Source of the DNA: a virus
Length of the DNA: 43,533 nucleotides
Direction: 5' to 3' (one strand)
IMG/VR virus record: IMGVR_UViG_3300035670_000441
Location: 1-43,533 of that record
The first letter of the stretch is position 1; every line of letters starts with the position of its first letter. This document shows, piece after piece, positions 1-43,533 of this stretch. A model generated the notes under the pieces. That model did not search any database. It was not told the DNA's origin and saw only the letters and a program-made list of their open reading frames with translations. A program made the position numbers and the translations under genes.

Positions 1-252
1 GAAGCTGCAGCGGCACTGTTGCTTGCGTTCGTCGCACTGGTCGAGGCTTCAGTGGCCTTGGTTGTGGCAGTGGTTGCGCTCGATGCAGCGCTGGAGGCGC
101 TGTTGGCAGCTTCAGTGGCCTTGGTCGAAGCTGCAGCGGCACTGTTGCTTGCGTTCGTCGCACTGGTCGAGGCTTCAGTGGCCTTGGTTGTGGCAGTGGT
201 TGCGCTCGATGCAGCGCTGGAGGCGCTGTTGGCAGCTTCAGTGGCCTTGGTC
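1..252 (-). repeat. 126-bp tandem repeat inside the tail fibre gene
   Basis: Two adjacent copies (1-126 and 127-252) look identical, and a third diverging copy follows from 253. The first visible copy touches the window edge, so more copies may lie outside. The period is 42 codons, six heptads, so copy number can change without breaking frame or coiled-coil register. Near-identity at DNA level points to recent duplication or gene conversion. Confidence 0.85.
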
Positions 253-680
253 GTGGCAGTGGCTGCGCTCGCCGATGCCTTCGCAGCGTGGTGCTTGGCG
301 GAGTATTTGCCCGCCTCTACTGCAGTGTTCTCCGGCTCTTCCGCCCACTTCTGGGATTTGGTGGCGGACGTGGCCGCACCTGCCGCACTGGTGGCAGAGT
401 CTGCAGCTTTGGTGACCGCAGTGGCTGCGCCGGTGGCCGCAGAGGCTGCGCTATTGACTGCTTCGGCCGCCTTCACCGTGGCCGTGGTTTGGCTCTCCGC
501 TGCGCTGGTGGCGCTGGCTGCGGCGGCCGTCGCCGACTGGGCAGAGTCCTGGGCGAACTCCTCAGACAGCGTGATGTTGTGGTAGGTCTCAGTCTGCTGG
601 ACTCGAGTGATCAGATTCTCTACCCGCCCGGTGAGCTCGGAGACAGCGGCGTCGAACTGGGGGTAATTATTCGCAGACAT
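1..680 (-). CDS. Tail fibre protein, Ala/Ser/Thr-rich coiled-coil repeats (3' end outside window)
   Basis: The reading frame starts at ATG 680 behind a good ribosome binding site (GGGAAGG, 685-691) and stays open to the window edge, so 226 N-terminal residues are visible. The N-terminus (MSANNYPQFDAAVSELTGRV) is followed by a region made almost only of Ala, Ser, Thr, Asn, Lys and Glu, with repeated TKATEA and SAT units. Such repeats are usual in the shafts of lambda Stf-like side tail fibres, where they form trimeric coiled coils between a tail-binding N-terminus and a receptor-binding C-terminus. It is the last visible gene of the tail module, has its own promoter (707-734), and lies after the tail-tip genes, which fits a host-recognition fibre. 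The plus-strand frames here are mirror images of the repeat. Receptor and C-terminal domain are not visible. Confidence 0.8.
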   Translation of the reverse strand, partial: MSANNYPQFDAAVSELTGRVENLITRVQQTETYHNITLSEEFAQDSAQSATAAAASATSAAESQTTATVKAAEAVNSAASAATGAATAVTKAADSATSAAGAATSATKSQKWAEEPENTAVEAGKYSAKHHAAKASASAATATTKATEAANSASSAASSATTATTKATEASTSATNASNSAAAASTKATEAANSASSAASSATTATTKATEASTSATNASNSAAAA

Positions 681-706
681 TTGGCCTTCCCATGTTTATG
701 GCTAGT

Positions 707-734
707 ATCATACCTGTAAATACAGGTCAGTAAA
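707..734 (-). promoter_or_regulatory. Sigma70-like promoter for the tail fibre gene with a palindrome filling its spacer
   Basis: On the minus strand the sequence reads TTTACT (729-734), a 16-nt spacer, then TATGAT (707-712, five of six matches to TATAAT). The spacer is exactly GACCTGTATTTACAGG, the phage-wide palindrome. Predicted start of transcription is near 700, giving a leader of about 20 nt that contains the tail fibre ribosome binding site. The -35 lies in the last codons of the upstream gene. A protein bound at the palindrome would block or remodel RNA polymerase. Promoter activity is inferred from sequence only. Confidence 0.55.
712..728. promoter_or_regulatory. Exact copy of the CCTGTATTTACAGG palindrome (candidate operator)
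   Basis: The plus strand reads ACCTGTAAATACAGGTC. The arms CCTGTA and TACAGG are perfect inverted repeats around an A/T centre. The site lies between the tail fibre start and the stop codon of the upstream gene, overlapping the stop by two bases. Other exact copies are at 19569, 29466 and 38557. Confidence 0.7.
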
Positions 735-1467
735 TAAGCACGCCCGCATACGCCGCCGGAGTCGACAGTGCTGAGGGGTTCGCGGAGTTCGAGTAGGTGT
801 CCATTGTCAGCCGCAGCGACATGGATCCTCCGGTTGGCGGGCCGTACCCATACGCGCAGTAGGCCACTGGCGTCTGGCCCTCGACCCCGTTCGGGTATAC
901 AAGGTCAGCGAACCGCAGGGTGTCCACCACCAGGTATCCGCCCGGTGCGGGGTTGGCTGAGGTGTACCAGCTGACCCGAAACCCTGTGTACGGCAGCGAC
1001 GTAGAAGACAGGCTCCAAGTGGACGGGTTGTGAATCGCGGCGATCTTCAGGATGGGGGCGCCGGAGTCGAAGCTGATCCGACCGTCCGCCGTGCGGACTC
1101 GTAGCCCCCACCCGGCAGTGCTCTTCATGCCGGTGGCGAACACCTTGTAGGTCACCTGCACAGAGCTTCTGGCCTGGCCACTGACGGTGTAGTTGAAGCG
1201 CAGCTGGAACCCGGTCCAGTTGCCGGAACTGCCGATGTACGTGATGCCTCGGACGATGACGTCAGTCAGCGGCCAGGTGATGGCCACTATCGGCGGCTCC
1301 ACAGACGTGATAACGCGGCTGAACGTCAGCACAGACGTGGGCCAGGCGCTGCCGCTGGTGAACACCGCAGCGGTGTACGTCCCCCCCTGAATCAGGGAGT
1401 AGTTCAGGAACACGTCGTCGATAGCAATTTCGCCCGCAGGGTTGCGGACCTTGAATCCCATGGTCAT
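727..1467 (-). CDS. Tail-tip accessory protein, unknown function
   Basis: The product has 246 residues and follows gpJ and a 98-aa gene in a run of overlapping genes; its ATG (1467) overlaps the stop codon of the gene before it (ATGA). It opens with MTMGFKVRNPAGEIAIDDVFLNY-like sequence (residues 1-23) and contains the stretch GWGLRVRTADGRISFDSG, with many beta-prone and aromatic residues and no membrane segment or signal peptide. Small proteins that begin with a Gly-hydrophobic-Asn-Gly pattern and follow gpJ are common in lambda-like phages (DUF6453-like), where they are thought to decorate the tail tip; the resemblance is from memory and weak. The position between gpJ and the fibre gene supports a virion role. 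It could also be a fibre chaperone. Confidence 0.65.
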   Translation of the reverse strand: MTMGFKVRNPAGEIAIDDVFLNYSLIQGGTYTAAVFTSGSAWPTSVLTFSRVITSVEPPIVAITWPLTDVIVRGITYIGSSGNWTGFQLRFNYTVSGQARSSVQVTYKVFATGMKSTAGWGLRVRTADGRISFDSGAPILKIAAIHNPSTWSLSSTSLPYTGFRVSWYTSANPAPGGYLVVDTLRFADLVYPNGVEGQTPVAYCAYGYGPPTGGSMSLRLTMDTYSNSANPSALSTPAAYAGVLIY

Positions 1468-1760
1468 GCGATAGCCGCTACCCTGATCGTGCCGCTGGCA
1501 TGAAAGTCAGGGCTGGTTGCGTAGGGGCGCCAGGACAGCCGGCCGCTGGCATTCAGGGTCACTACGTGCGGAACCTTGTCCGGGTCGGTCGGGGCGTAGA
1601 ACCACACCGCGTTCAAATGGTTGTAGCCGGCCGGCAGCTGGTAGCTGCCAGACTGCCCTTTGACCGCCTGCACGCTGGCGATGAAGCGCAGGAACCTCCC
1701 GTCGATGGTCAGCTGTTGGCTGCCGTCTGACCCGTAGTAGATCCTCAGTCCATAGGCCAT
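1464..1760 (-). CDS. Small tail-tip accessory protein (98 aa), unknown function
   Basis: The product has 98 residues and starts MAYGLRIYYGSDGSQQL. Its ATG at 1760 overlaps the gpJ stop by one base and its stop overlaps the start of the next gene, so the three are probably translated in a coupled way. The N-terminus has the same pattern as the 246-aa neighbour (short hydrophobic strand, then Asp/Gly turn), suggesting that both belong to one family of gpJ-associated beta proteins or arose by duplication and extension. No catalytic motif, membrane segment or cysteine is seen. Role in the tail tip is inferred from position. Confidence 0.6.
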   Translation of the reverse strand: MAYGLRIYYGSDGSQQLTIDGRFLRFIASVQAVKGQSGSYQLPAGYNHLNAVWFYAPTDPDKVPHVVTLNASGRLSWRPYATSPDFHASGTIRVAAIA

Positions 1761-4700
1761 CAGCTAAGCAACCCCATCTCAACCCGCAGCACGCCGTTGG
1801 AGTCGTACACCCGGGTGCCATTGCTGTCCCGCACGGTTCTCCCCTGCCCCGCCACCTCACCGTTCATCTCGAAGCTGCCTGCCTTGGTAAGCCGCCAACC
1901 TGTCTGCCCGGCTACGAAGTTGCTGGACGTGATCTCGCTGCCGATTTTTGCCGAAGTGATCGCAGCATCGGCGATCTTGGCTGAGGTGATTGAGGCAGCG
2001 CGGATCATGGCGTCCTGGATGACCGTCTGGCCGTCTACGACGGCGAATGCCAGGGTGTAAGTGCCTCCTGACGGGTTGTAGACGTAGAACCTGTCGGCCA
2101 CAGCCCCGATCTCGGACACATTGCCGTCCACGGAGATCCCAAACACTGCCTTCTTGCCGTTGACCGTGGCGGTCGTCACCGCACGGGCAACCGCACCATC
2201 GGTGTAGGAGGTCTGGGCGGTGAACTGCTGCTGGACGGAGGCGAACTGGTTTCCGGTGTTGCTGGTCAGCGTGTCGATCCGGGTGGACAGCGCACTGTCA
2301 CCGTTGGCCCTGGCAGTCTGCTCGCTGGTGATCGCGGCAGCGTTGGCCGTGGCCGCTGCAGCTGCGTCTGTAGCCACCTTGTCGGTCACGGCCACCCAGG
2401 CAGTGCCGTTCCAGCGCTTCGGCGTGTTGGCGCCGCCTGTGGTGTCAATCCAAAGGTTCTGTGGCAGCCGATCTGCGGCAGACGGGGCAGCAGACTGGAA
2501 GAGGATCTTCCCGCGCCCGTCAGCCGTGGTCTGGGCGGATGCAGCGGAGGCTGTCACCGTGTCAATGCGGCTGGCCAGCGCGGCTTCGGAAGTGGCCCTG
2601 GCCTCTTGCTCTGCAGTGATCCTGGCGTTGATGTCCTCGCCCACGGACGCTTCAAGCGTGGTGATACGGGAAGCCAGGGCGCCGTCGGCGGCGGCGCGGG
2701 CCACCTCCTCGGTAGTGATTCGGGCGCTGATGTCCTCGCCGATCTCAGCCTCCAGGGTGTCGATCCGGGTGGCCAGCGCCCTGTCAGCGGTGGCTCTGGC
2801 CGTCTCCTCTGTGGTCACGCGCGCCGCGATGTCATCGCCGACGGAAGCCTGCAAGGTGTCGATCCGGGTAGCCAGGGCGCTGTCGGCAGTGGCCAGGGCG
2901 GTGAGCCGCTCCTCAACCAGAGCCGCGTTCTCGCCAACAGAGGCTTCTACCGTGGTGATGCGGCTGGACAGCGCCAGGTCCTGTTCGGCACGGGTTGCCT
3001 CTTCCACTGCCACCATGGCGGTAGAGCCGGAGTTAAGGGCGAGCACGGCGGCGTGCCGGATGGCCTCCAGCTCGCTACTCCACTCAAGGGCGGTTACTCC
3101 CGCCTCCACGGCGCCCATGCGACCAACCAGGGCTTCTGCTGCTTCCCGTGCGTCAGTGGCCTCCGTGACGGCCTGGCCGGCTTCGGCGAGCGCCTGGCTG
3201 GCCTCGGCACGGGCCAGACTCAGCTCTTCGCCTACGGCCTCCACACCCACCTGGCCGGCTTCGCTCACCATCTGCTCGAATAGGCCACCAGGCTTGCGAA
3301 TGTCCGTGTCCAGCGCGGACAGGATGTCGTCGAACTCAGCGGTGGTAGTCGCCTGCGCCGGGACCCACGCAGAGAGTCCGTAGGCATTGGCGCCCCGGAC
3401 GTAGTAGTAGTAGGTGGTGTTGGCCCGCAGGCCGGCGTCGACCAGGTCGGTGGACACGCTCAGGCGCTGGGCGTTGTCCTCGATCAGGTCGTCGGTCAGT
3501 GGCGCCGCCGATCGCCAGAACTCGTACATGGCTCCGGGGTAGATGCTGCGCGGGCGCAGGGCAACGCTGAAGGTCGACACGCTAACGTCGATGCTGTCCG
3601 GCGGCGTTGGAAGCAGGAGGCCGGCAATGTTGACGACGCGGGACACCCAGGCGGAGCCGATACCCAGTGCGGTGACAGAACGCAGGCGCAGCATCCACTC
3701 CCCGCCAGAGGCATCGAGGATGTCCGTGGAAATACCCGCGCCGGTGTACACCGTGCGGAATGTTGGGTCTGTCGGCCCCTGGACATCCAGGACGTAGGTC
3801 TCCACCCGAGGGTCACTGCTCGGGGTCCAGCTCACGAGCAGCCCCTGGTGCTCGGTCCCGCCCGCCAGGTACTTGTACGCCTCGACGGTGATGTCCATGG
3901 GCGGGGCCACAGGTCCCCTCGGGAGTAGGCTGTTGCTGGGCTCAGCCAGCTGCAGGTCCAGTTCCACGCGGGCGTACTTGTTCGGGTCGTGCTCGGTGGC
4001 GGTAACCTTGTAGGTGGCGTCGGCGTTCTCAGTTACCGACACCACCCTATACAGGGGCGGCTCCACAGCGGCAGACGAGAGGATCCACAGGGCTCCTGGG
4101 ATCGGCGTGGTGCTCAGCGGCTGGACCAGCTCAACCTGGTTGCCGGCGAACATGCGAATCTCTCGGCGCTCGATGTTTCCGGCGGGCATCATCACGCTGA
4201 GATACCAGGCAAGACCCGAAGCCTCCGCTGGAACCTTGTCGAGGGTGACGAACGTCGTACCGGTCTCCACTACCCGCCCGCTCAAGCGCGCCCCGGCGCG
4301 GTCTGGGTCAGACAGCTGGATCAGGTCACCAGGGCGCAAGTCGGCGTGGTCGATGGCCGCCGAGTAGCTGACGGTCTCGGTCTCCATACGCTCGGAGTAC
4401 AGGATCCACTTGCCCAGACGGTGGGCCTGTCCACGAGAAGAACAGGCGACGGCTGTGACCTGGGTCTCTCGCCAGCCGAACAGGTCGACGCTGTCAGGGT
4501 CCTCTACGATCTCGGGCTTGGCCTTGAAAGAATCCTCGGGGTCGTTCCACATGACAATGGCGACCGAGTGCCGTTCCTTCAGGGAGGTACCGGAATACTC
4601 GAACTCGCCGTTCACCACGTTGGCCGGCGCCACCAGCTTCTTCGGGTCAGCCGGCATATCAGCGACAGCTACGACTGTGTTGGTTCCCCAGTAGGTCATC

Positions 4701-5761
4701 CCGCGGAAGACAGACGCCAGGGTGCTGAGCACCGTGATCGCCTCCTGCCGGTCGTTCAGCAGGGTGTTCAGCGTGAACCGGGGCTCCATGCCGCCGTAGC
4801 CGTCCGGAACCAGCTCGTCACAGTATCTGGCGATCTGGTAGAGGCCCCACTTGTCTACGTTCTCCAGGCCGGCGCCGATCACCGGATGGGTGGCCAGGTC
4901 GTAGTAGGCCCAGGCCGGGTTGTCGGTCCAGGCCATCTTGAACGTGCCGTCCCAGATGCCGGCGTACTCTCTGGTCTCCGGGTTGTAGTTGCTCGGCACC
5001 TTGATGATGCTGAGCTTCATGTCGTAGGCGCGGGACGGCATCTTGTTGCCGAACAGCCGGGCGTCCAGCTCGATCCCGACCAGGGCGGAGTCTGGGTAGC
5101 TCAGGCGAGCGTCCACCACCTCGGTCATCGTCAGCCAGCTGAACGCGCTCTGGGTGTTGGACTGGGCATCGTCTGCGGAGAGCCGGCGCACTCGAATGTC
5201 CCAGGGGCCTTCGGTATCGAAGTTGATTCGGTAGGAACGCTGGTAGGGGCTGGTGGTCTTGCCCGAGATGTGGTCTATGACCCTCGGCGCCCACTCGCCT
5301 CCGGCCCGCTTGGCGTCAATGGCGACCGAAACCGTGTGCCCCTTGAGGTCACCAGTCTTGACAACCTGCTTAGTCAGGGCGGCCAGTTGGATCGTCACGA
5401 CCACGGCGTCGGCATCGGTGTTGGACACACTACGGACGATCGGGGTATCGAACTTGACCTGGGCACTCACCTCAATCGGGTTTTCAACGGCGCGGAACCC
5501 CGGTACCACATCCTGGTCTGGATACCCTTCTCGGGTAGCTACCACCGCCCCGGCGAAGTTCATGCTGCCGTCGGGGTTCTGCATCGGGGTGCCGTCGAGA
5601 ATCACCGAGCGCAGGCCGTTCGCCAGGCCAACGATGGGGCCGTGAGCAATTAGGTCGAGAATCCGCCCCTTAGACACGCTCCGCAGGGTGTTCGGCGCTT
5701 CCACCGGAACCCGCTGCTCGGCCTTGTCCTCGCCGCCCTTGGCACCACGAATGTCGATCAA
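1760..5761 (-). CDS. J: Tail tip host-specificity protein, lambda gpJ family
   Basis: The 1333-aa product forms the central tail-tip hub and, in lambda, carries the receptor-binding tip. Clear gpJ landmarks are visible: an N-terminal DLIAHGPIVGLANGLRSVIL segment, VPSNYNPETREYAGIWDGTF near residues 255-275, and CSSRGQAHR near residue 440. Fibronectin-III-like segments follow (residues about 610-830), then a long coiled-coil region with 33-residue repeats, and a C-terminal domain with VFGISVDGNVSEIG and repeated SAKIADAAITSAKI units. Lambda gpJ has 1132 residues; the extra length is mostly the coiled coil. The first codon is TTG at 5761, overlapping the gpI stop (TTGA), with no strong ribosome binding site, so coupling to gpI is likely. 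The C-terminal part should decide receptor choice. Confidence 0.95.
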   Translation of the reverse strand: MIDIRGAKGGEDKAEQRVPVEAPNTLRSVSKGRILDLIAHGPIVGLANGLRSVILDGTPMQNPDGSMNFAGAVVATREGYPDQDVVPGFRAVENPIEVSAQVKFDTPIVRSVSNTDADAVVVTIQLAALTKQVVKTGDLKGHTVSVAIDAKRAGGEWAPRVIDHISGKTTSPYQRSYRINFDTEGPWDIRVRRLSADDAQSNTQSAFSWLTMTEVVDARLSYPDSALVGIELDARLFGNKMPSRAYDMKLSIIKVPSNYNPETREYAGIWDGTFKMAWTDNPAWAYYDLATHPVIGAGLENVDKWGLYQIARYCDELVPDGYGGMEPRFTLNTLLNDRQEAITVLSTLASVFRGMTYWGTNTVVAVADMPADPKKLVAPANVVNGEFEYSGTSLKERHSVAIVMWNDPEDSFKAKPEIVEDPDSVDLFGWRETQVTAVACSSRGQAHRLGKWILYSERMETETVSYSAAIDHADLRPGDLIQLSDPDRAGARLSGRVVETGTTFVTLDKVPAEASGLAWYLSVMMPAGNIERREIRMFAGNQVELVQPLSTTPIPGALWILSSAAVEPPLYRVVSVTENADATYKVTATEHDPNKYARVELDLQLAEPSNSLLPRGPVAPPMDITVEAYKYLAGGTEHQGLLVSWTPSSDPRVETYVLDVQGPTDPTFRTVYTGAGISTDILDASGGEWMLRLRSVTALGIGSAWVSRVVNIAGLLLPTPPDSIDVSVSTFSVALRPRSIYPGAMYEFWRSAAPLTDDLIEDNAQRLSVSTDLVDAGLRANTTYYYYVRGANAYGLSAWVPAQATTTAEFDDILSALDTDIRKPGGLFEQMVSEAGQVGVEAVGEELSLARAEASQALAEAGQAVTEATDAREAAEALVGRMGAVEAGVTALEWSSELEAIRHAAVLALNSGSTAMVAVEEATRAEQDLALSSRITTVEASVGENAALVEERLTALATADSALATRIDTLQASVGDDIAARVTTEETARATADRALATRIDTLEAEIGEDISARITTEEVARAAADGALASRITTLEASVGEDINARITAEQEARATSEAALASRIDTVTASAASAQTTADGRGKILFQSAAPSAADRLPQNLWIDTTGGANTPKRWNGTAWVAVTDKVATDAAAAATANAAAITSEQTARANGDSALSTRIDTLTSNTGNQFASVQQQFTAQTSYTDGAVARAVTTATVNGKKAVFGISVDGNVSEIGAVADRFYVYNPSGGTYTLAFAVVDGQTVIQDAMIRAASITSAKIADAAITSAKIGSEITSSNFVAGQTGWRLTKAGSFEMNGEVAGQGRTVRDSNGTRVYDSNGVLRVEMGLLS
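2575..2930 (-). repeat. 33-residue coiled-coil repeats in gpJ
   Basis: Three to four consecutive units of about 33 codons encode variants of TEETARATADRALATRIDTL followed by a short xxIGEDIxARI linker. The units share the ALATRI/ALASRI core and the GEDI/GDDI joint but have diverged at DNA level, unlike the near-identical 126-bp repeats of the neighbouring fibre gene. They probably form a trimeric stalk that extends the receptor-binding end. Confidence 0.75.
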
Positions 5762-6321
5762 ACTGCAGTCTCCTCTGCGTACAGCGCGGCGCTCACCACG
5801 ATGCTGCCCACCACTACTCGGCCGTAGCCGCGAGGCACTGCTAGGCCCTGGGAGGACGTGTTGGTTGGGCCGTTGAATAGGAAAGAGGGCCGCTGATCGA
5901 CGCTCTCCTGCTGGGCGATGTTTGCGCTGGGGACCTTGGTGGTCATCTGGATGATGCCGCCGACCATCATCCCGATGCCCAGGCTGATGGCCCAGGCCTG
6001 CCCGGTGAACATGCCTACGGCCACCAGCACGGCGCCGATAATGGTCTGGAACAGGCCGCCCTCCTTGGCGCCGCTTAGCGCGGGCATCAGATGTACGTCC
6101 CGCTGGGCGCCGAGAGTGACGGTCAGGCCGTCCTCGCCAACGTCGTCCTTCTCCTCCAGCGCGCCACGCAGGATGTGCCAGTTGTGGTCCTCTACGTCCT
6201 TGCGGAACCCTGGCAGCTGCGCGCAGAGGGCGTGAACAGCTTCCGCAGGCGTGGCGACATCGAGGGTGAACGACTCCCCGTACCGCTCTTTCAGGAACCC
6301 GTGCAGGTGGAGAGTCTTCAT
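5758..6321 (-). CDS. I: Tail assembly protein, lambda gpI family
   Basis: The 187-aa product lies between the gpK- and gpJ-like genes, as in lambda, and overlaps both (ATGA and TTGA type overlaps). The N-terminal half (MKTLHLHGFLKERYGESFTL) matches the gpI beta-grasp-like start, and the middle holds a hydrophobic Gly/Met-rich hairpin (about residues 90-125) typical of the family. In lambda gpI is needed for tail tip assembly and may help to load gpJ, but is not found in the mature virion. Lambda gpI has 223 residues; the length here is shorter at the C-terminus. Assignment rests on sequence pattern and gene order together. Confidence 0.88.
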   Translation of the reverse strand: MKTLHLHGFLKERYGESFTLDVATPAEAVHALCAQLPGFRKDVEDHNWHILRGALEEKDDVGEDGLTVTLGAQRDVHLMPALSGAKEGGLFQTIIGAVLVAVGMFTGQAWAISLGIGMMVGGIIQMTTKVPSANIAQQESVDQRPSFLFNGPTNTSSQGLAVPRGYGRVVVGSIVVSAALYAEETAV

Positions 6322-7037
6322 CCGACGTACCTCAGCCAGTGGGTGATCATCGGCAGGTACCGAGCAACTGGCTCGCGGATGGACAGCTTGTGCGGGTCGT
6401 ACGGACGCAGGGAGCCGGCCTGGTGCAGGGCGAGGTCGCCCTCCACCAGGATTCCGCCGTGGTTAGGTACAGGGCTCTTCAGCTGGGCCAGCCACACGTC
6501 GCCTGGCTGGGCCTCGGACTGGTCGATGCGAGCGAACCCTGCCTTGGAAAACCCCTCGGTGAACAGCTCCCCGCCGGCCTTCCACCACTCCCAGCTGCGC
6601 GGGAACTCCAGGAGTCGAATCCCCTTCTCCATCCAGTAGTAGTCGCGGATCAGGGCGTAGCAGTCGGTCACCCCGTGGCGGAATGGGCGGCCAACTAGCG
6701 GGGCCCGCTCAACCTGGTCCCCCCACCAGCAGATGTCGGAGCACTCGTTGCCGTCGGTGGAGAGGACCCCCCATGGCACAGCGGCGCCCATCTGGCCCCA
6801 CATATCGCCTTCTGACGGTACCGGGTGCCCGTCCGGATGGCTGTGAACCACGGCCAGCAGGGTTTCGGCCAAGGCTTTTGCCACCTCGGCCGGAGCTATC
6901 TCGAAATAGTTGTGCGGATCTGCCGCCACATTCCGCACCTGGCGGCAGCCCTTCCCGGTGATGACCCAGACGCCTTCTTCCGGGTAGGCCAGCAGCGCCT
7001 CTTCGCGGATCTGCCGAGAGAACTGGTCGAACATCAC
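6318..7037 (-). CDS. K: Tail tip assembly protein with JAMM and NlpC/P60 domains, lambda gpK family
   Basis: The 239-aa product joins two enzyme-like domains. An N-terminal Mov34/JAMM metalloprotease fold has the complete motif H65-x-H67-x7-S75-x2-D78. A C-terminal NlpC/P60 (C40) cysteine peptidase fold has Cys126 in HGVTDCYALIRDYYW and His193 in PNHGGILVEGD. In lambda-like phages gpK is essential for tail tip assembly; the NlpC domain may cut peptidoglycan during genome entry. Both catalytic sets look intact. Starting codons overlap the gpL stop: GTG at 7037 or ATG at 7034; the latter gives a TGATG overlap and may be the real start. Confidence 0.93.
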   Translation of the reverse strand: MMFDQFSRQIREEALLAYPEEGVWVITGKGCRQVRNVAADPHNYFEIAPAEVAKALAETLLAVVHSHPDGHPVPSEGDMWGQMGAAVPWGVLSTDGNECSDICWWGDQVERAPLVGRPFRHGVTDCYALIRDYYWMEKGIRLLEFPRSWEWWKAGGELFTEGFSKAGFARIDQSEAQPGDVWLAQLKSPVPNHGGILVEGDLALHQAGSLRPYDPHKLSIREPVARYLPMITHWLRYVG

Positions 7038-7738
7038 AGCCTCCCTACGCCAGGGAAGCCGTAGTAGGGCAGCACAGCGGCCTCGCCGAAGTGGCGCTTG
7101 CAGTCGCTGATCCGCTTCCCGCAGCGGGCTTTGGTCGGGTCGGATGTCGGCTTCCCGCCCTTGGTGTACATGGCCTCACCTGCGTAGGGGCAGGTCACAC
7201 CCTGGTAAACCCAGCGGCCACCGGACCAATACCGGAATCTGTGCGAACAGGAATCCCTGAGCACCTGGCGGGCCGGCAGCATCTTGCCCTGCTGGTCCAT
7301 TTTCGCGGACAGCTCGAACTGCAGCAGGTTGCGCTTCTGCGAGGTTTTGCGCTCGATGACAAAGTGATCCGGAGGGAACATCGCCTCCGGGTTGGGCGAG
7401 ACCCCGTCGTCCAGGTACTTGCGGTAGGTGCGGATACGCACGACCGGACACCCGACAAGGTCGTCCGAGTCTAGGACCAAGGACAGGAACGCCAGGTCCA
7501 CGGCGGCAAGAGTGAGGGTCGGCCTCGGCAGCGTGCCGGTACTGTTCCAAGAGAACCCCTCCACCGCGATGGGCAGAGGGGTGTACTCGTAGCCGTTGAA
7601 CTGGATGGGCAGGCCGTCTACGGAGGTCGGGGAGAACCGCAGGATTCCGTCCCCGAACTTTCTCGCGTCCAGCTCGAACATGACCACTACCGCGTCCTGC
7701 TCAAGTCTCTGGATGTCGGAGGCGATCAACGTGCTCAT
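7034..7738 (-). CDS. L: Tail tip protein with iron-sulfur C-terminal domain, lambda gpL family
   Basis: The 234-aa product (lambda gpL 232 aa) has an N-terminal beta-rich hub domain and a C-terminal domain with four cysteines, C164, C183, C206 and C213, in the contexts DSCSH, VTCPYAG, ARCGKR and SDCKRHF. In lambda gpL the equivalent cysteines bind a 4Fe-4S cluster, so a cluster is expected here. It forms part of the tail tip between the gpM ring and gpJ. The gene starts at ATG 7738 after a 52-nt gap that carries a copy of the phage palindrome; downstream it overlaps gpK. Confidence 0.93.
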   Translation of the reverse strand: MSTLIASDIQRLEQDAVVVMFELDARKFGDGILRFSPTSVDGLPIQFNGYEYTPLPIAVEGFSWNSTGTLPRPTLTLAAVDLAFLSLVLDSDDLVGCPVVRIRTYRKYLDDGVSPNPEAMFPPDHFVIERKTSQKRNLLQFELSAKMDQQGKMLPARQVLRDSCSHRFRYWSGGRWVYQGVTCPYAGEAMYTKGGKPTSDPTKARCGKRISDCKRHFGEAAVLPYYGFPGVGRL

Positions 7739-7762
7739 ATAGGCGCCGGTGCAAAATGTCTG

Positions 7763-7784
7763 CCCATATTCCCATATTTACAGG
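7763..7784. promoter_or_regulatory. Near-exact palindrome copy with a duplicated half-site
   Basis: CCCATATTTACAGG at 7771-7784 matches CCTGTATTTACAGG at 12 of 14 positions, with the alternative left arm CCCATA. An extra CCCATATT (7763-7770) stands directly beside it, giving an 8-bp tandem. The site lies in the 52-nt gap between gpM and gpL genes, in an otherwise overlapping gene run. Confidence 0.5.
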
Positions 7785-7790
7785 CCGCGT

Positions 7791-8144
7791 TCAAACAGGG
7801 TTGAAGTCCTGTTTGAAGCTCGCGGTCAAGTTGCAGTCGTTGTAGTCCTTGTGGGTGAAGTTCACCGCGGTGCACACCACCTTGTGGACCTGCCCTGTGG
7901 TCAGGTCGGTCCAGCGGAATGCCTTCCAATTCATGCGGGACTTCAGCCAGTCGTAGGTGTCATGGGCTGCCTCGGGAGACAGGAACGACCAGGACAGCGA
8001 CCAGGTGTCCTTCGTGTGATTGATGCCGGCTGGCCGGCGCAGCTCGTAACCGTCACCCAACTCAATAGTTTGTACCTTGGCTTCCGGGGTCGCGGCCTGG
8101 CCCCAGTCCTGGGGCCCGATGTCCGGGAATACGTCGAGACTCAT
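7791..8144 (-). CDS. M: Minor tail protein, lambda gpM family (distal tail)
   Basis: The 117-aa product (lambda gpM 109 aa) has the family core: an early FPDIGPQDWGQAATPEAKV segment, the ELGDGYELRRPAGINHTKDTW region, and a C-terminal TASFKQDFNPV. gpM forms the distal tail ring that links the tail tube to the gpL/gpJ tip. Its ATG overlaps the tape measure stop (ATGA), so the two are coupled. Gene order H-M-L-K-I-J matches lambda exactly. Confidence 0.92.
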   Translation of the reverse strand: MSLDVFPDIGPQDWGQAATPEAKVQTIELGDGYELRRPAGINHTKDTWSLSWSFLSPEAAHDTYDWLKSRMNWKAFRWTDLTTGQVHKVVCTAVNFTHKDYNDCNLTASFKQDFNPV

Positions 8145-11100
8145 GCGGTTCGGTTCCTGATCCAGTTATCGAGGGCCCCGTTGGGGCGCGTCTGTTCTAC
8201 CAGGGTCGACATGACCACTCCCTTGACCATGTCAGCCACCTCTTTGCCCCGCCCGGCGGCGTCTCCGCCGGCATCCTCGCCAACCTGCACCACGATCTGA
8301 GGTGCCAGGGTGATGGCGTATTCCCCGCCCCCGCCTCCCAGTTTCTTGGCGGTCGCCTCCCTACCAGTTACGTGGGCCGGGCCCTGGACGATTTCCGGGC
8401 CGTACTCACCCACGATGCCGTACTGGCCATAGGGAATAACTCCCCCCTTGTCGTAAGCCCCCGCGTAACTGCTGCCGCCTCCCCCGGAGCTCATCTGACC
8501 GATGGCCAAGGCCGCGACAAGGCCCGCCGATGCGTAGCCCTGGGCAGTGATGAACGTGGCCAGCGACATCCCCAGGACTTTGGTGGTGTCCCCTGGAATG
8601 GCCATGGCCTGGGCTGCGGCCAGGTGCGTGTACATCAGGATCTGGGCAATCGCCAGGGCCTTCTGGGCCACGAACGCGGCCTTCTGAGCAGTGGTCGCGC
8701 CCTCGGCCACGCTGGCGAACTGACCGAGCAGACCTTCGGCGCTGTTCATCATGGAGATCATGGCCATCTTTCCGGCCTGTTCCCCGTACTCGATGCGGCT
8801 CTGGTCCAGCGCCTTGCTCTGGTCGGTGAAGCGCTGCTGGGCGGTCAGCAGGGACTGGTTCTTCCGGTCTTCGATCTCCAGCAGTCGGCGTGCATGCTCC
8901 TCCTGGTCAGCCAGTTTCAGGGCGTCCAGGGCCTTCTGCTGCTCGTACGCCTGGTTCGCAATGTTGATCTTGTCCAGCTCGTAGCCGTCGCCCAGCTCAG
9001 TCTTGCGGTTTGAGTACCAGCTGAGCCCCTGGGCCCGTTCCATCTCGGTGGAAGCCCATTCGCCGAACGGAGTCGAAGCGGAGTCACTGAGACCGGTCGG
9101 AGCAGTCGGCGCCCCGTTGAGGACCGCCTCCTTGTCGCGCACCTTGATCGCGCTGGCGAGCCGACTGTACTCGTCCATCGAGACCGCACCCTCCTTGAGG
9201 AGGCGGTTCAGCTCGGCCAAGTCACCCAGGGTCTCGGAGAACGGGGAAGTCCCGTACCCCTCTCGCAGCGCCTGCAGAGACTGGTAGTTCTTGTCCTGCT
9301 CCTTGGTCAGCTCGTAGTGGCCCCTGGCCAGCTCCTCAAGCGCCTTCGCCTTGTTCTCGGCGGAGATCTTCCCCTTGTCCATGAGCAGCTGCAGCTGCTC
9401 TGTCTTCTTCTGGGTGTCCTCCAGCGAAGCGCCCAGGGGGTCGAACCTCTGGCGCAGGGAGGCGTAGGTGGACTCGGCCGCCTTGAGCGCCTGCTCAGCC
9501 TCCCTGGCGGCCTTCTCAGCAGCCTTCTCGGCCTCCGACTTGCCGCCCTTCGGCTTGTTCTTCTGCTCGATGTTCGTGCGCAGCTGCCTGATCTGCTGCA
9601 GCAGTTCCAGTTCGGCCTTCAGTCGATCGGCTTCAAGCTCGTCATAGGTTCCCTCGAAGCTGGTCCCCTTGAGCAGGTTGTATTCCGCTCGGAGGGCGAC
9701 CACGTTTTCCAGGCGCACCTCCAGATCCGCAAGCTGCTGCTCGTCGGTCATGTGGAACTGGGTAAGGGCGTCCTGGGCGTCCGCCAGGCGGGTGGCGCTG
9801 TCAGCCACCTCGCTGTAAAGCTCGGCCTCCTTCGCCAGAAGGTCGTTGCGTTCCTGGTTGAGCCGGTTGTAGCTGTCCTGTCCTGGGCGGCTCTTCGTGT
9901 CGTTGTCATTGATGGCCTGGTCGTCCTGGGCCACCAGTGCATCTATCTCCGCCTGGACGATGGCACGCTTGCGCTGCAGGGCGATCAGCTTCTCAGCGGC
10001 GGTGGCCTCCTTCTCCATAGCTGCCGCTGCGGCAGAGGACTGACTAGCCAGCAGGTCCGCGGAGGAGACCTCCCTCAGCGTGATCATGCGCTCCTTGACC
10101 TTGTCGGCGGCGGCCTGGGTGCTGACCACCTGCTCCTTCGCCTGCTCCCACGCGGCCTTGAGCTTCTGGACATCCTCCCAACTGGTGGTGAAGCTGCCGG
10201 CGTTGAACTCCCCAAGGGCCTCCCTGTACGCCTTGGCCGCGTCCGCCGCCTTCGTGATCTTCTCCTCCTGCTGCTGGAGCAGGCTGAGCCGGTCGGCTTC
10301 GGTTGTCTTCAGGCGCTCAAGGGAGTCCTGAGCGTTCTTGATGTTCTCGTTGTACTTGGCGATCTGGCGGTCGATGTTGGCGTATTCGCTCTCCAACAGG
10401 TCCGTCGGCAGACCTTGCTTCTTGCCTTCCTCGATCAGGCCGGGCAGGCGGGACTTGCGCTGAAGGGTTTGCTCGATGCTCTGCTTTTCCGACTCGATCT
10501 GGTCCTTCAGCGCGTCACGCTCTTTGGCCAGGGCCACGCCCATGATCGACTCTTTCAGCTTGTCGTAGCTGGCCTTGAGCTCGTCCACCTTCTCTTTCTG
10601 CGCCCTGGCGGCTTCCTCGGTGTCAGTGCCGAACACCGTGGCCAGCGCGGAGCCGATACCGTACAGAAGGCCGACCCAGCCCAGCGCCCGCATCAGCACG
10701 CTGGCGCCAACGGCTAGCTTGCTCAGCCAGCCGGCAGCTACGGCCGCCGAGGTGGAGAACGCACTAAGCGCCATGGCACTGCCGGCCGCCATGGTTGCCT
10801 GGGTACGCATGGCCGCGCTGGACCCTGCGGTGTGCAGGGACAGGGACTGCATCGAGGCTCCGGTTGTCGCTGCCCTGGCGCTCAGGATGCCCAGGCCCTC
10901 GCCCAGGGACTTAGTGTCGGCGGCGAATGCCGAAGCCACGTTGCCACTGGCAAACTTGAACGCCAGGATCCCGCCCACCATCTGCGCGAGGGCGACGGCC
11001 GTGCTCTCTGCTCGGGCGAGAATCAGGTCGAGCTGGGTGAGAGAGTCACCTTCCTTCAGCGGTACGGTCAGGTCGATCAAGCTCTTCGACAGGGTTGCCG

Positions 11101-13651
11101 CACCCAGGCGCAGGCGGCCTTCTACGTTGTCGAACGCAGCCAGCTTCACTTCCTCGAACGAGGAGATGACCTCCTTCCAGTCGTACTTCAGGCCATCGGA
11201 GATCTTGTCCCGCATGCGCTCTGCGGCGCCGGCCACGTCGTCCAGGCCGCGGCGCAGCTGTACCAGGTTGTCCGCCTGGTCGACCAGGGCTGCGATCGGC
11301 GAGGTGGCGTACACGCCTACCAGGTCCTGGATGGCCGACAGGCGCTCAGCGCCCGAAACATCCTTCAGCTTGGTGCTCAGTTGCCCGATGATGTCGACCA
11401 GGCCCCTGGTCTTGCCCTCTGCGTCGAGTACAGAGATGCCGTACTGCGACATCATCTCCGCGCCCTTCTTGGTAGGGTTCAGGATGCTGACGAACAGTCG
11501 GCGTAGCGCGGTACCAGACCGGGAAGCCTTGATGCCGGAGTTGGCCAGGGCCTCGATCGCCGCGACCGTGTCCTTCATCGACACGCCTGCGGTGTGTGCG
11601 GCCGGGCCGGCGTAGGTCAGGGCGTTGGCCAGCTGGGTGATGTCGGTGTTCGAGCTGACCACGGCGGTGGCCATGATGTCTACGATCTCGCCCAGGTCCT
11701 TGGCCTGCATGCCGAACGTCATCATCACGTTGGTGGCCATGTCCGCCGACTGCGCCATGTTGACGCCGCCAATGGTCGCAAGGTCCAGGGATGGCCTCAG
11801 CGCCACGATAGAGTCAGACGCAGACAGACCGGCCATCCCCAGCTCGGTCAGGCCGTCAGCAACCTCGGAAGCGGTGTAAATCGTGCTCTGGCCCAGGGCT
11901 CGGACCTGCTTCTCCATAGCCGCCATGCCGCCGGTGTCCTGCATCCAGAACGCCTGGCCGGAGTTCATAATGGCGTTGCTGCGCGCCATAGATGCCGTGA
12001 ACTCTGACCCGATCTCCACAGTGCTGCGCAGGGCGCTGGCGATGGCATAGGTGGAGGACGCTGCCAGAATGGTGGCGCTGGTGTACATCCCGATGTTGGT
12101 GTGCAGGCCGGACAGGCCGGCGCGCAGCATTGCGGCCGACTGCGAACCCAGGGTCATCGAGGCGTTGGCAGCTTTCTGTGCGGAGGCAAAACCCAGCAGC
12201 TCGGCGGTGGACATGGTGAGCATGCGGTTGTACCGCTGCTGCTCGGCTATCTGCGCCTGGATAGCCGCAATCTCCCGGCCATAGCTGCTGCTCAGCATGT
12301 CCTTCTGGGCTTTGAGGCGGGTCAGCTTCTCGATCTCACGCTCACGCGCCTGGCTCAGCTCCAACTGCGCCTTGCTCATGCCGTGGGCCTTCCTGGCCTC
12401 GTCCATGAGGATGTCAGAGTGCCGCTTGTTGGCGGCTACCAGGGCCTCGGTCTTGGCCAGCGCCTCCGCCTCTTCCTTGGTCATGCGCTGCTGGCTGCGC
12501 GCCTGCTCCAGGGTGGCGCGGTTCTTGGCGTCCAGGGCCGCCTTGTGGCGTTCATCAGCTACGATCAGGCGGGCCGCGGACTTCGTCAGCTCCTCCACCA
12601 CCGCTATCGATTGCTGGTCTTCAGCGATAGCCCGGCGTCGCGCCGCGATGCGGGCGTTGAGCTTGGCAATCTGCTCCTGCTCGCCGCCGTTCAGACTGGC
12701 CAGCGTTCGCGTCAACTCCTCGATCTTCACCCGCTCGCGGGTAAGCTCGGTGATCTCCTTCTCGCGGGCCTGGTTCAGGATCTTGAGCTGGGCCACCTGC
12801 TCTGCCAGTCCGCCGTTCAGGCTGTCGTGCCGACGACGCAGCTCGTCAACCTGGTTCTGCTCGCGCTGGCGGAACGTGGCGGCGGCAGCCAGCCCTTGGT
12901 TCATGGTCTGCTGCAGGGCAATCTGGGCCTGAATACCACCATCGAGACCCTGGTAGGCTCGGCGCAGCTCGCCCAGCTTGGCGCTCAGTCTGGTGGTTTC
13001 AGTGAGTTCGCTCTTCGCTGCTGACAGCTTGGCCCGGCGGACTACCATGCCCTGTGCCAGCGCCGTATTCAGCTCGGACTCAGATGCTCGCAGCTTGAGG
13101 TTCTCGGCCTGCTGGCGGATGTCGGAGGTGGTGATGAATCGCTTGGTCGCCAGGCTGACCTTGAGGACCTCGTTGTGCTTGCTCTCGGCGGTGTCCAGCG
13201 CCTTTATAGAGGCTTCGAGGTACTTGTTCTGCCCTACCATCTCGGCAGTAATACCGCGAGTCTTCTCGGCCCACTTGATAAACGACGACTTGGCAGAGGA
13301 GTCGCCGAGCAGGCGCTCCACCTCCTTCAACTTTCCGGCATAGGCATCGGCCTGTACCGTCAGCTTCAGGTTCTGCGCAGCGAGGTTGGCCAGGGTGCCG
13401 GCCACACTGCGGCGGGCGCTGTCCGTGACCTTGCCCATCTCCTCTGACGCAGCCCCGGCGGCCTTGAGCTTCTTCTCCAGCTCGTCGAACTGGTCCGCAA
13501 CGTCCTTCATCAGACGCTTGGCGGCGGTCGCCGGCTTCCCTGACTTCTTCTCCATGTTGTCCAGGGCGTGGCCCATGTTGTTCATGCGCAGCTGGAACTC
13601 GGCCAGCTGCCGGAGAGCTTCAGAGAAATCTACGTCGAACCTAGTGCTCAT
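8141..13651 (-). CDS. H: Tape measure protein, lambda gpH position, with TP901-1-type core
   Basis: The 1836-aa product is the longest in the window and is dominated by coiled coil: about residues 1-500 and 1080-1600 are rich in Glu, Lys, Arg, Ala and Gln. Residues about 580-760 carry the conserved tape measure core (VADGLTELGMAGLSASDSIV and LANALTYAGPAAHTAGVS), the TP901-1 type rather than the lambda type. Hydrophobic stretches near residues 990-1025 and 1690-1750 may contact membrane during DNA entry. The protein sets tail length during assembly; at about 1.5 angstrom per residue, the value known for lambda, it predicts a tail near 275 nm. Start ATG 13651 lies four bases after the end of the GT frame. 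The C-terminus overlaps gpM. Confidence 0.93.
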   Translation of the reverse strand: MSTRFDVDFSEALRQLAEFQLRMNNMGHALDNMEKKSGKPATAAKRLMKDVADQFDELEKKLKAAGAASEEMGKVTDSARRSVAGTLANLAAQNLKLTVQADAYAGKLKEVERLLGDSSAKSSFIKWAEKTRGITAEMVGQNKYLEASIKALDTAESKHNEVLKVSLATKRFITTSDIRQQAENLKLRASESELNTALAQGMVVRRAKLSAAKSELTETTRLSAKLGELRRAYQGLDGGIQAQIALQQTMNQGLAAAATFRQREQNQVDELRRRHDSLNGGLAEQVAQLKILNQAREKEITELTRERVKIEELTRTLASLNGGEQEQIAKLNARIAARRRAIAEDQQSIAVVEELTKSAARLIVADERHKAALDAKNRATLEQARSQQRMTKEEAEALAKTEALVAANKRHSDILMDEARKAHGMSKAQLELSQAREREIEKLTRLKAQKDMLSSSYGREIAAIQAQIAEQQRYNRMLTMSTAELLGFASAQKAANASMTLGSQSAAMLRAGLSGLHTNIGMYTSATILAASSTYAIASALRSTVEIGSEFTASMARSNAIMNSGQAFWMQDTGGMAAMEKQVRALGQSTIYTASEVADGLTELGMAGLSASDSIVALRPSLDLATIGGVNMAQSADMATNVMMTFGMQAKDLGEIVDIMATAVVSSNTDITQLANALTYAGPAAHTAGVSMKDTVAAIEALANSGIKASRSGTALRRLFVSILNPTKKGAEMMSQYGISVLDAEGKTRGLVDIIGQLSTKLKDVSGAERLSAIQDLVGVYATSPIAALVDQADNLVQLRRGLDDVAGAAERMRDKISDGLKYDWKEVISSFEEVKLAAFDNVEGRLRLGAATLSKSLIDLTVPLKEGDSLTQLDLILARAESTAVALAQMVGGILAFKFASGNVASAFAADTKSLGEGLGILSARAATTGASMQSLSLHTAGSSAAMRTQATMAAGSAMALSAFSTSAAVAAGWLSKLAVGASVLMRALGWVGLLYGIGSALATVFGTDTEEAARAQKEKVDELKASYDKLKESIMGVALAKERDALKDQIESEKQSIEQTLQRKSRLPGLIEEGKKQGLPTDLLESEYANIDRQIAKYNENIKNAQDSLERLKTTEADRLSLLQQQEEKITKAADAAKAYREALGEFNAGSFTTSWEDVQKLKAAWEQAKEQVVSTQAAADKVKERMITLREVSSADLLASQSSAAAAAMEKEATAAEKLIALQRKRAIVQAEIDALVAQDDQAINDNDTKSRPGQDSYNRLNQERNDLLAKEAELYSEVADSATRLADAQDALTQFHMTDEQQLADLEVRLENVVALRAEYNLLKGTSFEGTYDELEADRLKAELELLQQIRQLRTNIEQKNKPKGGKSEAEKAAEKAAREAEQALKAAESTYASLRQRFDPLGASLEDTQKKTEQLQLLMDKGKISAENKAKALEELARGHYELTKEQDKNYQSLQALREGYGTSPFSETLGDLAELNRLLKEGAVSMDEYSRLASAIKVRDKEAVLNGAPTAPTGLSDSASTPFGEWASTEMERAQGLSWYSNRKTELGDGYELDKINIANQAYEQQKALDALKLADQEEHARRLLEIEDRKNQSLLTAQQRFTDQSKALDQSRIEYGEQAGKMAMISMMNSAEGLLGQFASVAEGATTAQKAAFVAQKALAIAQILMYTHLAAAQAMAIPGDTTKVLGMSLATFITAQGYASAGLVAALAIGQMSSGGGGSSYAGAYDKGGVIPYGQYGIVGEYGPEIVQGPAHVTGREATAKKLGGGGGEYAITLAPQIVVQVGEDAGGDAAGRGKEVADMVKGVVMSTLVEQTRPNGALDNWIRNRTA

Positions 13652-13654
13652 TGG

Positions 13655-14439
13655 TCACCTGCGGTTTTTGCGGGAGGTCTTGCGCTGCGCGGCGGCCTTT
13701 TCGGCTTCCTCGCGGGACTTCGTGTAGTGGTCGTAGAGGACGGCGTTGTCGGCCTCCTCTATGGCCCGGTAGAAGAGGGGGAGCAGGTCTTGCGGGAGTC
13801 GGAGAATGAGCTTGGCGAAGTCCGCCATGTCCCCGAACTTGATGGGCTGGTAGCCACCCTCGTACAGCTGCCGTCTCCTGTGCAGGCGAAAGAAGGAGTC
13901 GACCAGCCAGCTGAACTGAGGGGGCGGCTCCTTGAAGCCCTCGAGGGCCGGGTGTGGTTTCCCGAACTTGCCCTCGAGTTCTCGCATCGCCCGGAGCCCT
14001 TTGGCTCCGTGCGTGATCAGGAGGCGGCAGAACCCTTTACCGACTCGGCCACTTCCTCCTCGGCTTTCTCGCGGTAGTTGCCGCGATTCAGGGAGAAGTT
14101 CTCGATGAACTGCTGGAGGTCACGGAAGCGCGGGTCGGTCAGGTACTTCAGACCCAGCTCCGGGGTGTACTTCAGGGGCTCTCCGGCCGAGGCCACGCCT
14201 TCCCAGTCCAGCAGGATGTGGTTGGCGATCACCTGGGAGGAGATGTCAGCGGCCACCTTCTCAGCCGGCTCACCGCCTGCGGACAGGGTGTCCCAGTGCT
14301 GCAGGGCCAGCTTCGAGCGCAGGAACGCGCCCGCTTCGTTGTTGTGGCGTGCGATCAGGAACCGCGCACCCATGAAATTTGCCCACACACCGCCTTCTGC
14401 GGCTGCGGGGTCTACTGCGAGGGAGTCGATGTCGAGCAT
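13655..14439 (-). CDS. GT: Tail assembly chaperone fusion GT, made by -1 frameshift
   Basis: The T frame (13655-14032) lies one base back from the G frame and is open for 125 codons from the slippery heptamer AAAGGGT, past the G stop, to 13655. Reading G to the heptamer (136 codons) and then T gives 261 residues; lambda gpGT has about 280. In lambda the fusion binds the tape measure with its T part and recruits tube subunits, and is made in a few percent of translations. T ends with a Lys/Arg-rich tail. An ATG at 13987 would give a stand-alone 110-aa T, but lacks a clear ribosome binding site and lies inside a hairpin, so the fusion is the better reading. Frame shift itself is inferred. Confidence 0.8.
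14017..14439 (-). CDS. G: Tail assembly chaperone gpG
   Basis: The product has 140 residues, the same as lambda gpG, and lies between the tail tube and tape measure genes. It starts at ATG 14439 with AAAGGA upstream and ends VAESVKGSAAS. The sequence is mixed helical with an acidic C-terminus. In lambda gpG coats the tape measure during tail assembly and is absent from virions. A slippery heptamer eight codons before the end allows a -1 shift into the T frame. The upstream 81-nt gap carries a strong hairpin and a copy of the phage palindrome. Sequence identity with lambda gpG is not evident; assignment rests on position, length and the frameshift signal. Confidence 0.82.
   Translation of the reverse strand: MLDIDSLAVDPAAAEGGVWANFMGARFLIARHNNEAGAFLRSKLALQHWDTLSAGGEPAEKVAADISSQVIANHILLDWEGVASAGEPLKYTPELGLKYLTDPRFRDLQQFIENFSLNRGNYREKAEEEVAESVKGSAAS
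14032..14038 (-). other. Programmed -1 frameshift slippery site AAAGGGT
   Basis: In the G frame the codons read GTA AAG GGT; the heptamer A AAG GGT fits the X XXY YYZ rule exactly, and both tRNAs can re-pair in the -1 frame as AAA GGG. The T frame is open across and beyond it. A perfect 7-bp hairpin (CGGAGCC, loop AAAG, GGCTCCG) lies at 13992-14009, about 22 nt downstream, farther than usual for a stimulator; no classical Shine-Dalgarno stimulator is seen just upstream. Lambda uses GGGAAAG at the equivalent place. Confidence 0.75.
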
Positions 14440-14455
14440 GGGGAATCCTTTGATA

Positions 14456-14481
14456 AGTGGCGCCCTTGTATGGGCGCCACT
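14456..14481 (-). terminator. Strong hairpin between tail tube gene and gpG (attenuator candidate)
   Basis: AGTGGCGCCC and GGGCGCCACT form a perfect 10-bp stem around a 6-nt loop. No run of T follows on the minus strand, so full intrinsic termination is doubtful. It could reduce read-through from the highly expressed tail tube gene into gpG, or protect the tube mRNA 3' end. It sits only 24 nt before the gpG start codon (measured from the stem) and leaves the gpG ribosome binding site free. Confidence 0.55.
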
Positions 14482-14489
14482 GTATCAGA

Positions 14490-14513
14490 CCTGTATTTAC
14501 AGTTCTACAGGTC
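14490..14513. promoter_or_regulatory. Near-exact palindrome copy plus extra half-site
   Basis: CCTGTATTTACAGT (14490-14503) matches the palindrome at 13 of 14 positions and is followed by a second right arm, TACAGGTC (14506-14513). The site lies between the tail tube stop and the hairpin at 14456-14481. No convincing promoter is seen around it, so it may act as a roadblock type site rather than a promoter operator. Confidence 0.5.
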
Positions 14514-14520
14514 GCAGTAA

Positions 14521-15555
14521 CTACGGTTTCTGCACGTAGGTGATGCAGATGACGCAGTCGTGGGAGGTGCCTTCGATCACTACCTGGCCCTTCTCCGCCA
14601 CGAGGGTGAGCTGGGTCTTGTAGTCCTGGTTCTCGCCGTCCGCGCTGTTGGTCGGAGATTGCGCCATCAGGTTGGGCAGCTTGATGGTGAAGATGCCTTC
14701 GGTGGTTTCCAGCTGCATCTCGGCGCTGAGGCGCTTGTTCTGCATGTGGGCGTCGAGCACGGTCTGGTCGTAGAAGTAGATCTCGCCAGACAGGGTGACG
14801 CCCACACGGCCGAAGCCTACGCCGGCAGCGAACTGGCTGCCCAGGCCCGGCTGCTCACGGGCGTTGTTCTGCACCTGCAGGGACGCATCGGAGAACGTCA
14901 TCGGCAGGGCCACGCCGTTCTCGTCCTTGATCACCAGGCTCTTCAGGTTGTTCGAGGAGTCGGCGATCTCGTAGTCGGCCGGAGCCAGTTTGGCGCGGGC
15001 GATACTGCCGCCCAGGCCGTTGGCCCCTGCCACGGCGTTCGCGTAGTCGGCGAACATGGAGATGGTGTTCAGGGCTACGGTGATCAGCTCACCATCACCG
15101 AACTCCATCGACATATCGTTGACCAGAGTGCCGTAGTAGCGCTCGTGGAACAGCTTGTCGGTCGGCGCCGGGCCTGCCTTGGAGGTCTTCTCGACCGCCA
15201 TGAACTTCTTGACCTCGCCGTCGAGCAGGTAGGTGCCCTTGGTGGGGTCCAAGTCGTCTACCAGCGCCCAGTCGTTCATCAGGGTCATGGACAGCATGTC
15301 CAGAACGAACGGAGCTGCCCCGAACTCGATGGTGGCCGCGCCGGACGCGCTGCCCTTGGTGTTCTTGGAGCCGGTCGGGCGGCGGTCGTTGGTGATGGCA
15401 GTGGAGGTCTTCGGCTCCTTGCTCATTTGGAACCCTTCCGTGGTGTACGGAAGGAACTGGAAGTCGACCGCGGCGAAGTCCGCAGCGGCGGTGCCGTCGC
15501 CGATGGCATAGGCCAGCGACACGGAAGATGTATCAGCAAAGCTGCGAACAGTCAT
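14521..15555 (-). CDS. Major tail tube protein (lambda gpV position)
   Basis: The 344-aa product lies between the tail terminator and the tail chaperone gene, where lambda has gpV (246 aa). It is beta-rich with many Gly, Thr and Ser residues and no coiled coil, as expected for a tube protein. Segments EFGDGELITVALNTISMF and AEMQLETTEGIFTIKLPN fit the beta-sandwich of tail tube subunits. The C-terminus (about residues 280-344) may form an extra exposed domain like the Ig-like domain of gpV. ATG 15555 has GAGG upstream. A stem-loop and palindrome follow the gene, in line with high expression relative to downstream genes. Confidence 0.82.
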   Translation of the reverse strand: MTVRSFADTSSVSLAYAIGDGTAAADFAAVDFQFLPYTTEGFQMSKEPKTSTAITNDRRPTGSKNTKGSASGAATIEFGAAPFVLDMLSMTLMNDWALVDDLDPTKGTYLLDGEVKKFMAVEKTSKAGPAPTDKLFHERYYGTLVNDMSMEFGDGELITVALNTISMFADYANAVAGANGLGGSIARAKLAPADYEIADSSNNLKSLVIKDENGVALPMTFSDASLQVQNNAREQPGLGSQFAAGVGFGRVGVTLSGEIYFYDQTVLDAHMQNKRLSAEMQLETTEGIFTIKLPNLMAQSPTNSADGENQDYKTQLTLVAEKGQVVIEGTSHDCVICITYVQKP

Positions 15556-15566
15556 GCAGGGTTACC

Positions 15567-16004
15567 TCATTGTTGGATTTCAAAGTCGCAATTCATCACG
15601 CCAGAGTAGGCCGTGAACCCCTGGATCTTCGCCGGCCTGACGGGCAGGAAAGACCTGAACCGGATACCGTGGATTGTCTGGTTCTCGAACCAGCGGGCCA
15701 CGGTCTCCAGGGATGCTAGGGACGGCACAGCGTTGCTGGCCGCTTTGGTGCATAGAGTGATCGAGAGGGATCCACTGCAGCGCTTCGGGGAGTTCATCCC
15801 TGGGCCTGCACGACCTACGTCCTCCACCTCGATCTCGAACAGCCAGAAGTCTTCGTTCTGCTCGAACAGCTCGCCGGCCTGCATGTCGCCTACGTCGATC
15901 GCGTCTACGATGTCGAAGGCGAACCGCATGTCAGGCTCTGCGCGGTAGAAGACGTGGTCGCGCATGCGGATGTGCAGGTCGACCATGCTGGTCAGCATCG
16001 TCAT
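15567..16004 (-). CDS. Tail terminator protein, lambda gpU-like
   Basis: The 145-aa product (lambda gpU 131 aa) directly precedes the tail tube gene. gpU forms a hexameric ring that stops tube growth and joins tail to head. Residues DHVFYRAEPDMRFAFDIVDAID and the C-terminal FLPVRPAKIQGFTAYSGVM fit the mixed alpha/beta fold loosely. The start overlaps the end of the upstream gene (ATGA). A second ATG six bases downstream (15998) is possible. Assignment is mainly by position and length. Confidence 0.65.
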   Translation of the reverse strand: MTMLTSMVDLHIRMRDHVFYRAEPDMRFAFDIVDAIDVGDMQAGELFEQNEDFWLFEIEVEDVGRAGPGMNSPKRCSGSLSITLCTKAASNAVPSLASLETVARWFENQTIHGIRFRSFLPVRPAKIQGFTAYSGVMNCDFEIQQ

Positions 16005-16564
16005 CTGGTCTTCCTCGCGTTGCCGGCGAGGATGTTTCGCTGGAAGGCCAGACTGACCGCCTCCACTGCAGACTCCCCTGCCTCCTGAATGTTTGCGCGT
16101 TCCTGGTACAGGTCGAGATCCTCGATCTCGTTGTCCTCGGACTGCATGCCGGCCGCCAGCGGGTGGTAGAAGTAGAACCTGGCCTCCGGGTTGCGCCCTT
16201 GGACCAGGCGCTGGATAACGTCCTTCAGCTCACGTTCGCGCACGAACCTTACGGTCGCTGCGAAGTTCTTACCATTGTCCCGGCGGTAGCCGACCGGAGC
16301 CAGTGGGGCCCTTGGCGGCTCCTCGCCACGAGCCCCACGGGTGCCGCGGAAGTCATTGATCTTGCCGGTCTTCCTCAGCCACGGACGGCTCTTGTTGCCG
16401 TTGTCCGCGGCCACCATCCAGTGGACGGCGGCGTTGGACGAGTCGTGCCGGGTGGCGCGGACTGCAGTCACCAGGCCCGCTACCAGGGCGGCGCGGATGC
16501 TGCGGTTAAACAGGGCTCCGATGTCCAGGACGGTGGCGTCTGCCAGGTCGGCGAACTTGCCCAT
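16001..16564 (-). CDS. Head-tail connection / tail completion protein, lambda gpZ-like
   Basis: The 187-aa product lies directly upstream of the tail terminator, the place of gpZ in lambda (192 aa). It begins MGKFADLADATVLDIGALFNRS and has a basic centre with NGKNFAATVRFVRERELK, resembling gp10/gpZ type tail completion proteins, with a helical C-terminus. ATG 16564 overlaps the upstream stop (TGATG) and has GAGGTG six bases before it; a GTG three codons upstream is less likely. It probably helps to complete tails before joining. Sequence similarity is weak, so the function rests on order. Confidence 0.6.
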   Translation of the reverse strand: MGKFADLADATVLDIGALFNRSIRAALVAGLVTAVRATRHDSSNAAVHWMVAADNGNKSRPWLRKTGKINDFRGTRGARGEEPPRAPLAPVGYRRDNGKNFAATVRFVRERELKDVIQRLVQGRNPEARFYFYHPLAAGMQSEDNEIEDLDLYQERANIQEAGESAVEAVSLAFQRNILAGNARKTR

Positions 16565-17469
16565 CAGTAGCACCTCAGCAGGTACTGGAGCTCGCCTGGA
16601 GGGGCACTGACGTGCTTCACAGTGCGCCGGCGGCCGGCGATCTCTACATCGCAGTTGTTCGCGTCAGGACGGAAGCCGATGTGGCGCTGGTCGACGACCA
16701 GGTCGACGTACGACTCTGACTCGTCGGTCCACGAGGCGAAGCTGTGGTTCTTCGTGAGTACGCCGGTGACGTTGAACGACTGCTCAGGGCTTGAGTAGCT
16801 GTGGGTGGCCTTGTCGTAGACACGCCCGCCCTTGGCGTAGATGACGAAGTCGATCCGATTGTCCGGCTCCTGGTCCACCCGCAGCGCGGTAAAGCCGCTG
16901 TCCGGGTAGGTGTCCACGACTCGGTAGCTCTTCCCGTGCAGGTCCAGGCGGTCGCCCTGCTCCGCCACCACTGTGCGGGGGAGGAAAGCGAAGAAGTTGC
17001 CGGTCTTCACGTCGTAGGTGTCGGCCTCGGTGGAGCTGCTACGGAACTCCAAGTCTGCGTAGGCGGTTGCCACCACGCTGTCTACCAGCCAGCCCGGGTC
17101 GTTGGCGGGGCCTGCCGGTGCCTTGCGGCGCAGGGTGGCCAGGCCGGCGCTTCCGCCGGGGGCGTCGGTTACCAGGTGGCATACCGTCAGCGAGACGTAG
17201 GGATTGCCGCCCCGGGCGTCAGTGCGGGTCTGGCCGATCAGGTAGATGTCCTGGGTGCCAGGATGGCGGAATGTGAGACTGCTCGGGAATGTCACGTCGT
17301 GCCGGGTGAACATCATCCGGCGCCTCAGCGGCTTGTTGAAGTTGCTGAGGAATCTGTCGGTAATCTCGATGCGACCGACAAAGGAATTGGGTACGAACGC
17401 CTGGGTGGCCTGGTCCAAGCCTTCCATGCGCTCGTTGATGCGGTGAACCGCGATGTTACGCAGGTTCAC
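16564..17469 (-). CDS. Putative head-closure (stopper) protein
   Basis: The 301-aa product lies between the adaptor candidate and the gpZ-like gene, where lambda-like phages encode head-closure proteins. The stretch GDRLDLHGKSYRVVDTYPDSG (about residues 172-192) resembles the beta-barrel core of head-tail joining proteins, which close the portal after packaging. The remaining length is unusual, so an extra domain is likely. The start is GTG at 17469, overlapping the previous gene by 14 bases; the next gene is coupled by TGATG. No enzymatic motif was found. It could instead be a neck or tail completion protein. Confidence 0.5.
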   Translation of the reverse strand: MNLRNIAVHRINERMEGLDQATQAFVPNSFVGRIEITDRFLSNFNKPLRRRMMFTRHDVTFPSSLTFRHPGTQDIYLIGQTRTDARGGNPYVSLTVCHLVTDAPGGSAGLATLRRKAPAGPANDPGWLVDSVVATAYADLEFRSSSTEADTYDVKTGNFFAFLPRTVVAEQGDRLDLHGKSYRVVDTYPDSGFTALRVDQEPDNRIDFVIYAKGGRVYDKATHSYSSPEQSFNVTGVLTKNHSFASWTDESESYVDLVVDQRHIGFRPDANNCDVEIAGRRRTVKHVSAPPGELQYLLRCY

Positions 17470-17911
17470 TGCGCGCCTCCGTCACCGGGTCCCGGCCAGG
17501 GGTAACCCTGGATGCGAAGGTCATGCTTTCCGCCGGTTCGGATTGCCCAACGAGAGCCAGCAGCTTGTTCCGGTAGGACTCCGCCTTGGCTCGTAGGTCC
17601 CCTGCGAGCCAGCGGAACCCCTCGGAGCCCGCTCGCTGTCCCTCGTTGGATCCGTCTGTCTGCTTCGTCAGAACGAAGACCGGTGCCGTTGCAGCCACGG
17701 TCGCAGCGCAGAAATACTTCGCGTAGAGGCGAAGCAGGCGGGTCTGCTGGTTATCGGTGATCAGTTCCCAACCAGTCAGCCAGCTGTCCAGATTCTCCCC
17801 GAGGTCGTCGGTGAGTCCGTACGCCAGCAGTGTCTCGTCAGGCAGGTCCGCTTCGGAGACCGTGAGGACCCCGCGGATCTGCGCTGAGACGACCAGGTCG
17901 GTAATCTGCAT
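17456..17911 (-). CDS. Putative head-tail adaptor protein
   Basis: The 151-aa product is mostly helical (TDLVVSAQIRGVLTVSEADL, then LRLYAKYFCAATVAATAPVF), with a Pro/Glu-rich end. It lies two genes after the capsid gene, where small helical adaptor proteins that bind the portal are commonly encoded. The gene starts at ATG 17911, three bases after the acidic gene, and runs 14 bases into the next one. No sequence match to lambda W or FII is evident. The adaptor call is an inference from order and helical character. Confidence 0.45.
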   Translation of the reverse strand: MQITDLVVSAQIRGVLTVSEADLPDETLLAYGLTDDLGENLDSWLTGWELITDNQQTRLLRLYAKYFCAATVAATAPVFVLTKQTDGSNEGQRAGSEGFRWLAGDLRAKAESYRNKLLALVGQSEPAESMTFASRVTPGRDPVTEARSEPA

Positions 17912-17914
17912 CGC

Positions 17915-18307
17915 TTACACCAGTACCAGCAGCTTTGCGTTCAGCTGGTTCTCGAGCCAGCCGTCTTTCAACAGCTTGCGGGTCTTACCCGGCTCAATCA
18001 CCCAGCCGGAACTCGGCTGACGCAGGGAGGACTTCGCCGCGTTGCTCACACTGACGAGCTGGTCCTCGTCATCGGACTCGCCCGATTCCTGGCCGGTAAC
18101 TACGGCAGGTTCTGCAGGTTCCTCAGCGCCGGAACCCTCGACGTTCTCAGGTTCCCGGGCCTGCGCCCCCGGTTCCTGCTCGCCCTGGTCCTGACCTTCG
18201 GTAACTGGCTCACCAGCCACGACAACAGACTCCTGCTCAGAGACAGGAGCCTGGTCCTTCAATTCTTCAGCCACGGGGGCCTGGTCTTGCAACTTGCCTT
18301 TAGCCAT
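17915..18307 (-). CDS. Acidic Glu/Pro/Gln-rich protein with conserved C-terminal motif, unknown
   Basis: The 130-aa product has a low-complexity acidic first part (residues about 5-85, mainly Glu, Gln, Pro, Ala, Val) and an ordered C-terminal 45 residues with VSNAAKSSLRQPSSGWVIEP, PGKTRKLLKDGWLENQLNAK. A start at ATG 18307 with GAGGAG upstream is clear. It sits between capsid and connector genes. The C-terminal motif looks like a capsid or connector binding domain joined to a flexible acidic arm, possibly a head-associated protein, but no function is known to me. Confidence 0.6.
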   Translation of the reverse strand: MAKGKLQDQAPVAEELKDQAPVSEQESVVVAGEPVTEGQDQGEQEPGAQAREPENVEGSGAEEPAEPAVVTGQESGESDDEDQLVSVSNAAKSSLRQPSSGWVIEPGKTRKLLKDGWLENQLNAKLLVLV

Positions 18308-18350
18308 CTTCAGCTCCTCGAAGGGGCGGCCGGAGCCGCCCCTTGCTGGG

Positions 18351-19535
18351 TTACGCCTTTTCCAGGCTCACGACGGACCAGGCCTCGTCGTACAGACGGG
18401 AAGCCATCTCGCCGTAGTCGACGCGGAAGCCGGTCGCTTTGCGCATCACGTACTCTTCGATCGCGTCGTACGAAGCCGACACGTTGACGAAGCGCTGGAT
18501 GGCGTAGCGGGCGTCCAGGCCGACCATGATGCCGGCGCCGAACACGTCGGCGTCGAACGGCACCATCTTCGGCTCGGTGATGCCGAGATTCAGGCCACCG
18601 AACGGAGCCTTGATCTTCGACGCATCGGTACCGGTGATGGTCGGCAGCAGCGCAGCGTCGACATCCAGGGCGGTGTCGATGTTGGTCAGGACGTGGCCGA
18701 TGTTGGCGACGTTCTGCTTGCTGTGCAGCCACTTGATGTAGGCACGCTTGGTGATCACGCCGTTGGCGGTGATGCTGGAGTCGAAGGTGCCGATCTTGGT
18801 CACCGGCAGCGCGGCGATGCCGGTGTCCAGGTCGCCCTGAACCATCGACTTGATCTGCTCCTTGACGCGGCGGATGCGATCGCCACGGCTCTGGGCTTCC
18901 ATCACGACACGCACCAGGTCAATGGTGGTGGCCTGCATGGCTTCGTCGGAGATCATCAGACCAATCGAGTTGGTCGGGATGCGGTACGACTTGTCACCGG
19001 TGGTGATGGAGACCAGGGTCTCCGGCTCAGCCAGCTGAGCGATACGGCCGCTGCGGCTGCCTTCCGGCGCGGTAGCGTCGATGATCGGCTGGTCGGCCTT
19101 GGTGCCGTTGATGTTGCGGCTGACCGCAACCAGCTCTTCCCAGATGCTCAGGATGTCGCTGCCGTCATCGCGGAGAGCCTGGGCGTTCATGGTTTCGAGG
19201 ATCAGCTGCGGGTACAGCAGGCGGGCGCCCAGGCTGTTGTCGCTGCCGTCCGGGCGGCGGAAGCCGTCGGCCAGCGGGGCGGCAATCAGATCCTGCAGGG
19301 TCATCGCCGGCATGCCGAACTTCTTGCCGTCGAACAGGCCGGAGTTGGCGTACATCTGGTCCAGCGGGTCACCCATGCTGTAGTCAGCATCGGCAGCCAG
19401 GTGCTTCGCGTACTGGCGCAGGGTCATGCCCTTCTCAGCCGCGTGCTTGTAAGCCTCCACGGTCACGGTGATGTCCTTGAGGACTTTCTCACCCTTCTCG
19501 TTCTTGGCCCAGTATTGGAGCTTAAACGGTTTCAT
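18351..19535 (-). CDS. Major capsid protein
   Basis: The 394-aa product lies after the protease/scaffold and decoration genes, in the lambda gpE position (341 aa). It has a helical N-terminus (KYAKHLAADADYSMGDPLDQ region) that could be a scaffold-like delta domain, a loop region with SRNINGTKADQPIIDATAPE, and a long helix-rich DEAMQATTIDLVRVVMEAQS typical of HK97-fold spine helix surroundings. The ribosome binding site (AAGGGAA) overlaps a palindrome-like sequence just upstream. Expression should be the highest of the operon. Family identity is inferred from position, length and character, not from a match. Confidence 0.82.
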   Translation of the reverse strand: MKPFKLQYWAKNEKGEKVLKDITVTVEAYKHAAEKGMTLRQYAKHLAADADYSMGDPLDQMYANSGLFDGKKFGMPAMTLQDLIAAPLADGFRRPDGSDNSLGARLLYPQLILETMNAQALRDDGSDILSIWEELVAVSRNINGTKADQPIIDATAPEGSRSGRIAQLAEPETLVSITTGDKSYRIPTNSIGLMISDEAMQATTIDLVRVVMEAQSRGDRIRRVKEQIKSMVQGDLDTGIAALPVTKIGTFDSSITANGVITKRAYIKWLHSKQNVANIGHVLTNIDTALDVDAALLPTITGTDASKIKAPFGGLNLGITEPKMVPFDADVFGAGIMVGLDARYAIQRFVNVSASYDAIEEYVMRKATGFRVDYGEMASRLYDEAWSVVSLEKA

Positions 19536-19544
19536 ACGCAGGTT

Positions 19545-19582
19545 CCCTTATTTATGGGTGCGATTGTGCCTGTAAATACAGG
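19545..19582. promoter_or_regulatory. Two palindrome sites upstream of the major capsid gene
   Basis: CCTGTAAATACAGG (19569-19582) is exact; CCCTTATTTATGGG (19545-19558) is a related site with the alternative arms and overlaps the capsid gene ribosome binding site. Both lie in the 57-nt gap between decoration and capsid genes. On the minus strand TTTACA of the first site and TAAATA of the second are 16 nt apart and could be promoter elements, but the leader would then be too short to keep the whole ribosome binding site. Confidence 0.6.
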
Positions 19583-19592
19583 TCAGCGCCAG

Positions 19593-20048
19593 TTACAGAA
19601 GTTCCAGAATGACTTCGGTGCCTGCGGCGCCGCTGCCATTGAGGGCCAGGATTCGCCACAGGTGGCGGCTCGGGGTACCGGTCTTGACCTGCGGCAGACC
19701 CTTGGTGCCGATGGCGAGCTGGGCGTCAGCGACGACCAGGTCGTTCAGGGCGGCCGGAGTGGCACCTTGGGTGGCGCCGATCTGGGCCTTCACGCGGCAG
19801 CCGCGATTGCAACGAGCAACGCCGCCGAACGAGTAGCCGCCATTGGTGGCCGAATCGACGCTGTCGACGAAGCCTTCGATCTCGTTGCCCGCCGCGCACA
19901 GCACGTGGTTAGAGTTCGGGCCGAGCTTTACGGCCTTCTTCACGTCCTGGTCGGTGAGCTTTGCCGCCGGGCTTGCGCCCAGGCGGGACGAGATCACGTT
20001 CAGCCGCTCAGGGCTGTGAGTGAGCAGATTGAATGCAAAATCAGCCAT
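19593..20048 (-). CDS. Putative head decoration protein
   Basis: The 151-aa product lies between protease/scaffold and capsid genes, the gpD position in lambda. It is beta-rich and Gly/Ala/Asn-rich (GGYSFGGVARCNRGCRVKAQ includes two cysteines), as expected for a small capsid-stabilising protein. ATG 20048 has GGAGG seven bases upstream. Lambda gpD has 110 residues and binds at threefold points of the expanded head; sequence similarity is not obvious here. Alternative: another minor head protein. Confidence 0.6.
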   Translation of the reverse strand: MADFAFNLLTHSPERLNVISSRLGASPAAKLTDQDVKKAVKLGPNSNHVLCAAGNEIEGFVDSVDSATNGGYSFGGVARCNRGCRVKAQIGATQGATPAALNDLVVADAQLAIGTKGLPQVKTGTPSRHLWRILALNGSGAAGTEVILELL

Positions 20049-20059
20049 GATCGGCCTCC

Positions 20060-20575
20060 TTACTGGTTGTGTCGGAACGACGGGGTGCCGCCCACTTTCG
20101 TGGAATCAGCGGTGGGGGTAACCGTGGTCTGACCGATCTTGAATCGGGGGGCCATCTGGGCCTGCAGTTCGTTGAACTGGGCCACTACCTCGGTGCCGGT
20201 TGCCTTGGAGGCCTTGGGCAGGCCCAGGGCGGTCTGCAGGTTGCCGACGGCGACAGAGGCCACGGCCACCAGGGCGGTGTTCTCGGCGGCCTGGGCTTCC
20301 AGCTTCGCGTCGGCGGCTTTCAGCTTCTCGTCAGCTGCTTCCAGCTTGGCTTCAAGGCGGCCGATCTCTTTCATCAGGGCCAGGGTGTCAGCGGAGGCAG
20401 CGGGCTCACCGCCCTCTTCCCCTTCTTCGCCTTCCTGGGAGGCTTCGGACTCGGCGCCCTCTTCCTCTTCCTGCTCCAGGCTAGCCTGGTACAGTTTCAG
20501 CTCTTCCGCGGTCAGGACCACACTGGGGTCGGCGCCCGCCGCGATTTGAGCCAGTTTCTCAGCAGAGATGTTCAT
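20060..20575 (-). CDS. Nested in-frame scaffold protein (lambda Nu3-like)
   Basis: Within the protease gene, ATG 20575 (MNISAEKLAQIAAGADPS) is preceded at perfect distance by GGAGG, too good a ribosome binding site to be chance. It yields a 171-aa protein identical to the C-terminal part of the protease: acidic stretch (EEEEGAESEASQEGEEGEEG), long coiled coil (RLEAKLEAADEKLKAADAKL) and a Pro/Thr-rich end. This is the layout of lambda C/Nu3, where the nested product is the scaffold for procapsid assembly and the protease removes it. The acidic coiled-coil composition fits a scaffold. Confidence 0.75.
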   Translation of the reverse strand: MNISAEKLAQIAAGADPSVVLTAEELKLYQASLEQEEEEGAESEASQEGEEGEEGGEPAASADTLALMKEIGRLEAKLEAADEKLKAADAKLEAQAAENTALVAVASVAVGNLQTALGLPKASKATGTEVVAQFNELQAQMAPRFKIGQTTVTPTADSTKVGGTPSFRHNQ

Positions 20576-21445
20576 GTCGAACCTCCGGTTGTCACTGGTG
20601 ATAGTTACGGAAGCGGCGCTTCCCATGAGATCAGCCAGGGTGGTTACCCCGTCGATCAGCCCGACCTGCAGCCCTTCCTCTGCGAAGAAGGTCTTGCCTT
20701 CGCCCCACTGGTTCCGATCACTCAGCATCAGGTTGCGACTGCGGGATACGTGATCGAGGAAGAACTTGTTGGTCTTCTCCAGGTTGGCCTGGAGGTACGC
20801 AGCAGCTTCCTCGGTGAGCTCCTCATACGGCAGGCCCAGGGCCTTGTATTCGCCGGCGCGGAACACGTGGTACTTGACCCCGGCCTTCTCGGCGGCGCCG
20901 ACCTGGGTGGCCAGGACCAGCAGGGTGCCGATCGAACCGACCTCGGCCATGCGACTGGCGGTGAACTTGCGGGTCGTGGACGCCAGCCAGTAGCCGGCGG
21001 AGAACGCATGGGAGTCGGTGTGGCCGTAGACCGGCTTGACCGAGTTCACCCGGCGGATCATGTCCGCAGCAGTGTCCAGTCCACGAACAACGCCGCCGCC
21101 GGTGGCGAAGTCCATGTAGATCTCGTTGATCCCTTGCTCGTTGCCGGCGATCGCCAGGGCGTCGCGGATGGCCTCGTAGCTGGTCACGTAGCCCGGGTAC
21201 CAGGCGTGCCAGGCGGCATAGGTGTTGGTCAGGGAGCCGTGCACCTTGATGACGGCCTTGTCGCCGAAGCGCTCAAGTACGGACAGGCCCTTGCGGTCGG
21301 TGAGGACGTTGAAGTTCTTGTCGAGCGTCGGCTCGTCTTCGTCGTCGTAGTACGCCAGGTACTCGGGGCCGGTGAACTGGGCCTCGTATTTTTCCAGGTT
21401 GGCCAGGGCCTCTTCGGTGCCCAGCCAGATATTGAAGCCGTTCAT
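20060..21445 (-). CDS. C: Head maturation protease, S49 family, fused to scaffold (lambda gpC-like)
   Basis: The 461-aa product (lambda gpC 439 aa) has an N-terminal S49 serine protease domain and a C-terminal scaffold. The Ser-Lys dyad is visible as S149 in HAFSAGYWLAS and K201 in GEYKALG; MDFATGGGVV (residues 111-120) forms the oxyanion-side strand-turn. In lambda the protease cuts scaffold, portal and itself in the procapsid. I chose ATG 21445 because GGAGAG lies six bases upstream and it falls 31 nt after the portal stop; the frame is open farther upstream, but that part overlaps the portal gene and has no family features. The gene contains the nested scaffold start at 20575. Confidence 0.9.
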   Translation of the reverse strand: MNGFNIWLGTEEALANLEKYEAQFTGPEYLAYYDDEDEPTLDKNFNVLTDRKGLSVLERFGDKAVIKVHGSLTNTYAAWHAWYPGYVTSYEAIRDALAIAGNEQGINEIYMDFATGGGVVRGLDTAADMIRRVNSVKPVYGHTDSHAFSAGYWLASTTRKFTASRMAEVGSIGTLLVLATQVGAAEKAGVKYHVFRAGEYKALGLPYEELTEEAAAYLQANLEKTNKFFLDHVSRSRNLMLSDRNQWGEGKTFFAEEGLQVGLIDGVTTLADLMGSAASVTITSDNRRFDMNISAEKLAQIAAGADPSVVLTAEELKLYQASLEQEEEEGAESEASQEGEEGEEGGEPAASADTLALMKEIGRLEAKLEAADEKLKAADAKLEAQAAENTALVAVASVAVGNLQTALGLPKASKATGTEVVAQFNELQAQMAPRFKIGQTTVTPTADSTKVGGTPSFRHNQ

Positions 21446-21476
21446 CGTGGGCTCTCCAGGTTGTGGTGCATGGCGT

Positions 21477-22982
21477 TCACTGGTCCTTGCCTCCGGACTT
21501 GGACGGGGTGCTCGGGTTGAGGGACCGGCCGGTGGAGCTATCGCGCTCACCTTCGTCGCCAGCCTCTTCGTCCTTCTTCTCGTCAGTGGCCATGCCACCG
21601 TTAGGGTTGGCGCCGGCGTAGAACCCAGTTCCAGCCAGTTCTGCCACCAAGCCCTGTGGGCGAATGCCCAGCTGGTAGCAGGCTTCTGCGTCGTTGATCA
21701 GGCCCAGGCTGAGCTGCTCGAGGACGCGCTTCTGCTTGGTGCCCTTGTAGGCTTCCAGCTCCTCCTCCGGGCGGAGGTTGACTGGCATAAACTCGAAGTA
21801 GATGTAGCCCTCGACCCCCAGCAGTCGGCAGGCCAGAGTGAGCGCACGGCTCATAACCTCTTCCACCGGCGGACGAGCGGCCTCGACGACCTTCAGGTAG
21901 ATCAGGGTCTCGGCGTTCGACAGGCCCTGGCCGCCGCTGGCACGCAGCCCCGACACGGAGGCCGGGGTCTTCAGCGAGGCGCCGAGCAGGTTGCCCAGCG
22001 TGGACAGCATGGGGCTGTAGTCGCTCTTGCTGCCGCCGGTGTCCTTGATCTCGTACTCGACGCTGTCGTACGCCACCAGTGCGTCTTCCGGCTCGATGTC
22101 CTTCAGCGCTGCCTCAACCTGGGCACGCACGGTGTTGAAGTAGCCCTGGCGCTTGGCAGGGTCGGCCTTCACGTCATCCGGCGCGGCGGCCCACACCTTC
22201 TCCGCGAGGATCTTGGCCACCAGTCGGCTGTGCCCTGTACGGTTCACGGCGCGGTGGGTGTCTTCCAGGAACTCGTTGAAGCTGATGGTGTGGGTCAGGC
22301 CTGGGCGCAGCAGGCTGACGGAGTAGGCTTCGTCAGGGTTGCGGTTGTGCTCGGCGACGAAGACGGTAGGCAGGTTGAGGTTGATCTCACCGCTGTCCTG
22401 TGTCGGATAGCGCCCGCCTTTGCCGTCTGCTTCCCAGACGATGGTCGAGTAACCCACTGGCACCAGGCGCTCGGGACCGAAGGTTTTGTCCAGAACCAGC
22501 TCTACACCGCAGCCTCCTGTGCCGATCACATCGATCTGCAGGCTGGTTAGCAGCGACTGCACGCCAGGCTTGTCGTTGAAGCCCTGGCTGTAGTCGTGAA
22601 GGGTGCTGAAGCGGTCGACGATCGAGTAGGCCATCGACATCACGCCCAGGTCCATGGCGCCGGCGGAGTTGTAGCCTGCGATGCGGAACCCGCTGTTGGC
22701 AGACAAGGCCACCATTGAGTTGGCCGCGCTGGAGAACAGGCCGTCCTCGCGCATCAGTGCACGGATGATCTCATTGATGTCAGATCGGTTGCGGATCTGC
22801 TCAATGGCCTTGGCGGTGTACTGATTTAGGGTGTTGCGGATGCTCTGGCCGCGGTCGAAGTCAGAGCCGGGGCGCTTGGCGCGTGCCTTACCTGCCAGGT
22901 TCTTGCTGGGCAAAATGACCTCGGCCCCAGTGTTCTGGAAGCGGGAGGCTTTACTGCCCGGGGAACTTCGCTTTGGCGGCAT
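21477..22982 (-). CDS. B: Portal protein, lambda gpB family
   Basis: The 501-aa product (lambda gpB 533 aa) forms the dodecameric ring for DNA entry and exit. It lies between terminase and protease genes as in lambda. SLQIDVIGTGGCGVELVLD, LVPVGYSTIVWEA and QLGIRPQGLVAELAGTGFYA fit portal core and crown. The end is Lys/Glu/Ser rich and likely flexible. ATG 22982 has no evident Shine-Dalgarno sequence; a palindrome copy occupies that place. A strong promoter (23018-23046) serves this gene and those downstream. In contrast to lambda, a plus-strand gene separates it from the terminase gene. Confidence 0.9.
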   Translation of the reverse strand: MPPKRSSPGSKASRFQNTGAEVILPSKNLAGKARAKRPGSDFDRGQSIRNTLNQYTAKAIEQIRNRSDINEIIRALMREDGLFSSAANSMVALSANSGFRIAGYNSAGAMDLGVMSMAYSIVDRFSTLHDYSQGFNDKPGVQSLLTSLQIDVIGTGGCGVELVLDKTFGPERLVPVGYSTIVWEADGKGGRYPTQDSGEINLNLPTVFVAEHNRNPDEAYSVSLLRPGLTHTISFNEFLEDTHRAVNRTGHSRLVAKILAEKVWAAAPDDVKADPAKRQGYFNTVRAQVEAALKDIEPEDALVAYDSVEYEIKDTGGSKSDYSPMLSTLGNLLGASLKTPASVSGLRASGGQGLSNAETLIYLKVVEAARPPVEEVMSRALTLACRLLGVEGYIYFEFMPVNLRPEEELEAYKGTKQKRVLEQLSLGLINDAEACYQLGIRPQGLVAELAGTGFYAGANPNGGMATDEKKDEEAGDEGERDSSTGRSLNPSTPSKSGGKDQ

Positions 22983-22985
22983 CGA

Positions 22986-22999
22986 ACTGTATTTACAGG
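22986..22999. promoter_or_regulatory. Palindrome copy in the portal leader
   Basis: ACTGTATTTACAGG matches 13 of 14 positions. It lies 3 bases before the portal start codon and about 12 to 25 nt after the predicted transcription start, in the place of the ribosome binding site. A bound protein would block transcription; as RNA the palindrome could form a small hairpin next to the start codon. Confidence 0.6.
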
Positions 23000-23017
23000 A
23001 ATACGGGTTTGGGCCCG

Positions 23018-23046
23018 ATTATAGAGAGCGCACATCGCAATGCAAA
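23018..23046 (-). promoter_or_regulatory. Strong sigma70-like promoter for portal and downstream head genes
   Basis: On the minus strand TTTGCA (23041-23046) and a consensus TATAAT (23018-23023) are separated by exactly 17 nt. The predicted start is near 23011. A rightward TTGACT (23054-23059) stands almost back to back with it for the divergent lipoprotein gene, but its -10 is unclear (TTATAT is 21 nt away). Confidence 0.6.
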
Positions 23047-23115
23047 GCGTTATTTGACTCTGGAGTTTTAGTATGCTTGGTTATATCGAGTAACCCAGAA
23101 ACTACCGAGGAACTG

Positions 23116-23442
23116 ATGAAGAAGATTTTGCTGCTGGCGGCGCTTAGTGCCCTTGTTGGCTGCCAGCCGACCCCTGAAGACAAGGTCCGTGAGGCCATGT
23201 TGGCCAGCCCCGAGATCCTGGTACCGAAGACTGTGGAGTTGCGCCAGGTGCGCGAGGTCGGGTCGGTGATCTGCGGCAAGCTGTCCCACGAGTCGAGCAA
23301 GGGGCGTACCGAGTTCCTGGACTTCTACGTCCAGGCGGGGCAGATTCGCCTGATCACCGCCGAGGACTACCAGCCCGGGAATGAAGGGCACCGCCTGTTC
23401 CACCAGGAAGAGTGCCTTACCAGCCAACCCGCTCAGAGCTGA
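23116..23442 (+). CDS. Phage-encoded lipoprotein (moron) on the strand opposite to the late genes
   Basis: The 108-aa product starts MKKILLLAALSALVGCQPTP: two Lys, a hydrophobic core and a lipobox LVGC, with the lipidated Cys at residue 16 and Gln at +2, which predicts sorting to the outer membrane. The rest is soluble, with two more cysteines (VICGKL and QEECLT). Start ATG 23116 has GAGG five bases upstream; the longer frame before it is not supported. The gene has AT-richer flanking DNA, its own rightward -35-like TTGACT, and overlaps the terminase end tail to tail by 26 bp. Lone opposite-strand genes in late modules are usually morons expressed in infected cells or lysogens. Lipoproteins of phage T5 (Llp) and others block receptors and superinfection; that role is a guess here. 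Confidence 0.8.
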   Translation: MKKILLLAALSALVGCQPTPEDKVREAMLASPEILVPKTVELRQVREVGSVICGKLSHESSKGRTEFLDFYVQAGQIRLITAEDYQPGNEGHRLFHQEECLTSQPAQS

Positions 23443-25183
23443 ACCCTTCCGGCACCCCGCCGGCCGACTCGCGGTTGCTACCCACCCTCACTCTGCCCAC
23501 CATCGGGGCGGCGCCGATGATCTCGGCGTTGCCCAGGTCCTCTACCGCCATAGCTGCGATGGTCGAGTAGTTCAGGGCATGTACCCAGTGGTCGGTGTCA
23601 TCGGTCTTGATGAACCGCTCGACCATATCCCCGTCAGTTCCGCGCTGGCGGATCTTCTTGGTGGTCTTCAGGTGGGCGAAGATCTCCTTGGTCAGCTCCT
23701 CCTTCACCGGGTAGTGCACTTCCCCGGCGTTGTGCTGAGCCAAGGTCAGCGACAGGGTCTTGGTCCTGTCGGCGTTGATCACATCCCCTGCAGCGCTCTC
23801 TGCGATCGGCAGGATGCCTGCCACCCGCTGCACGTAGACCACAGCGGTGATGTTGGGCCGGGCGCCGACCAGGTTGTTCACCAGGGTGATGTCCGGGCCG
23901 GCGTCGATGCACAGGCGGGCCATGCGGTAGTAGTCGAAGCGGGCCAGCACCTGGGGTGTAGCTGGATCATCGCGGGTGTTGCGGATTTTCTCGGCCCAGA
24001 CGACGTGCCAGTGCTTGCCTACCTTCGCCTTGACGATCAGGTGGCAGGTCTTGCCGATGTCCATGCCGCCCACGGTCTGGCAGGTGACGATGTACTGCTG
24101 GTAGATCCACAGCTGCACGTCGCTCGTACGCCGGCGGTGCTCGTCGGTCACGATGAAGGTGTTCTCAGCGTCAGAGTACGGCAAGCCTATAACGAAGTTG
24201 TAGAAGTCGCTCTTGAGCGGGTAGTCGCCGATCTGCTTGATGATCGCCGGCGGCGTGTTGTACTTCGGCACGTCCCAGGGGTAGACCTGGTAGCTGTGGT
24301 CCCAGACATCAGGGCGCTTGGCCACCCACTGCCGGCGCTCAGGGTCTAGCAGACTGTCCTGCAGGTCTTTGCCGCAGCTGCTGCACTTGATGTAGGCGTC
24401 GCGGATTCGGTACCGGGTGTCGCGGATGTCCTCCCGGTTGAACTCCAGCATGCCTTTGTCGAAGCCTGGGACAATGAAGTCGTGGAAGAAGTCCGGCAGC
24501 ACCCAGGTATGGCAGTGGCGGCACTTCACCATGTAGAAGCGCTGGTCGCCAGCCTGGAACTCAGCATCCACTCCGTAGTCCTCAACGGTTGGCGTGGAGA
24601 ACTTCATGCGGATGCCGCGGTTACCCATCTCGTCGACGAGCGAGGCGTGGCGCAGGCGGGAGTTGAGCTTTCCGAGGACGGCCTCGTTGGAGAAGTCCAC
24701 CTCGTCGCTGATCACCACCTCAGCTGGTACGGAAATCGCCGAGTTGGCGCCGAACGAGCCGGTGATGTAGAGGGTGCAGGTGCCGATCTTCTTCTGGCTG
24801 GCAGAGTTCTGGGCCTTCTGCACCAGGCCGCTGTAGAAGTCGGACTGGTCGATCGCACTGTCGAACCTGTCCTTTGAGAATGGCATCGCCATGTCTCGGG
24901 TTGGCAGAGTGAAAATCACCCGCGTGTGCTGCATGGTGCCGCACATCGCAAGGGTCTTTTGGACCATCAGCTCGGACAGGCCGACCTGCGAACACTTGCG
25001 CACCCCAATGCGGGAGCGCGTGTCACGGATAATCTCGATCTGGAACTCGTGATCCTTGAAGGACCACTTCCGGCCGTTCGCGTAGCCGTACTTGAGCACG
25101 ACCTTGTCGAGTTCGCGCAGCCCCTCCTCTCGGTTGAGCTGCATCCGTAGCCGGTTGGCTACGGAGCCGGATCCCTGGCTCAC
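23417..25183 (-). CDS. A: Terminase large subunit, GpA family
   Basis: The 588-aa product (lambda gpA 641 aa) packages DNA into the procapsid and cuts it. Visible parts: an ATPase with a deviant Walker A around residues 62-71 (RKCSQVGLSE) and Walker B VVISDEVD (156-163); a zinc-binding insertion with C221, C224, C267 and C270; and a nuclease with probable acidic residues D375 (GGMDIGKT) and D427 (CIDAGPD). GpA-type terminases go with cos-type packaging. The start is GTG 25183, overlapping the upstream stop (GTGA) without a strong ribosome binding site, so coupling is likely. Its 3' end overlaps the opposite-strand lipoprotein gene. Confidence 0.95.
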   Translation of the reverse strand: MSQGSGSVANRLRMQLNREEGLRELDKVVLKYGYANGRKWSFKDHEFQIEIIRDTRSRIGVRKCSQVGLSELMVQKTLAMCGTMQHTRVIFTLPTRDMAMPFSKDRFDSAIDQSDFYSGLVQKAQNSASQKKIGTCTLYITGSFGANSAISVPAEVVISDEVDFSNEAVLGKLNSRLRHASLVDEMGNRGIRMKFSTPTVEDYGVDAEFQAGDQRFYMVKCRHCHTWVLPDFFHDFIVPGFDKGMLEFNREDIRDTRYRIRDAYIKCSSCGKDLQDSLLDPERRQWVAKRPDVWDHSYQVYPWDVPKYNTPPAIIKQIGDYPLKSDFYNFVIGLPYSDAENTFIVTDEHRRRTSDVQLWIYQQYIVTCQTVGGMDIGKTCHLIVKAKVGKHWHVVWAEKIRNTRDDPATPQVLARFDYYRMARLCIDAGPDITLVNNLVGARPNITAVVYVQRVAGILPIAESAAGDVINADRTKTLSLTLAQHNAGEVHYPVKEELTKEIFAHLKTTKKIRQRGTDGDMVERFIKTDDTDHWVHALNYSTIAAMAVEDLGNAEIIGAAPMVGRVRVGSNRESAGGVPEGFSSERVGW

Positions 25184-25398
25184 GCCGGGGCGAACTTAGA
25201 CGGGCCAGTCTCGTCGACAGGCACCAGTTTGATGGGGATAACAACGTCGAGGGTCAGCTCAGCGGCGGCTACAGCCTTCAGCGCAAGGCGAGCAAGAACA
25301 CCTGCTACAGCGTTCAGTGCAACACTTCCGGTGTCCACCTCCCACATAGCTTCATTGAAGACAACAGGCAGGAAGCCAAACATCATAAATCTCGACAT
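25180..25398 (-). CDS. Small hydrophobic protein (72 aa) coupled to the large terminase
   Basis: The product starts MSRFMMFGFLPVVFNEAMWE and is rich in Ala, Val and Leu (residues 26-60). ATG 25398 has AAGGA seven bases upstream and the stop overlaps the terminase start, so it should set terminase translation. There is no clear membrane helix of full length. It occupies the place between small and large terminase genes; lambda gpW (68 aa, connector) is similar in size but lies after gpA and looks different. Function unknown. Confidence 0.6.
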   Translation of the reverse strand: MSRFMMFGFLPVVFNEAMWEVDTGSVALNAVAGVLARLALKAVAAAELTLDVVIPIKLVPVDETGPSKFAPA

Positions 25399-25658
25399 TG
25401 CAATATCCTTAATGGGTAACAGGCCTACTTCACTCTGGCCGCGCCGTAAATCTTAGACGTTCCAATTAGTAACAAAAAGGTCACATATTTGACTGAAATA
25501 TCAGGAAATAGCTGTCGCTAACCCACCTGATATTTTTATACCATTGCAAAACCATAACGGTTTCACGGACAAACCCATCTATTTCGCGGGTTTCAGAGGC
25601 TTACACATCAAGTTACAAATGCTGGCAAAACGCCTCTGGATTTGTACACACTTGTGAA
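25399..25658. other. AT-rich gap between terminase genes with an inverted repeat
   Basis: The 260-bp gap has far less G+C than its surroundings and no credible gene. AAATATCAGG (25496-25505) and CCTGATATTT (25526-25535) form a perfect 10-bp inverted repeat 20 nt apart, followed by TTATA on the plus strand. A second one, CAGAGGC and GCCTCTG, flanks about 30 nt near 25590-25640. Possible roles are an operator, mRNA processing site or part of a packaging site. A gap this long within the terminase operon is unusual. Confidence 0.45.
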
Positions 25659-26192
25659 CTACTGAGCCTCGCCACCCTGCTCAATCCGCTCTAGCTCAAG
25701 CAAAACCTGCTCCTGCTGCTCGCGGGTTAGGCAGCGTTCCATCACTCGCCGCAATGCCTCTTCCTGCTTCTGCACCCGGTCCAGGGTGTAGATCTTCGGC
25801 AGGTCTCTCACCATCACCTGTGTCACCTTCAGTGACAGATTCAAGGCGTCCTTCAGCGGGATGTCGTAGTCCTCGGAGTTCGCAGTGACCGTGCCGTCGG
25901 CGTTGACGATGCGGCGCAGCACTGTGTCCACCAGGCTGATCTGCTGCTTGAACGTCATCAGCACGCTGGCATCGAGGCCGGCGATCTTCGACACCATGTC
26001 CCGTCGAGCTGACGGAGACATGGCCGAGATCAGCGCTAGCTGAACGTCCTCCGGAAGTAGGTCCTGCTTGAGGGCGCCAATCACGTCCTCAACGGCGCCG
26101 GCCAAAGACGGGTCCCTATCGAACAGGGTCGACTCACCGAGCACACGCAGAGGGTTGATGCCCTCTGGCAGGAACTCCTTCCGGGCTTCCAT
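25659..26192 (-). CDS. Putative terminase small subunit
   Basis: The 177-aa product (lambda Nu1 181 aa) lies directly upstream of the terminase region. It is mostly helical: DPSLAGAVEDVIGALKQDLL, then DVQLALISAMSPSARRDMVS, and a C-terminal coiled coil (LTREQQEQVLLELERIEQGG), fitting an oligomer-forming DNA recognition subunit. No clear helix-turn-helix was recognised, so the call is by position and size. ATG 26192 overlaps the stop of the HU-like gene (TGATG). The end is followed by an AT-rich gap. Confidence 0.6.
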   Translation of the reverse strand: MEARKEFLPEGINPLRVLGESTLFDRDPSLAGAVEDVIGALKQDLLPEDVQLALISAMSPSARRDMVSKIAGLDASVLMTFKQQISLVDTVLRRIVNADGTVTANSEDYDIPLKDALNLSLKVTQVMVRDLPKIYTLDRVQKQEEALRRVMERCLTREQQEQVLLELERIEQGGEAQ

Positions 26193-26470
26193 CAGGAGCG
26201 GACCAGGTTCTTGCTGCAGGTGAAGACCAGGGCGGTACGGGCCGGCACCTGGACGGCGTGGGCCAGGACGCCGCTCTTCACGGTGCGCGGAGCACGCTTG
26301 CGGGCGGTGAACTTGCCGAACTCACGGATGGAGAGGCTGCCGCGCTCGAAGGTGATCTGCTCGATGCCGGCGATCACGGATTCGACGGTGGCTTTGGCGG
26401 CGGTCTTGGAGAGGCCGAGGTCGCTGGCGACGTGGTCGATCAGGTCCTGGCGGGAGGCGGTTTCGGTCAT
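26192..26470 (-). CDS. HU/IHF-family DNA-bending protein
   Basis: The 92-aa product has the HU/IHF pattern: an N-terminal helix pair (SRQDLIDHVASDLGLSKTAA), the ERGSLSIREFGKFTARKRAP saddle, and a C-terminal arm region ending AVQVPARTALVFTCSKNLVRS. Size is right for a complete HU. Start ATG 26470 has AAAGGA upstream. It is the first gene of the leftward late operon and overlaps the small terminase gene. In lambda, host IHF bends cosB for terminase binding; a phage-encoded homolog next to the terminase genes suggests the same role supplied by the phage. It may also compact phage DNA or act on replication or transcription in the neighbouring control region. Confidence 0.88.
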   Translation of the reverse strand: MTETASRQDLIDHVASDLGLSKTAAKATVESVIAGIEQITFERGSLSIREFGKFTARKRAPRTVKSGVLAHAVQVPARTALVFTCSKNLVRS

Positions 26471-26496
26471 GGCTGGATTCCTTTGAAGTTGTCGGC

Positions 26497-26572
26497 GTAT
26501 GGGTAGCCGTATCTCTGTATTGACGGGCGAAGAATACGGATTTTATGGGGATATGTAAATACGGGTGTATGG
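26497..26572 (-). promoter_or_regulatory. Leftward late promoter inside a cluster of palindrome half-sites
   Basis: On the minus strand TTTACA (26554-26559), a 17-nt spacer and TATTCT (26531-26536) form a plausible promoter, with a start near 26524 and a leader of about 54 nt to the HU-like gene. The -35 is part of a degenerate palindrome (TATGTAAATACGGG, 26552-26565, 11 of 14). The surroundings hold at least five TAYGG or rc half-sites (near 26498, 26534, 26543, 26561, 26569), spaced roughly 9 to 35 bp, more than anywhere else in the window. Confidence 0.5.
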
Positions 26573-26582
26573 GAGAATTTCG

Positions 26583-26651
26583 TGGGGATTTGGGGTGTTG
26601 CGGAGGGGGACGGGGTGGGCCTGGTGGAGGGGTGACGGGGTCGGCGAGGGG
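26583..26651 (+). other. G-rich tract upstream of the late operon
   Basis: Eight runs of three to five G occur in 69 bases on the plus strand, some only 1 to 7 nt apart, so local G-quadruplex formation is possible. The leftward transcript would be C-rich and G-poor here, the composition known for Rho loading (rut) sites. No gene is present. Confidence 0.45.
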
Positions 26652-26693
26652 GAGAAAGCCAGTAACGGCGGGGTTTACGGCGGGGTGAAAGGG

Positions 26694-26708
26694 TGTAAGA
26701 GTATAAGG
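26694..26708 (-). promoter_or_regulatory. Shared TTAC element, left copy
   Basis: The minus strand reads CCTTATACTCTTACA, matching CCTTACACTCTTACA at 30571-30585 on the plus strand in 14 of 15 positions, and both are followed by CxxTTTC or CTTTC. The copies lie in the outward-facing control regions of the two arms, each reading toward its arm. A common regulator or replication protein could bind them. Confidence 0.5.
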
Positions 26709-26838
26709 GGCTTAGGAAATTGGTAAATTTTTGGGCGTGGACCTAGGCGGGCGCGGTGGCTTCGGCCTGACAAAAAACAAGGGGCGGGGCGTCTCGGTTT
26801 TTTCTTCTGTTTTTTCTTCAATTTGTCCGCCTTTTTTG

Positions 26839-26868
26839 TTGACTTACTCCAATTGCCCCCCCTAATAT
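26839..26868 (+). promoter_or_regulatory. Possible rightward promoter
   Basis: TTGACT (26839-26844), an 18-nt spacer and TAATAT (26863-26868) could direct rightward transcription from about 26875 into the structured region and on to the gene at 27567. The spacer has a run of seven C, and three oligo-T tracts precede the -35. The match is moderate. Confidence 0.35.
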
Positions 26869-26894
26869 TCATCCCAAGCCGGACGGATTAACCG

Positions 26895-27210
26895 ACCGGC
26901 CTAGGGGGGCGGCCTAGTCGCCCCCCGCCAGCGCCCCGCGCTGGCCGTTCTTTAACACTGCCAGCCCATGCCCCGCACCTATGCGGCATGGATTGACGCC
27001 AGCCCCGGCGACGGGGTGACGCGCCCCCCTTTGCCCCGCCACTGGCGGGGGATGCTACGGCACTGGCCTAGCATCCCCCGGCCTAGTGGATGACGGGGCA
27101 ATGGTCAAACAGTAGACGGCCTAACGGCCTGAGCTGGGGGTAAATCAGGCGCGACCATGCCCCGGCGGCAAAGTGTTACCGGCTTGTCACCCTACGGGGA
27201 TGACGGGCGG
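26895..27210 (+). ncRNA. Highly structured non-coding segment (candidate leader RNA or origin)
   Basis: No plausible coding frame, but many GC-rich inverted repeats. From left: GGGGGGCG/CGCCCCCC; GCCAGCGC-CCC-GCGCTGGC; an ATGCC/GGCAT hairpin near 26966-26990; CCCCG-GCGA-CGGGG with a GNRA-type loop. Then comes a 71-bp imperfect palindrome (27031-27101): TTGCCCCG pairs with CGGGGCAA, CCACT with AGTGG, and GGGGGATGCTA (27047-27057) with TAGCATCCCCC (27069-27079). CCCCGCC and GGCGGGG (27034-27050) form another hairpin that excludes the large stem. GGCCTAG or GGCCTAA occurs five times between 26898 and 27124. Such a region could be a regulatory leader RNA, an ncRNA, or a replication origin or cos-like site extruding a cruciform. 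Confidence 0.45.
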
Positions 27211-27566
27211 AGCTTTGCCTGCTGAATAGGGCGAGCATGGTTCTAGGCTCGGGCCTGTATTTATGGGTTTATGTTCCCCCGTATATACCGCCGACGTTAT
27301 TTAACAATCCACCGCTTTGCCCCGTGATCCGCGCCACCAGTGCGCCCCGCCGTTGCCCCCGTCTGTTATCGCCGCCAGTGCCGACGATAGCGAAAAAGAC
27401 GCAAACAACGGCCAGCACTGGCGGCCTTATCACTGCAAAGCACGGAAACGAAAACGGCGCCCCCAACAACGGGGCGCCCCATTGCCCCCAGTGGCTTTGA
27501 CTATGCGCCCCACCATCGGGGCGCATAGCAAAACCCACTAGAAAACAGAAAACAGGAAATCACAAA
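27211..27566. other. Leader of the first rightward gene: palindrome copy and two hairpins
   Basis: CCTGTATTTATGGG (27254-27267) is a 12-of-14 palindrome copy; 16 bases including it recur exactly, inverted, at 33497-33512. Two strong hairpins follow: GGCGCCCC/GGGGCGCC (27456-27478) and an 11-bp stem CTATGCGCCCC/GGGGCGCATAG (27501-27528). TTGCCCC is repeated at 27317, 27353 and 27482. No credible gene is seen; short frames here lack ribosome binding sites. Confidence 0.5.
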
Positions 27567-28277
27567 ATGAAAAAAGCCCCCGTTATCACCATCCGCGGCC
27601 AGATCATCACTGCCCAGCAAATTAACGGCATCGCCGGCAAGCTGGCCAGCCAATCGGAAAACATCACCGTCTGGGCGAACTACTGCGCCATCCATGCCGT
27701 CGCCTTCCATAACACTGCCCCCCTTGCCGCCATGCTGCAAAATCCGGCATTCAAGCTGGCGAGCGGCAAGGCTTCCAAGCTGGGCGGCGAAGTGCTGGCT
27801 TACATTCGAGCCCACGCCCCGCAAATCGGCCTAGATGCCGAAAGCGGCGCCCCGAAAGTGGCCAAGATGGGCGAACAAAATCCCCAGCGCGGCCAGTTCC
27901 AAAACCCTGCCGAGCGTGACGAAAACGGCAAGGCCGCCATTGTTGCCCCCGGTGACTTCGCCCTGACATTCGACGAATGGCGCAATCTGGAGAAGGCGAC
28001 CAAGGAAAAGGCCGAGCCGAAAATTAAGGCCGCCACCATTGCCAAAAAACTGGCCGAGGTTGGTGCCGCCATGCAAGCCGGAAAACTGGTGGCCAGCGCC
28101 GAGGAACTGGCCGAGCTGGCCGAGGCTGCAAAGGCGCTTTTTCTGGCGCTGGATTCGCAGCGCAGCGCCGAGGCTGCAAAGGCCGAGCCGGTGGACGTGG
28201 CAAAGGCCGCCGAGCTGCTGAAAAGCGGCCAAGGTGGCAAGGCGACCCGCGCCGGCAAGAAAGTGGCCGCAGTCTAA
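27567..28277 (+). CDS. Unknown protein, Ala/Lys-rich C-terminus; first gene of the rightward side
   Basis: The 236-aa product starts MKKAPVITIRGQIITAQQIN. Residues 1-100 form a compact-looking domain (ITVWANYCAIHAVAFHNTAP); residues about 150-236 are Ala/Lys/Glu-rich and helical, ending in a basic KATRAGKKVAAV, which could bind nucleic acid. ATG 27567 has AGGAAA upstream, in a leader shared with the gene at 28964. A terminator-like hairpin follows at once, so it may be expressed as a single-gene unit at high level. No family was recognised. A DNA- or RNA-binding role would suit its place beside the control region but is a guess. Confidence 0.7.
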   Translation: MKKAPVITIRGQIITAQQINGIAGKLASQSENITVWANYCAIHAVAFHNTAPLAAMLQNPAFKLASGKASKLGGEVLAYIRAHAPQIGLDAESGAPKVAKMGEQNPQRGQFQNPAERDENGKAAIVAPGDFALTFDEWRNLEKATKEKAEPKIKAATIAKKLAEVGAAMQAGKLVASAEELAELAEAAKALFLALDSQRSAEAAKAEPVDVAKAAELLKSGQGGKATRAGKKVAAV

Positions 28278-28284
28278 TTCATCC

Positions 28285-28311
28285 GGCGCCCCGGTCGGGG
28301 CGCCACTTTTC
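28285..28311 (+). terminator. Intrinsic-terminator-like hairpin
   Basis: GGCGCCCC, loop GGTC, GGGGCGCC make a perfect 8-bp GC stem, followed by ACTTTTC. It lies 8 bases after the stop of the 236-aa gene. The short T tract suggests partial termination before the 63-aa gene. Confidence 0.6.
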
Positions 28312-28324
28312 AAGGGGTTAAGCC

Positions 28325-28516
28325 ATGCAAGCATCTTCCGCTTTCGCTAAATACACCGCAGCTTTTGATGCCGTTTACGCCGAGATAAACGGCAAACGCG
28401 GGGCCAATATCCTCGCCGCGCACGACGCCATAAGCGACGTGCTCGACAGCGCCCTGCTAACCCGTGACTGGGAGCAGGCGGCCGCGCAGCTGGACGCAAT
28501 CCGGTCATCGCTCTAA
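28325..28516 (+). CDS. Small protein (63 aa), unknown
   Basis: The product starts MQASSAFAKYTAAFDAVYAE and is predicted helical, with alternating hydrophobic and polar residues and no cysteine or membrane segment. AAGGGG lies eight bases before ATG 28325. It stands between two terminator-like hairpins and so probably shares a transcript with the 236-aa gene by read-through. Function unknown. Confidence 0.6.
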   Translation: MQASSAFAKYTAAFDAVYAEINGKRGANILAAHDAISDVLDSALLTRDWEQAAAQLDAIRSSL

Positions 28517-28520
28517 CCCC

Positions 28521-28545
28521 AAGGCCCGAAAGGGCCTTTTTCTTT
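28521..28545 (+). terminator. Intrinsic terminator
   Basis: AAGGCCC, loop GAAA, GGGCCTT, then TTTCTTT. The stem begins 4 bases after the stop of the 63-aa gene. This is the clearest factor-independent terminator in the window and ends the first rightward transcript. Confidence 0.88.
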
Positions 28546-28963
28546 ACGCGCGTGCGTGTGCACACCGGTGCGCGCCCAGCCTGCCAGCCCTATAGGAAAG
28601 CCCAGCCTGCCGGCTGAAGGGTTCCCTAAAATTCCAGGTAAAAGCCTCAGAAATTACCGGGCCTAGGTCGCCAGCTGCCCACCGCTGTGGGTTCACAAGG
28701 AGGTGCGCCGTTATGGGCAAGAGATAGATCAGCCGGTTGAACCGGCCAACCAGCACCACAGCCGATACGACGTGCGGCCTGCTGTGGTGGCGTTCCCCTG
28801 AGCCGCTCGGTGGGATTGGCGCCCCCTTCGCAACTCAACCAGCCACAACGACGCGAAACACCCCTGCCAGCGCGACGCCGACGCCCCCAGCCGGCGCCGC
28901 GCTGGTCTTTTTGCACCTCGCAACGCCCTCAAAAATAGAAATCAGAACTAGGAAATCACGAAA
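28546..28963. other. Non-coding stretch with inverted repeats and a second terminator
   Basis: No credible gene is seen in these 418 bases. They hold a GC-rich alternating palindromic stretch (about 28547-28574), a GGCCTAG (28660-28666), a 15-bp palindrome GCCGGTTGAACCGGC (28732-28746), a 9-bp inverted repeat CACCACAGC/GCTGTGGTG (28754-28789), and a terminator-like hairpin (28867-28912). An AGGAGG precedes a four-codon frame (MGKR) at 28714, too short to be called. Confidence 0.5.
28867..28912 (+). terminator. Terminator-like hairpin before the 164-aa gene
   Basis: CCAGCGC (28867-28873) pairs with GCGCTGG (28899-28905), with an inner GCCG/CGGC helix, and TCTTTTT follows. It lies 52 bases before the next gene, so it would attenuate transcription entering from the left. 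Confidence 0.55.
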
Positions 28964-29458
28964 ATGACCAACGTAACCCCGCTGACCACCGCATCCCTGC
29001 CGTCGTTCCGCCTGCAAAAGCTGGCCGACGCTCACAGCGCCAAGGTCATCCCGCGTCTGGATCTGCCCACCCCGAACATCTACTTCGTCACGGTCAACTG
29101 CGCTATCGACGGCAGTGTGAACCACCTCTACGTGGCCGCTGACTTCTCCGGCGCCGCCCTGCGCAAGGTGCAGAACATCTGCTCCGACAAGCACGGCTTC
29201 CGCCCCTACCGCAGCAACAGCGTCATCAAGATGCGCCGGCTACGTTTGCAGGACATGCTGGAAACCCCGTCGGCGCTGGGCAAGGCCATCGAAACGGCCA
29301 AGGAGCTGGGCGAGAAGGACATCGTCGCCGCCCTGGAGAAACGCCCCGAGCAGATTGCCACCCTGCTGCAAGGTCCGGCTGCCGAGCGTGTTGACTTCGA
29401 CGCTGTCGCCCGAGCCCTCGCCGAGCAGCTGCGCACCCTGGACAAACTCCCGGCGTAA
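28964..29458 (+). CDS. Unknown protein (164 aa)
   Basis: The product starts MTNVTPLTTASLPSFRLQKL. The middle (NIYFVTVNCAIDGSVNHLYV) is beta-like; the C-terminal half is helical and charged (ALGKAIETAKELGEKDIVAA). No known domain was recognised. ATG 28964 follows AGGAAATCACGAAA, almost the same leader as the gene at 27567, so the two may be translated or regulated alike. The gene is followed after 5 bases by an exact copy of the phage palindrome. Confidence 0.7.
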   Translation: MTNVTPLTTASLPSFRLQKLADAHSAKVIPRLDLPTPNIYFVTVNCAIDGSVNHLYVAADFSGAALRKVQNICSDKHGFRPYRSNSVIKMRRLRLQDMLETPSALGKAIETAKELGEKDIVAALEKRPEQIATLLQGPAAERVDFDAVARALAEQLRTLDKLPA

Positions 29459-29463
29459 CTGCC

Positions 29464-29481
29464 GACCTGTATTTACAGGTC
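29464..29481. promoter_or_regulatory. Longest exact palindrome copy, GACCTGTATTTACAGGTC
   Basis: Here the arms extend to 8 bp (GACCTGTA / TACAGGTC) around TT. The site lies just after the stop of the 164-aa gene and 75 bp before the next start. No -10 element follows, so it is not a promoter operator of the type at 707-734. Confidence 0.7.
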
Positions 29482-29504
29482 TGCCACATCCTCACCCAGC
29501 ACGA

Positions 29505-29551
29505 TGGCCACACGTAAAGGTGGCCACGACGCCCACACGCAAAGGTGGCCA
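29505..29551 (+). repeat. Tandem 19-bp repeat that carries the next gene's ribosome binding site
   Basis: CCACACGTAAAGGTGGCCA (29508-29526) and CCACACGCAAAGGTGGCCA (29533-29551) differ by one base and are 25 bp apart. The first copy, with one base more, is a dyad TGGCCAC-8 nt-GTGGCCA. The AAAGGTGG of the second copy is placed as ribosome binding site for ATG 29556; the first copy has the same core without a start codon. A regulatory protein or RNA fold at these repeats could control translation. Confidence 0.55.
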
Positions 29552-29555
29552 TGCC

Positions 29556-29837
29556 ATGTTCGATTTCCAGCAGGTTCCCAGCCGCACCGGCGGCACCATC
29601 TCCCGCCTCGACGACGGCGACGTTGTCATGCAGGTGGCCTTCCACACCGGCGAGTGCAATTCCGGCTTCGATTTTCTGCGCATCAGCGGCGCTGTGACCG
29701 TCGGCGACGTGCAGCGTTTCAGTACCCAGTACCACATGACGCCCAGCGCCACGCCGTACATCGAGGACGTCGCCATCGACCTGCGGGCCATCGCCATCTT
29801 CACGGGCAGCACCAAGGATCGCCGCCATGCAGCCTGA
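29556..29837 (+). CDS. Unknown protein (93 aa)
   Basis: The product starts MFDFQQVPSRTGGTISRLDD and looks like a small all-beta protein (GDVVMQVAFHTGECNSGFDF, then VAIDLRAIAIFTGSTKDRRH). The start is chosen because AAAGGTGG lies seven bases upstream, in the second 19-bp repeat. It overlaps the next gene by 11 bases. Function unknown. Confidence 0.6.
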   Translation: MFDFQQVPSRTGGTISRLDDGDVVMQVAFHTGECNSGFDFLRISGAVTVGDVQRFSTQYHMTPSATPYIEDVAIDLRAIAIFTGSTKDRRHAA

Positions 29838-30051
29838 CAGCGTCACGCAGGTGTTCGGCCTGCTTCTGGTGCAGCTGGGAATCCCGGCCCCGTTCTCGGT
29901 GCTGATCGCCGTGCTCAGCCTGTTCATGGTGCCGGCGCTGATCGTCGGCGTGGTTGACGTGCAGATGGCCCGGCGAGAGCGAGCAGCGTGGACACGGACC
30001 AAGAGGTCGGCGAAGGATCGGCGCCGGTTTGCGGCGGCGCGGGCGGCGTAA
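29827..30051 (+). CDS. Small membrane protein (74 aa)
   Basis: Residues about 8-45 form one or two hydrophobic segments (VFGLLLVQLG, then FSVLIAVLSLFMVPALIVGV), followed by a strongly basic C-terminal tail (MARRERAAWTRTKRSAKDRR), which by the positive-inside rule stays in the cytoplasm. AAGGA precedes ATG 29827. Small phage membrane proteins of this type include superinfection or membrane-modifying proteins, and holins; no lysis gene neighbour is visible. Last gene before the 926-bp control region. Confidence 0.6.
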   Translation: MQPDSVTQVFGLLLVQLGIPAPFSVLIAVLSLFMVPALIVGVVDVQMARRERAAWTRTKRSAKDRRRFAAARAA

Positions 30052-30165
30052 CCCGAAAAGCATCGCAGGTGAGAGTCAAAAGCCCGCGCCGCGGCGCCAT
30101 TCAGGCTGCTGGTGAGGTTTTCAGCAGGTGGGTGGTAGGGTAGGTGCGGGTGGGTGGTAATGAGG
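30052..30165. other. Start of the 926-bp non-coding control region
   Basis: The strand is G/T-rich with several TGGGTGG and GGTGG units (30120-30157) on the plus strand. No gene is seen. It leads into the hairpin at 30166. Confidence 0.4.
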
Positions 30166-30191
30166 GATACAGCGAGCATTCTCGCTGTATC
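30166..30191. terminator. Perfect 11-bp hairpin GATACAGCGAG-CATT-CTCGCTGTATC
   Basis: The two arms are perfectly complementary with a 4-nt loop. No T run follows on either strand, so it could be a rho-assisted terminator of the small membrane gene unit or a protein-binding dyad. It marks the border to an AT-rich stretch. Confidence 0.5.
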
Positions 30192-30362
30192 TAAATATGT
30201 AGATATATTGGTAGGGGTACCTCCTATATATATATATTTCTCTTATATAGAAGTAGTAGTAGTAGTAGGGGGTATATTTTGGTTGTGTACTTTATGCAGA
30301 GGTACTCTAATGGAGAGGTACCCCACAGACGTGCTACAAAACGCAAAAATTTTTTAGAGGCG
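30192..30362. repeat. AT-rich stretch with simple repeats and GGTACC dyads
   Basis: The stretch includes a TA-dinucleotide run (about 30225-30237), a TAG trinucleotide run (about 30251-30267), and three GGTAC-centred sites: GGGGTACCTC (30214-30223), AGAGGTACTCT (30298-30308) and GAGGTACCCC (30315-30324). The first and last are exact inverted repeats of each other. AT-rich easily melting DNA flanked by dyads is typical of replication origins or of strongly regulated promoters. Confidence 0.45.
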
Positions 30363-30437
30363 CTGAACCCCTATATCTGAACCTGGTGTGTGGTTTTCGC
30401 AGATGGGCATAGATTCCCGCCCTGCACGACGCCCACG

Positions 30438-30458
30438 CCCTCCCCCAGCCCCTCCCCC
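30438..30458 (-). other. G-quadruplex-forming tract on the minus strand
   Basis: The plus strand has C-runs of 3, 5, 4 and 5 separated by T, AG and T. The minus strand therefore has four G-runs with loops of only 1, 2 and 1 nt, which predicts a very stable intramolecular quadruplex. On the rightward transcript the whole 30420-30500 stretch is C-rich and G-poor, like a Rho loading site. Confidence 0.65.
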
Positions 30459-30562
30459 TCCACCTCCAACCGACGCCCTCCCCCTGATTCTACGCGGCCT
30501 CCAGCCCGACGCCCTGAATCACAACGGTGCCCACACCGTCCCCGAGGAGGACAACATAAAAT

Positions 30563-30960
30563 CACGGCCTCCTTACACTCTTACACTTTCCAGTTGAGAG
30601 TCATTCCGTACAACTAAATCCCTGCATATTCGCTCTTAAATGAGAATCATATGCAGGCGACGAACGGTAGGTGTTTTTCAGACCCTTTTGCCAACTTGCT
30701 ACGGGACTTTTTATGTTCTTACACCGAGTTGGTCAAATAACGCTCAGTTTTCCCTGAGTCTCATGTCCTTATATGTCCGCCACTGTCCGGGCTTTATAAG
30801 GACATAAGATTCCTATGCCAACTTGCCCCGAAGGAACTTGCGAAAGTTATCTTCGTACTCCGCTTACAAACTTACACTTTCTCAAGATGTCCGTACTTGT
30901 CTTGAAGTTTTTAGTGTAGGCCGTTTGACATCTTACAAGTTTATACCCCCGCCCCTCCTC
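30563..30960. promoter_or_regulatory. Repeat-rich control region upstream of the right arm
   Basis: Several short repeat families are packed here. CTTACAC occurs at 30572, 30580, 30718 and 30871 and CTTACAA at 30863 and 30932; 30572-30591 and 30863-30882 agree in 17 of 20 bases. CCTGCATAT/ATATGCAGG (30621-30657) is a 9-bp inverted repeat. TGCCAACTTGC is repeated exactly at 30689 and 30816. TGTCC stands at 30764, 30774 and 30784, one helical turn apart, and ATGTCCTTAT/ATAAGGACAT (30763-30805) is a 10-bp inverted repeat. A perfect TTGACA (30925-30930) has no -10 at proper distance. The layout resembles an origin or a multi-operator early promoter region; no gene is seen. Confidence 0.55.
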
Positions 30961-30977
30961 AGTATTAAGGTGCCCAT

Positions 30978-32264
30978 ATGAAGTTGCCCCGCGTTCGAGT
31001 CCAGACATTGCCGGCCTATACCGCAGCCGAGGCGCCGGCCACTCCGTCTGGCCGCGTGACGCCTACCATTCGCTCGATCGAGGTGGGCTACGCAGAGATC
31101 GACCGCCCCACCATCTACCGGGCCATGGTCGACGCCCTGATCTACAACCTGACCTTCATCCAGGACAGCGGGATGCCGTTCGACCAGAGCCGGCTGGAAT
31201 CGCTGAACATGATGCACAACGCCGGCCGCTGCCTGTGGTCGTGGTCGTCGATCCCCTCGCCGTACCTTGAGGATGGCATCGAGCAGCTCAAGCGTCACAC
31301 CCTGCGCAGCAGCAACCTGTTCCCGCTGGACATGCAGGTGCTGTCGCCGCGCTTCGCCTGCCTGCTGCTGCTGACCAACTTCAGCAAGATCGAGCGGGAC
31401 CTGCATCGCGTCGCCGAGGCCCAGGGCCTGGTCATCAAGTCCAAGGTGAACCTGGCCTTCGCCACCAGCTGCCTCGACTACGGCAGCCCGGCCCTGCGCC
31501 CCTATGCCCGACTGGAGCCTTTGCAGGAGCGCGCCGGCTACAACGACGCCCAGTCCGCCATCCTGGCCCTGGCCGACAGTGGCAGCCTGCCCTTCAGCCA
31601 CTACCAGCTGGTGCGAGGCACCTACGAGGCCGACCAAGCCAAGCGCATCACCGGCGCCCGTGGTGCGGTCATGCTGGATCTGGCTGTGCTTTCCAAGGAG
31701 CTGGACAAGGTGCCCGACGCCGCCGAGCTGGGCGAGGAACTCATGAACGTCAGTTCATCCGTTTACGCAAAAGCCGCCGACCTGGTGATGACCGGCGAGT
31801 GGAACCAGCTGAGTCTGGGCCACGTGCCGGGCGACCCGGACGACGACATTCTGGTGCTGACCGCCCGGGCCATCATCCGCCGGATCGGCTGTGAAGGTCG
31901 GGATCAGCTGATCGACCCGGTCGCCCTGCTCTGCCTGTCGCTGCTGACCGGCATCTCGCCGGCCTGCTTCATGCGCCACGCCCTGGCTGACTTCCAGCGC
32001 CGGGGTACCACCTACATCAGCATGGCCGGCGCCGTGGAGCTGGCCGAGCTGGTCAGCCGTATCGAGGTGCTGGCAGGCCGAGAGGAGGCTCGCAAGGTGG
32101 TGCTGGTCCGCGAGCTGGATCAGCTGGCAGACCGACTGAGCGCGGCCCACACCGGAAAGAAGGACTGGGAGGTCGAGCTGCCGCAGAAAATGCTGAAGGC
32201 ATGGTCTCCCGCCGGACTGGCCTGGGAGTGGACGAAGCCTGTCGCCGAGGAGGATGCAGCGTGA
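30978..32264 (+). CDS. Unknown protein (428 aa), first gene of the right arm
   Basis: The product is the largest of the right arm and directly follows the repeat-rich control region; AAGGTG precedes ATG 30978. It is predicted mainly helical, with no signal peptide and no recognisable nuclease, helicase, polymerase or helix-turn-helix motif. Segments such as YRAMVDALIYNLTFIQDSGM, TGARGAVMLDLAVLSKELDK and a charged C-terminal part (RIEVLAGREEARKVVLVREL) are unlike families I know. Its place suggests an early role, perhaps in replication start or host takeover, but this is only from position. The stop overlaps the next start (ATGA). Confidence 0.7.
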   Translation: MKLPRVRVQTLPAYTAAEAPATPSGRVTPTIRSIEVGYAEIDRPTIYRAMVDALIYNLTFIQDSGMPFDQSRLESLNMMHNAGRCLWSWSSIPSPYLEDGIEQLKRHTLRSSNLFPLDMQVLSPRFACLLLLTNFSKIERDLHRVAEAQGLVIKSKVNLAFATSCLDYGSPALRPYARLEPLQERAGYNDAQSAILALADSGSLPFSHYQLVRGTYEADQAKRITGARGAVMLDLAVLSKELDKVPDAAELGEELMNVSSSVYAKAADLVMTGEWNQLSLGHVPGDPDDDILVLTARAIIRRIGCEGRDQLIDPVALLCLSLLTGISPACFMRHALADFQRRGTTYISMAGAVELAELVSRIEVLAGREEARKVVLVRELDQLADRLSAAHTGKKDWEVELPQKMLKAWSPAGLAWEWTKPVAEEDAA

Positions 32265-32503
32265 TGCGTATAGCCGTAGTTATCGCCCTGGCAGCACTTG
32301 CTGGGTGCGGCCCACAGCCGGGAGAGGTACCCACCGGCCAGAACAACGCCCTGGTGGTCAACAGCAGAGATGTCCTCTACGTCACCCGGGACCGAGTCAA
32401 CGGCGTGACCTGCTGGAGCAAGAACGGCACCACGCTGACCTGCCTGCCGGACTGGATGCTCGACAACCAGTCCGCCGTTATGTTCGACCGGGAGGTGAGG
32501 TGA
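32264..32503 (+). CDS. Second phage lipoprotein (79 aa)
   Basis: The product begins MRIAVVIALAALAGCGPQPG, a short lipoprotein signal with lipobox LAGC (Cys15) and Gly at +2, so outer membrane sorting is expected. The mature part has about 65 residues with two cysteines (VTCWSK and LTCLPD) that could form a disulfide in the periplasm. ATG 32264 overlaps the preceding stop; GAGGAGG lies upstream. A role in superinfection exclusion or envelope change is possible; spanins are unlikely since no lysis genes are near. Confidence 0.75.
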   Translation: MRIAVVIALAALAGCGPQPGEVPTGQNNALVVNSRDVLYVTRDRVNGVTCWSKNGTTLTCLPDWMLDNQSAVMFDREVR

Positions 32504-32721
32504 TGGTGCGCAGTGACTACGAGCTAGTTCGCCAGACTCAGGAGCTGGCCTCCGAGTTCTACCGCATGCACGGGTACAACCAACCCGCTGACTACCGCTG
32601 GTGGGCGTCAAGCCATCCGCAGGAAGTGCTCATGTGGGAGATGGCCTGCGCTGCACAACTGCACCTAACCGACACCGATATGGACGGCATCGACCCGGAT
32701 GAAGTCCTGGAGGAATCCTGA
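32503..32721 (+). CDS. Small acidic protein (72 aa), unknown
   Basis: The product starts MVRSDYELVRQTQELASEFY and ends DTDMDGIDPDEVLEES. It has a Trp-rich centre (YRWWASSHPQ). ATG 32503 follows GGAGGTGAGG and overlaps the previous stop (TGATG at the junction). The frame is open farther upstream but this overlaps the lipoprotein gene. Function unknown; many phage host-takeover proteins are of this type. Confidence 0.65.
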   Translation: MVRSDYELVRQTQELASEFYRMHGYNQPADYRWWASSHPQEVLMWEMACAAQLHLTDTDMDGIDPDEVLEES

Positions 32722-33155
32722 TGGACACAACCCAGAGAGCGCTGCGCCACCTGCTGGCCAGCACGCTGGTCTACGTCGATAACGCCGCCACTTTGGCCGA
32801 GTTCCGGGCCGAGACTGGCGAGGTGGCACTGGCCGGCATGTACCGCCGCAGCGCCCAGCGTGCCCAGCGGATCGTGAATGCAGCCTTGCGCTCGCTGGCC
32901 AAGGCGCCGCCCTTGCCGGCCACCTTCCTCGCTTGTGATGGCAAGGGCGGTGAGTACGAACTGGCGGGCCTGGCCAAAGGTGCCGGGCCGCTCAAGGGGC
33001 AGGAGGTGATCGTCTACCGCGACCCCGCCACCGGCGCCCTGTACTTCAGGGACATTCAGGACTTCCGGGAGCGGATGACGCTGGCTGGAGGTGTTGGAGC
33101 CGCCGAAGGCGGCGCCGCAATCACAGAAACGACCGACGTTAGGAGGTCAGCATGA
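32721..33155 (+). CDS. Unknown protein (144 aa)
   Basis: The product starts MDTTQRALRHLLASTLVYVD. The first 60 residues are helical and basic (MYRRSAQRAQRIVNAALRSL); the second half has a small beta-like unit (GQEVIVYRDPATGALYFRDI). The start overlaps the previous stop by one base and the end overlaps the next gene by four. No domain recognised. Confidence 0.65.
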   Translation: MDTTQRALRHLLASTLVYVDNAATLAEFRAETGEVALAGMYRRSAQRAQRIVNAALRSLAKAPPLPATFLACDGKGGEYELAGLAKGAGPLKGQEVIVYRDPATGALYFRDIQDFRERMTLAGGVGAAEGGAAITETTDVRRSA

Positions 33156-33466
33156 TCGGTTATCTCCACGGCAGCACCATCAGGTCGCTCCTGGCCGCCG
33201 GCGTGACGCAGGCATGGTACGGCACGAGCGAGACCCCGGCCCACCGCGGCGACCTGACCTCGGTCTACTTCTTCGACGAGGGCGGCACCGAGCTGGCCCA
33301 CCAGACCCAGCTGGCCGGGCTATTCGACAACCCGGAGGTGGCGGTACTCAAGCGCAACTGGGGCGGGCAGCTCAGCGATCGCGGATACGAAAGGTCGTTC
33401 CGCTGGAACTCCTTCCTCGACCGGCCAGAGGAGATTCTGGACGGCTACATCTACAGGGTGATCTGA
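33152..33466 (+). CDS. Unknown protein (104 aa)
   Basis: The product starts MIGYLHGSTIRSLLAAGVTQ and ends EEILDGYIYRVI; it looks like a compact alpha/beta protein with several aromatic residues. AGGAGG stands five bases before ATG 33152. It is part of the coupled run from 30978. No family recognised. Confidence 0.65.
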   Translation: MIGYLHGSTIRSLLAAGVTQAWYGTSETPAHRGDLTSVYFFDEGGTELAHQTQLAGLFDNPEVAVLKRNWGGQLSDRGYERSFRWNSFLDRPEEILDGYIYRVI

Positions 33467-33467
33467 C

Positions 33468-33848
33468 ATGAACAAGCACCATGTTTATGCGCGATTAACC
33501 CATAAATACAGGGCTGGCTGGTCCCATCTCGACCGCCACGAATATGTCTTCGACCTCAAGTTGACCCCGCGCAAGCTGGTCAACCGCACTGACGACGGCG
33601 ACCTCGACCACCTCCTATACGGCAGGCTCAGCGCCAAGCAGCGTGAGCAGGCCAGGAAGGTGTGGGAGAAGCTGCCGCGACAGGATCGAGGGCAGTTCAA
33701 ACACTGGCTCTGCCGCACCATCTCCAGTGAGTTCGTCAGCGGCTGCCAGTGCGAGCACGACTGCTGCGGCCACTACCAGAGCTACGCGGCAACCGCCATC
33801 TACGGCCGCCGCGTGGTGGTCAATGTCCACAGTTACCGCAATTTGTGA
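33468..33848 (+). CDS. Unknown protein (126 aa) with a Cys/His cluster; gene carries a palindrome copy
   Basis: The product is basic in its first half (LTPRKLVNR, LSAKQREQARKVWEKLPRQD) and has the cluster CQCEHDCCGHY near residues 93-103, a potential metal site. The start ATG 33468 lies one base after the previous stop. CCCATAAATACAGG (33499-33512), a 12-of-14 palindrome copy, lies at codons 11-15; 16 bases here are identical to the inverse of 27254-27269. A second in-frame start after the site is not evident. Possible nucleic-acid binder; function unknown. Confidence 0.65.
   Translation: MNKHHVYARLTHKYRAGWSHLDRHEYVFDLKLTPRKLVNRTDDGDLDHLLYGRLSAKQREQARKVWEKLPRQDRGQFKHWLCRTISSEFVSGCQCEHDCCGHYQSYAATAIYGRRVVVNVHSYRNL
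33499..33512. promoter_or_regulatory. Palindrome copy with CCCATA arm inside a coding region
   Basis: CCCATAAATACAGG matches 12 of 14 positions and falls within the first codons of the 126-aa gene. Its AT content stands out from the GC-rich gene. Together with two flanking A it equals the reverse complement of 27254-27269 (AACCCATAAATACAGG). Confidence 0.5.
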
Positions 33849-33855
33849 GGTGCGT

Positions 33856-34017
33856 ATGAGCGCGCAAAAGCTGCAAACCCTGGTCGAGCGTATGGCCTCC
33901 ATGCTGTGCGACCTACACAACAACTTCGGCTGGGACGAGCTGGGCGACAGCCTGGAGGACGTTCTGGACGAGGCACGCGAGTTGGGCTGCTCGGTAGCGG
34001 CCGAGGAGGACGAATGA
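33856..34017 (+). CDS. Small acidic helical protein (53 aa)
   Basis: The product is MSAQKLQTLVERMASMLCDL followed by an acidic stretch (DELGDSLEDVLDEARELG). It is predicted to be two helices. GAGG precedes ATG 33856; the stop overlaps the next start (ATGA). The frame is open upstream only in the shadow of the previous gene. Function unknown. Confidence 0.6.
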   Translation: MSAQKLQTLVERMASMLCDLHNNFGWDELGDSLEDVLDEARELGCSVAAEEDE

Positions 34018-34268
34018 AGGCGAAACTCGACCCAACCTGCGTCATCGGCGACGACGGCAAGGGCCTGTTCCTTGTATCAGGCCGGCTCTACGGCGCCGAC
34101 GATGATGACGCCTACCTGGTGCGAGCCCGCAGCAGTATCGACGCGATGGACGTGTTCCTCGCCGAGATCGACGTGCCGCAGGGCGATAATGGCGACTTCC
34201 TCATGGAAGAGGAAGGTGAGCCCACCCACTTCATCGTCACCATCGACTACGTCGGCGAGCTGGAGTGA
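34014..34268 (+). CDS. Unknown acidic protein (84 aa)
   Basis: The product starts MKAKLDPTCVIGDDGKGLFL and shows a beta-alpha-beta like pattern (YLVRARSSIDAMDVFLAEID, then THFIVTIDYVGELE). GAGGAGG stands six bases before ATG 34014. It is coupled to the previous gene. No family recognised. Confidence 0.65.
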   Translation: MKAKLDPTCVIGDDGKGLFLVSGRLYGADDDDAYLVRARSSIDAMDVFLAEIDVPQGDNGDFLMEEEGEPTHFIVTIDYVGELE

Positions 34269-34271
34269 CGC

Positions 34272-34571
34272 ATGCCCCTTCAGCTGACTGAGCTGAAGCA
34301 CGCCACCGCCGCCGACAAGCAGCCCGAACACACCCTCGCCACCTACGAAATGTCCCACAGCAACGAAAAGACCACTCTCCGTCAGACGGTGAAGGTGGCC
34401 TGGATGCCGTGGGGCCCAGAGTTCCGCTACTCCCTCCACGACTTCGAGGTGAAGACCTTCGACGAGGGGCGACTGCGCCTGGCGGATTGGTTCGAGCGGA
34501 TGGCAGACGCGCTTCGCAACCCCGGAAAGATCAACGACAAGTTTCCGCCGTACAGCGGCGAGAAGGAGTGA
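34272..34571 (+). CDS. Unknown protein (99 aa)
   Basis: The product starts MPLQLTELKHATAADKQPEH and ends with a Lys/Pro-rich INDKFPPYSGEKE. GGAG (in CTGGAGTGACGC) precedes ATG 34272 across the previous stop. The middle includes TVKVAWMPWGPEFRYSLHDF. No domain recognised. Confidence 0.6.
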   Translation: MPLQLTELKHATAADKQPEHTLATYEMSHSNEKTTLRQTVKVAWMPWGPEFRYSLHDFEVKTFDEGRLRLADWFERMADALRNPGKINDKFPPYSGEKE

Positions 34572-34573
34572 AC

Positions 34574-35587
34574 GTGAGCCGCGAACAGATCAACAGCAAC
34601 GCCGGAGACCTCCACACCATGAGCCGGGAGATCCTCGGGATCGACTGGTACGACACAGAGCCGGCAGCGCGCCGGGTGATTGAGTGGGTGGCCAAGAACC
34701 GCGCCGGCACGCCGTCGCACCGCTGGACAGAGGACCCGCACGCCGGCCAGTACGACGGAGAGCGGGCCGACCTGGCAATGGGCGACCTCACCGACGACGA
34801 GCTGGCCAATGCGGTCTTCATGTACGGCAACCACATGCCAGAAATACTGGACGTCATAGCCGGCAAGGCGCAAATGCCGATCGCCTACCTGACCGCCGCC
34901 AAGGAACGTATCCGCTGGCTCAGTCGACGGTTGGACGCAACTCTGGAAGCGCTGGCCGTGTGGGACCGCCCAGAGCCTTGGGGCGAGAACGACATCATCC
35001 CGCTCGGCGAGGGCAGCATCACCGGTGAAGCGTATCGCCGAGGCGTGGAGGCCGGGCGCCGGCAGGTAGGAGGCACTCCGCTACTGGATGTCGTGGTCGA
35101 TGCCATCGACCGCTACAAAGAAGACCCGGCGACCTACAGCCTGGACGGGCTGTTGGAAGACATCCGCTATGTGGCTAGCACCCAGCTGCCGGAAGGCCTC
35201 GAGGTCCGCGCCATGGGCGAGGCCAACACCTACGCCGTGCTCAAGGACGGCAACTGGGCGGCCAACGTCCGCATGAACGGCGAGATGACCGTCGACCGGC
35301 AGGCTGCCCTTCTGCACGCCGTATGCAGCGGGTGGAACGCTCAGGTGCCGATCAAGGTGGTCGCCGACATCTCCGGCGGCGCCCTGCACGGGGTCTACGC
35401 CGAGGTGCCGGTCGAGGTCCTCTTCATCAGCGATGACGGCGATGACATCGCCTCCCAGATGGAAGAGCTGAGCGACTACGAGATGCGCCGCGACACCGGC
35501 GGCAACCTGGTAGCCAGCTGGGTCCAGGCCTCTGATGGCGGACAAGACGCTGAGATGGTTCAGCATTACTTCGAGCAGAAGGTGTAG
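34574..35587 (+). CDS. Unknown protein (337 aa)
   Basis: I chose GTG 34574, which has AAGGAG six bases upstream; the longer frame overlaps the previous gene and the first internal ATG (34619) has no ribosome binding site. The product has an N-terminal helical part with RVIEWVAKNRAGTPSHRWTE, a central region with AKERIRWLSRRLDATLEALA, and a beta-rich C-terminus (PEGLEVRAMGEANTYAVLKD; PIKVVADISGGALHGVYAEV). A possible two-domain protein; no catalytic motif seen. Second largest gene of the right arm. Confidence 0.65.
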   Translation: MSREQINSNAGDLHTMSREILGIDWYDTEPAARRVIEWVAKNRAGTPSHRWTEDPHAGQYDGERADLAMGDLTDDELANAVFMYGNHMPEILDVIAGKAQMPIAYLTAAKERIRWLSRRLDATLEALAVWDRPEPWGENDIIPLGEGSITGEAYRRGVEAGRRQVGGTPLLDVVVDAIDRYKEDPATYSLDGLLEDIRYVASTQLPEGLEVRAMGEANTYAVLKDGNWAANVRMNGEMTVDRQAALLHAVCSGWNAQVPIKVVADISGGALHGVYAEVPVEVLFISDDGDDIASQMEELSDYEMRRDTGGNLVASWVQASDGGQDAEMVQHYFEQKV

Positions 35588-35590
35588 GCC

Positions 35591-35809
35591 ATGAACGTGC
35601 GCGTCTGCTCCATCCAGAAGACCGTATGGAAATCAAACCCACTCAGCGGGCACAGCTGGCCTGAGTACGGCCCGATCACAGGCTGGGAGGTCCGCAGGCC
35701 ATTCGGTCAGTGGAGCAAACACCGCACCGAGGCCGCCGCTGAAAAGGAAGCGGATGAACTGAGAGCCTTCTACGAAAAGTACCCAGTCGAGGGATTGTGC
35801 AATGCCTAG
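35591..35809 (+). CDS. Unknown protein (72 aa)
   Basis: The product starts MNVRVCSIQKTVWKSNPLSG and has a short beta part with GPITGWEVRRPFGQWSKH, then a helix (AAAEKEADELRAFYEKYP). Starts 3 bases after the previous stop, with AGAAGG farther upstream; its end overlaps the next gene by 8 bases. Function unknown. Confidence 0.6.
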   Translation: MNVRVCSIQKTVWKSNPLSGHSWPEYGPITGWEVRRPFGQWSKHRTEAAAEKEADELRAFYEKYPVEGLCNA

Positions 35810-36284
35810 ACACGAAATCCTCAGCCACACCAGGATTGAGCAGCAGGTCCGCTCGCACTTCCAGATGATCGAGCACTGCCACGGAACGCTCGACCGCCTC
35901 AACAGCGTGATGTTCCCGCTCTGGCAGGAGTTGGCCAGCAAGACGCCTGGCGGCCGGCACCGGTACACGGCCTACACACGGGGCTTCGCCCGGGGCGTGT
36001 TCGATGCCTTCTGGCACACCCTGATGCAGGAGAAGGTCGAGTTCGTCTACAAGCTCCGCCGGGACGTGCCGCAGATCAACGCCAAGCGCGACGAACTGTT
36101 CAGCACCCACAAGCAGAGCGTCCACCGCCTGACGGAGGAGTTCTACGAGGCCGAGCTGGGCATCCTGCTGAGCGACGCCTACCACAGCCACGTGTGGAAG
36201 GGCACAGACAAGCCGATCGGCGCCTGGGCCATGCCCAGGCCACGCCGAGACCATTACCCGGGAGTGAAACTCTATGCCGCGTAA
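35802..36284 (+). CDS. Unknown protein (160 aa)
   Basis: The product is strongly helical and rich in His, Arg and Glu: TRIEQQVRSHFQMIEHCHGT, RGFARGVFDAFWHTLMQEKV, HKQSVHRLTEEFYEAELGIL. The start overlaps the previous gene and the last 11 bases overlap the next. There is no signal peptide or membrane segment. No family recognised. Confidence 0.65.
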   Translation: MPRHEILSHTRIEQQVRSHFQMIEHCHGTLDRLNSVMFPLWQELASKTPGGRHRYTAYTRGFARGVFDAFWHTLMQEKVEFVYKLRRDVPQINAKRDELFSTHKQSVHRLTEEFYEAELGILLSDAYHSHVWKGTDKPIGAWAMPRPRRDHYPGVKLYAA

Positions 36285-36768
36285 CATCAGCAAGACCGAC
36301 CTGGTCGAAGCCCGCATAAACCAGTTCCACGGCTCGACGGCGATCACCGCCGCCGCATTGGTACAGGGGCTGATGGCCTTCGCTGACGCCGACATGGAAG
36401 GCATGACGCTGGCACCCACCGCCGCCGAGGCAGCCGAATGTCTGAAGGAGCGCATCGGCACCACCGGCGATCGCTGGTACGGCGGCTGCCTGCTGCTGGC
36501 CATGGCGATGGCCGAGGTGGTAGACGACCTCTGCGACTTCGAGGACGGCGTCTTCACCTACGAGCACATCGAGGTGATGCCCAAGGCCCTCGAGTCCTTC
36601 ACCCCGGCCAACAACCTGCCGGCCCACCTGATGCAGGTGGTCGAGCCGGCCGCCTGGTACCACCTCAGCGAGAACTGGATGAAGCCCAGCCGCGAGTGCC
36701 TGGAGCAGGTGTTCAAGGAGTGGGCGGAGCTGGCCGGCGTACCGGTGAGGGAGCCAGAACATGGCTGA
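36274..36768 (+). CDS. Unknown protein (164 aa)
   Basis: The product starts MPRNISKTDLVEARINQFHG. It is helical with an acidic patch (AEVVDDLCDFEDGVFTYEHI) and resembles a small all-alpha scaffold or binding protein. GGGAG stands upstream of ATG 36274, inside the previous gene. Overlaps the next gene by 8 bases. Function unknown. Confidence 0.65.
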   Translation: MPRNISKTDLVEARINQFHGSTAITAAALVQGLMAFADADMEGMTLAPTAAEAAECLKERIGTTGDRWYGGCLLLAMAMAEVVDDLCDFEDGVFTYEHIEVMPKALESFTPANNLPAHLMQVVEPAAWYHLSENWMKPSRECLEQVFKEWAELAGVPVREPEHG

Positions 36769-36961
36769 GGTCAAGGTCCTGATCGACCTCAAGGAGCTGG
36801 ACGTGATGCTCAACCGCGCCATCGTGGCCGGTATCCACCTCCAGCAGATCAACAAATGGCCCGCCGGCCTCTCCCCGCTCCCCGACAACTTCAGGGAGGC
36901 GCGGGACGAGCAGCGCGAGGACCTTCTGCAGTACCACCACATTCCGAGGCGAAGAGCATGA
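36761..36961 (+). CDS. Unknown protein (66 aa)
   Basis: The product starts MAEVKVLIDLKELDVMLNRA and ends in a basic IPRRRA. The N-terminal strand and helix followed by PLPDNFREARDEQREDLLQY suggest a small soluble protein. The stop overlaps the next start (ATGA). No family recognised. Confidence 0.6.
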   Translation: MAEVKVLIDLKELDVMLNRAIVAGIHLQQINKWPAGLSPLPDNFREARDEQREDLLQYHHIPRRRA

Positions 36962-37380
36962 GCGAGAACCTGAAGGTGGACATCGCCTGCAGCCACTGCG
37001 GCAGCCGAGACGTGTACCGAGACGCCACCGCTGACTGGAACCCATTGGCCCAGTGCTGGGAGTTGCGGGCCGTGATGGACCAAGGCTTCTGCGAAGACTG
37101 CGGCGGCGAGGCGACCCTTAAAGAACACCCGCTGGTAGAGGTGTTCGAGGTGACGGCCCACGGGTTCGTCGGCGACGGCAGCAAGGACGAGCTGTTGATC
37201 TGGGTGGCGGCCAACTCCGCCGAGGAGCTGGTTGAGGTCATCGGCGGCACCGGCGCCAGGTACTGCGGCACGGTGAACATCGAGCCTGACAACGACGCGG
37301 TGGACTTCACCCTTCCAGCCCAGCGGGAAGAGTTGCGAGCCCGCCTGAAGCAGTTCTTCGACAGCCCGATGGAGGGCTAG
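36958..37380 (+). CDS. Zinc-ribbon protein (140 aa)
   Basis: The N-terminal 50 residues hold two Cys pairs, CSHCG (near residue 11) and CEDCGG (near residue 45), the layout of a zinc ribbon. The remaining part is acidic, with a C-terminal helix (PAQREELRARLKQFFDSPME). Zinc ribbons of this type often bind nucleic acids or RNA polymerase. ATG 36958 overlaps the previous stop. It is one of three zinc-ribbon proteins in this arm (others at 42327 and 42854). Confidence 0.7.
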   Translation: MSENLKVDIACSHCGSRDVYRDATADWNPLAQCWELRAVMDQGFCEDCGGEATLKEHPLVEVFEVTAHGFVGDGSKDELLIWVAANSAEELVEVIGGTGARYCGTVNIEPDNDAVDFTLPAQREELRARLKQFFDSPMEG

Positions 37381-37383
37381 TAG

Positions 37384-37557
37384 GTGCGCAAAATCCTGAT
37401 CGTCAACCACTACCACAAGGGCTGGGCAGAGGAAATCGCCGGCCTTCTCCGCTCCGTCAAGGCAGTAGAAGAGAAAGCCAAGAAAGACCCCTTCCACCCG
37501 GTGCCCCGCTCCAAAGGCGAGAAGGCCCGCAACCGAAGTCGCAGAGGTGTTCGATGA
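37384..37557 (+). CDS. Small basic protein (57 aa), GTG start
   Basis: GTG 37384 follows the previous stop by 3 bases, with GGAGG ten bases upstream. The product reads MRKILIVNHYHKGWAEEIAG at its start and ends in a Lys/Arg-rich tail (KGEKARNRSRRGVR). The stop overlaps the ATG of the next gene (ATGA). Context and basic tail suggest a real nucleic-acid binding peptide; function unknown. Confidence 0.55.
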   Translation: MRKILIVNHYHKGWAEEIAGLLRSVKAVEEKAKKDPFHPVPRSKGEKARNRSRRGVR

Positions 37558-37685
37558 AACCCGTCTACGTTGAGCGAATGGTCGGAGGTCAGCCGCAGGA
37601 CCTCCTGGTGGATGACTGGTACTGGCAGGCGTGGAACGGCTGCTTCTGCCGTATCGAGGACCGGCGGCAGTGGTGCGACAAATGA
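37554..37685 (+). CDS. Very small Trp/Cys-rich protein (43 aa)
   Basis: The product starts MKPVYVERMVGGQPQDLLVD and continues with a Trp-dense stretch (DDWYWQAWNGCFCRIEDRRQ) ending WCDK. It overlaps both neighbours by ATGA. Three cysteines and five tryptophans in 43 residues are unusual. Its size gives little support beyond position, coupling and codon use. Confidence 0.5.
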   Translation: MKPVYVERMVGGQPQDLLVDDWYWQAWNGCFCRIEDRRQWCDK

Positions 37686-37846
37686 GCGGCCTCCTGTATC
37701 AGCTGGAGACCAAGGCCATGCCTGGCCAGATCATGCGGATAGACGGCCCCTGGGACACCTGGGGCCGAGTGATCAAGCACCAGGCGTCGGGGTTCCACTT
37801 GATTCGAGGCCTCGGCCACAAGAAGCCAGTGGAGGTGCAACGATGA
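37682..37846 (+). CDS. Small protein (54 aa), unknown
   Basis: The product starts MSGLLYQLETKAMPGQIMRI and ends HKKPVEVQR. It overlaps the previous stop (ATGA) and the next start by four bases. It may be a small beta protein (WGRVIKHQASGFHLIRGLGH). Function unknown. Confidence 0.55.
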   Translation: MSGLLYQLETKAMPGQIMRIDGPWDTWGRVIKHQASGFHLIRGLGHKKPVEVQR

Positions 37847-38817
37847 CCCGCCTGCTGACACCCTTGGCGCTGGCCCTGGCCGGCGTCACCGCCGCCTCGG
37901 TCGGAATGGCCGTCCACCGGCTGATAGCAGACCCGGTGCTGGCATGGATGTTCAGCGGCGCTGCGGGGCTGCTGGACGTGTTCAAGTACGCCGCCTGGCC
38001 GGTGGCCGCCCTTTTGCTCAGCGCGAAGCGTAGGGCCCTTGCAGGCTGCCTGGCGGCGTGCGCCCTACTCTTTGCCGGCGTGTCCGGCTGGGCGACCTTC
38101 GACAGGGTGGTCGGGGCGGTAGAGAACCGTGCCGCCGGCGGCGAGCAACGGCTGATCGACCTGGCCGAGCAGCAGGAGGAAGGTCGCAAGCGAGTGGCAG
38201 ACCTGGACCTGCAGCTGGTCGAGGTGCGGCGCCAAGCCGCCTGGATGCGTGAGCGTGGCATGGTCAGCAAGGCGCAGGAGCTGGAGGGCGGGGCCATTGC
38301 CCGGGCCGATGCCGAGCGCACCGCCGCCCTGGGCCGGGTGGCCGCCGCCGCCGAGGAGCGTCAGCAGATCATCGCCGGCCGGGGTGCCGCGCTACCCCAG
38401 CGGGTGGTTCACCTCCTCGGCCTGGGATTCGCCCTGGCCCTGGAGGTGGTGCCGGTCCTGATCTTCCTCACCGGCGGCAAGCCAGCTGCTGAGTTACCGA
38501 GCCTGCCGGACACCGAGTTACCGCCGTCGACGAAGGAGTTACTGGCGACCCAGGAACCTGTATTTACAGGAGAACACGCGGAAGTTTTCGAGGTGGCAGT
38601 GCCGGTCAAGTTGATCGAGCAGAAGCCCAAGCCAGCCCAGCCGGGCCGCGACGAGGACCTGCTGAAGGCGCTGCTTGCCGGCGGTGAGGAACTGATGAAG
38701 GTCAAGGACTTCGCCAAAGCCCACAGCATTGGCAACACCCGGGCCTCCGCCGTCTACAAGGCAGCAGAAGCAGCAGGCCACATCAGGAAGACAGCAGCCG
38801 GCTACGTCGTAGCCTGA
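37843..38817 (+). CDS. Four-helix membrane protein with coiled-coil loop and C-terminal helix-turn-helix-like domain
   Basis: The 324-aa product has hydrophobic segments at about residues 4-24, 32-60, 64-84 and 187-210. AKRR (61-64) lies between the second and third, so by the positive-inside rule both ends are in the cytoplasm and residues 85-186, a Glu/Arg/Ala-rich coiled coil, are outside. The C-terminal tail (211-324) has a Pro/Glu-rich linker and a domain (271-324) with KVKDFAKAHSIGNTRASAVY, AAEAAGHIRKTAAGYVV, which reads like a winged helix-turn-helix. This layout resembles membrane-bound regulators (ToxR/CadC type, only in principle) or membrane replication anchors such as phi29 p16.7. 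An exact palindrome copy lies at codons 238-243, in the linker. The gene is followed by an AT-rich 44-bp gap. Confidence 0.65.
   Translation: MTRLLTPLALALAGVTAASVGMAVHRLIADPVLAWMFSGAAGLLDVFKYAAWPVAALLLSAKRRALAGCLAACALLFAGVSGWATFDRVVGAVENRAAGGEQRLIDLAEQQEEGRKRVADLDLQLVEVRRQAAWMRERGMVSKAQELEGGAIARADAERTAALGRVAAAAEERQQIIAGRGAALPQRVVHLLGLGFALALEVVPVLIFLTGGKPAAELPSLPDTELPPSTKELLATQEPVFTGEHAEVFEVAVPVKLIEQKPKPAQPGRDEDLLKALLAGGEELMKVKDFAKAHSIGNTRASAVYKAAEAAGHIRKTAAGYVVA
38557..38570. promoter_or_regulatory. Exact palindrome copy inside the membrane/HTH gene
   Basis: CCTGTATTTACAGG encodes P-V-F-T-G in the linker between membrane part and DNA-binding part. AT-rich DNA is unusual for this gene. If the gene product or a partner binds the palindrome, the site could give feedback or a roadblock. 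Confidence 0.65.
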
Positions 38818-38861
38818 CCTGTATTAAAGCATACAAGTAAATAAGTATTTAAGGATATGCG

Positions 38862-39089
38862 ATGGAAGCACTCACGAAGCACTCCCTCCTGAAGCACGCC
38901 AACACCACCACCTCAAACAGTTCATCTCCGCCACGCCAGCGCTACATCGACGCTGAGTTCGACGCCCTCGATATGGAAAACGGCGTCTACCTGAAGGTGC
39001 ACTCCGCCGCCGGCGCGACCAAGTGGCTGAGCATCACCAAAGACCAAGTCCAGCGGATCAGAGAGATCCCCAAGGAGTCGCAGCAATGA
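38862..39089 (+). CDS. Unknown protein (75 aa)
   Basis: The product starts MEALTKHSLLKHANTTTSNS, with a Ser/Thr-rich first part and a beta-helix second part (NGVYLKVHSAAGATKWLSIT). ATG 38862 has AAGGA upstream in an AT-rich gap that also holds CCTGTATT (38818-38825), a possible palindrome remnant. The gap may contain a promoter for the following genes. The end overlaps the next start. Confidence 0.6.
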   Translation: MEALTKHSLLKHANTTTSNSSSPPRQRYIDAEFDALDMENGVYLKVHSAAGATKWLSITKDQVQRIREIPKESQQ

Positions 39090-39763
39090 AGACCGCCCCG
39101 CTCTACATCGCCCTGGCCACGCTGTGCCAGCGCTACCGCAACACCGCACGGCAGTTCGCCCTGGGCAACCCCAGCATGGCCGAGCACTGCCTGGAAGAAG
39201 CGCACCGACTGGTGCGTGAGTACATGCCGTCAGGCAGCGGCTTCGACGCCGGTACCGAGCTGGTGATCGACGTGTGCGACGAGCGTTGCCTGGTCTTCAA
39301 GACCGCCTTCCATCACATGGACGAGCATGGCGGCTACGCCGGCTGGACAGAGCACAAGGTGAAGGTGACCGCTGAGTTCGGCGGGTTCGACATCTACGTC
39401 GTCGGCCGGGACCGTGACCAGATCAAGGACTACATCGCCGAGACCTTCCACCAGGCCCTCAACCTGGAGGTCGGCTACCGAGAACTGCCAGACAGCCCGA
39501 AAGAACCCGTGATGACCAAGGAGCAGCGTGCCAAGGCCGCCGCGACCATGGCCTTTATGAGCGTCGACGGCGGCCTGCAGCAGAACTGGTTGGCCTACCA
39601 GGAAGCCGAGCGAATTGCCGAAGAGTCCGGCAACGAGGAATGCATGGACGCCCTGATGGATGCCGAGTACGCCTCGCCCTGGGCCGCGATGGAAGGGCAG
39701 ACCCTCAGCGAGTTGCTCGACCTGATCGACTCCCACGCACAGACCATTCTGGAGGCCGCATGA
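39086..39763 (+). CDS. Unknown protein (225 aa)
   Basis: ATG 39086 with AAGGAG upstream was chosen; the longer frame overlaps the previous gene. The product starts MKTAPLYIALATLCQRYRNT. An N-terminal helical part is followed by beta-like GTELVIDVCDERCLVFKTAF and EFGGFDIYVVGRDRDQIKDY, and an acidic helical C-terminus (EECMDALMDAEYASPWAAME). No family recognised. Overlaps the next gene by ATGA. Confidence 0.65.
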   Translation: MKTAPLYIALATLCQRYRNTARQFALGNPSMAEHCLEEAHRLVREYMPSGSGFDAGTELVIDVCDERCLVFKTAFHHMDEHGGYAGWTEHKVKVTAEFGGFDIYVVGRDRDQIKDYIAETFHQALNLEVGYRELPDSPKEPVMTKEQRAKAAATMAFMSVDGGLQQNWLAYQEAERIAEESGNEECMDALMDAEYASPWAAMEGQTLSELLDLIDSHAQTILEAA

Positions 39764-40164
39764 GCCGCGTTAAAGCCATCGTTGAACTTGGCCCGCACCA
39801 GGGCAGCCCCTACGCCAACTGGGGCGTCTACGAGGTCGGCCCAGACGCCTTCGAGGATCAGGGGGTATGGGAGCGAGACCTGCAAGAGATCCGGGAAATC
39901 CTGGATGACGTGGACACCGGTGAATCGCCGATGGGGAGTTTCATCGACCAACTGGAGGACACCCTGACCCTCGCCTTCGAGCACCTGAACAGCCTGGAGA
40001 TTCCGACTGGCGAGACCCGGGCGGTACGAAAGGACTTCGTTCTTCCGTACGACCAGGCCCACCGCGAGCTGCGGGACCAGGAGCTGGAAGTGCCGAAGGA
40101 CAGCATCGACCCGCAGGACTTCTGCATGTCGATCAAGGTGACCACGATCGAGGAGGACGCCTGA
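39760..40164 (+). CDS. Unknown acidic protein (134 aa)
   Basis: The product starts MSRVKAIVELGPHQGSPYAN and is acidic throughout (ERDLQEIREILDDVDTGESP). GGAGG precedes ATG 39760. It overlaps both neighbours by a few bases (ATGA, TGATG). No domain recognised. Confidence 0.65.
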   Translation: MSRVKAIVELGPHQGSPYANWGVYEVGPDAFEDQGVWERDLQEIREILDDVDTGESPMGSFIDQLEDTLTLAFEHLNSLEIPTGETRAVRKDFVLPYDQAHRELRDQELEVPKDSIDPQDFCMSIKVTTIEEDA

Positions 40165-40562
40165 TGAAATTCCTCGAACCCAAAGGCCGGTACGAGCCGC
40201 GCTATGAAGCGACCCTCGACGAGATGTTCGAGGAGATCGAGTTCATCCCCTACAACAAGGGAGTCTCCCCTCGCCGCACCGGCTGGCTGTTCGTCAGCGA
40301 AACCCAAATGAGCCGCGGCTACACCGGCGGCTGGTACTACGCCAAGTTCAAGCCAGACCTGATCGAGATGCTGGCCCCGTCCATCTTCAGCAACTCCCCA
40401 GAGAATCTGCACGAGGAGTTGAGTGCTGAGCTGGTCCGGTGGGAAGCCGGAGAGATCCGCCTCTACATGAGTTTCCAGAGGATCATCGGCAGCTACTGCA
40501 TGGCTGTGCTCCGCGAGGAGGACGTTATCGCTTGGCTTGACCAGGCAAGGAAGGTGACCTGA
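40164..40562 (+). CDS. Unknown protein (132 aa)
   Basis: The product starts MKFLEPKGRYEPRYEATLDE and includes the aromatic stretch RGYTGGWYYAKFKPDLIEML. Mixed alpha/beta, no cysteine cluster or membrane segment. Coupled to its neighbours by one-base overlaps. Function unknown. Confidence 0.65.
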   Translation: MKFLEPKGRYEPRYEATLDEMFEEIEFIPYNKGVSPRRTGWLFVSETQMSRGYTGGWYYAKFKPDLIEMLAPSIFSNSPENLHEELSAELVRWEAGEIRLYMSFQRIIGSYCMAVLREEDVIAWLDQARKVT

Positions 40563-40864
40563 TGGATCTCGAAATTCACACCATCCCGGTGATCAGCACC
40601 GCACACATTACCGAGGAGGTCGCCCAGCAGCTGCGCCGCAACCCCTACCGATGGTGCGCCGGCACAGCCTTCTCCGACTACGGGTTCTTCCTCTTCCTCG
40701 ACGACCCGACCCCGGAGCGCGGGGATACCGTACCGCAGTGCCTCCTCGACATCCTCGACTGGCGGATGAAGTTGGAGCGCGAAGGCAAGCTAGACAATTC
40801 CCGCTGGGTCCGCCTCGACTGCGACGCCGACCCGGTGGACGGTCTCCCTACCTACGACTGGTGA
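40562..40864 (+). CDS. DUF5983-like protein (100 aa)
   Basis: The product shows the pattern PVISTAHITEEVAQQL near its start, SDYGFFLFLDDP in the middle, and WVRLDCDADPVDGLPTYDW at its end. This combination (STAH motif, YGFF strand, terminal D-C-D ... LP-Y-D-W) matches what I remember of DUF5983, found in many phages and plasmids and of unknown function. The match is from memory. The start overlaps the previous stop by one base. Confidence 0.6.
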   Translation: MDLEIHTIPVISTAHITEEVAQQLRRNPYRWCAGTAFSDYGFFLFLDDPTPERGDTVPQCLLDILDWRMKLEREGKLDNSRWVRLDCDADPVDGLPTYDW

Positions 40865-40868
40865 CCCC

Positions 40869-41108
40869 ATGCACGGAACAGTACACAGCGAGCAGCCCCT
40901 CGCCCTACACACCCGTATCGGCAGCATCAGCGACGGAGACACCGAGCTGGAGCTGCTGGTCGCCCTGCCGCTGCACACCCCGATGATCGTCCACCCCGAC
41001 GGCCGCACCTGGACCCTGAACTGGGAGCAGCTGGCCGAGATGGCCTACGCCTCCTTCAACCACGACAAGGTGCTGGAGATAGCCAAGGGGGTGCCATGCC
41101 CCGAGTAA
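40869..41108 (+). CDS. Unknown protein (79 aa)
   Basis: The product starts MHGTVHSEQPLALHTRIGSI and is a likely small beta protein in its first half (DTELELLVALPLHTPMIVHP), with a helix near the end. No strong ribosome binding site precedes ATG 40869, which is 5 bases after the previous stop, so coupling is likely. Overlaps the next gene by 13 bases. Confidence 0.55.
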   Translation: MHGTVHSEQPLALHTRIGSISDGDTELELLVALPLHTPMIVHPDGRTWTLNWEQLAEMAYASFNHDKVLEIAKGVPCPE

Positions 41109-41437
41109 CCAAGCAGCAGGCAGCCCAGTTCCGCAAGGAAGCCGAGGCCACCCTGGCCCGGCTCGGCGCCGTACTGGTAGACGCCGGCCGCATGTACCTC
41201 TACAGCCTCCAGACCCACGCCGGCGAGCTGCGCATCATCATCGACGACGACGGCCTGATGTGCCGGTTCGAGGACGTGCCCAAGGCCAAGGAGGAGCTCT
41301 ACAGCAGCCTCTACGGCCTGGATGACCGCCTCAACCCCTTCAGCGGCAAATGGAACTGGCACGGCCTCGACTGCCTGCCGGCATTCGAGTTCATCGTTGA
41401 CCGCGACCTGAAAATCCACACCGAGGATTGCGCATGA
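41096..41437 (+). CDS. Unknown protein (113 aa)
   Basis: The product starts MPRVTKQQAAQFRKEAEATL (helix), then strands with AGELRIIIDDDGLMCRFEDV and a C-terminal part with WHGLDCLPAFEFIVDRDLKI. AAGGGGG stands upstream of ATG 41096. Overlaps the next gene (ATGA). No family recognised. Confidence 0.65.
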   Translation: MPRVTKQQAAQFRKEAEATLARLGAVLVDAGRMYLYSLQTHAGELRIIIDDDGLMCRFEDVPKAKEELYSSLYGLDDRLNPFSGKWNWHGLDCLPAFEFIVDRDLKIHTEDCA

Positions 41438-41886
41438 AATTCGAGCAACTGCCAGAACAGGCTCAGAAGGTAGTCGCCCAGATGGCTGACCACCTGGCCA
41501 CTCAACGCAAGGTCTCCGGAAAGCCTGGTTACTCCTGCCTGTACCGTTCACCAAACGGCTGCAAGTGCGCAGTGGGCCTCCTGATCCCTGACGAGCTCTA
41601 CACCCCCTACATCGAGGACGTCGACATTCAGGCGATCATGGATACCGAGGCCGGCGTGTGCCGTGACATCTCTGACCACCTGCACAGCCTGATGCCTGGC
41701 CTGCCCACCAACCAGGTCATGGAGGTTCTCTCCGGAGCTCAGATCTACCACGACCGCAGCAAGACTATCTTCAACCTCCCCAGCTACTCGACAGACCTCG
41801 AAAACTACAAGGACTTCGAGCACAAGGACCTGGCACGGATCCTCCGCAACGGAATCGCCGCCAACATCAGCGCGGAGGAGTTTTAG
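41434..41886 (+). CDS. Conserved phage-type protein with Cys motif (150 aa), unknown function
   Basis: The product holds the pattern KPGYSCLYRSPNGCKCAVGL near residues 30-50, followed by LIPDELYTPYIED. Proteins with a C-x-YR-x(2,3)-G-x-C-A-x-G-x-LIPD-x-Y signature occur in many tailed phages and remain uncharacterised, as far as I recall. The cysteines may bind a metal. ATG 41434 overlaps the previous stop; a TTG two codons upstream is less likely. Confidence 0.6.
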   Translation: MKFEQLPEQAQKVVAQMADHLATQRKVSGKPGYSCLYRSPNGCKCAVGLLIPDELYTPYIEDVDIQAIMDTEAGVCRDISDHLHSLMPGLPTNQVMEVLSGAQIYHDRSKTIFNLPSYSTDLENYKDFEHKDLARILRNGIAANISAEEF

Positions 41887-41894
41887 GGTGACGC

Positions 41895-41960
41895 ATGTCG
41901 CTCAAGATAACCGTCACGGGCCTGGGCCGGCGAGTGCAGGCTCAAGCCGAGAACAAATAG
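41895..41960 (+). CDS. Possible micro-protein (21 aa)
   Basis: ATG 41895 opens a 21-codon frame, MSLKITVTGLGRRVQAQAEN, then Lys and stop, in the 83-bp gap between two genes. AGGGTG lies upstream. It could be a leader peptide, a remnant of a larger gene, or not translated. The gap has no other use visible. Confidence 0.25.
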   Translation: MSLKITVTGLGRRVQAQAENK

Positions 41961-41969
41961 GAGATCACC

Positions 41970-42323
41970 ATGAACAGTGTCCCGTTTCACCTCTGCATTA
42001 GCGGCTCAGTAGAGACTGAGCTCGACAGCACCCTGGCGACTGAGCGCCTTCTCGGGAACCTCGACGCTGCGGTCAGCGCCCTTACTGGCGAGGGCATGAT
42101 CACTGCTTTCGACGACATGGAGCTGGAGTGTTTCTCATCCCTGGTAAACGCGGGCCCTAACGCGGCCTACGAGGGGTTCCGGGAGGCCGCCACCCGGATT
42201 CGGCTGGAGGGCTACGCAGTGGTCGTGTTCAGCCCTGAAGAGCTGGGAGGCGTAGATCCACGCACCCTGCAGAACCGCCTGGTAGAGCTCGGCAACCAAG
42301 CTATCGATGACTTGAAGGAGTAG
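41970..42323 (+). CDS. Unknown protein (117 aa)
   Basis: The product starts MNSVPFHLCISGSVETELDS. The C-terminal half (GYAVVVFSPEELGGVDPRTL, then a helix) looks alpha/beta. TAGGAG precedes ATG 41970 at good distance. Followed after 3 bases by the zinc-ribbon gene. No family recognised. Confidence 0.65.
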   Translation: MNSVPFHLCISGSVETELDSTLATERLLGNLDAAVSALTGEGMITAFDDMELECFSSLVNAGPNAAYEGFREAATRIRLEGYAVVVFSPEELGGVDPRTLQNRLVELGNQAIDDLKE

Positions 42324-42326
42324 CCC

Positions 42327-42854
42327 ATGACCTGGAAATGCCCCAACTGCGGTAGCAAGAAACTCTCCGTAATGGTCTGCGTATCAGCCGATCTCACCCA
42401 GAGCGGTGACAACTTCGAGACCGACCCGAACGGCGATCACGAGTGGGACGGAGACTCCCTGATGACCTGCAGCAGCTGCAACTACTGCTCGGCGTCCCGC
42501 CAATTCGACCAGGGCATCAGCGAGGAGCAGGCCCTGGCCCGCATCCTGCGCCACTTGGCCAAGCTGGGCTGGATGCCGGTTGAGGTCTACGACGAGGACG
42601 ATCCGAGCGACCTGTCCGGCATGTCTGTAGACGAGGTGGTAGAGGAGTGCCGAGCATTCAGCGACTGCCGCCTGCGAGTAAGCAACGATGGCAAGGTGGG
42701 CTCCATCTACCTGGTGTGGGGCAACAGCCCTATGGAGCTGATCGCCGATCACACCACCCGATGGGGGCTCGACGAAGCGGTTGACGCAGCGCTGTACAGC
42801 ATCTGGCCGCTCTACCCGGACCACAGCAGCGAGATCGCCGCGGAGGTGCAGTAG
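42327..42854 (+). CDS. Zinc-ribbon protein (175 aa)
   Basis: The N-terminus has CPNCGS (residues 5-10) and later CSSCNYC (near 48-54), forming a zinc ribbon. The part between them is acidic (ETDPNGDHEWDGDS). The C-terminal 100 residues are acidic and alpha/beta (SDLSGMSVDEVVEECRAFSD). The next gene is also a zinc ribbon, and the two may act together. GAAGGAG precedes ATG 42327. Function unknown; nucleic acid or RNA polymerase contact is possible. Confidence 0.7.
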   Translation: MTWKCPNCGSKKLSVMVCVSADLTQSGDNFETDPNGDHEWDGDSLMTCSSCNYCSASRQFDQGISEEQALARILRHLAKLGWMPVEVYDEDDPSDLSGMSVDEVVEECRAFSDCRLRVSNDGKVGSIYLVWGNSPMELIADHTTRWGLDEAVDAALYSIWPLYPDHSSEIAAEVQ

Positions 42855-43243
42855 TGGCCATCACCAAAGCAGCAGAGATGAAGGACGCCCTGCGGAACGG
42901 CAGCAAGCACTTCTGCCCGGTGTGCCGCAGCGACAAGCTGGTCATCGGGCGTCTTGACGTCATCAGCCCGCTGCATGCAGAGCAGGAGGTCGGTTGCGTA
43001 AGCTGCCAATCCACCTGGACGCTGAGCTACGCCTTCAGCGAGATCCTGAAGCTGGAGAGTAACGACCACCAGATGGGGCCGGAGGAGCTACGCGAGAAGT
43101 ACGACGGCTCCCAAGGCACAAACTGGGGCCAGCACCCCGAATACCCCATGCACGTCTGGCAAGACGAGGTCGCCGGCTTGGACACCAGGCTCGGATACTG
43201 GGAGTGGGTGGTGCATCAGCTAGAGGGTGCACCCAATGCCTGA
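42854..43243 (+). CDS. Zinc-ribbon protein (129 aa), GTG start
   Basis: GTG 42854 overlaps the previous stop by one base, with GGAGG upstream. The product has CPVCRS near residue 21 and CVSCQS near residue 48, a zinc ribbon similar in spacing to the neighbour at 42327, so they may be diverged duplicates. The C-terminal part contains EYPMHVWQDEVAGLDTRLGY. Overlaps the next gene by 8 bases. Confidence 0.68.
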   Translation: MAITKAAEMKDALRNGSKHFCPVCRSDKLVIGRLDVISPLHAEQEVGCVSCQSTWTLSYAFSEILKLESNDHQMGPEELREKYDGSQGTNWGQHPEYPMHVWQDEVAGLDTRLGYWEWVVHQLEGAPNA

Positions 43244-43533
43244 CCAACTGCCCATCAGACTGGTCAAGAACGAGGACAAGTCAGTGACCGGATGCCTGCC
43301 AGGCGGGAAGGTCATCCACTGGCCCATGTACGCCTCAAACCGCCCCACCCGCCGTAACAAGCGGGTGATGGTCAATTGCTATTGGTGGAAACCGGTCTGG
43401 GAGGACCTCGATGCTCTACGCCCTGATGATCCACTTCTGCACAGAAACCCGGTGCGAAGATCACCACCTCAACAACTGGCCGAGCCTTGCCGAGTGCGAA
43501 GCTCAGGCTACCAATTACCGTCTGCAGTCCCCC
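43236..43533 (+). CDS. Unknown protein, reaches window end (partial or overlapping)
   Basis: ATG 43236 opens MPDQLPIRLVKNEDKSVTGC and the frame stays open to the last base. Codon use is normal to about 43400, then turns to rare choices (CTA, AGA, CCA, TCA), while the +1 frame becomes normal from ATG 43411. So this gene may end soon after the window, or a frame disruption lies near 43400. Confidence 0.5.
   Translation, partial: MPDQLPIRLVKNEDKSVTGCLPGGKVIHWPMYASNRPTRRNKRVMVNCYWWKPVWEDLDALRPDDPLLHRNPVRRSPPQQLAEPCRVRSSGYQLPSAVP
43411..43533 (+). CDS. Unknown protein, starts before window end (partial)
   Basis: ATG 43411 has GAGG six bases upstream. The visible 41 codons read MLYALMIHFCTETRCEDHHL and NNWPSLAECEAQATNYRLQS, with three cysteines and typical codon use. 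It overlaps the frame from 43236 by at least 123 bases, more than other overlaps in this arm. The N-terminus may be a short secretion signal or first strand of a small Cys-rich protein. Confidence 0.5.
   Translation, partial: MLYALMIHFCTETRCEDHHLNNWPSLAECEAQATNYRLQSP

Follow-up and report, generated by a model that had tools for sequence, protein, structure and literature searches.

The 43.5-kb virus record analysed here (the window, that is, the whole stretch of DNA under study), which comes from a group of temperate, Pseudomonas-type siphoviruses of 80-90 kb, carries a phage-wide set of short sites that also occur in its close relatives. The existence and conservation of these operators is practically certain. 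Judged from the sequences, they probably constitute a dispersed-operator regulon that would be stoperator-like in its logic and run by a ribbon-helix-helix (RHH) regulator. Sites, their 8-bp phase, location and conservation, co-occurrence and promoter overlap were all computed.

Scattered sites at conserved gene junctions

The 14-mer CCTGTATTTACAGG occurs in the window 4 times without mismatch and 7 times as a near copy. The exact copies lie where the initial annotation had placed them (713-726 and 19569-19582 on the minus strand, 29466-29479 and 38557-38570 on the plus strand), and its six near copies, at 7771, 14490, 19545, 22986, 27254 and 33499, are all present. With up to three mismatches allowed, 18 matches were observed, compared to a mean of 1.30 and a maximum of 5 in 100 dinucleotide-preserving shuffles, so shuffled sequence does not give similar counts. 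For CTGTAAATACAG, 6 copies were observed and about 0 expected under an order-2 Markov model (log10 p = -22), and the reversed, uncomplemented control pattern of the 14-mer had 0 matches in the window. Chance or composition as the source of the sites is excluded by the shuffles, the Markov model and the simulated-sequence background. Exact-pattern scans of IMG/VR were uninformative because the exact 14-mer occurred, among the matches listed, mostly as single chance copies. Sites were counted with a weight matrix trained on relatives and applied to ten contigs.

The terminase of the window shares 98% identity with that of contig G001, 76-80% with those of other contigs of the same group, and about 60% with those of the Pseudomonas phages Lana, PMBT3 and UAntarctica. 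The weight matrix detected 189 sites in the ten contigs, about 3 per 10 kb versus about 0.1 in simulated sequence. Site density was 2.5-4.7 per 10 kb over the ten genus contigs, with 18-28 sites in each contig of 60-83 kb, and each of the nine close relatives (terminase identity 76-98%) had sites; the pattern is thus conserved in relatives. No sites above the weight-matrix background were found in the strictly lytic cousins Lana and PMBT3, in UAntarctica or in contigs G010 and G013.

For site placement, genes were called with a caller that closely reproduces the Lana annotation. Although gaps make up 7.5% of bases, 168 of the 189 sites lie wholly within them, and 124 fall in the 50 nt preceding a start codon, where 7% would be expected. 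The sites mostly occupy orthologous junctions across relatives: of the 19 families of downstream genes represented in five or more genomes, 15 have a site in at least 80% of those genomes. Sites precede the genes for the portal (10/10), the capsid (10/10), the HU/IHF-like protein (9/10), the helicase (6/6) and the DNA polymerase (6/6). In the window, 9 of 11 weight-matrix sites are in gaps (Table 1); the initial description of a repeat at many gene boundaries holds for most sites only, as those at 33499 and 38557 lie in ORFs.

Table 1 Arrays, promoters and related features of the window
Feature	Position	Strand	Context and conservation
Window end matching G019	1..2514		99.96% identity with end of contig G019 (L246)
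3-box array including exact 14-mer 713-726	697..726	-	32 nt upstream of gene 3-680 (-)
3-box array CCCATA TT CCCATA TT TACAGG	7763..7784	-	Box chaining, 8-bp register; 32 nt upstream of tail gene 7034-7738 (-); kept in 8/8 relatives
4-box array	14490..14527	-	50 nt upstream of gene 14017-14439 (-); kept in 8/8 relatives
4-box array, two pairs (19545-19558, 19569-19582)	19545..19582	-	9 and 33 nt upstream of major capsid gene 18351-19535 (-); kept in 10/10 relatives
3-box array	22986..23007	-	Over expected transcript start, between promoter and portal gene (21477-22982, -); kept in 10/10
Sigma-70-like promoter TTTGCA-17-TATAAT	23018..23046	-	Immediately upstream of portal array
Array, 3 weaker boxes	26498..26519	-	Upstream of HU/IHF-like and terminase operon
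Promoter TTTACA-17-TATTCT	26531-26559	-	For HU/IHF-like gene 26192-26470
4-box array	26544..26573	-	Its TTTACA is the -35 of the HU/IHF-like gene promoter
3-box array in control region	27254..27283	+	Upstream of gene 27567-28277 (+)
Exact 14-mer, 2 boxes	29466..29479	+	Between genes 28964-29458 and 29556-29837 (+)
2 boxes (CCTGTATTTATGGG)	33499..33512	-	Inside ORF 33468-33848, 31 nt past its ATG
Exact 14-mer	38557..38570	+	Inside ORF 37843-38817 (+); kept in relative G021 (8216)

Other features of the window were recorded alongside the sites. The HU/IHF-like protein (26192-26470) is encoded by the first gene of the late operon and is kept in all relatives. Between the divergent gene arms lies a long non-coding control region (26580-27560) that has several strong stems resembling terminators and in which the word GGCCTAG recurs. 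An AT-rich, non-coding segment with TATATATA and (TAG)n runs, located between early genes (30180-30960), is a possible replication origin. At its left end (1-355), the window contains a repeated Ala/Val-rich coding segment, in a tail gene cut by the window end, that matches itself and G019/G020 in several registers.

Array structure and promoter overlap

The initial annotation had regarded a 14-bp palindrome as the basic unit. Instead, the unit is a 6-bp box, TAC[A/G]G[G/C] in either orientation, and two facing boxes give the 14-bp palindrome. TACAGG half-sites, whichever way they face, recur at spacings of 8, 16, 24 and 32 bp, with 65, 26, 33 and 5 direct and 117, 40, 11 and 8 inverted pairs at these distances (0-3 each in simulation). 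Since half-sites are phased at multiples of 8, a site amounts to a short array with an 8-bp step; a single palindromic site is ruled out by half-sites that are both direct and inverted. Because close relatives are not independent, single-genome tests weigh more than these pooled counts: gap arrays at step 8 numbered 26 in G008 versus 0-7 at other steps, and 13 in G022 versus 0-3. Chained boxes form arrays of 2-5 in patterns such as <>, <<>, <>> and <><>, and additional half-sites are present in the aligned flanks of sites. The window contains further boxes beyond those first reported, at 697, 7763, 14506-14527, 22986-23007 and 26498-26573, all in the 8-bp register. As a separate observation, an 8-bp-periodic ATACAAGTAAATAAGTATTTAAGGA (38833-38861) abuts the start codon at 38862 and is also found in G021 (8492).

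Relative to transcription, 74 sites have the same and 71 the opposite orientation. An orientation-dependent element or promoter was rejected, as the core is unbiased and the aligned flanks contain no fixed promoter hexamer. On average, 3.83 of 5 arm positions were paired, versus 3.84 with shuffled arms (p 0.63). With arms that lack RNA-stem covariation and a core that lacks strand bias, we read the sites as an operator that acts as double-stranded DNA and has an 8-bp step. Start-associated repeats in a translational sense, another suggestion of the initial annotation, are disfavoured by the same lack of covariation. A small 5'UTR hairpin (CCUGU-AUUU-ACAGG) that tunes translation at the RNA level would agree with the many sites located a few nt upstream of a ribosome-binding site, but it is extremely improbable given arms without covariation, an asymmetric core without strand preference and arrays built of direct repeats.

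Upstream alignments revealed sigma-70-like promoters beside or beneath some of the arrays. At the portal gene, the promoter ends just before the array, which covers roughly +5 to +26, and in the HU leader the -35 element lies within the array. As arrays overlap promoters or sit at the transcript start, a bound protein would be expected to prevent transcription from starting or from proceeding past its early phase. Only about 11% of sites had a recognisable, clear sigma-70 promoter, and the others would therefore need weak-promoter or roadblock action; roadblock or stoperator action is possible at sites without a clear promoter.

Temperate lineages and a candidate RHH regulator

Site-bearing contigs that extend into the relevant region have genes for both an integrase (PF00589/PF13356) and a Gifsy-type excisionase. 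One of them, G008, is a whole prophage that runs from within a DegP/MucD-like gene into lepA. Its insertion is in the lepA 5' end, and because both junctions carry a lepA-like 5' end (L204:150-720, L208:2600-2940), the phage apparently brings along a substitute for the start of lepA. No named genome for the bacterial host was found among the bacterial contigs scanned by terminase and by RHH. PMBT3 is reported to be lytic and to have neither integrase nor repressor (PMC8421299).

Next to the integrase gene, the temperate contigs that cover the region have an arsR-like gene, the gene for an RHH-like protein of 68-71 aa and another gene of 205-230 aa. Temperate lineages have the integrase, xis, arsR-like and RHH genes, all of which are absent from the site-less Lana, PMBT3, UAntarctica and G013. 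The region is missing from the window; in G019 it includes the arsR-like gene, RHH at G019:1487-1693 and a helicase. Among PDB sequences, the RHH-like protein was most similar to antitoxins of RHH type, ParD for example (E about 0.1), and its matches to Pfam RHH models stayed below cut-off. In a monomer model, which was of modest confidence (mean pLDDT 66), helices lie at 30-43 and 47-57 after a strand, and Foldseek with this model retrieved CopASO, Arc, CopG, ParG and AmrZ, all with weak E-values.

The predicted DNA-reading strand of the RHH protein varies between lineages along with the box, a pairing that covers three lineages and is too small for statistics. The strand KKFT(M/L)DMP accompanies TACAGG boxes in all genus lineages. 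The more diverged temperate cousin G022 has KKLTVLLP in place of KKFTMDMP; it carries TACGGC arrays at the 8-bp step, among them arrays upstream of the arsR-like operon, just upstream of the RHH gene and upstream of the helicase, and has no excess of TACAGG. In G010, an RHH protein with the strand LTVKVDMP occurs with ParA and 8-bp-phased TACG-type boxes (TACGTA), the longest array (6 boxes) lying upstream of the parA/ParA-RHH operon. As G010 has RHH and arrays without the arsR-like gene, we take RHH to be the factor common to the three box lineages, and this protein is the likely binder of the arrays.

The arsR-like winged-helix protein (87 aa) might bind the sites instead and be the repressor. 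It co-occurs with the RHH protein and with sites in every temperate lineage, and it is encoded by the first gene of its operon, with an array upstream. Its role as the binder is nonetheless improbable: an 8-bp step and both box orientations would be unexpected for ArsR/SmtB dimers, its recognition-helix region varies (QANASRH, QATASRQ, QSNISRH, QSNISHH) among TACAGG lineages in which the RHH strand is constant, and the arrays of G010 occur without an arsR-like homologue.

According to the explanation that we favour, all sites would be operators of one phage-encoded regulator, the RHH protein. One RHH dimer would occupy each box and neighbouring dimers would cooperate, as in MetJ or Omega. Bound over promoters or transcript starts, the protein would stop transcription of early, late and int/xis-side genes at initiation or early in elongation, and as such would be the lysogeny repressor or part thereof. 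It would also limit its own synthesis. A separate promoter serves the RHH gene in six contigs (G002, G008, G012, G019-G021). It reads TTGACA-17-TAGGAT in three lineages and TTGACG-17-TAGTGT in the clade of the window; because boxes overlie the -35, this suggests autoregulation.

We infer a negative sign of control, and repression in lysogeny is the role we consider the more probable main one. The same operators and RHH binder could alternatively belong to a lytic-cycle, Cro/Arc-like regulator that switches early and late promoters off or sets their timing. Arc of P22 is an RHH protein that represses in the lytic phase, and a role of this kind would be consistent with an RHH gene that runs in the same direction as the replication genes, in line with their operon, and with sites that cover both early and late genes. 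We nevertheless regard it as unlikely, given that the RHH gene has its own promoter and adjoins int/xis, and that lytic relatives with the same gene order manage without the system.

Partition offers a further reading, in which the arrays would serve an RHH ParB as scattered parS-like centromere sites, similar to those of plasmid prophages. ParA adjoins the RHH protein in G010, with arrays upstream, and Omega sites also serve as promoter operators (PMC9499535). However, ParA was found in none of the genus contigs and only in G010, the genus encodes an integrase and has a chromosomal prophage in lepA, and most arrays comprise only 2-4 boxes spread genome-wide, which makes a centromere role very improbable. 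For G010 itself, a 91.6-kb phage without the genus integrase, the partition-like ParA-RHH operon (L191:9503-10470) suggests a plasmid-like prophage state. As a ParB-type RHH protein is still paired with ParA in that lineage, we tentatively propose, as a scenario slightly short of even chances, that an RHH protein, perhaps from a plasmid-type ParB, became the immunity repressor of the genus through 20-30 phage-wide 8-bp-step arrays, with box and RHH strand changing together between lineages.

Relation to known dispersed-operator systems

To our knowledge, few phage systems have repressor sites scattered over the whole genome. They are L5 stoperators, SP-beta SPBRE and P1 C1, and their proteins are unrelated. 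Cluster A (L5-like) mycobacteriophages have as many as about 30 scattered stoperators, mostly facing one way in the L5 clade; the motif varies between lineages with the repressor, and an operator lies near the repressor promoter (PMC6550527). The repressor of L5, a monomer with two domains, binds asymmetric sites of 13 bp (PMC9283540). The stoperator-like regulon suggested by the initial annotation survives in part. Temperate phages carry many scattered sites with a lineage-variable motif and a putative repressor role, phage-wide at gene starts or promoters and at orthologous junctions, and lytic relatives lack them. Unlike L5 stoperators, the sites form 8-bp-step arrays without one-way orientation and have an RHH-like candidate, and the parts examined contained no recognisable L5-type repressor.

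Like SPBRE, the sites are a repeated element at intergenic and promoter regions of a large prophage that was first found in silico; SPBRE, however, is a 15-bp motif, bound by the tyrosine-recombinase-fold repressor MrpR (PMC10516654), rather than an 8-bp-step array. Dispersal over the whole genome is shared with P1 C1, which has 22 operators (PMC8546580). The P1 site differs in being 17-bp and asymmetric, and its repressor is unrelated. MetJ uses 8-bp boxes. Omega, the RHH ParB of pSM19035, binds tandem boxes, direct or inverted, over promoters and co-regulates several genes (PMC9499535). Boxes at a fixed short step, direct or inverted and overlapping promoters, are thus common to Omega, MetJ and the present arrays. 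Omega has a 7-bp step and 7-10 repeats and acts in partition with ParA, whereas here 2-5 boxes at an 8-bp step recur at about 25 loci in a genus without ParA. P22 Arc and Mnt are RHH regulators in the immunity region of a temperate phage, but act at one local operator region instead of phage-wide.

By analogy, the logic of the system matches stoperators, SPBRE/MrpR and P1 C1, and the form of its operators matches the RHH tandem boxes of Omega and MetJ. As the L5 orientation feature is missing and ParA absent, it would stand apart from L5 and from RHH ParABS within dispersed-operator systems. A literature search on RHH and prophage lysogeny operators found nothing equivalent among the papers covered. 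If our reading is true, this would be a fourth such system, based on RHH tandem boxes, with dispersed silencing having evolved repeatedly, and a novel mode of control in which an entire prophage is run from dispersed binding sites. It would be a compact system, its lineages differing in both box and DNA-reading strand, with a concrete regulator candidate for a group whose temperate members appear undescribed so far. Lytic and temperate cousins share gene order and differ in the operator layer.

In the gaps of Lana, PMBT3 and UAntarctica, 8-bp autocorrelation was not significant except in one helicase leader. As a point against the RHH reading, the helicase leader of all relatives, including lytic ones without RHH, contains an 8-bp-periodic (ATAAG-like) element right after the helicase promoter (Lana 53016, UAntarctica 70734, PMBT3 about 56460-56524, G010 62768-62800).

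Follow-up and report, generated by a model that had tools for sequence, protein, structure and literature searches.

The window (the whole stretch of virus DNA that was analysed, 43,533 nt) contains at 37843-38817 an open reading frame encoding a protein of 324 aa. The frame starts with an ATG at 37843, its stop codon ends at 38817, and the stop of the preceding open reading frame overlaps its start. The following features were assigned to the gene:

37843..38817, plus strand: gene of the 324-aa membrane protein (open frame, Shine-Dalgarno sequence, 16-member family with conserved ends)
37831..37835, plus strand: Shine-Dalgarno sequence GGAGG, 7 nt 5' of the ATG, read from the sequence
37855..38112, plus strand: TM1 (residues 5-27), TM2 (31-60) and TM3 (64-90), from hydropathy, the positive-inside rule and AlphaFold2 helices
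38113..38394, plus strand: antiparallel coiled-coil hairpin, residues 91-184, predicted to be periplasmic (AlphaFold2 helices 64-137 and 141-180, pLDDT mostly 84-96)
38239..38292, plus strand: conserved hairpin tip, residues 133-150, with R136-x-R138-G139-M140-V-S-K-A invariant or near-invariant in 16 members
38398..38472, plus strand: TM4, residues 186-210, with the motif GFALALEVVP (hydropathy, AlphaFold2, family conservation)
38476..38643, plus strand: cytoplasmic linker, residues 212-267, predicted to be disordered (pLDDT 32-44; linker length in the family 22-58 aa)
38557..38570, no strand: exact palindromic 14-mer CCTGTATTTACAGG in linker codons 239-243, kept in the phage record G001 with both arms intact
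38644..38814, plus strand: winged-helix-like C-terminal domain, residues 268-324 (two AlphaFold2 models, Foldseek, near-invariant R300, K316 and T317)

Hydropathy analysis revealed four membrane segments. In the AlphaFold2 model computed from a 16-row alignment, helices were found at residues 2-27, 31-60, 64-137, 141-180 and 186-210; TM3 continues into the coiled coil, which turns sharply at 138-140 and returns to TM4. From the positive charges (MTR, AKRRA and the tail) an N-in/C-in topology with the coiled coil outside is predicted. The tail shows the order of a winged helix, with helices at 269-279, 287-293 and 298-310 followed by strands at 314-317 and 320-323. For the window protein the mean pLDDT was 71.8 (winged helix 72-84) and the pTM 0.38. 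The model started from the homologue L138 has the same architecture with a pLDDT of 82.1 (winged helix 86-91), and the overall pTM is low in the models (0.38-0.48). Foldseek comparison of the tail with the PDB returned mostly winged helices (MarR, DtxR-like, ScpB, Zalpha, FtsK gamma) at probabilities of 0.94-1.00, with E-values that were all 0.13 or worse. In comparisons with viral models, most of the length was matched by 4 and 6 uncharacterised proteins at E<=0.001 and with low TM-scores. The first-pass annotation had described four membrane segments, an external coiled coil and a cytoplasmic helix-turn-helix-like tail, and this predicted arrangement agrees with hydropathy, positive charges and both AlphaFold2 models. 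The structure prediction which it had proposed beforehand for the tail gave a winged-helix fold in the two models. As modelled, the protein is most likely an inner-membrane protein which combines a periplasmic antenna with a DNA-binding-like tail.

No named family was found for the protein in Pfam, PHROGs, NCBIfam or PDB sequences, and tblastn of named phages and plasmids gave no match. By sequence comparison it is a member of a new family. Profile searches of viral contigs revealed 18 loci, near-identical and partial ones counted. Among 399 Pseudomonadaceae genomes 12 contain a match, mostly in prophages; one of these matches covers the tail region only and one is apparently frameshifted. The architecture had been called rare in phages. 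This is only partly right, because a few per cent of the Pseudomonadaceae genomes have relatives, mostly as prophage genes, and other viral proteins are predicted to have a similar architecture. Mean identity is 72-80% for the TM helices and the hairpin tip (76% for the tip itself), 59-62% for the coil arms, 54% for the winged helix and 52% for the linker. Such conservation of membrane part and tip next to a diverging winged helix is as might be expected if the sensor stays fixed while the DNA targets change. In the tail, I296, G297, R300, A301, G312, K316 and T317 are among the near-invariant residues of 16 members. R300, K316 and T317 map to the predicted recognition helix and wing, which matches the expectation for DNA contact. 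The winged helix is retained in nearly all complete family members. In a Pseudomonas linyingensis prophage (L006:9968-10759, L017) the protein stops soon after TM4 and has lost the winged helix, and the membrane part may therefore have a function of its own.

FtsK is similar to the 324-aa protein in its four-helix membrane domain, its long flexible linker, its C-terminal winged helix and the IGxxRA motif of the recognition helix. The FtsK gamma structure 2ve8_C aligned with the tail with a Foldseek TM, normalised by target length, of 0.72 (E 0.82). The IGxxRA pattern is reminiscent of the recognition helix of FtsK gamma, but in statistical terms the connection is weak: with the FtsK_gamma HMM the homologue L147 was the only match (E=0.0036) and the window protein gave none, and hhalign profile-profile comparison with FtsK gamma reached a weak 17% probability. 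In contrast to FtsK, the protein has a long coiled coil between TM3 and TM4 and is built without a motor domain; Pfam gave no match to a RecA-type motor, and the linker runs straight to the winged helix. Regulators of the ToxR/CadC type also join a periplasmic part, a membrane helix and a cytoplasmic winged helix in one polypeptide. Their winged helix is N-terminal and they have a single TM helix, whereas that of the 324-aa protein is C-terminal and follows four TM helices.

Both in the window phage and in G001 the gene is located in the early region. In prophages of the L138 type it is flanked by a Toprim-containing primase-like gene and a tyrosine integrase gene, and in the L140 type it lies near genes for an integrase and a MobA/VirD2 relaxase. 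The relaxase gene (L140:1220-2374, plus strand; Pfam Relaxase E=6e-22, tested in L140) is a few kb away from the membrane-protein gene. L140 and its relatives L141-L145 and L148 are phage-like elements with tail genes, a tyrosine integrase and a relaxase. In the prophage L147, an orphan 140-aa protein with an FtsK gamma domain (L147:11408-11830, plus strand; Pfam 7.6e-25) is encoded shortly 3' of the gene. In L006, a cytosine methyltransferase-like gene, recognised by eye, adjoins it.

The 14-mer in the linker is one of several palindromes in the window. The exact pattern CCTGTAWWTACAGG occurs in 4 copies compared with 0 in 100 shuffles, and the looser pattern CYRTAWWTAYRG in 9 copies compared with a simulated mean of 0. 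The sites are palindromic, and their AT centre is seen both ways round. Apart from the copy in the gene, the sites, none of which has a strand, are:

713..726: palindrome site CCTGTAAATACAGG
7771..7784: palindrome site CCCATATTTACAGG
14490..14503: palindrome site, orthologous position in the phage records G006 (43924/43940) and G021 (47741)
19569..19582: palindrome site 5' of the capsid gene, matched at the orthologous position by 48953 in G006 and 52835 in G021
22986..22999: palindrome site 5' of the portal gene, matched at the orthologous position by 52375 in G006 and 56272 in G021
27254..27267: palindrome site CCTGTATTTATGGG, matched at the orthologous position, via flanking sequence, by 56762 in G006 and 60764 in G021
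29466..29479: palindrome site that follows gene 28964-29458, matched at the orthologous position by 1538 in G001
33499..33512: palindrome site CCCATAAATACAGG

Four sites of the window thus have orthologous counterparts in both G006 and G021. By our own simple gene calls, 6 of 9 sites in the window, 6 of 8 in G001 and 15 of 17 in G006 lie outside genes. Two further repeats were observed. A 44-nt repeat (19543-19586 and 687-730, 80% identical) contains the palindrome together with a related TTTATGG-type half about 10 nt away, and this pairing suggests tandem sites. At the far left end, positions 1-252 consist of two identical 126-nt direct copies with an inner period of 63 nt, which may represent a tail-gene repeat or an assembly-end effect.

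An exact palindrome copy in a linker with little protein constraint had already been noted in the first-pass annotation, and we find it at 38557-38570 in codons 239-243, within the disordered region. By eye, a GTG located 3' of it is a possible internal start, which would give a soluble winged helix; its weak ribosome site is absent in G001. Whether the copy itself has a function is a separate question. It could be a chance match or a passive relic, since most other copies lie in gene junctions, unlike this one. In addition, the linker is 88% identical between the window and G001, and 12 unchanged bases are expected by chance at about 0.2; arm conservation to G001 alone therefore proves little. 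Against this, chance would produce about 0 copies in the window, and G001 changed only the two central bases, from TT to AA, so that the site still fits the consensus despite the replacement of F241 by N. We regard a chance match or a relic without function as possible but on the unlikely side; most likely, the copy is one more site of the phage lineage, tolerated by the disordered linker.

The distribution of the palindromes was compared with that of the membrane protein. Sites of the CYRTAWWTAYRG type number 9 in the window, 8 in G001, 17 in G006 and 14 in G021. G006 (78 kb) and G021 (70 kb) have structural genes in common with the window phage (capsid 84%), and the membrane protein is absent from both of these palindrome-rich relatives. 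Conversely, the membrane protein is encoded in 17 other records of phages or prophages, together about 690 kb, of which 15 have no site and 2 have one, as counted with one consensus that would miss a divergent site type in these carriers. Protein and palindromes thus dissociate both ways, and by these counts the membrane protein is probably not the palindrome reader. Most likely, the palindromes serve the phage lineage as operator-like (stoperator-like) sites and constitute a system separate from the membrane protein. They are not a trait of the wider group, as the relatives Lana and PMBT3 have 0 palindromes. An integrase was found in neither of the two, and PMBT3 is described as virulent (PMC8421299).

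Other explanations of the palindromes were also considered. Sites with mixed CCATA and CTGTA halves occur in both orientations, and because these, as read by eye, include stem-breaking ones, a DNA site fits better than an RNA hairpin. A ParB-bound centromere was rejected, as no ParB_N match was found in G000, G001 and G006. A reader of the LexA/CI type was rejected as well, with no Peptidase_S24 and no HTH_3 match above the cut-off.

A candidate reader is encoded beside the integrase. In G001 (L155:2357-4307), an ArsR-type protein with a winged-helix domain (HTH_20 7e-10, HTH_5 1.6e-9) is encoded divergently from a tyrosine integrase, and GTATTcCTGTATTTACAGcAATAC is located about 40 nt 5' of its start. 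G021 (L167:3280-5251) has the same arrangement, with an integrase 62% identical to that of G001 and an ArsR-type protein 42% identical, preceded by two near-consensus sites. The ArsR-type proteins have 87 aa in G001 and 87-88 aa in the two records taken together. No HTH_20 match was found in 11 other records (the window, G006, Lana, PMBT3 and seven records that encode the membrane protein but are poor in palindromes). For G006, tblastn located an integrase of 66% identity at 77095-78315, which the PF00589 genome search had missed as a false negative. The contig ends inside this same integrase, and the ArsR gene would therefore fall into the gap. The window itself is probably a fragment, roughly half of a genome of about 80 kb, and integrase and ArsR genes of its own may lie in the remaining part. 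On the basis of this co-occurrence, the ArsR-type protein is most likely a better candidate for the palindrome reader than the membrane protein. Integrase, ArsR-type protein and upstream sites may form a palindromic stoperator immunity system, in which the phage repressor would silence the prophage by binding to the sites. In the mycobacteriophages L5 and Bxb1, stoperators are many short repressor-type sites, located mainly in intergenic regions of temperate phages (PMC3029335). The palindromes are similar to them in being many mainly intergenic copies of one site, but the sites of L5 and Bxb1 have 13 bp, lack symmetry and follow the direction of transcription, whereas here the sites are palindromes and the candidate repressor is of the ArsR type.

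Taken as a whole, these observations lead us to favour a membrane-tethered regulator over a DNA anchor, and the latter over an envelope protein of the superinfection type. We tentatively prefer the reading that the protein is a membrane-tethered one-component regulator with a DNA target of its own, and that the palindromes are not its sites and are most likely read by the ArsR-type repressor. The periplasmic R-x-R-G-M hairpin tip would meet an envelope partner or an envelope state, and the tethered winged helix would then hold or release its DNA target. The ArsR-type repressor, whose gene lies outside the window and adjoins that of the integrase, would bind the palindromes, including the lineage site which the linker of the membrane-protein gene tolerates. 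A bolder version, which we consider unlikely, is that the family represents new phage-encoded regulators located in the inner membrane. Their periplasmic coiled-coil antenna would sense the envelope (e.g., an incoming phage) and control the cytoplasmic winged helix, which would act directly on DNA, and the temperate Pseudomonas lineage that carries them would, separately, silence itself by ArsR-read palindromic stoperators.

The protein could also be a membrane anchor, whose winged helix fastens phage (or host) DNA to the inner membrane during replication or segregation and whose coiled coil serves oligomerisation or placement. This is consistent with the position of the gene between primase-like and integrase genes in many prophages, with the nearby relaxase in the L140 group, with its place just upstream of the orphan FtsK-gamma protein in L147 and with the tight cluster of early-region genes around the window copy. 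However, the best-conserved soluble part is the predicted periplasmic tip, which would be superfluous for a plain anchor. The phage phi29 protein p16.7, with which an anchor may be compared, has one TM helix, at its N-terminus, and a different DNA-binding fold; it interacts with ssDNA and with terminal protein and organises replication at the membrane. Sequence searches of the 324-aa protein in Pfam, PHROG and PDB, which gave no match of any kind, revealed no relation to it. Like the present protein, p16.7 is a phage-encoded integral membrane protein, and bringing phage DNA to the membrane is its proposed role (PMC4974454). We consider an anchor somewhat unlikely.

A lysogen envelope protein (superinfection exclusion or "moron") whose hairpin blocks the DNA entry of other phages, with a winged helix that only autoregulates or docks, appears rather improbable. 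Its accessory distribution over unrelated prophages at varied places, and the persistence of a member without the winged helix, would suit such a function. In the L140 group, moreover, a conserved intergenic region with a TATAAT separates the gene from a divergent gene that precedes it, but the promoter scan does not list this TATAAT as a promoter. Furthermore, the window gene is embedded in a run of same-strand early genes with no predicted promoter of its own in the promoter scan, and nearly all complete members keep the winged helix. That the tail itself binds the palindromes across the genome and so regulates phage genes from its membrane position, as the first-pass annotation had put forward, is very improbable despite its DNA-binding look and the palindrome within the gene here and in G001, given the 17 and 14 sites of G006 and G021 without the protein, the 17 essentially site-free carriers and the better fit of the ArsR-type protein with its upstream sites.

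If the preferred reading of a tethered regulator is true, antenna and DNA-binding domain in one phage protein would link events in the envelope directly to the control of phage genes or to the positioning of DNA. Among Pseudomonas prophages the family is common enough for tests in laboratory strains. Separating the protein from the palindromes directs experiments to the pair of ArsR-type protein and palindromes, which may represent a second, palindromic form of stoperator immunity outside the mycobacteriophages.
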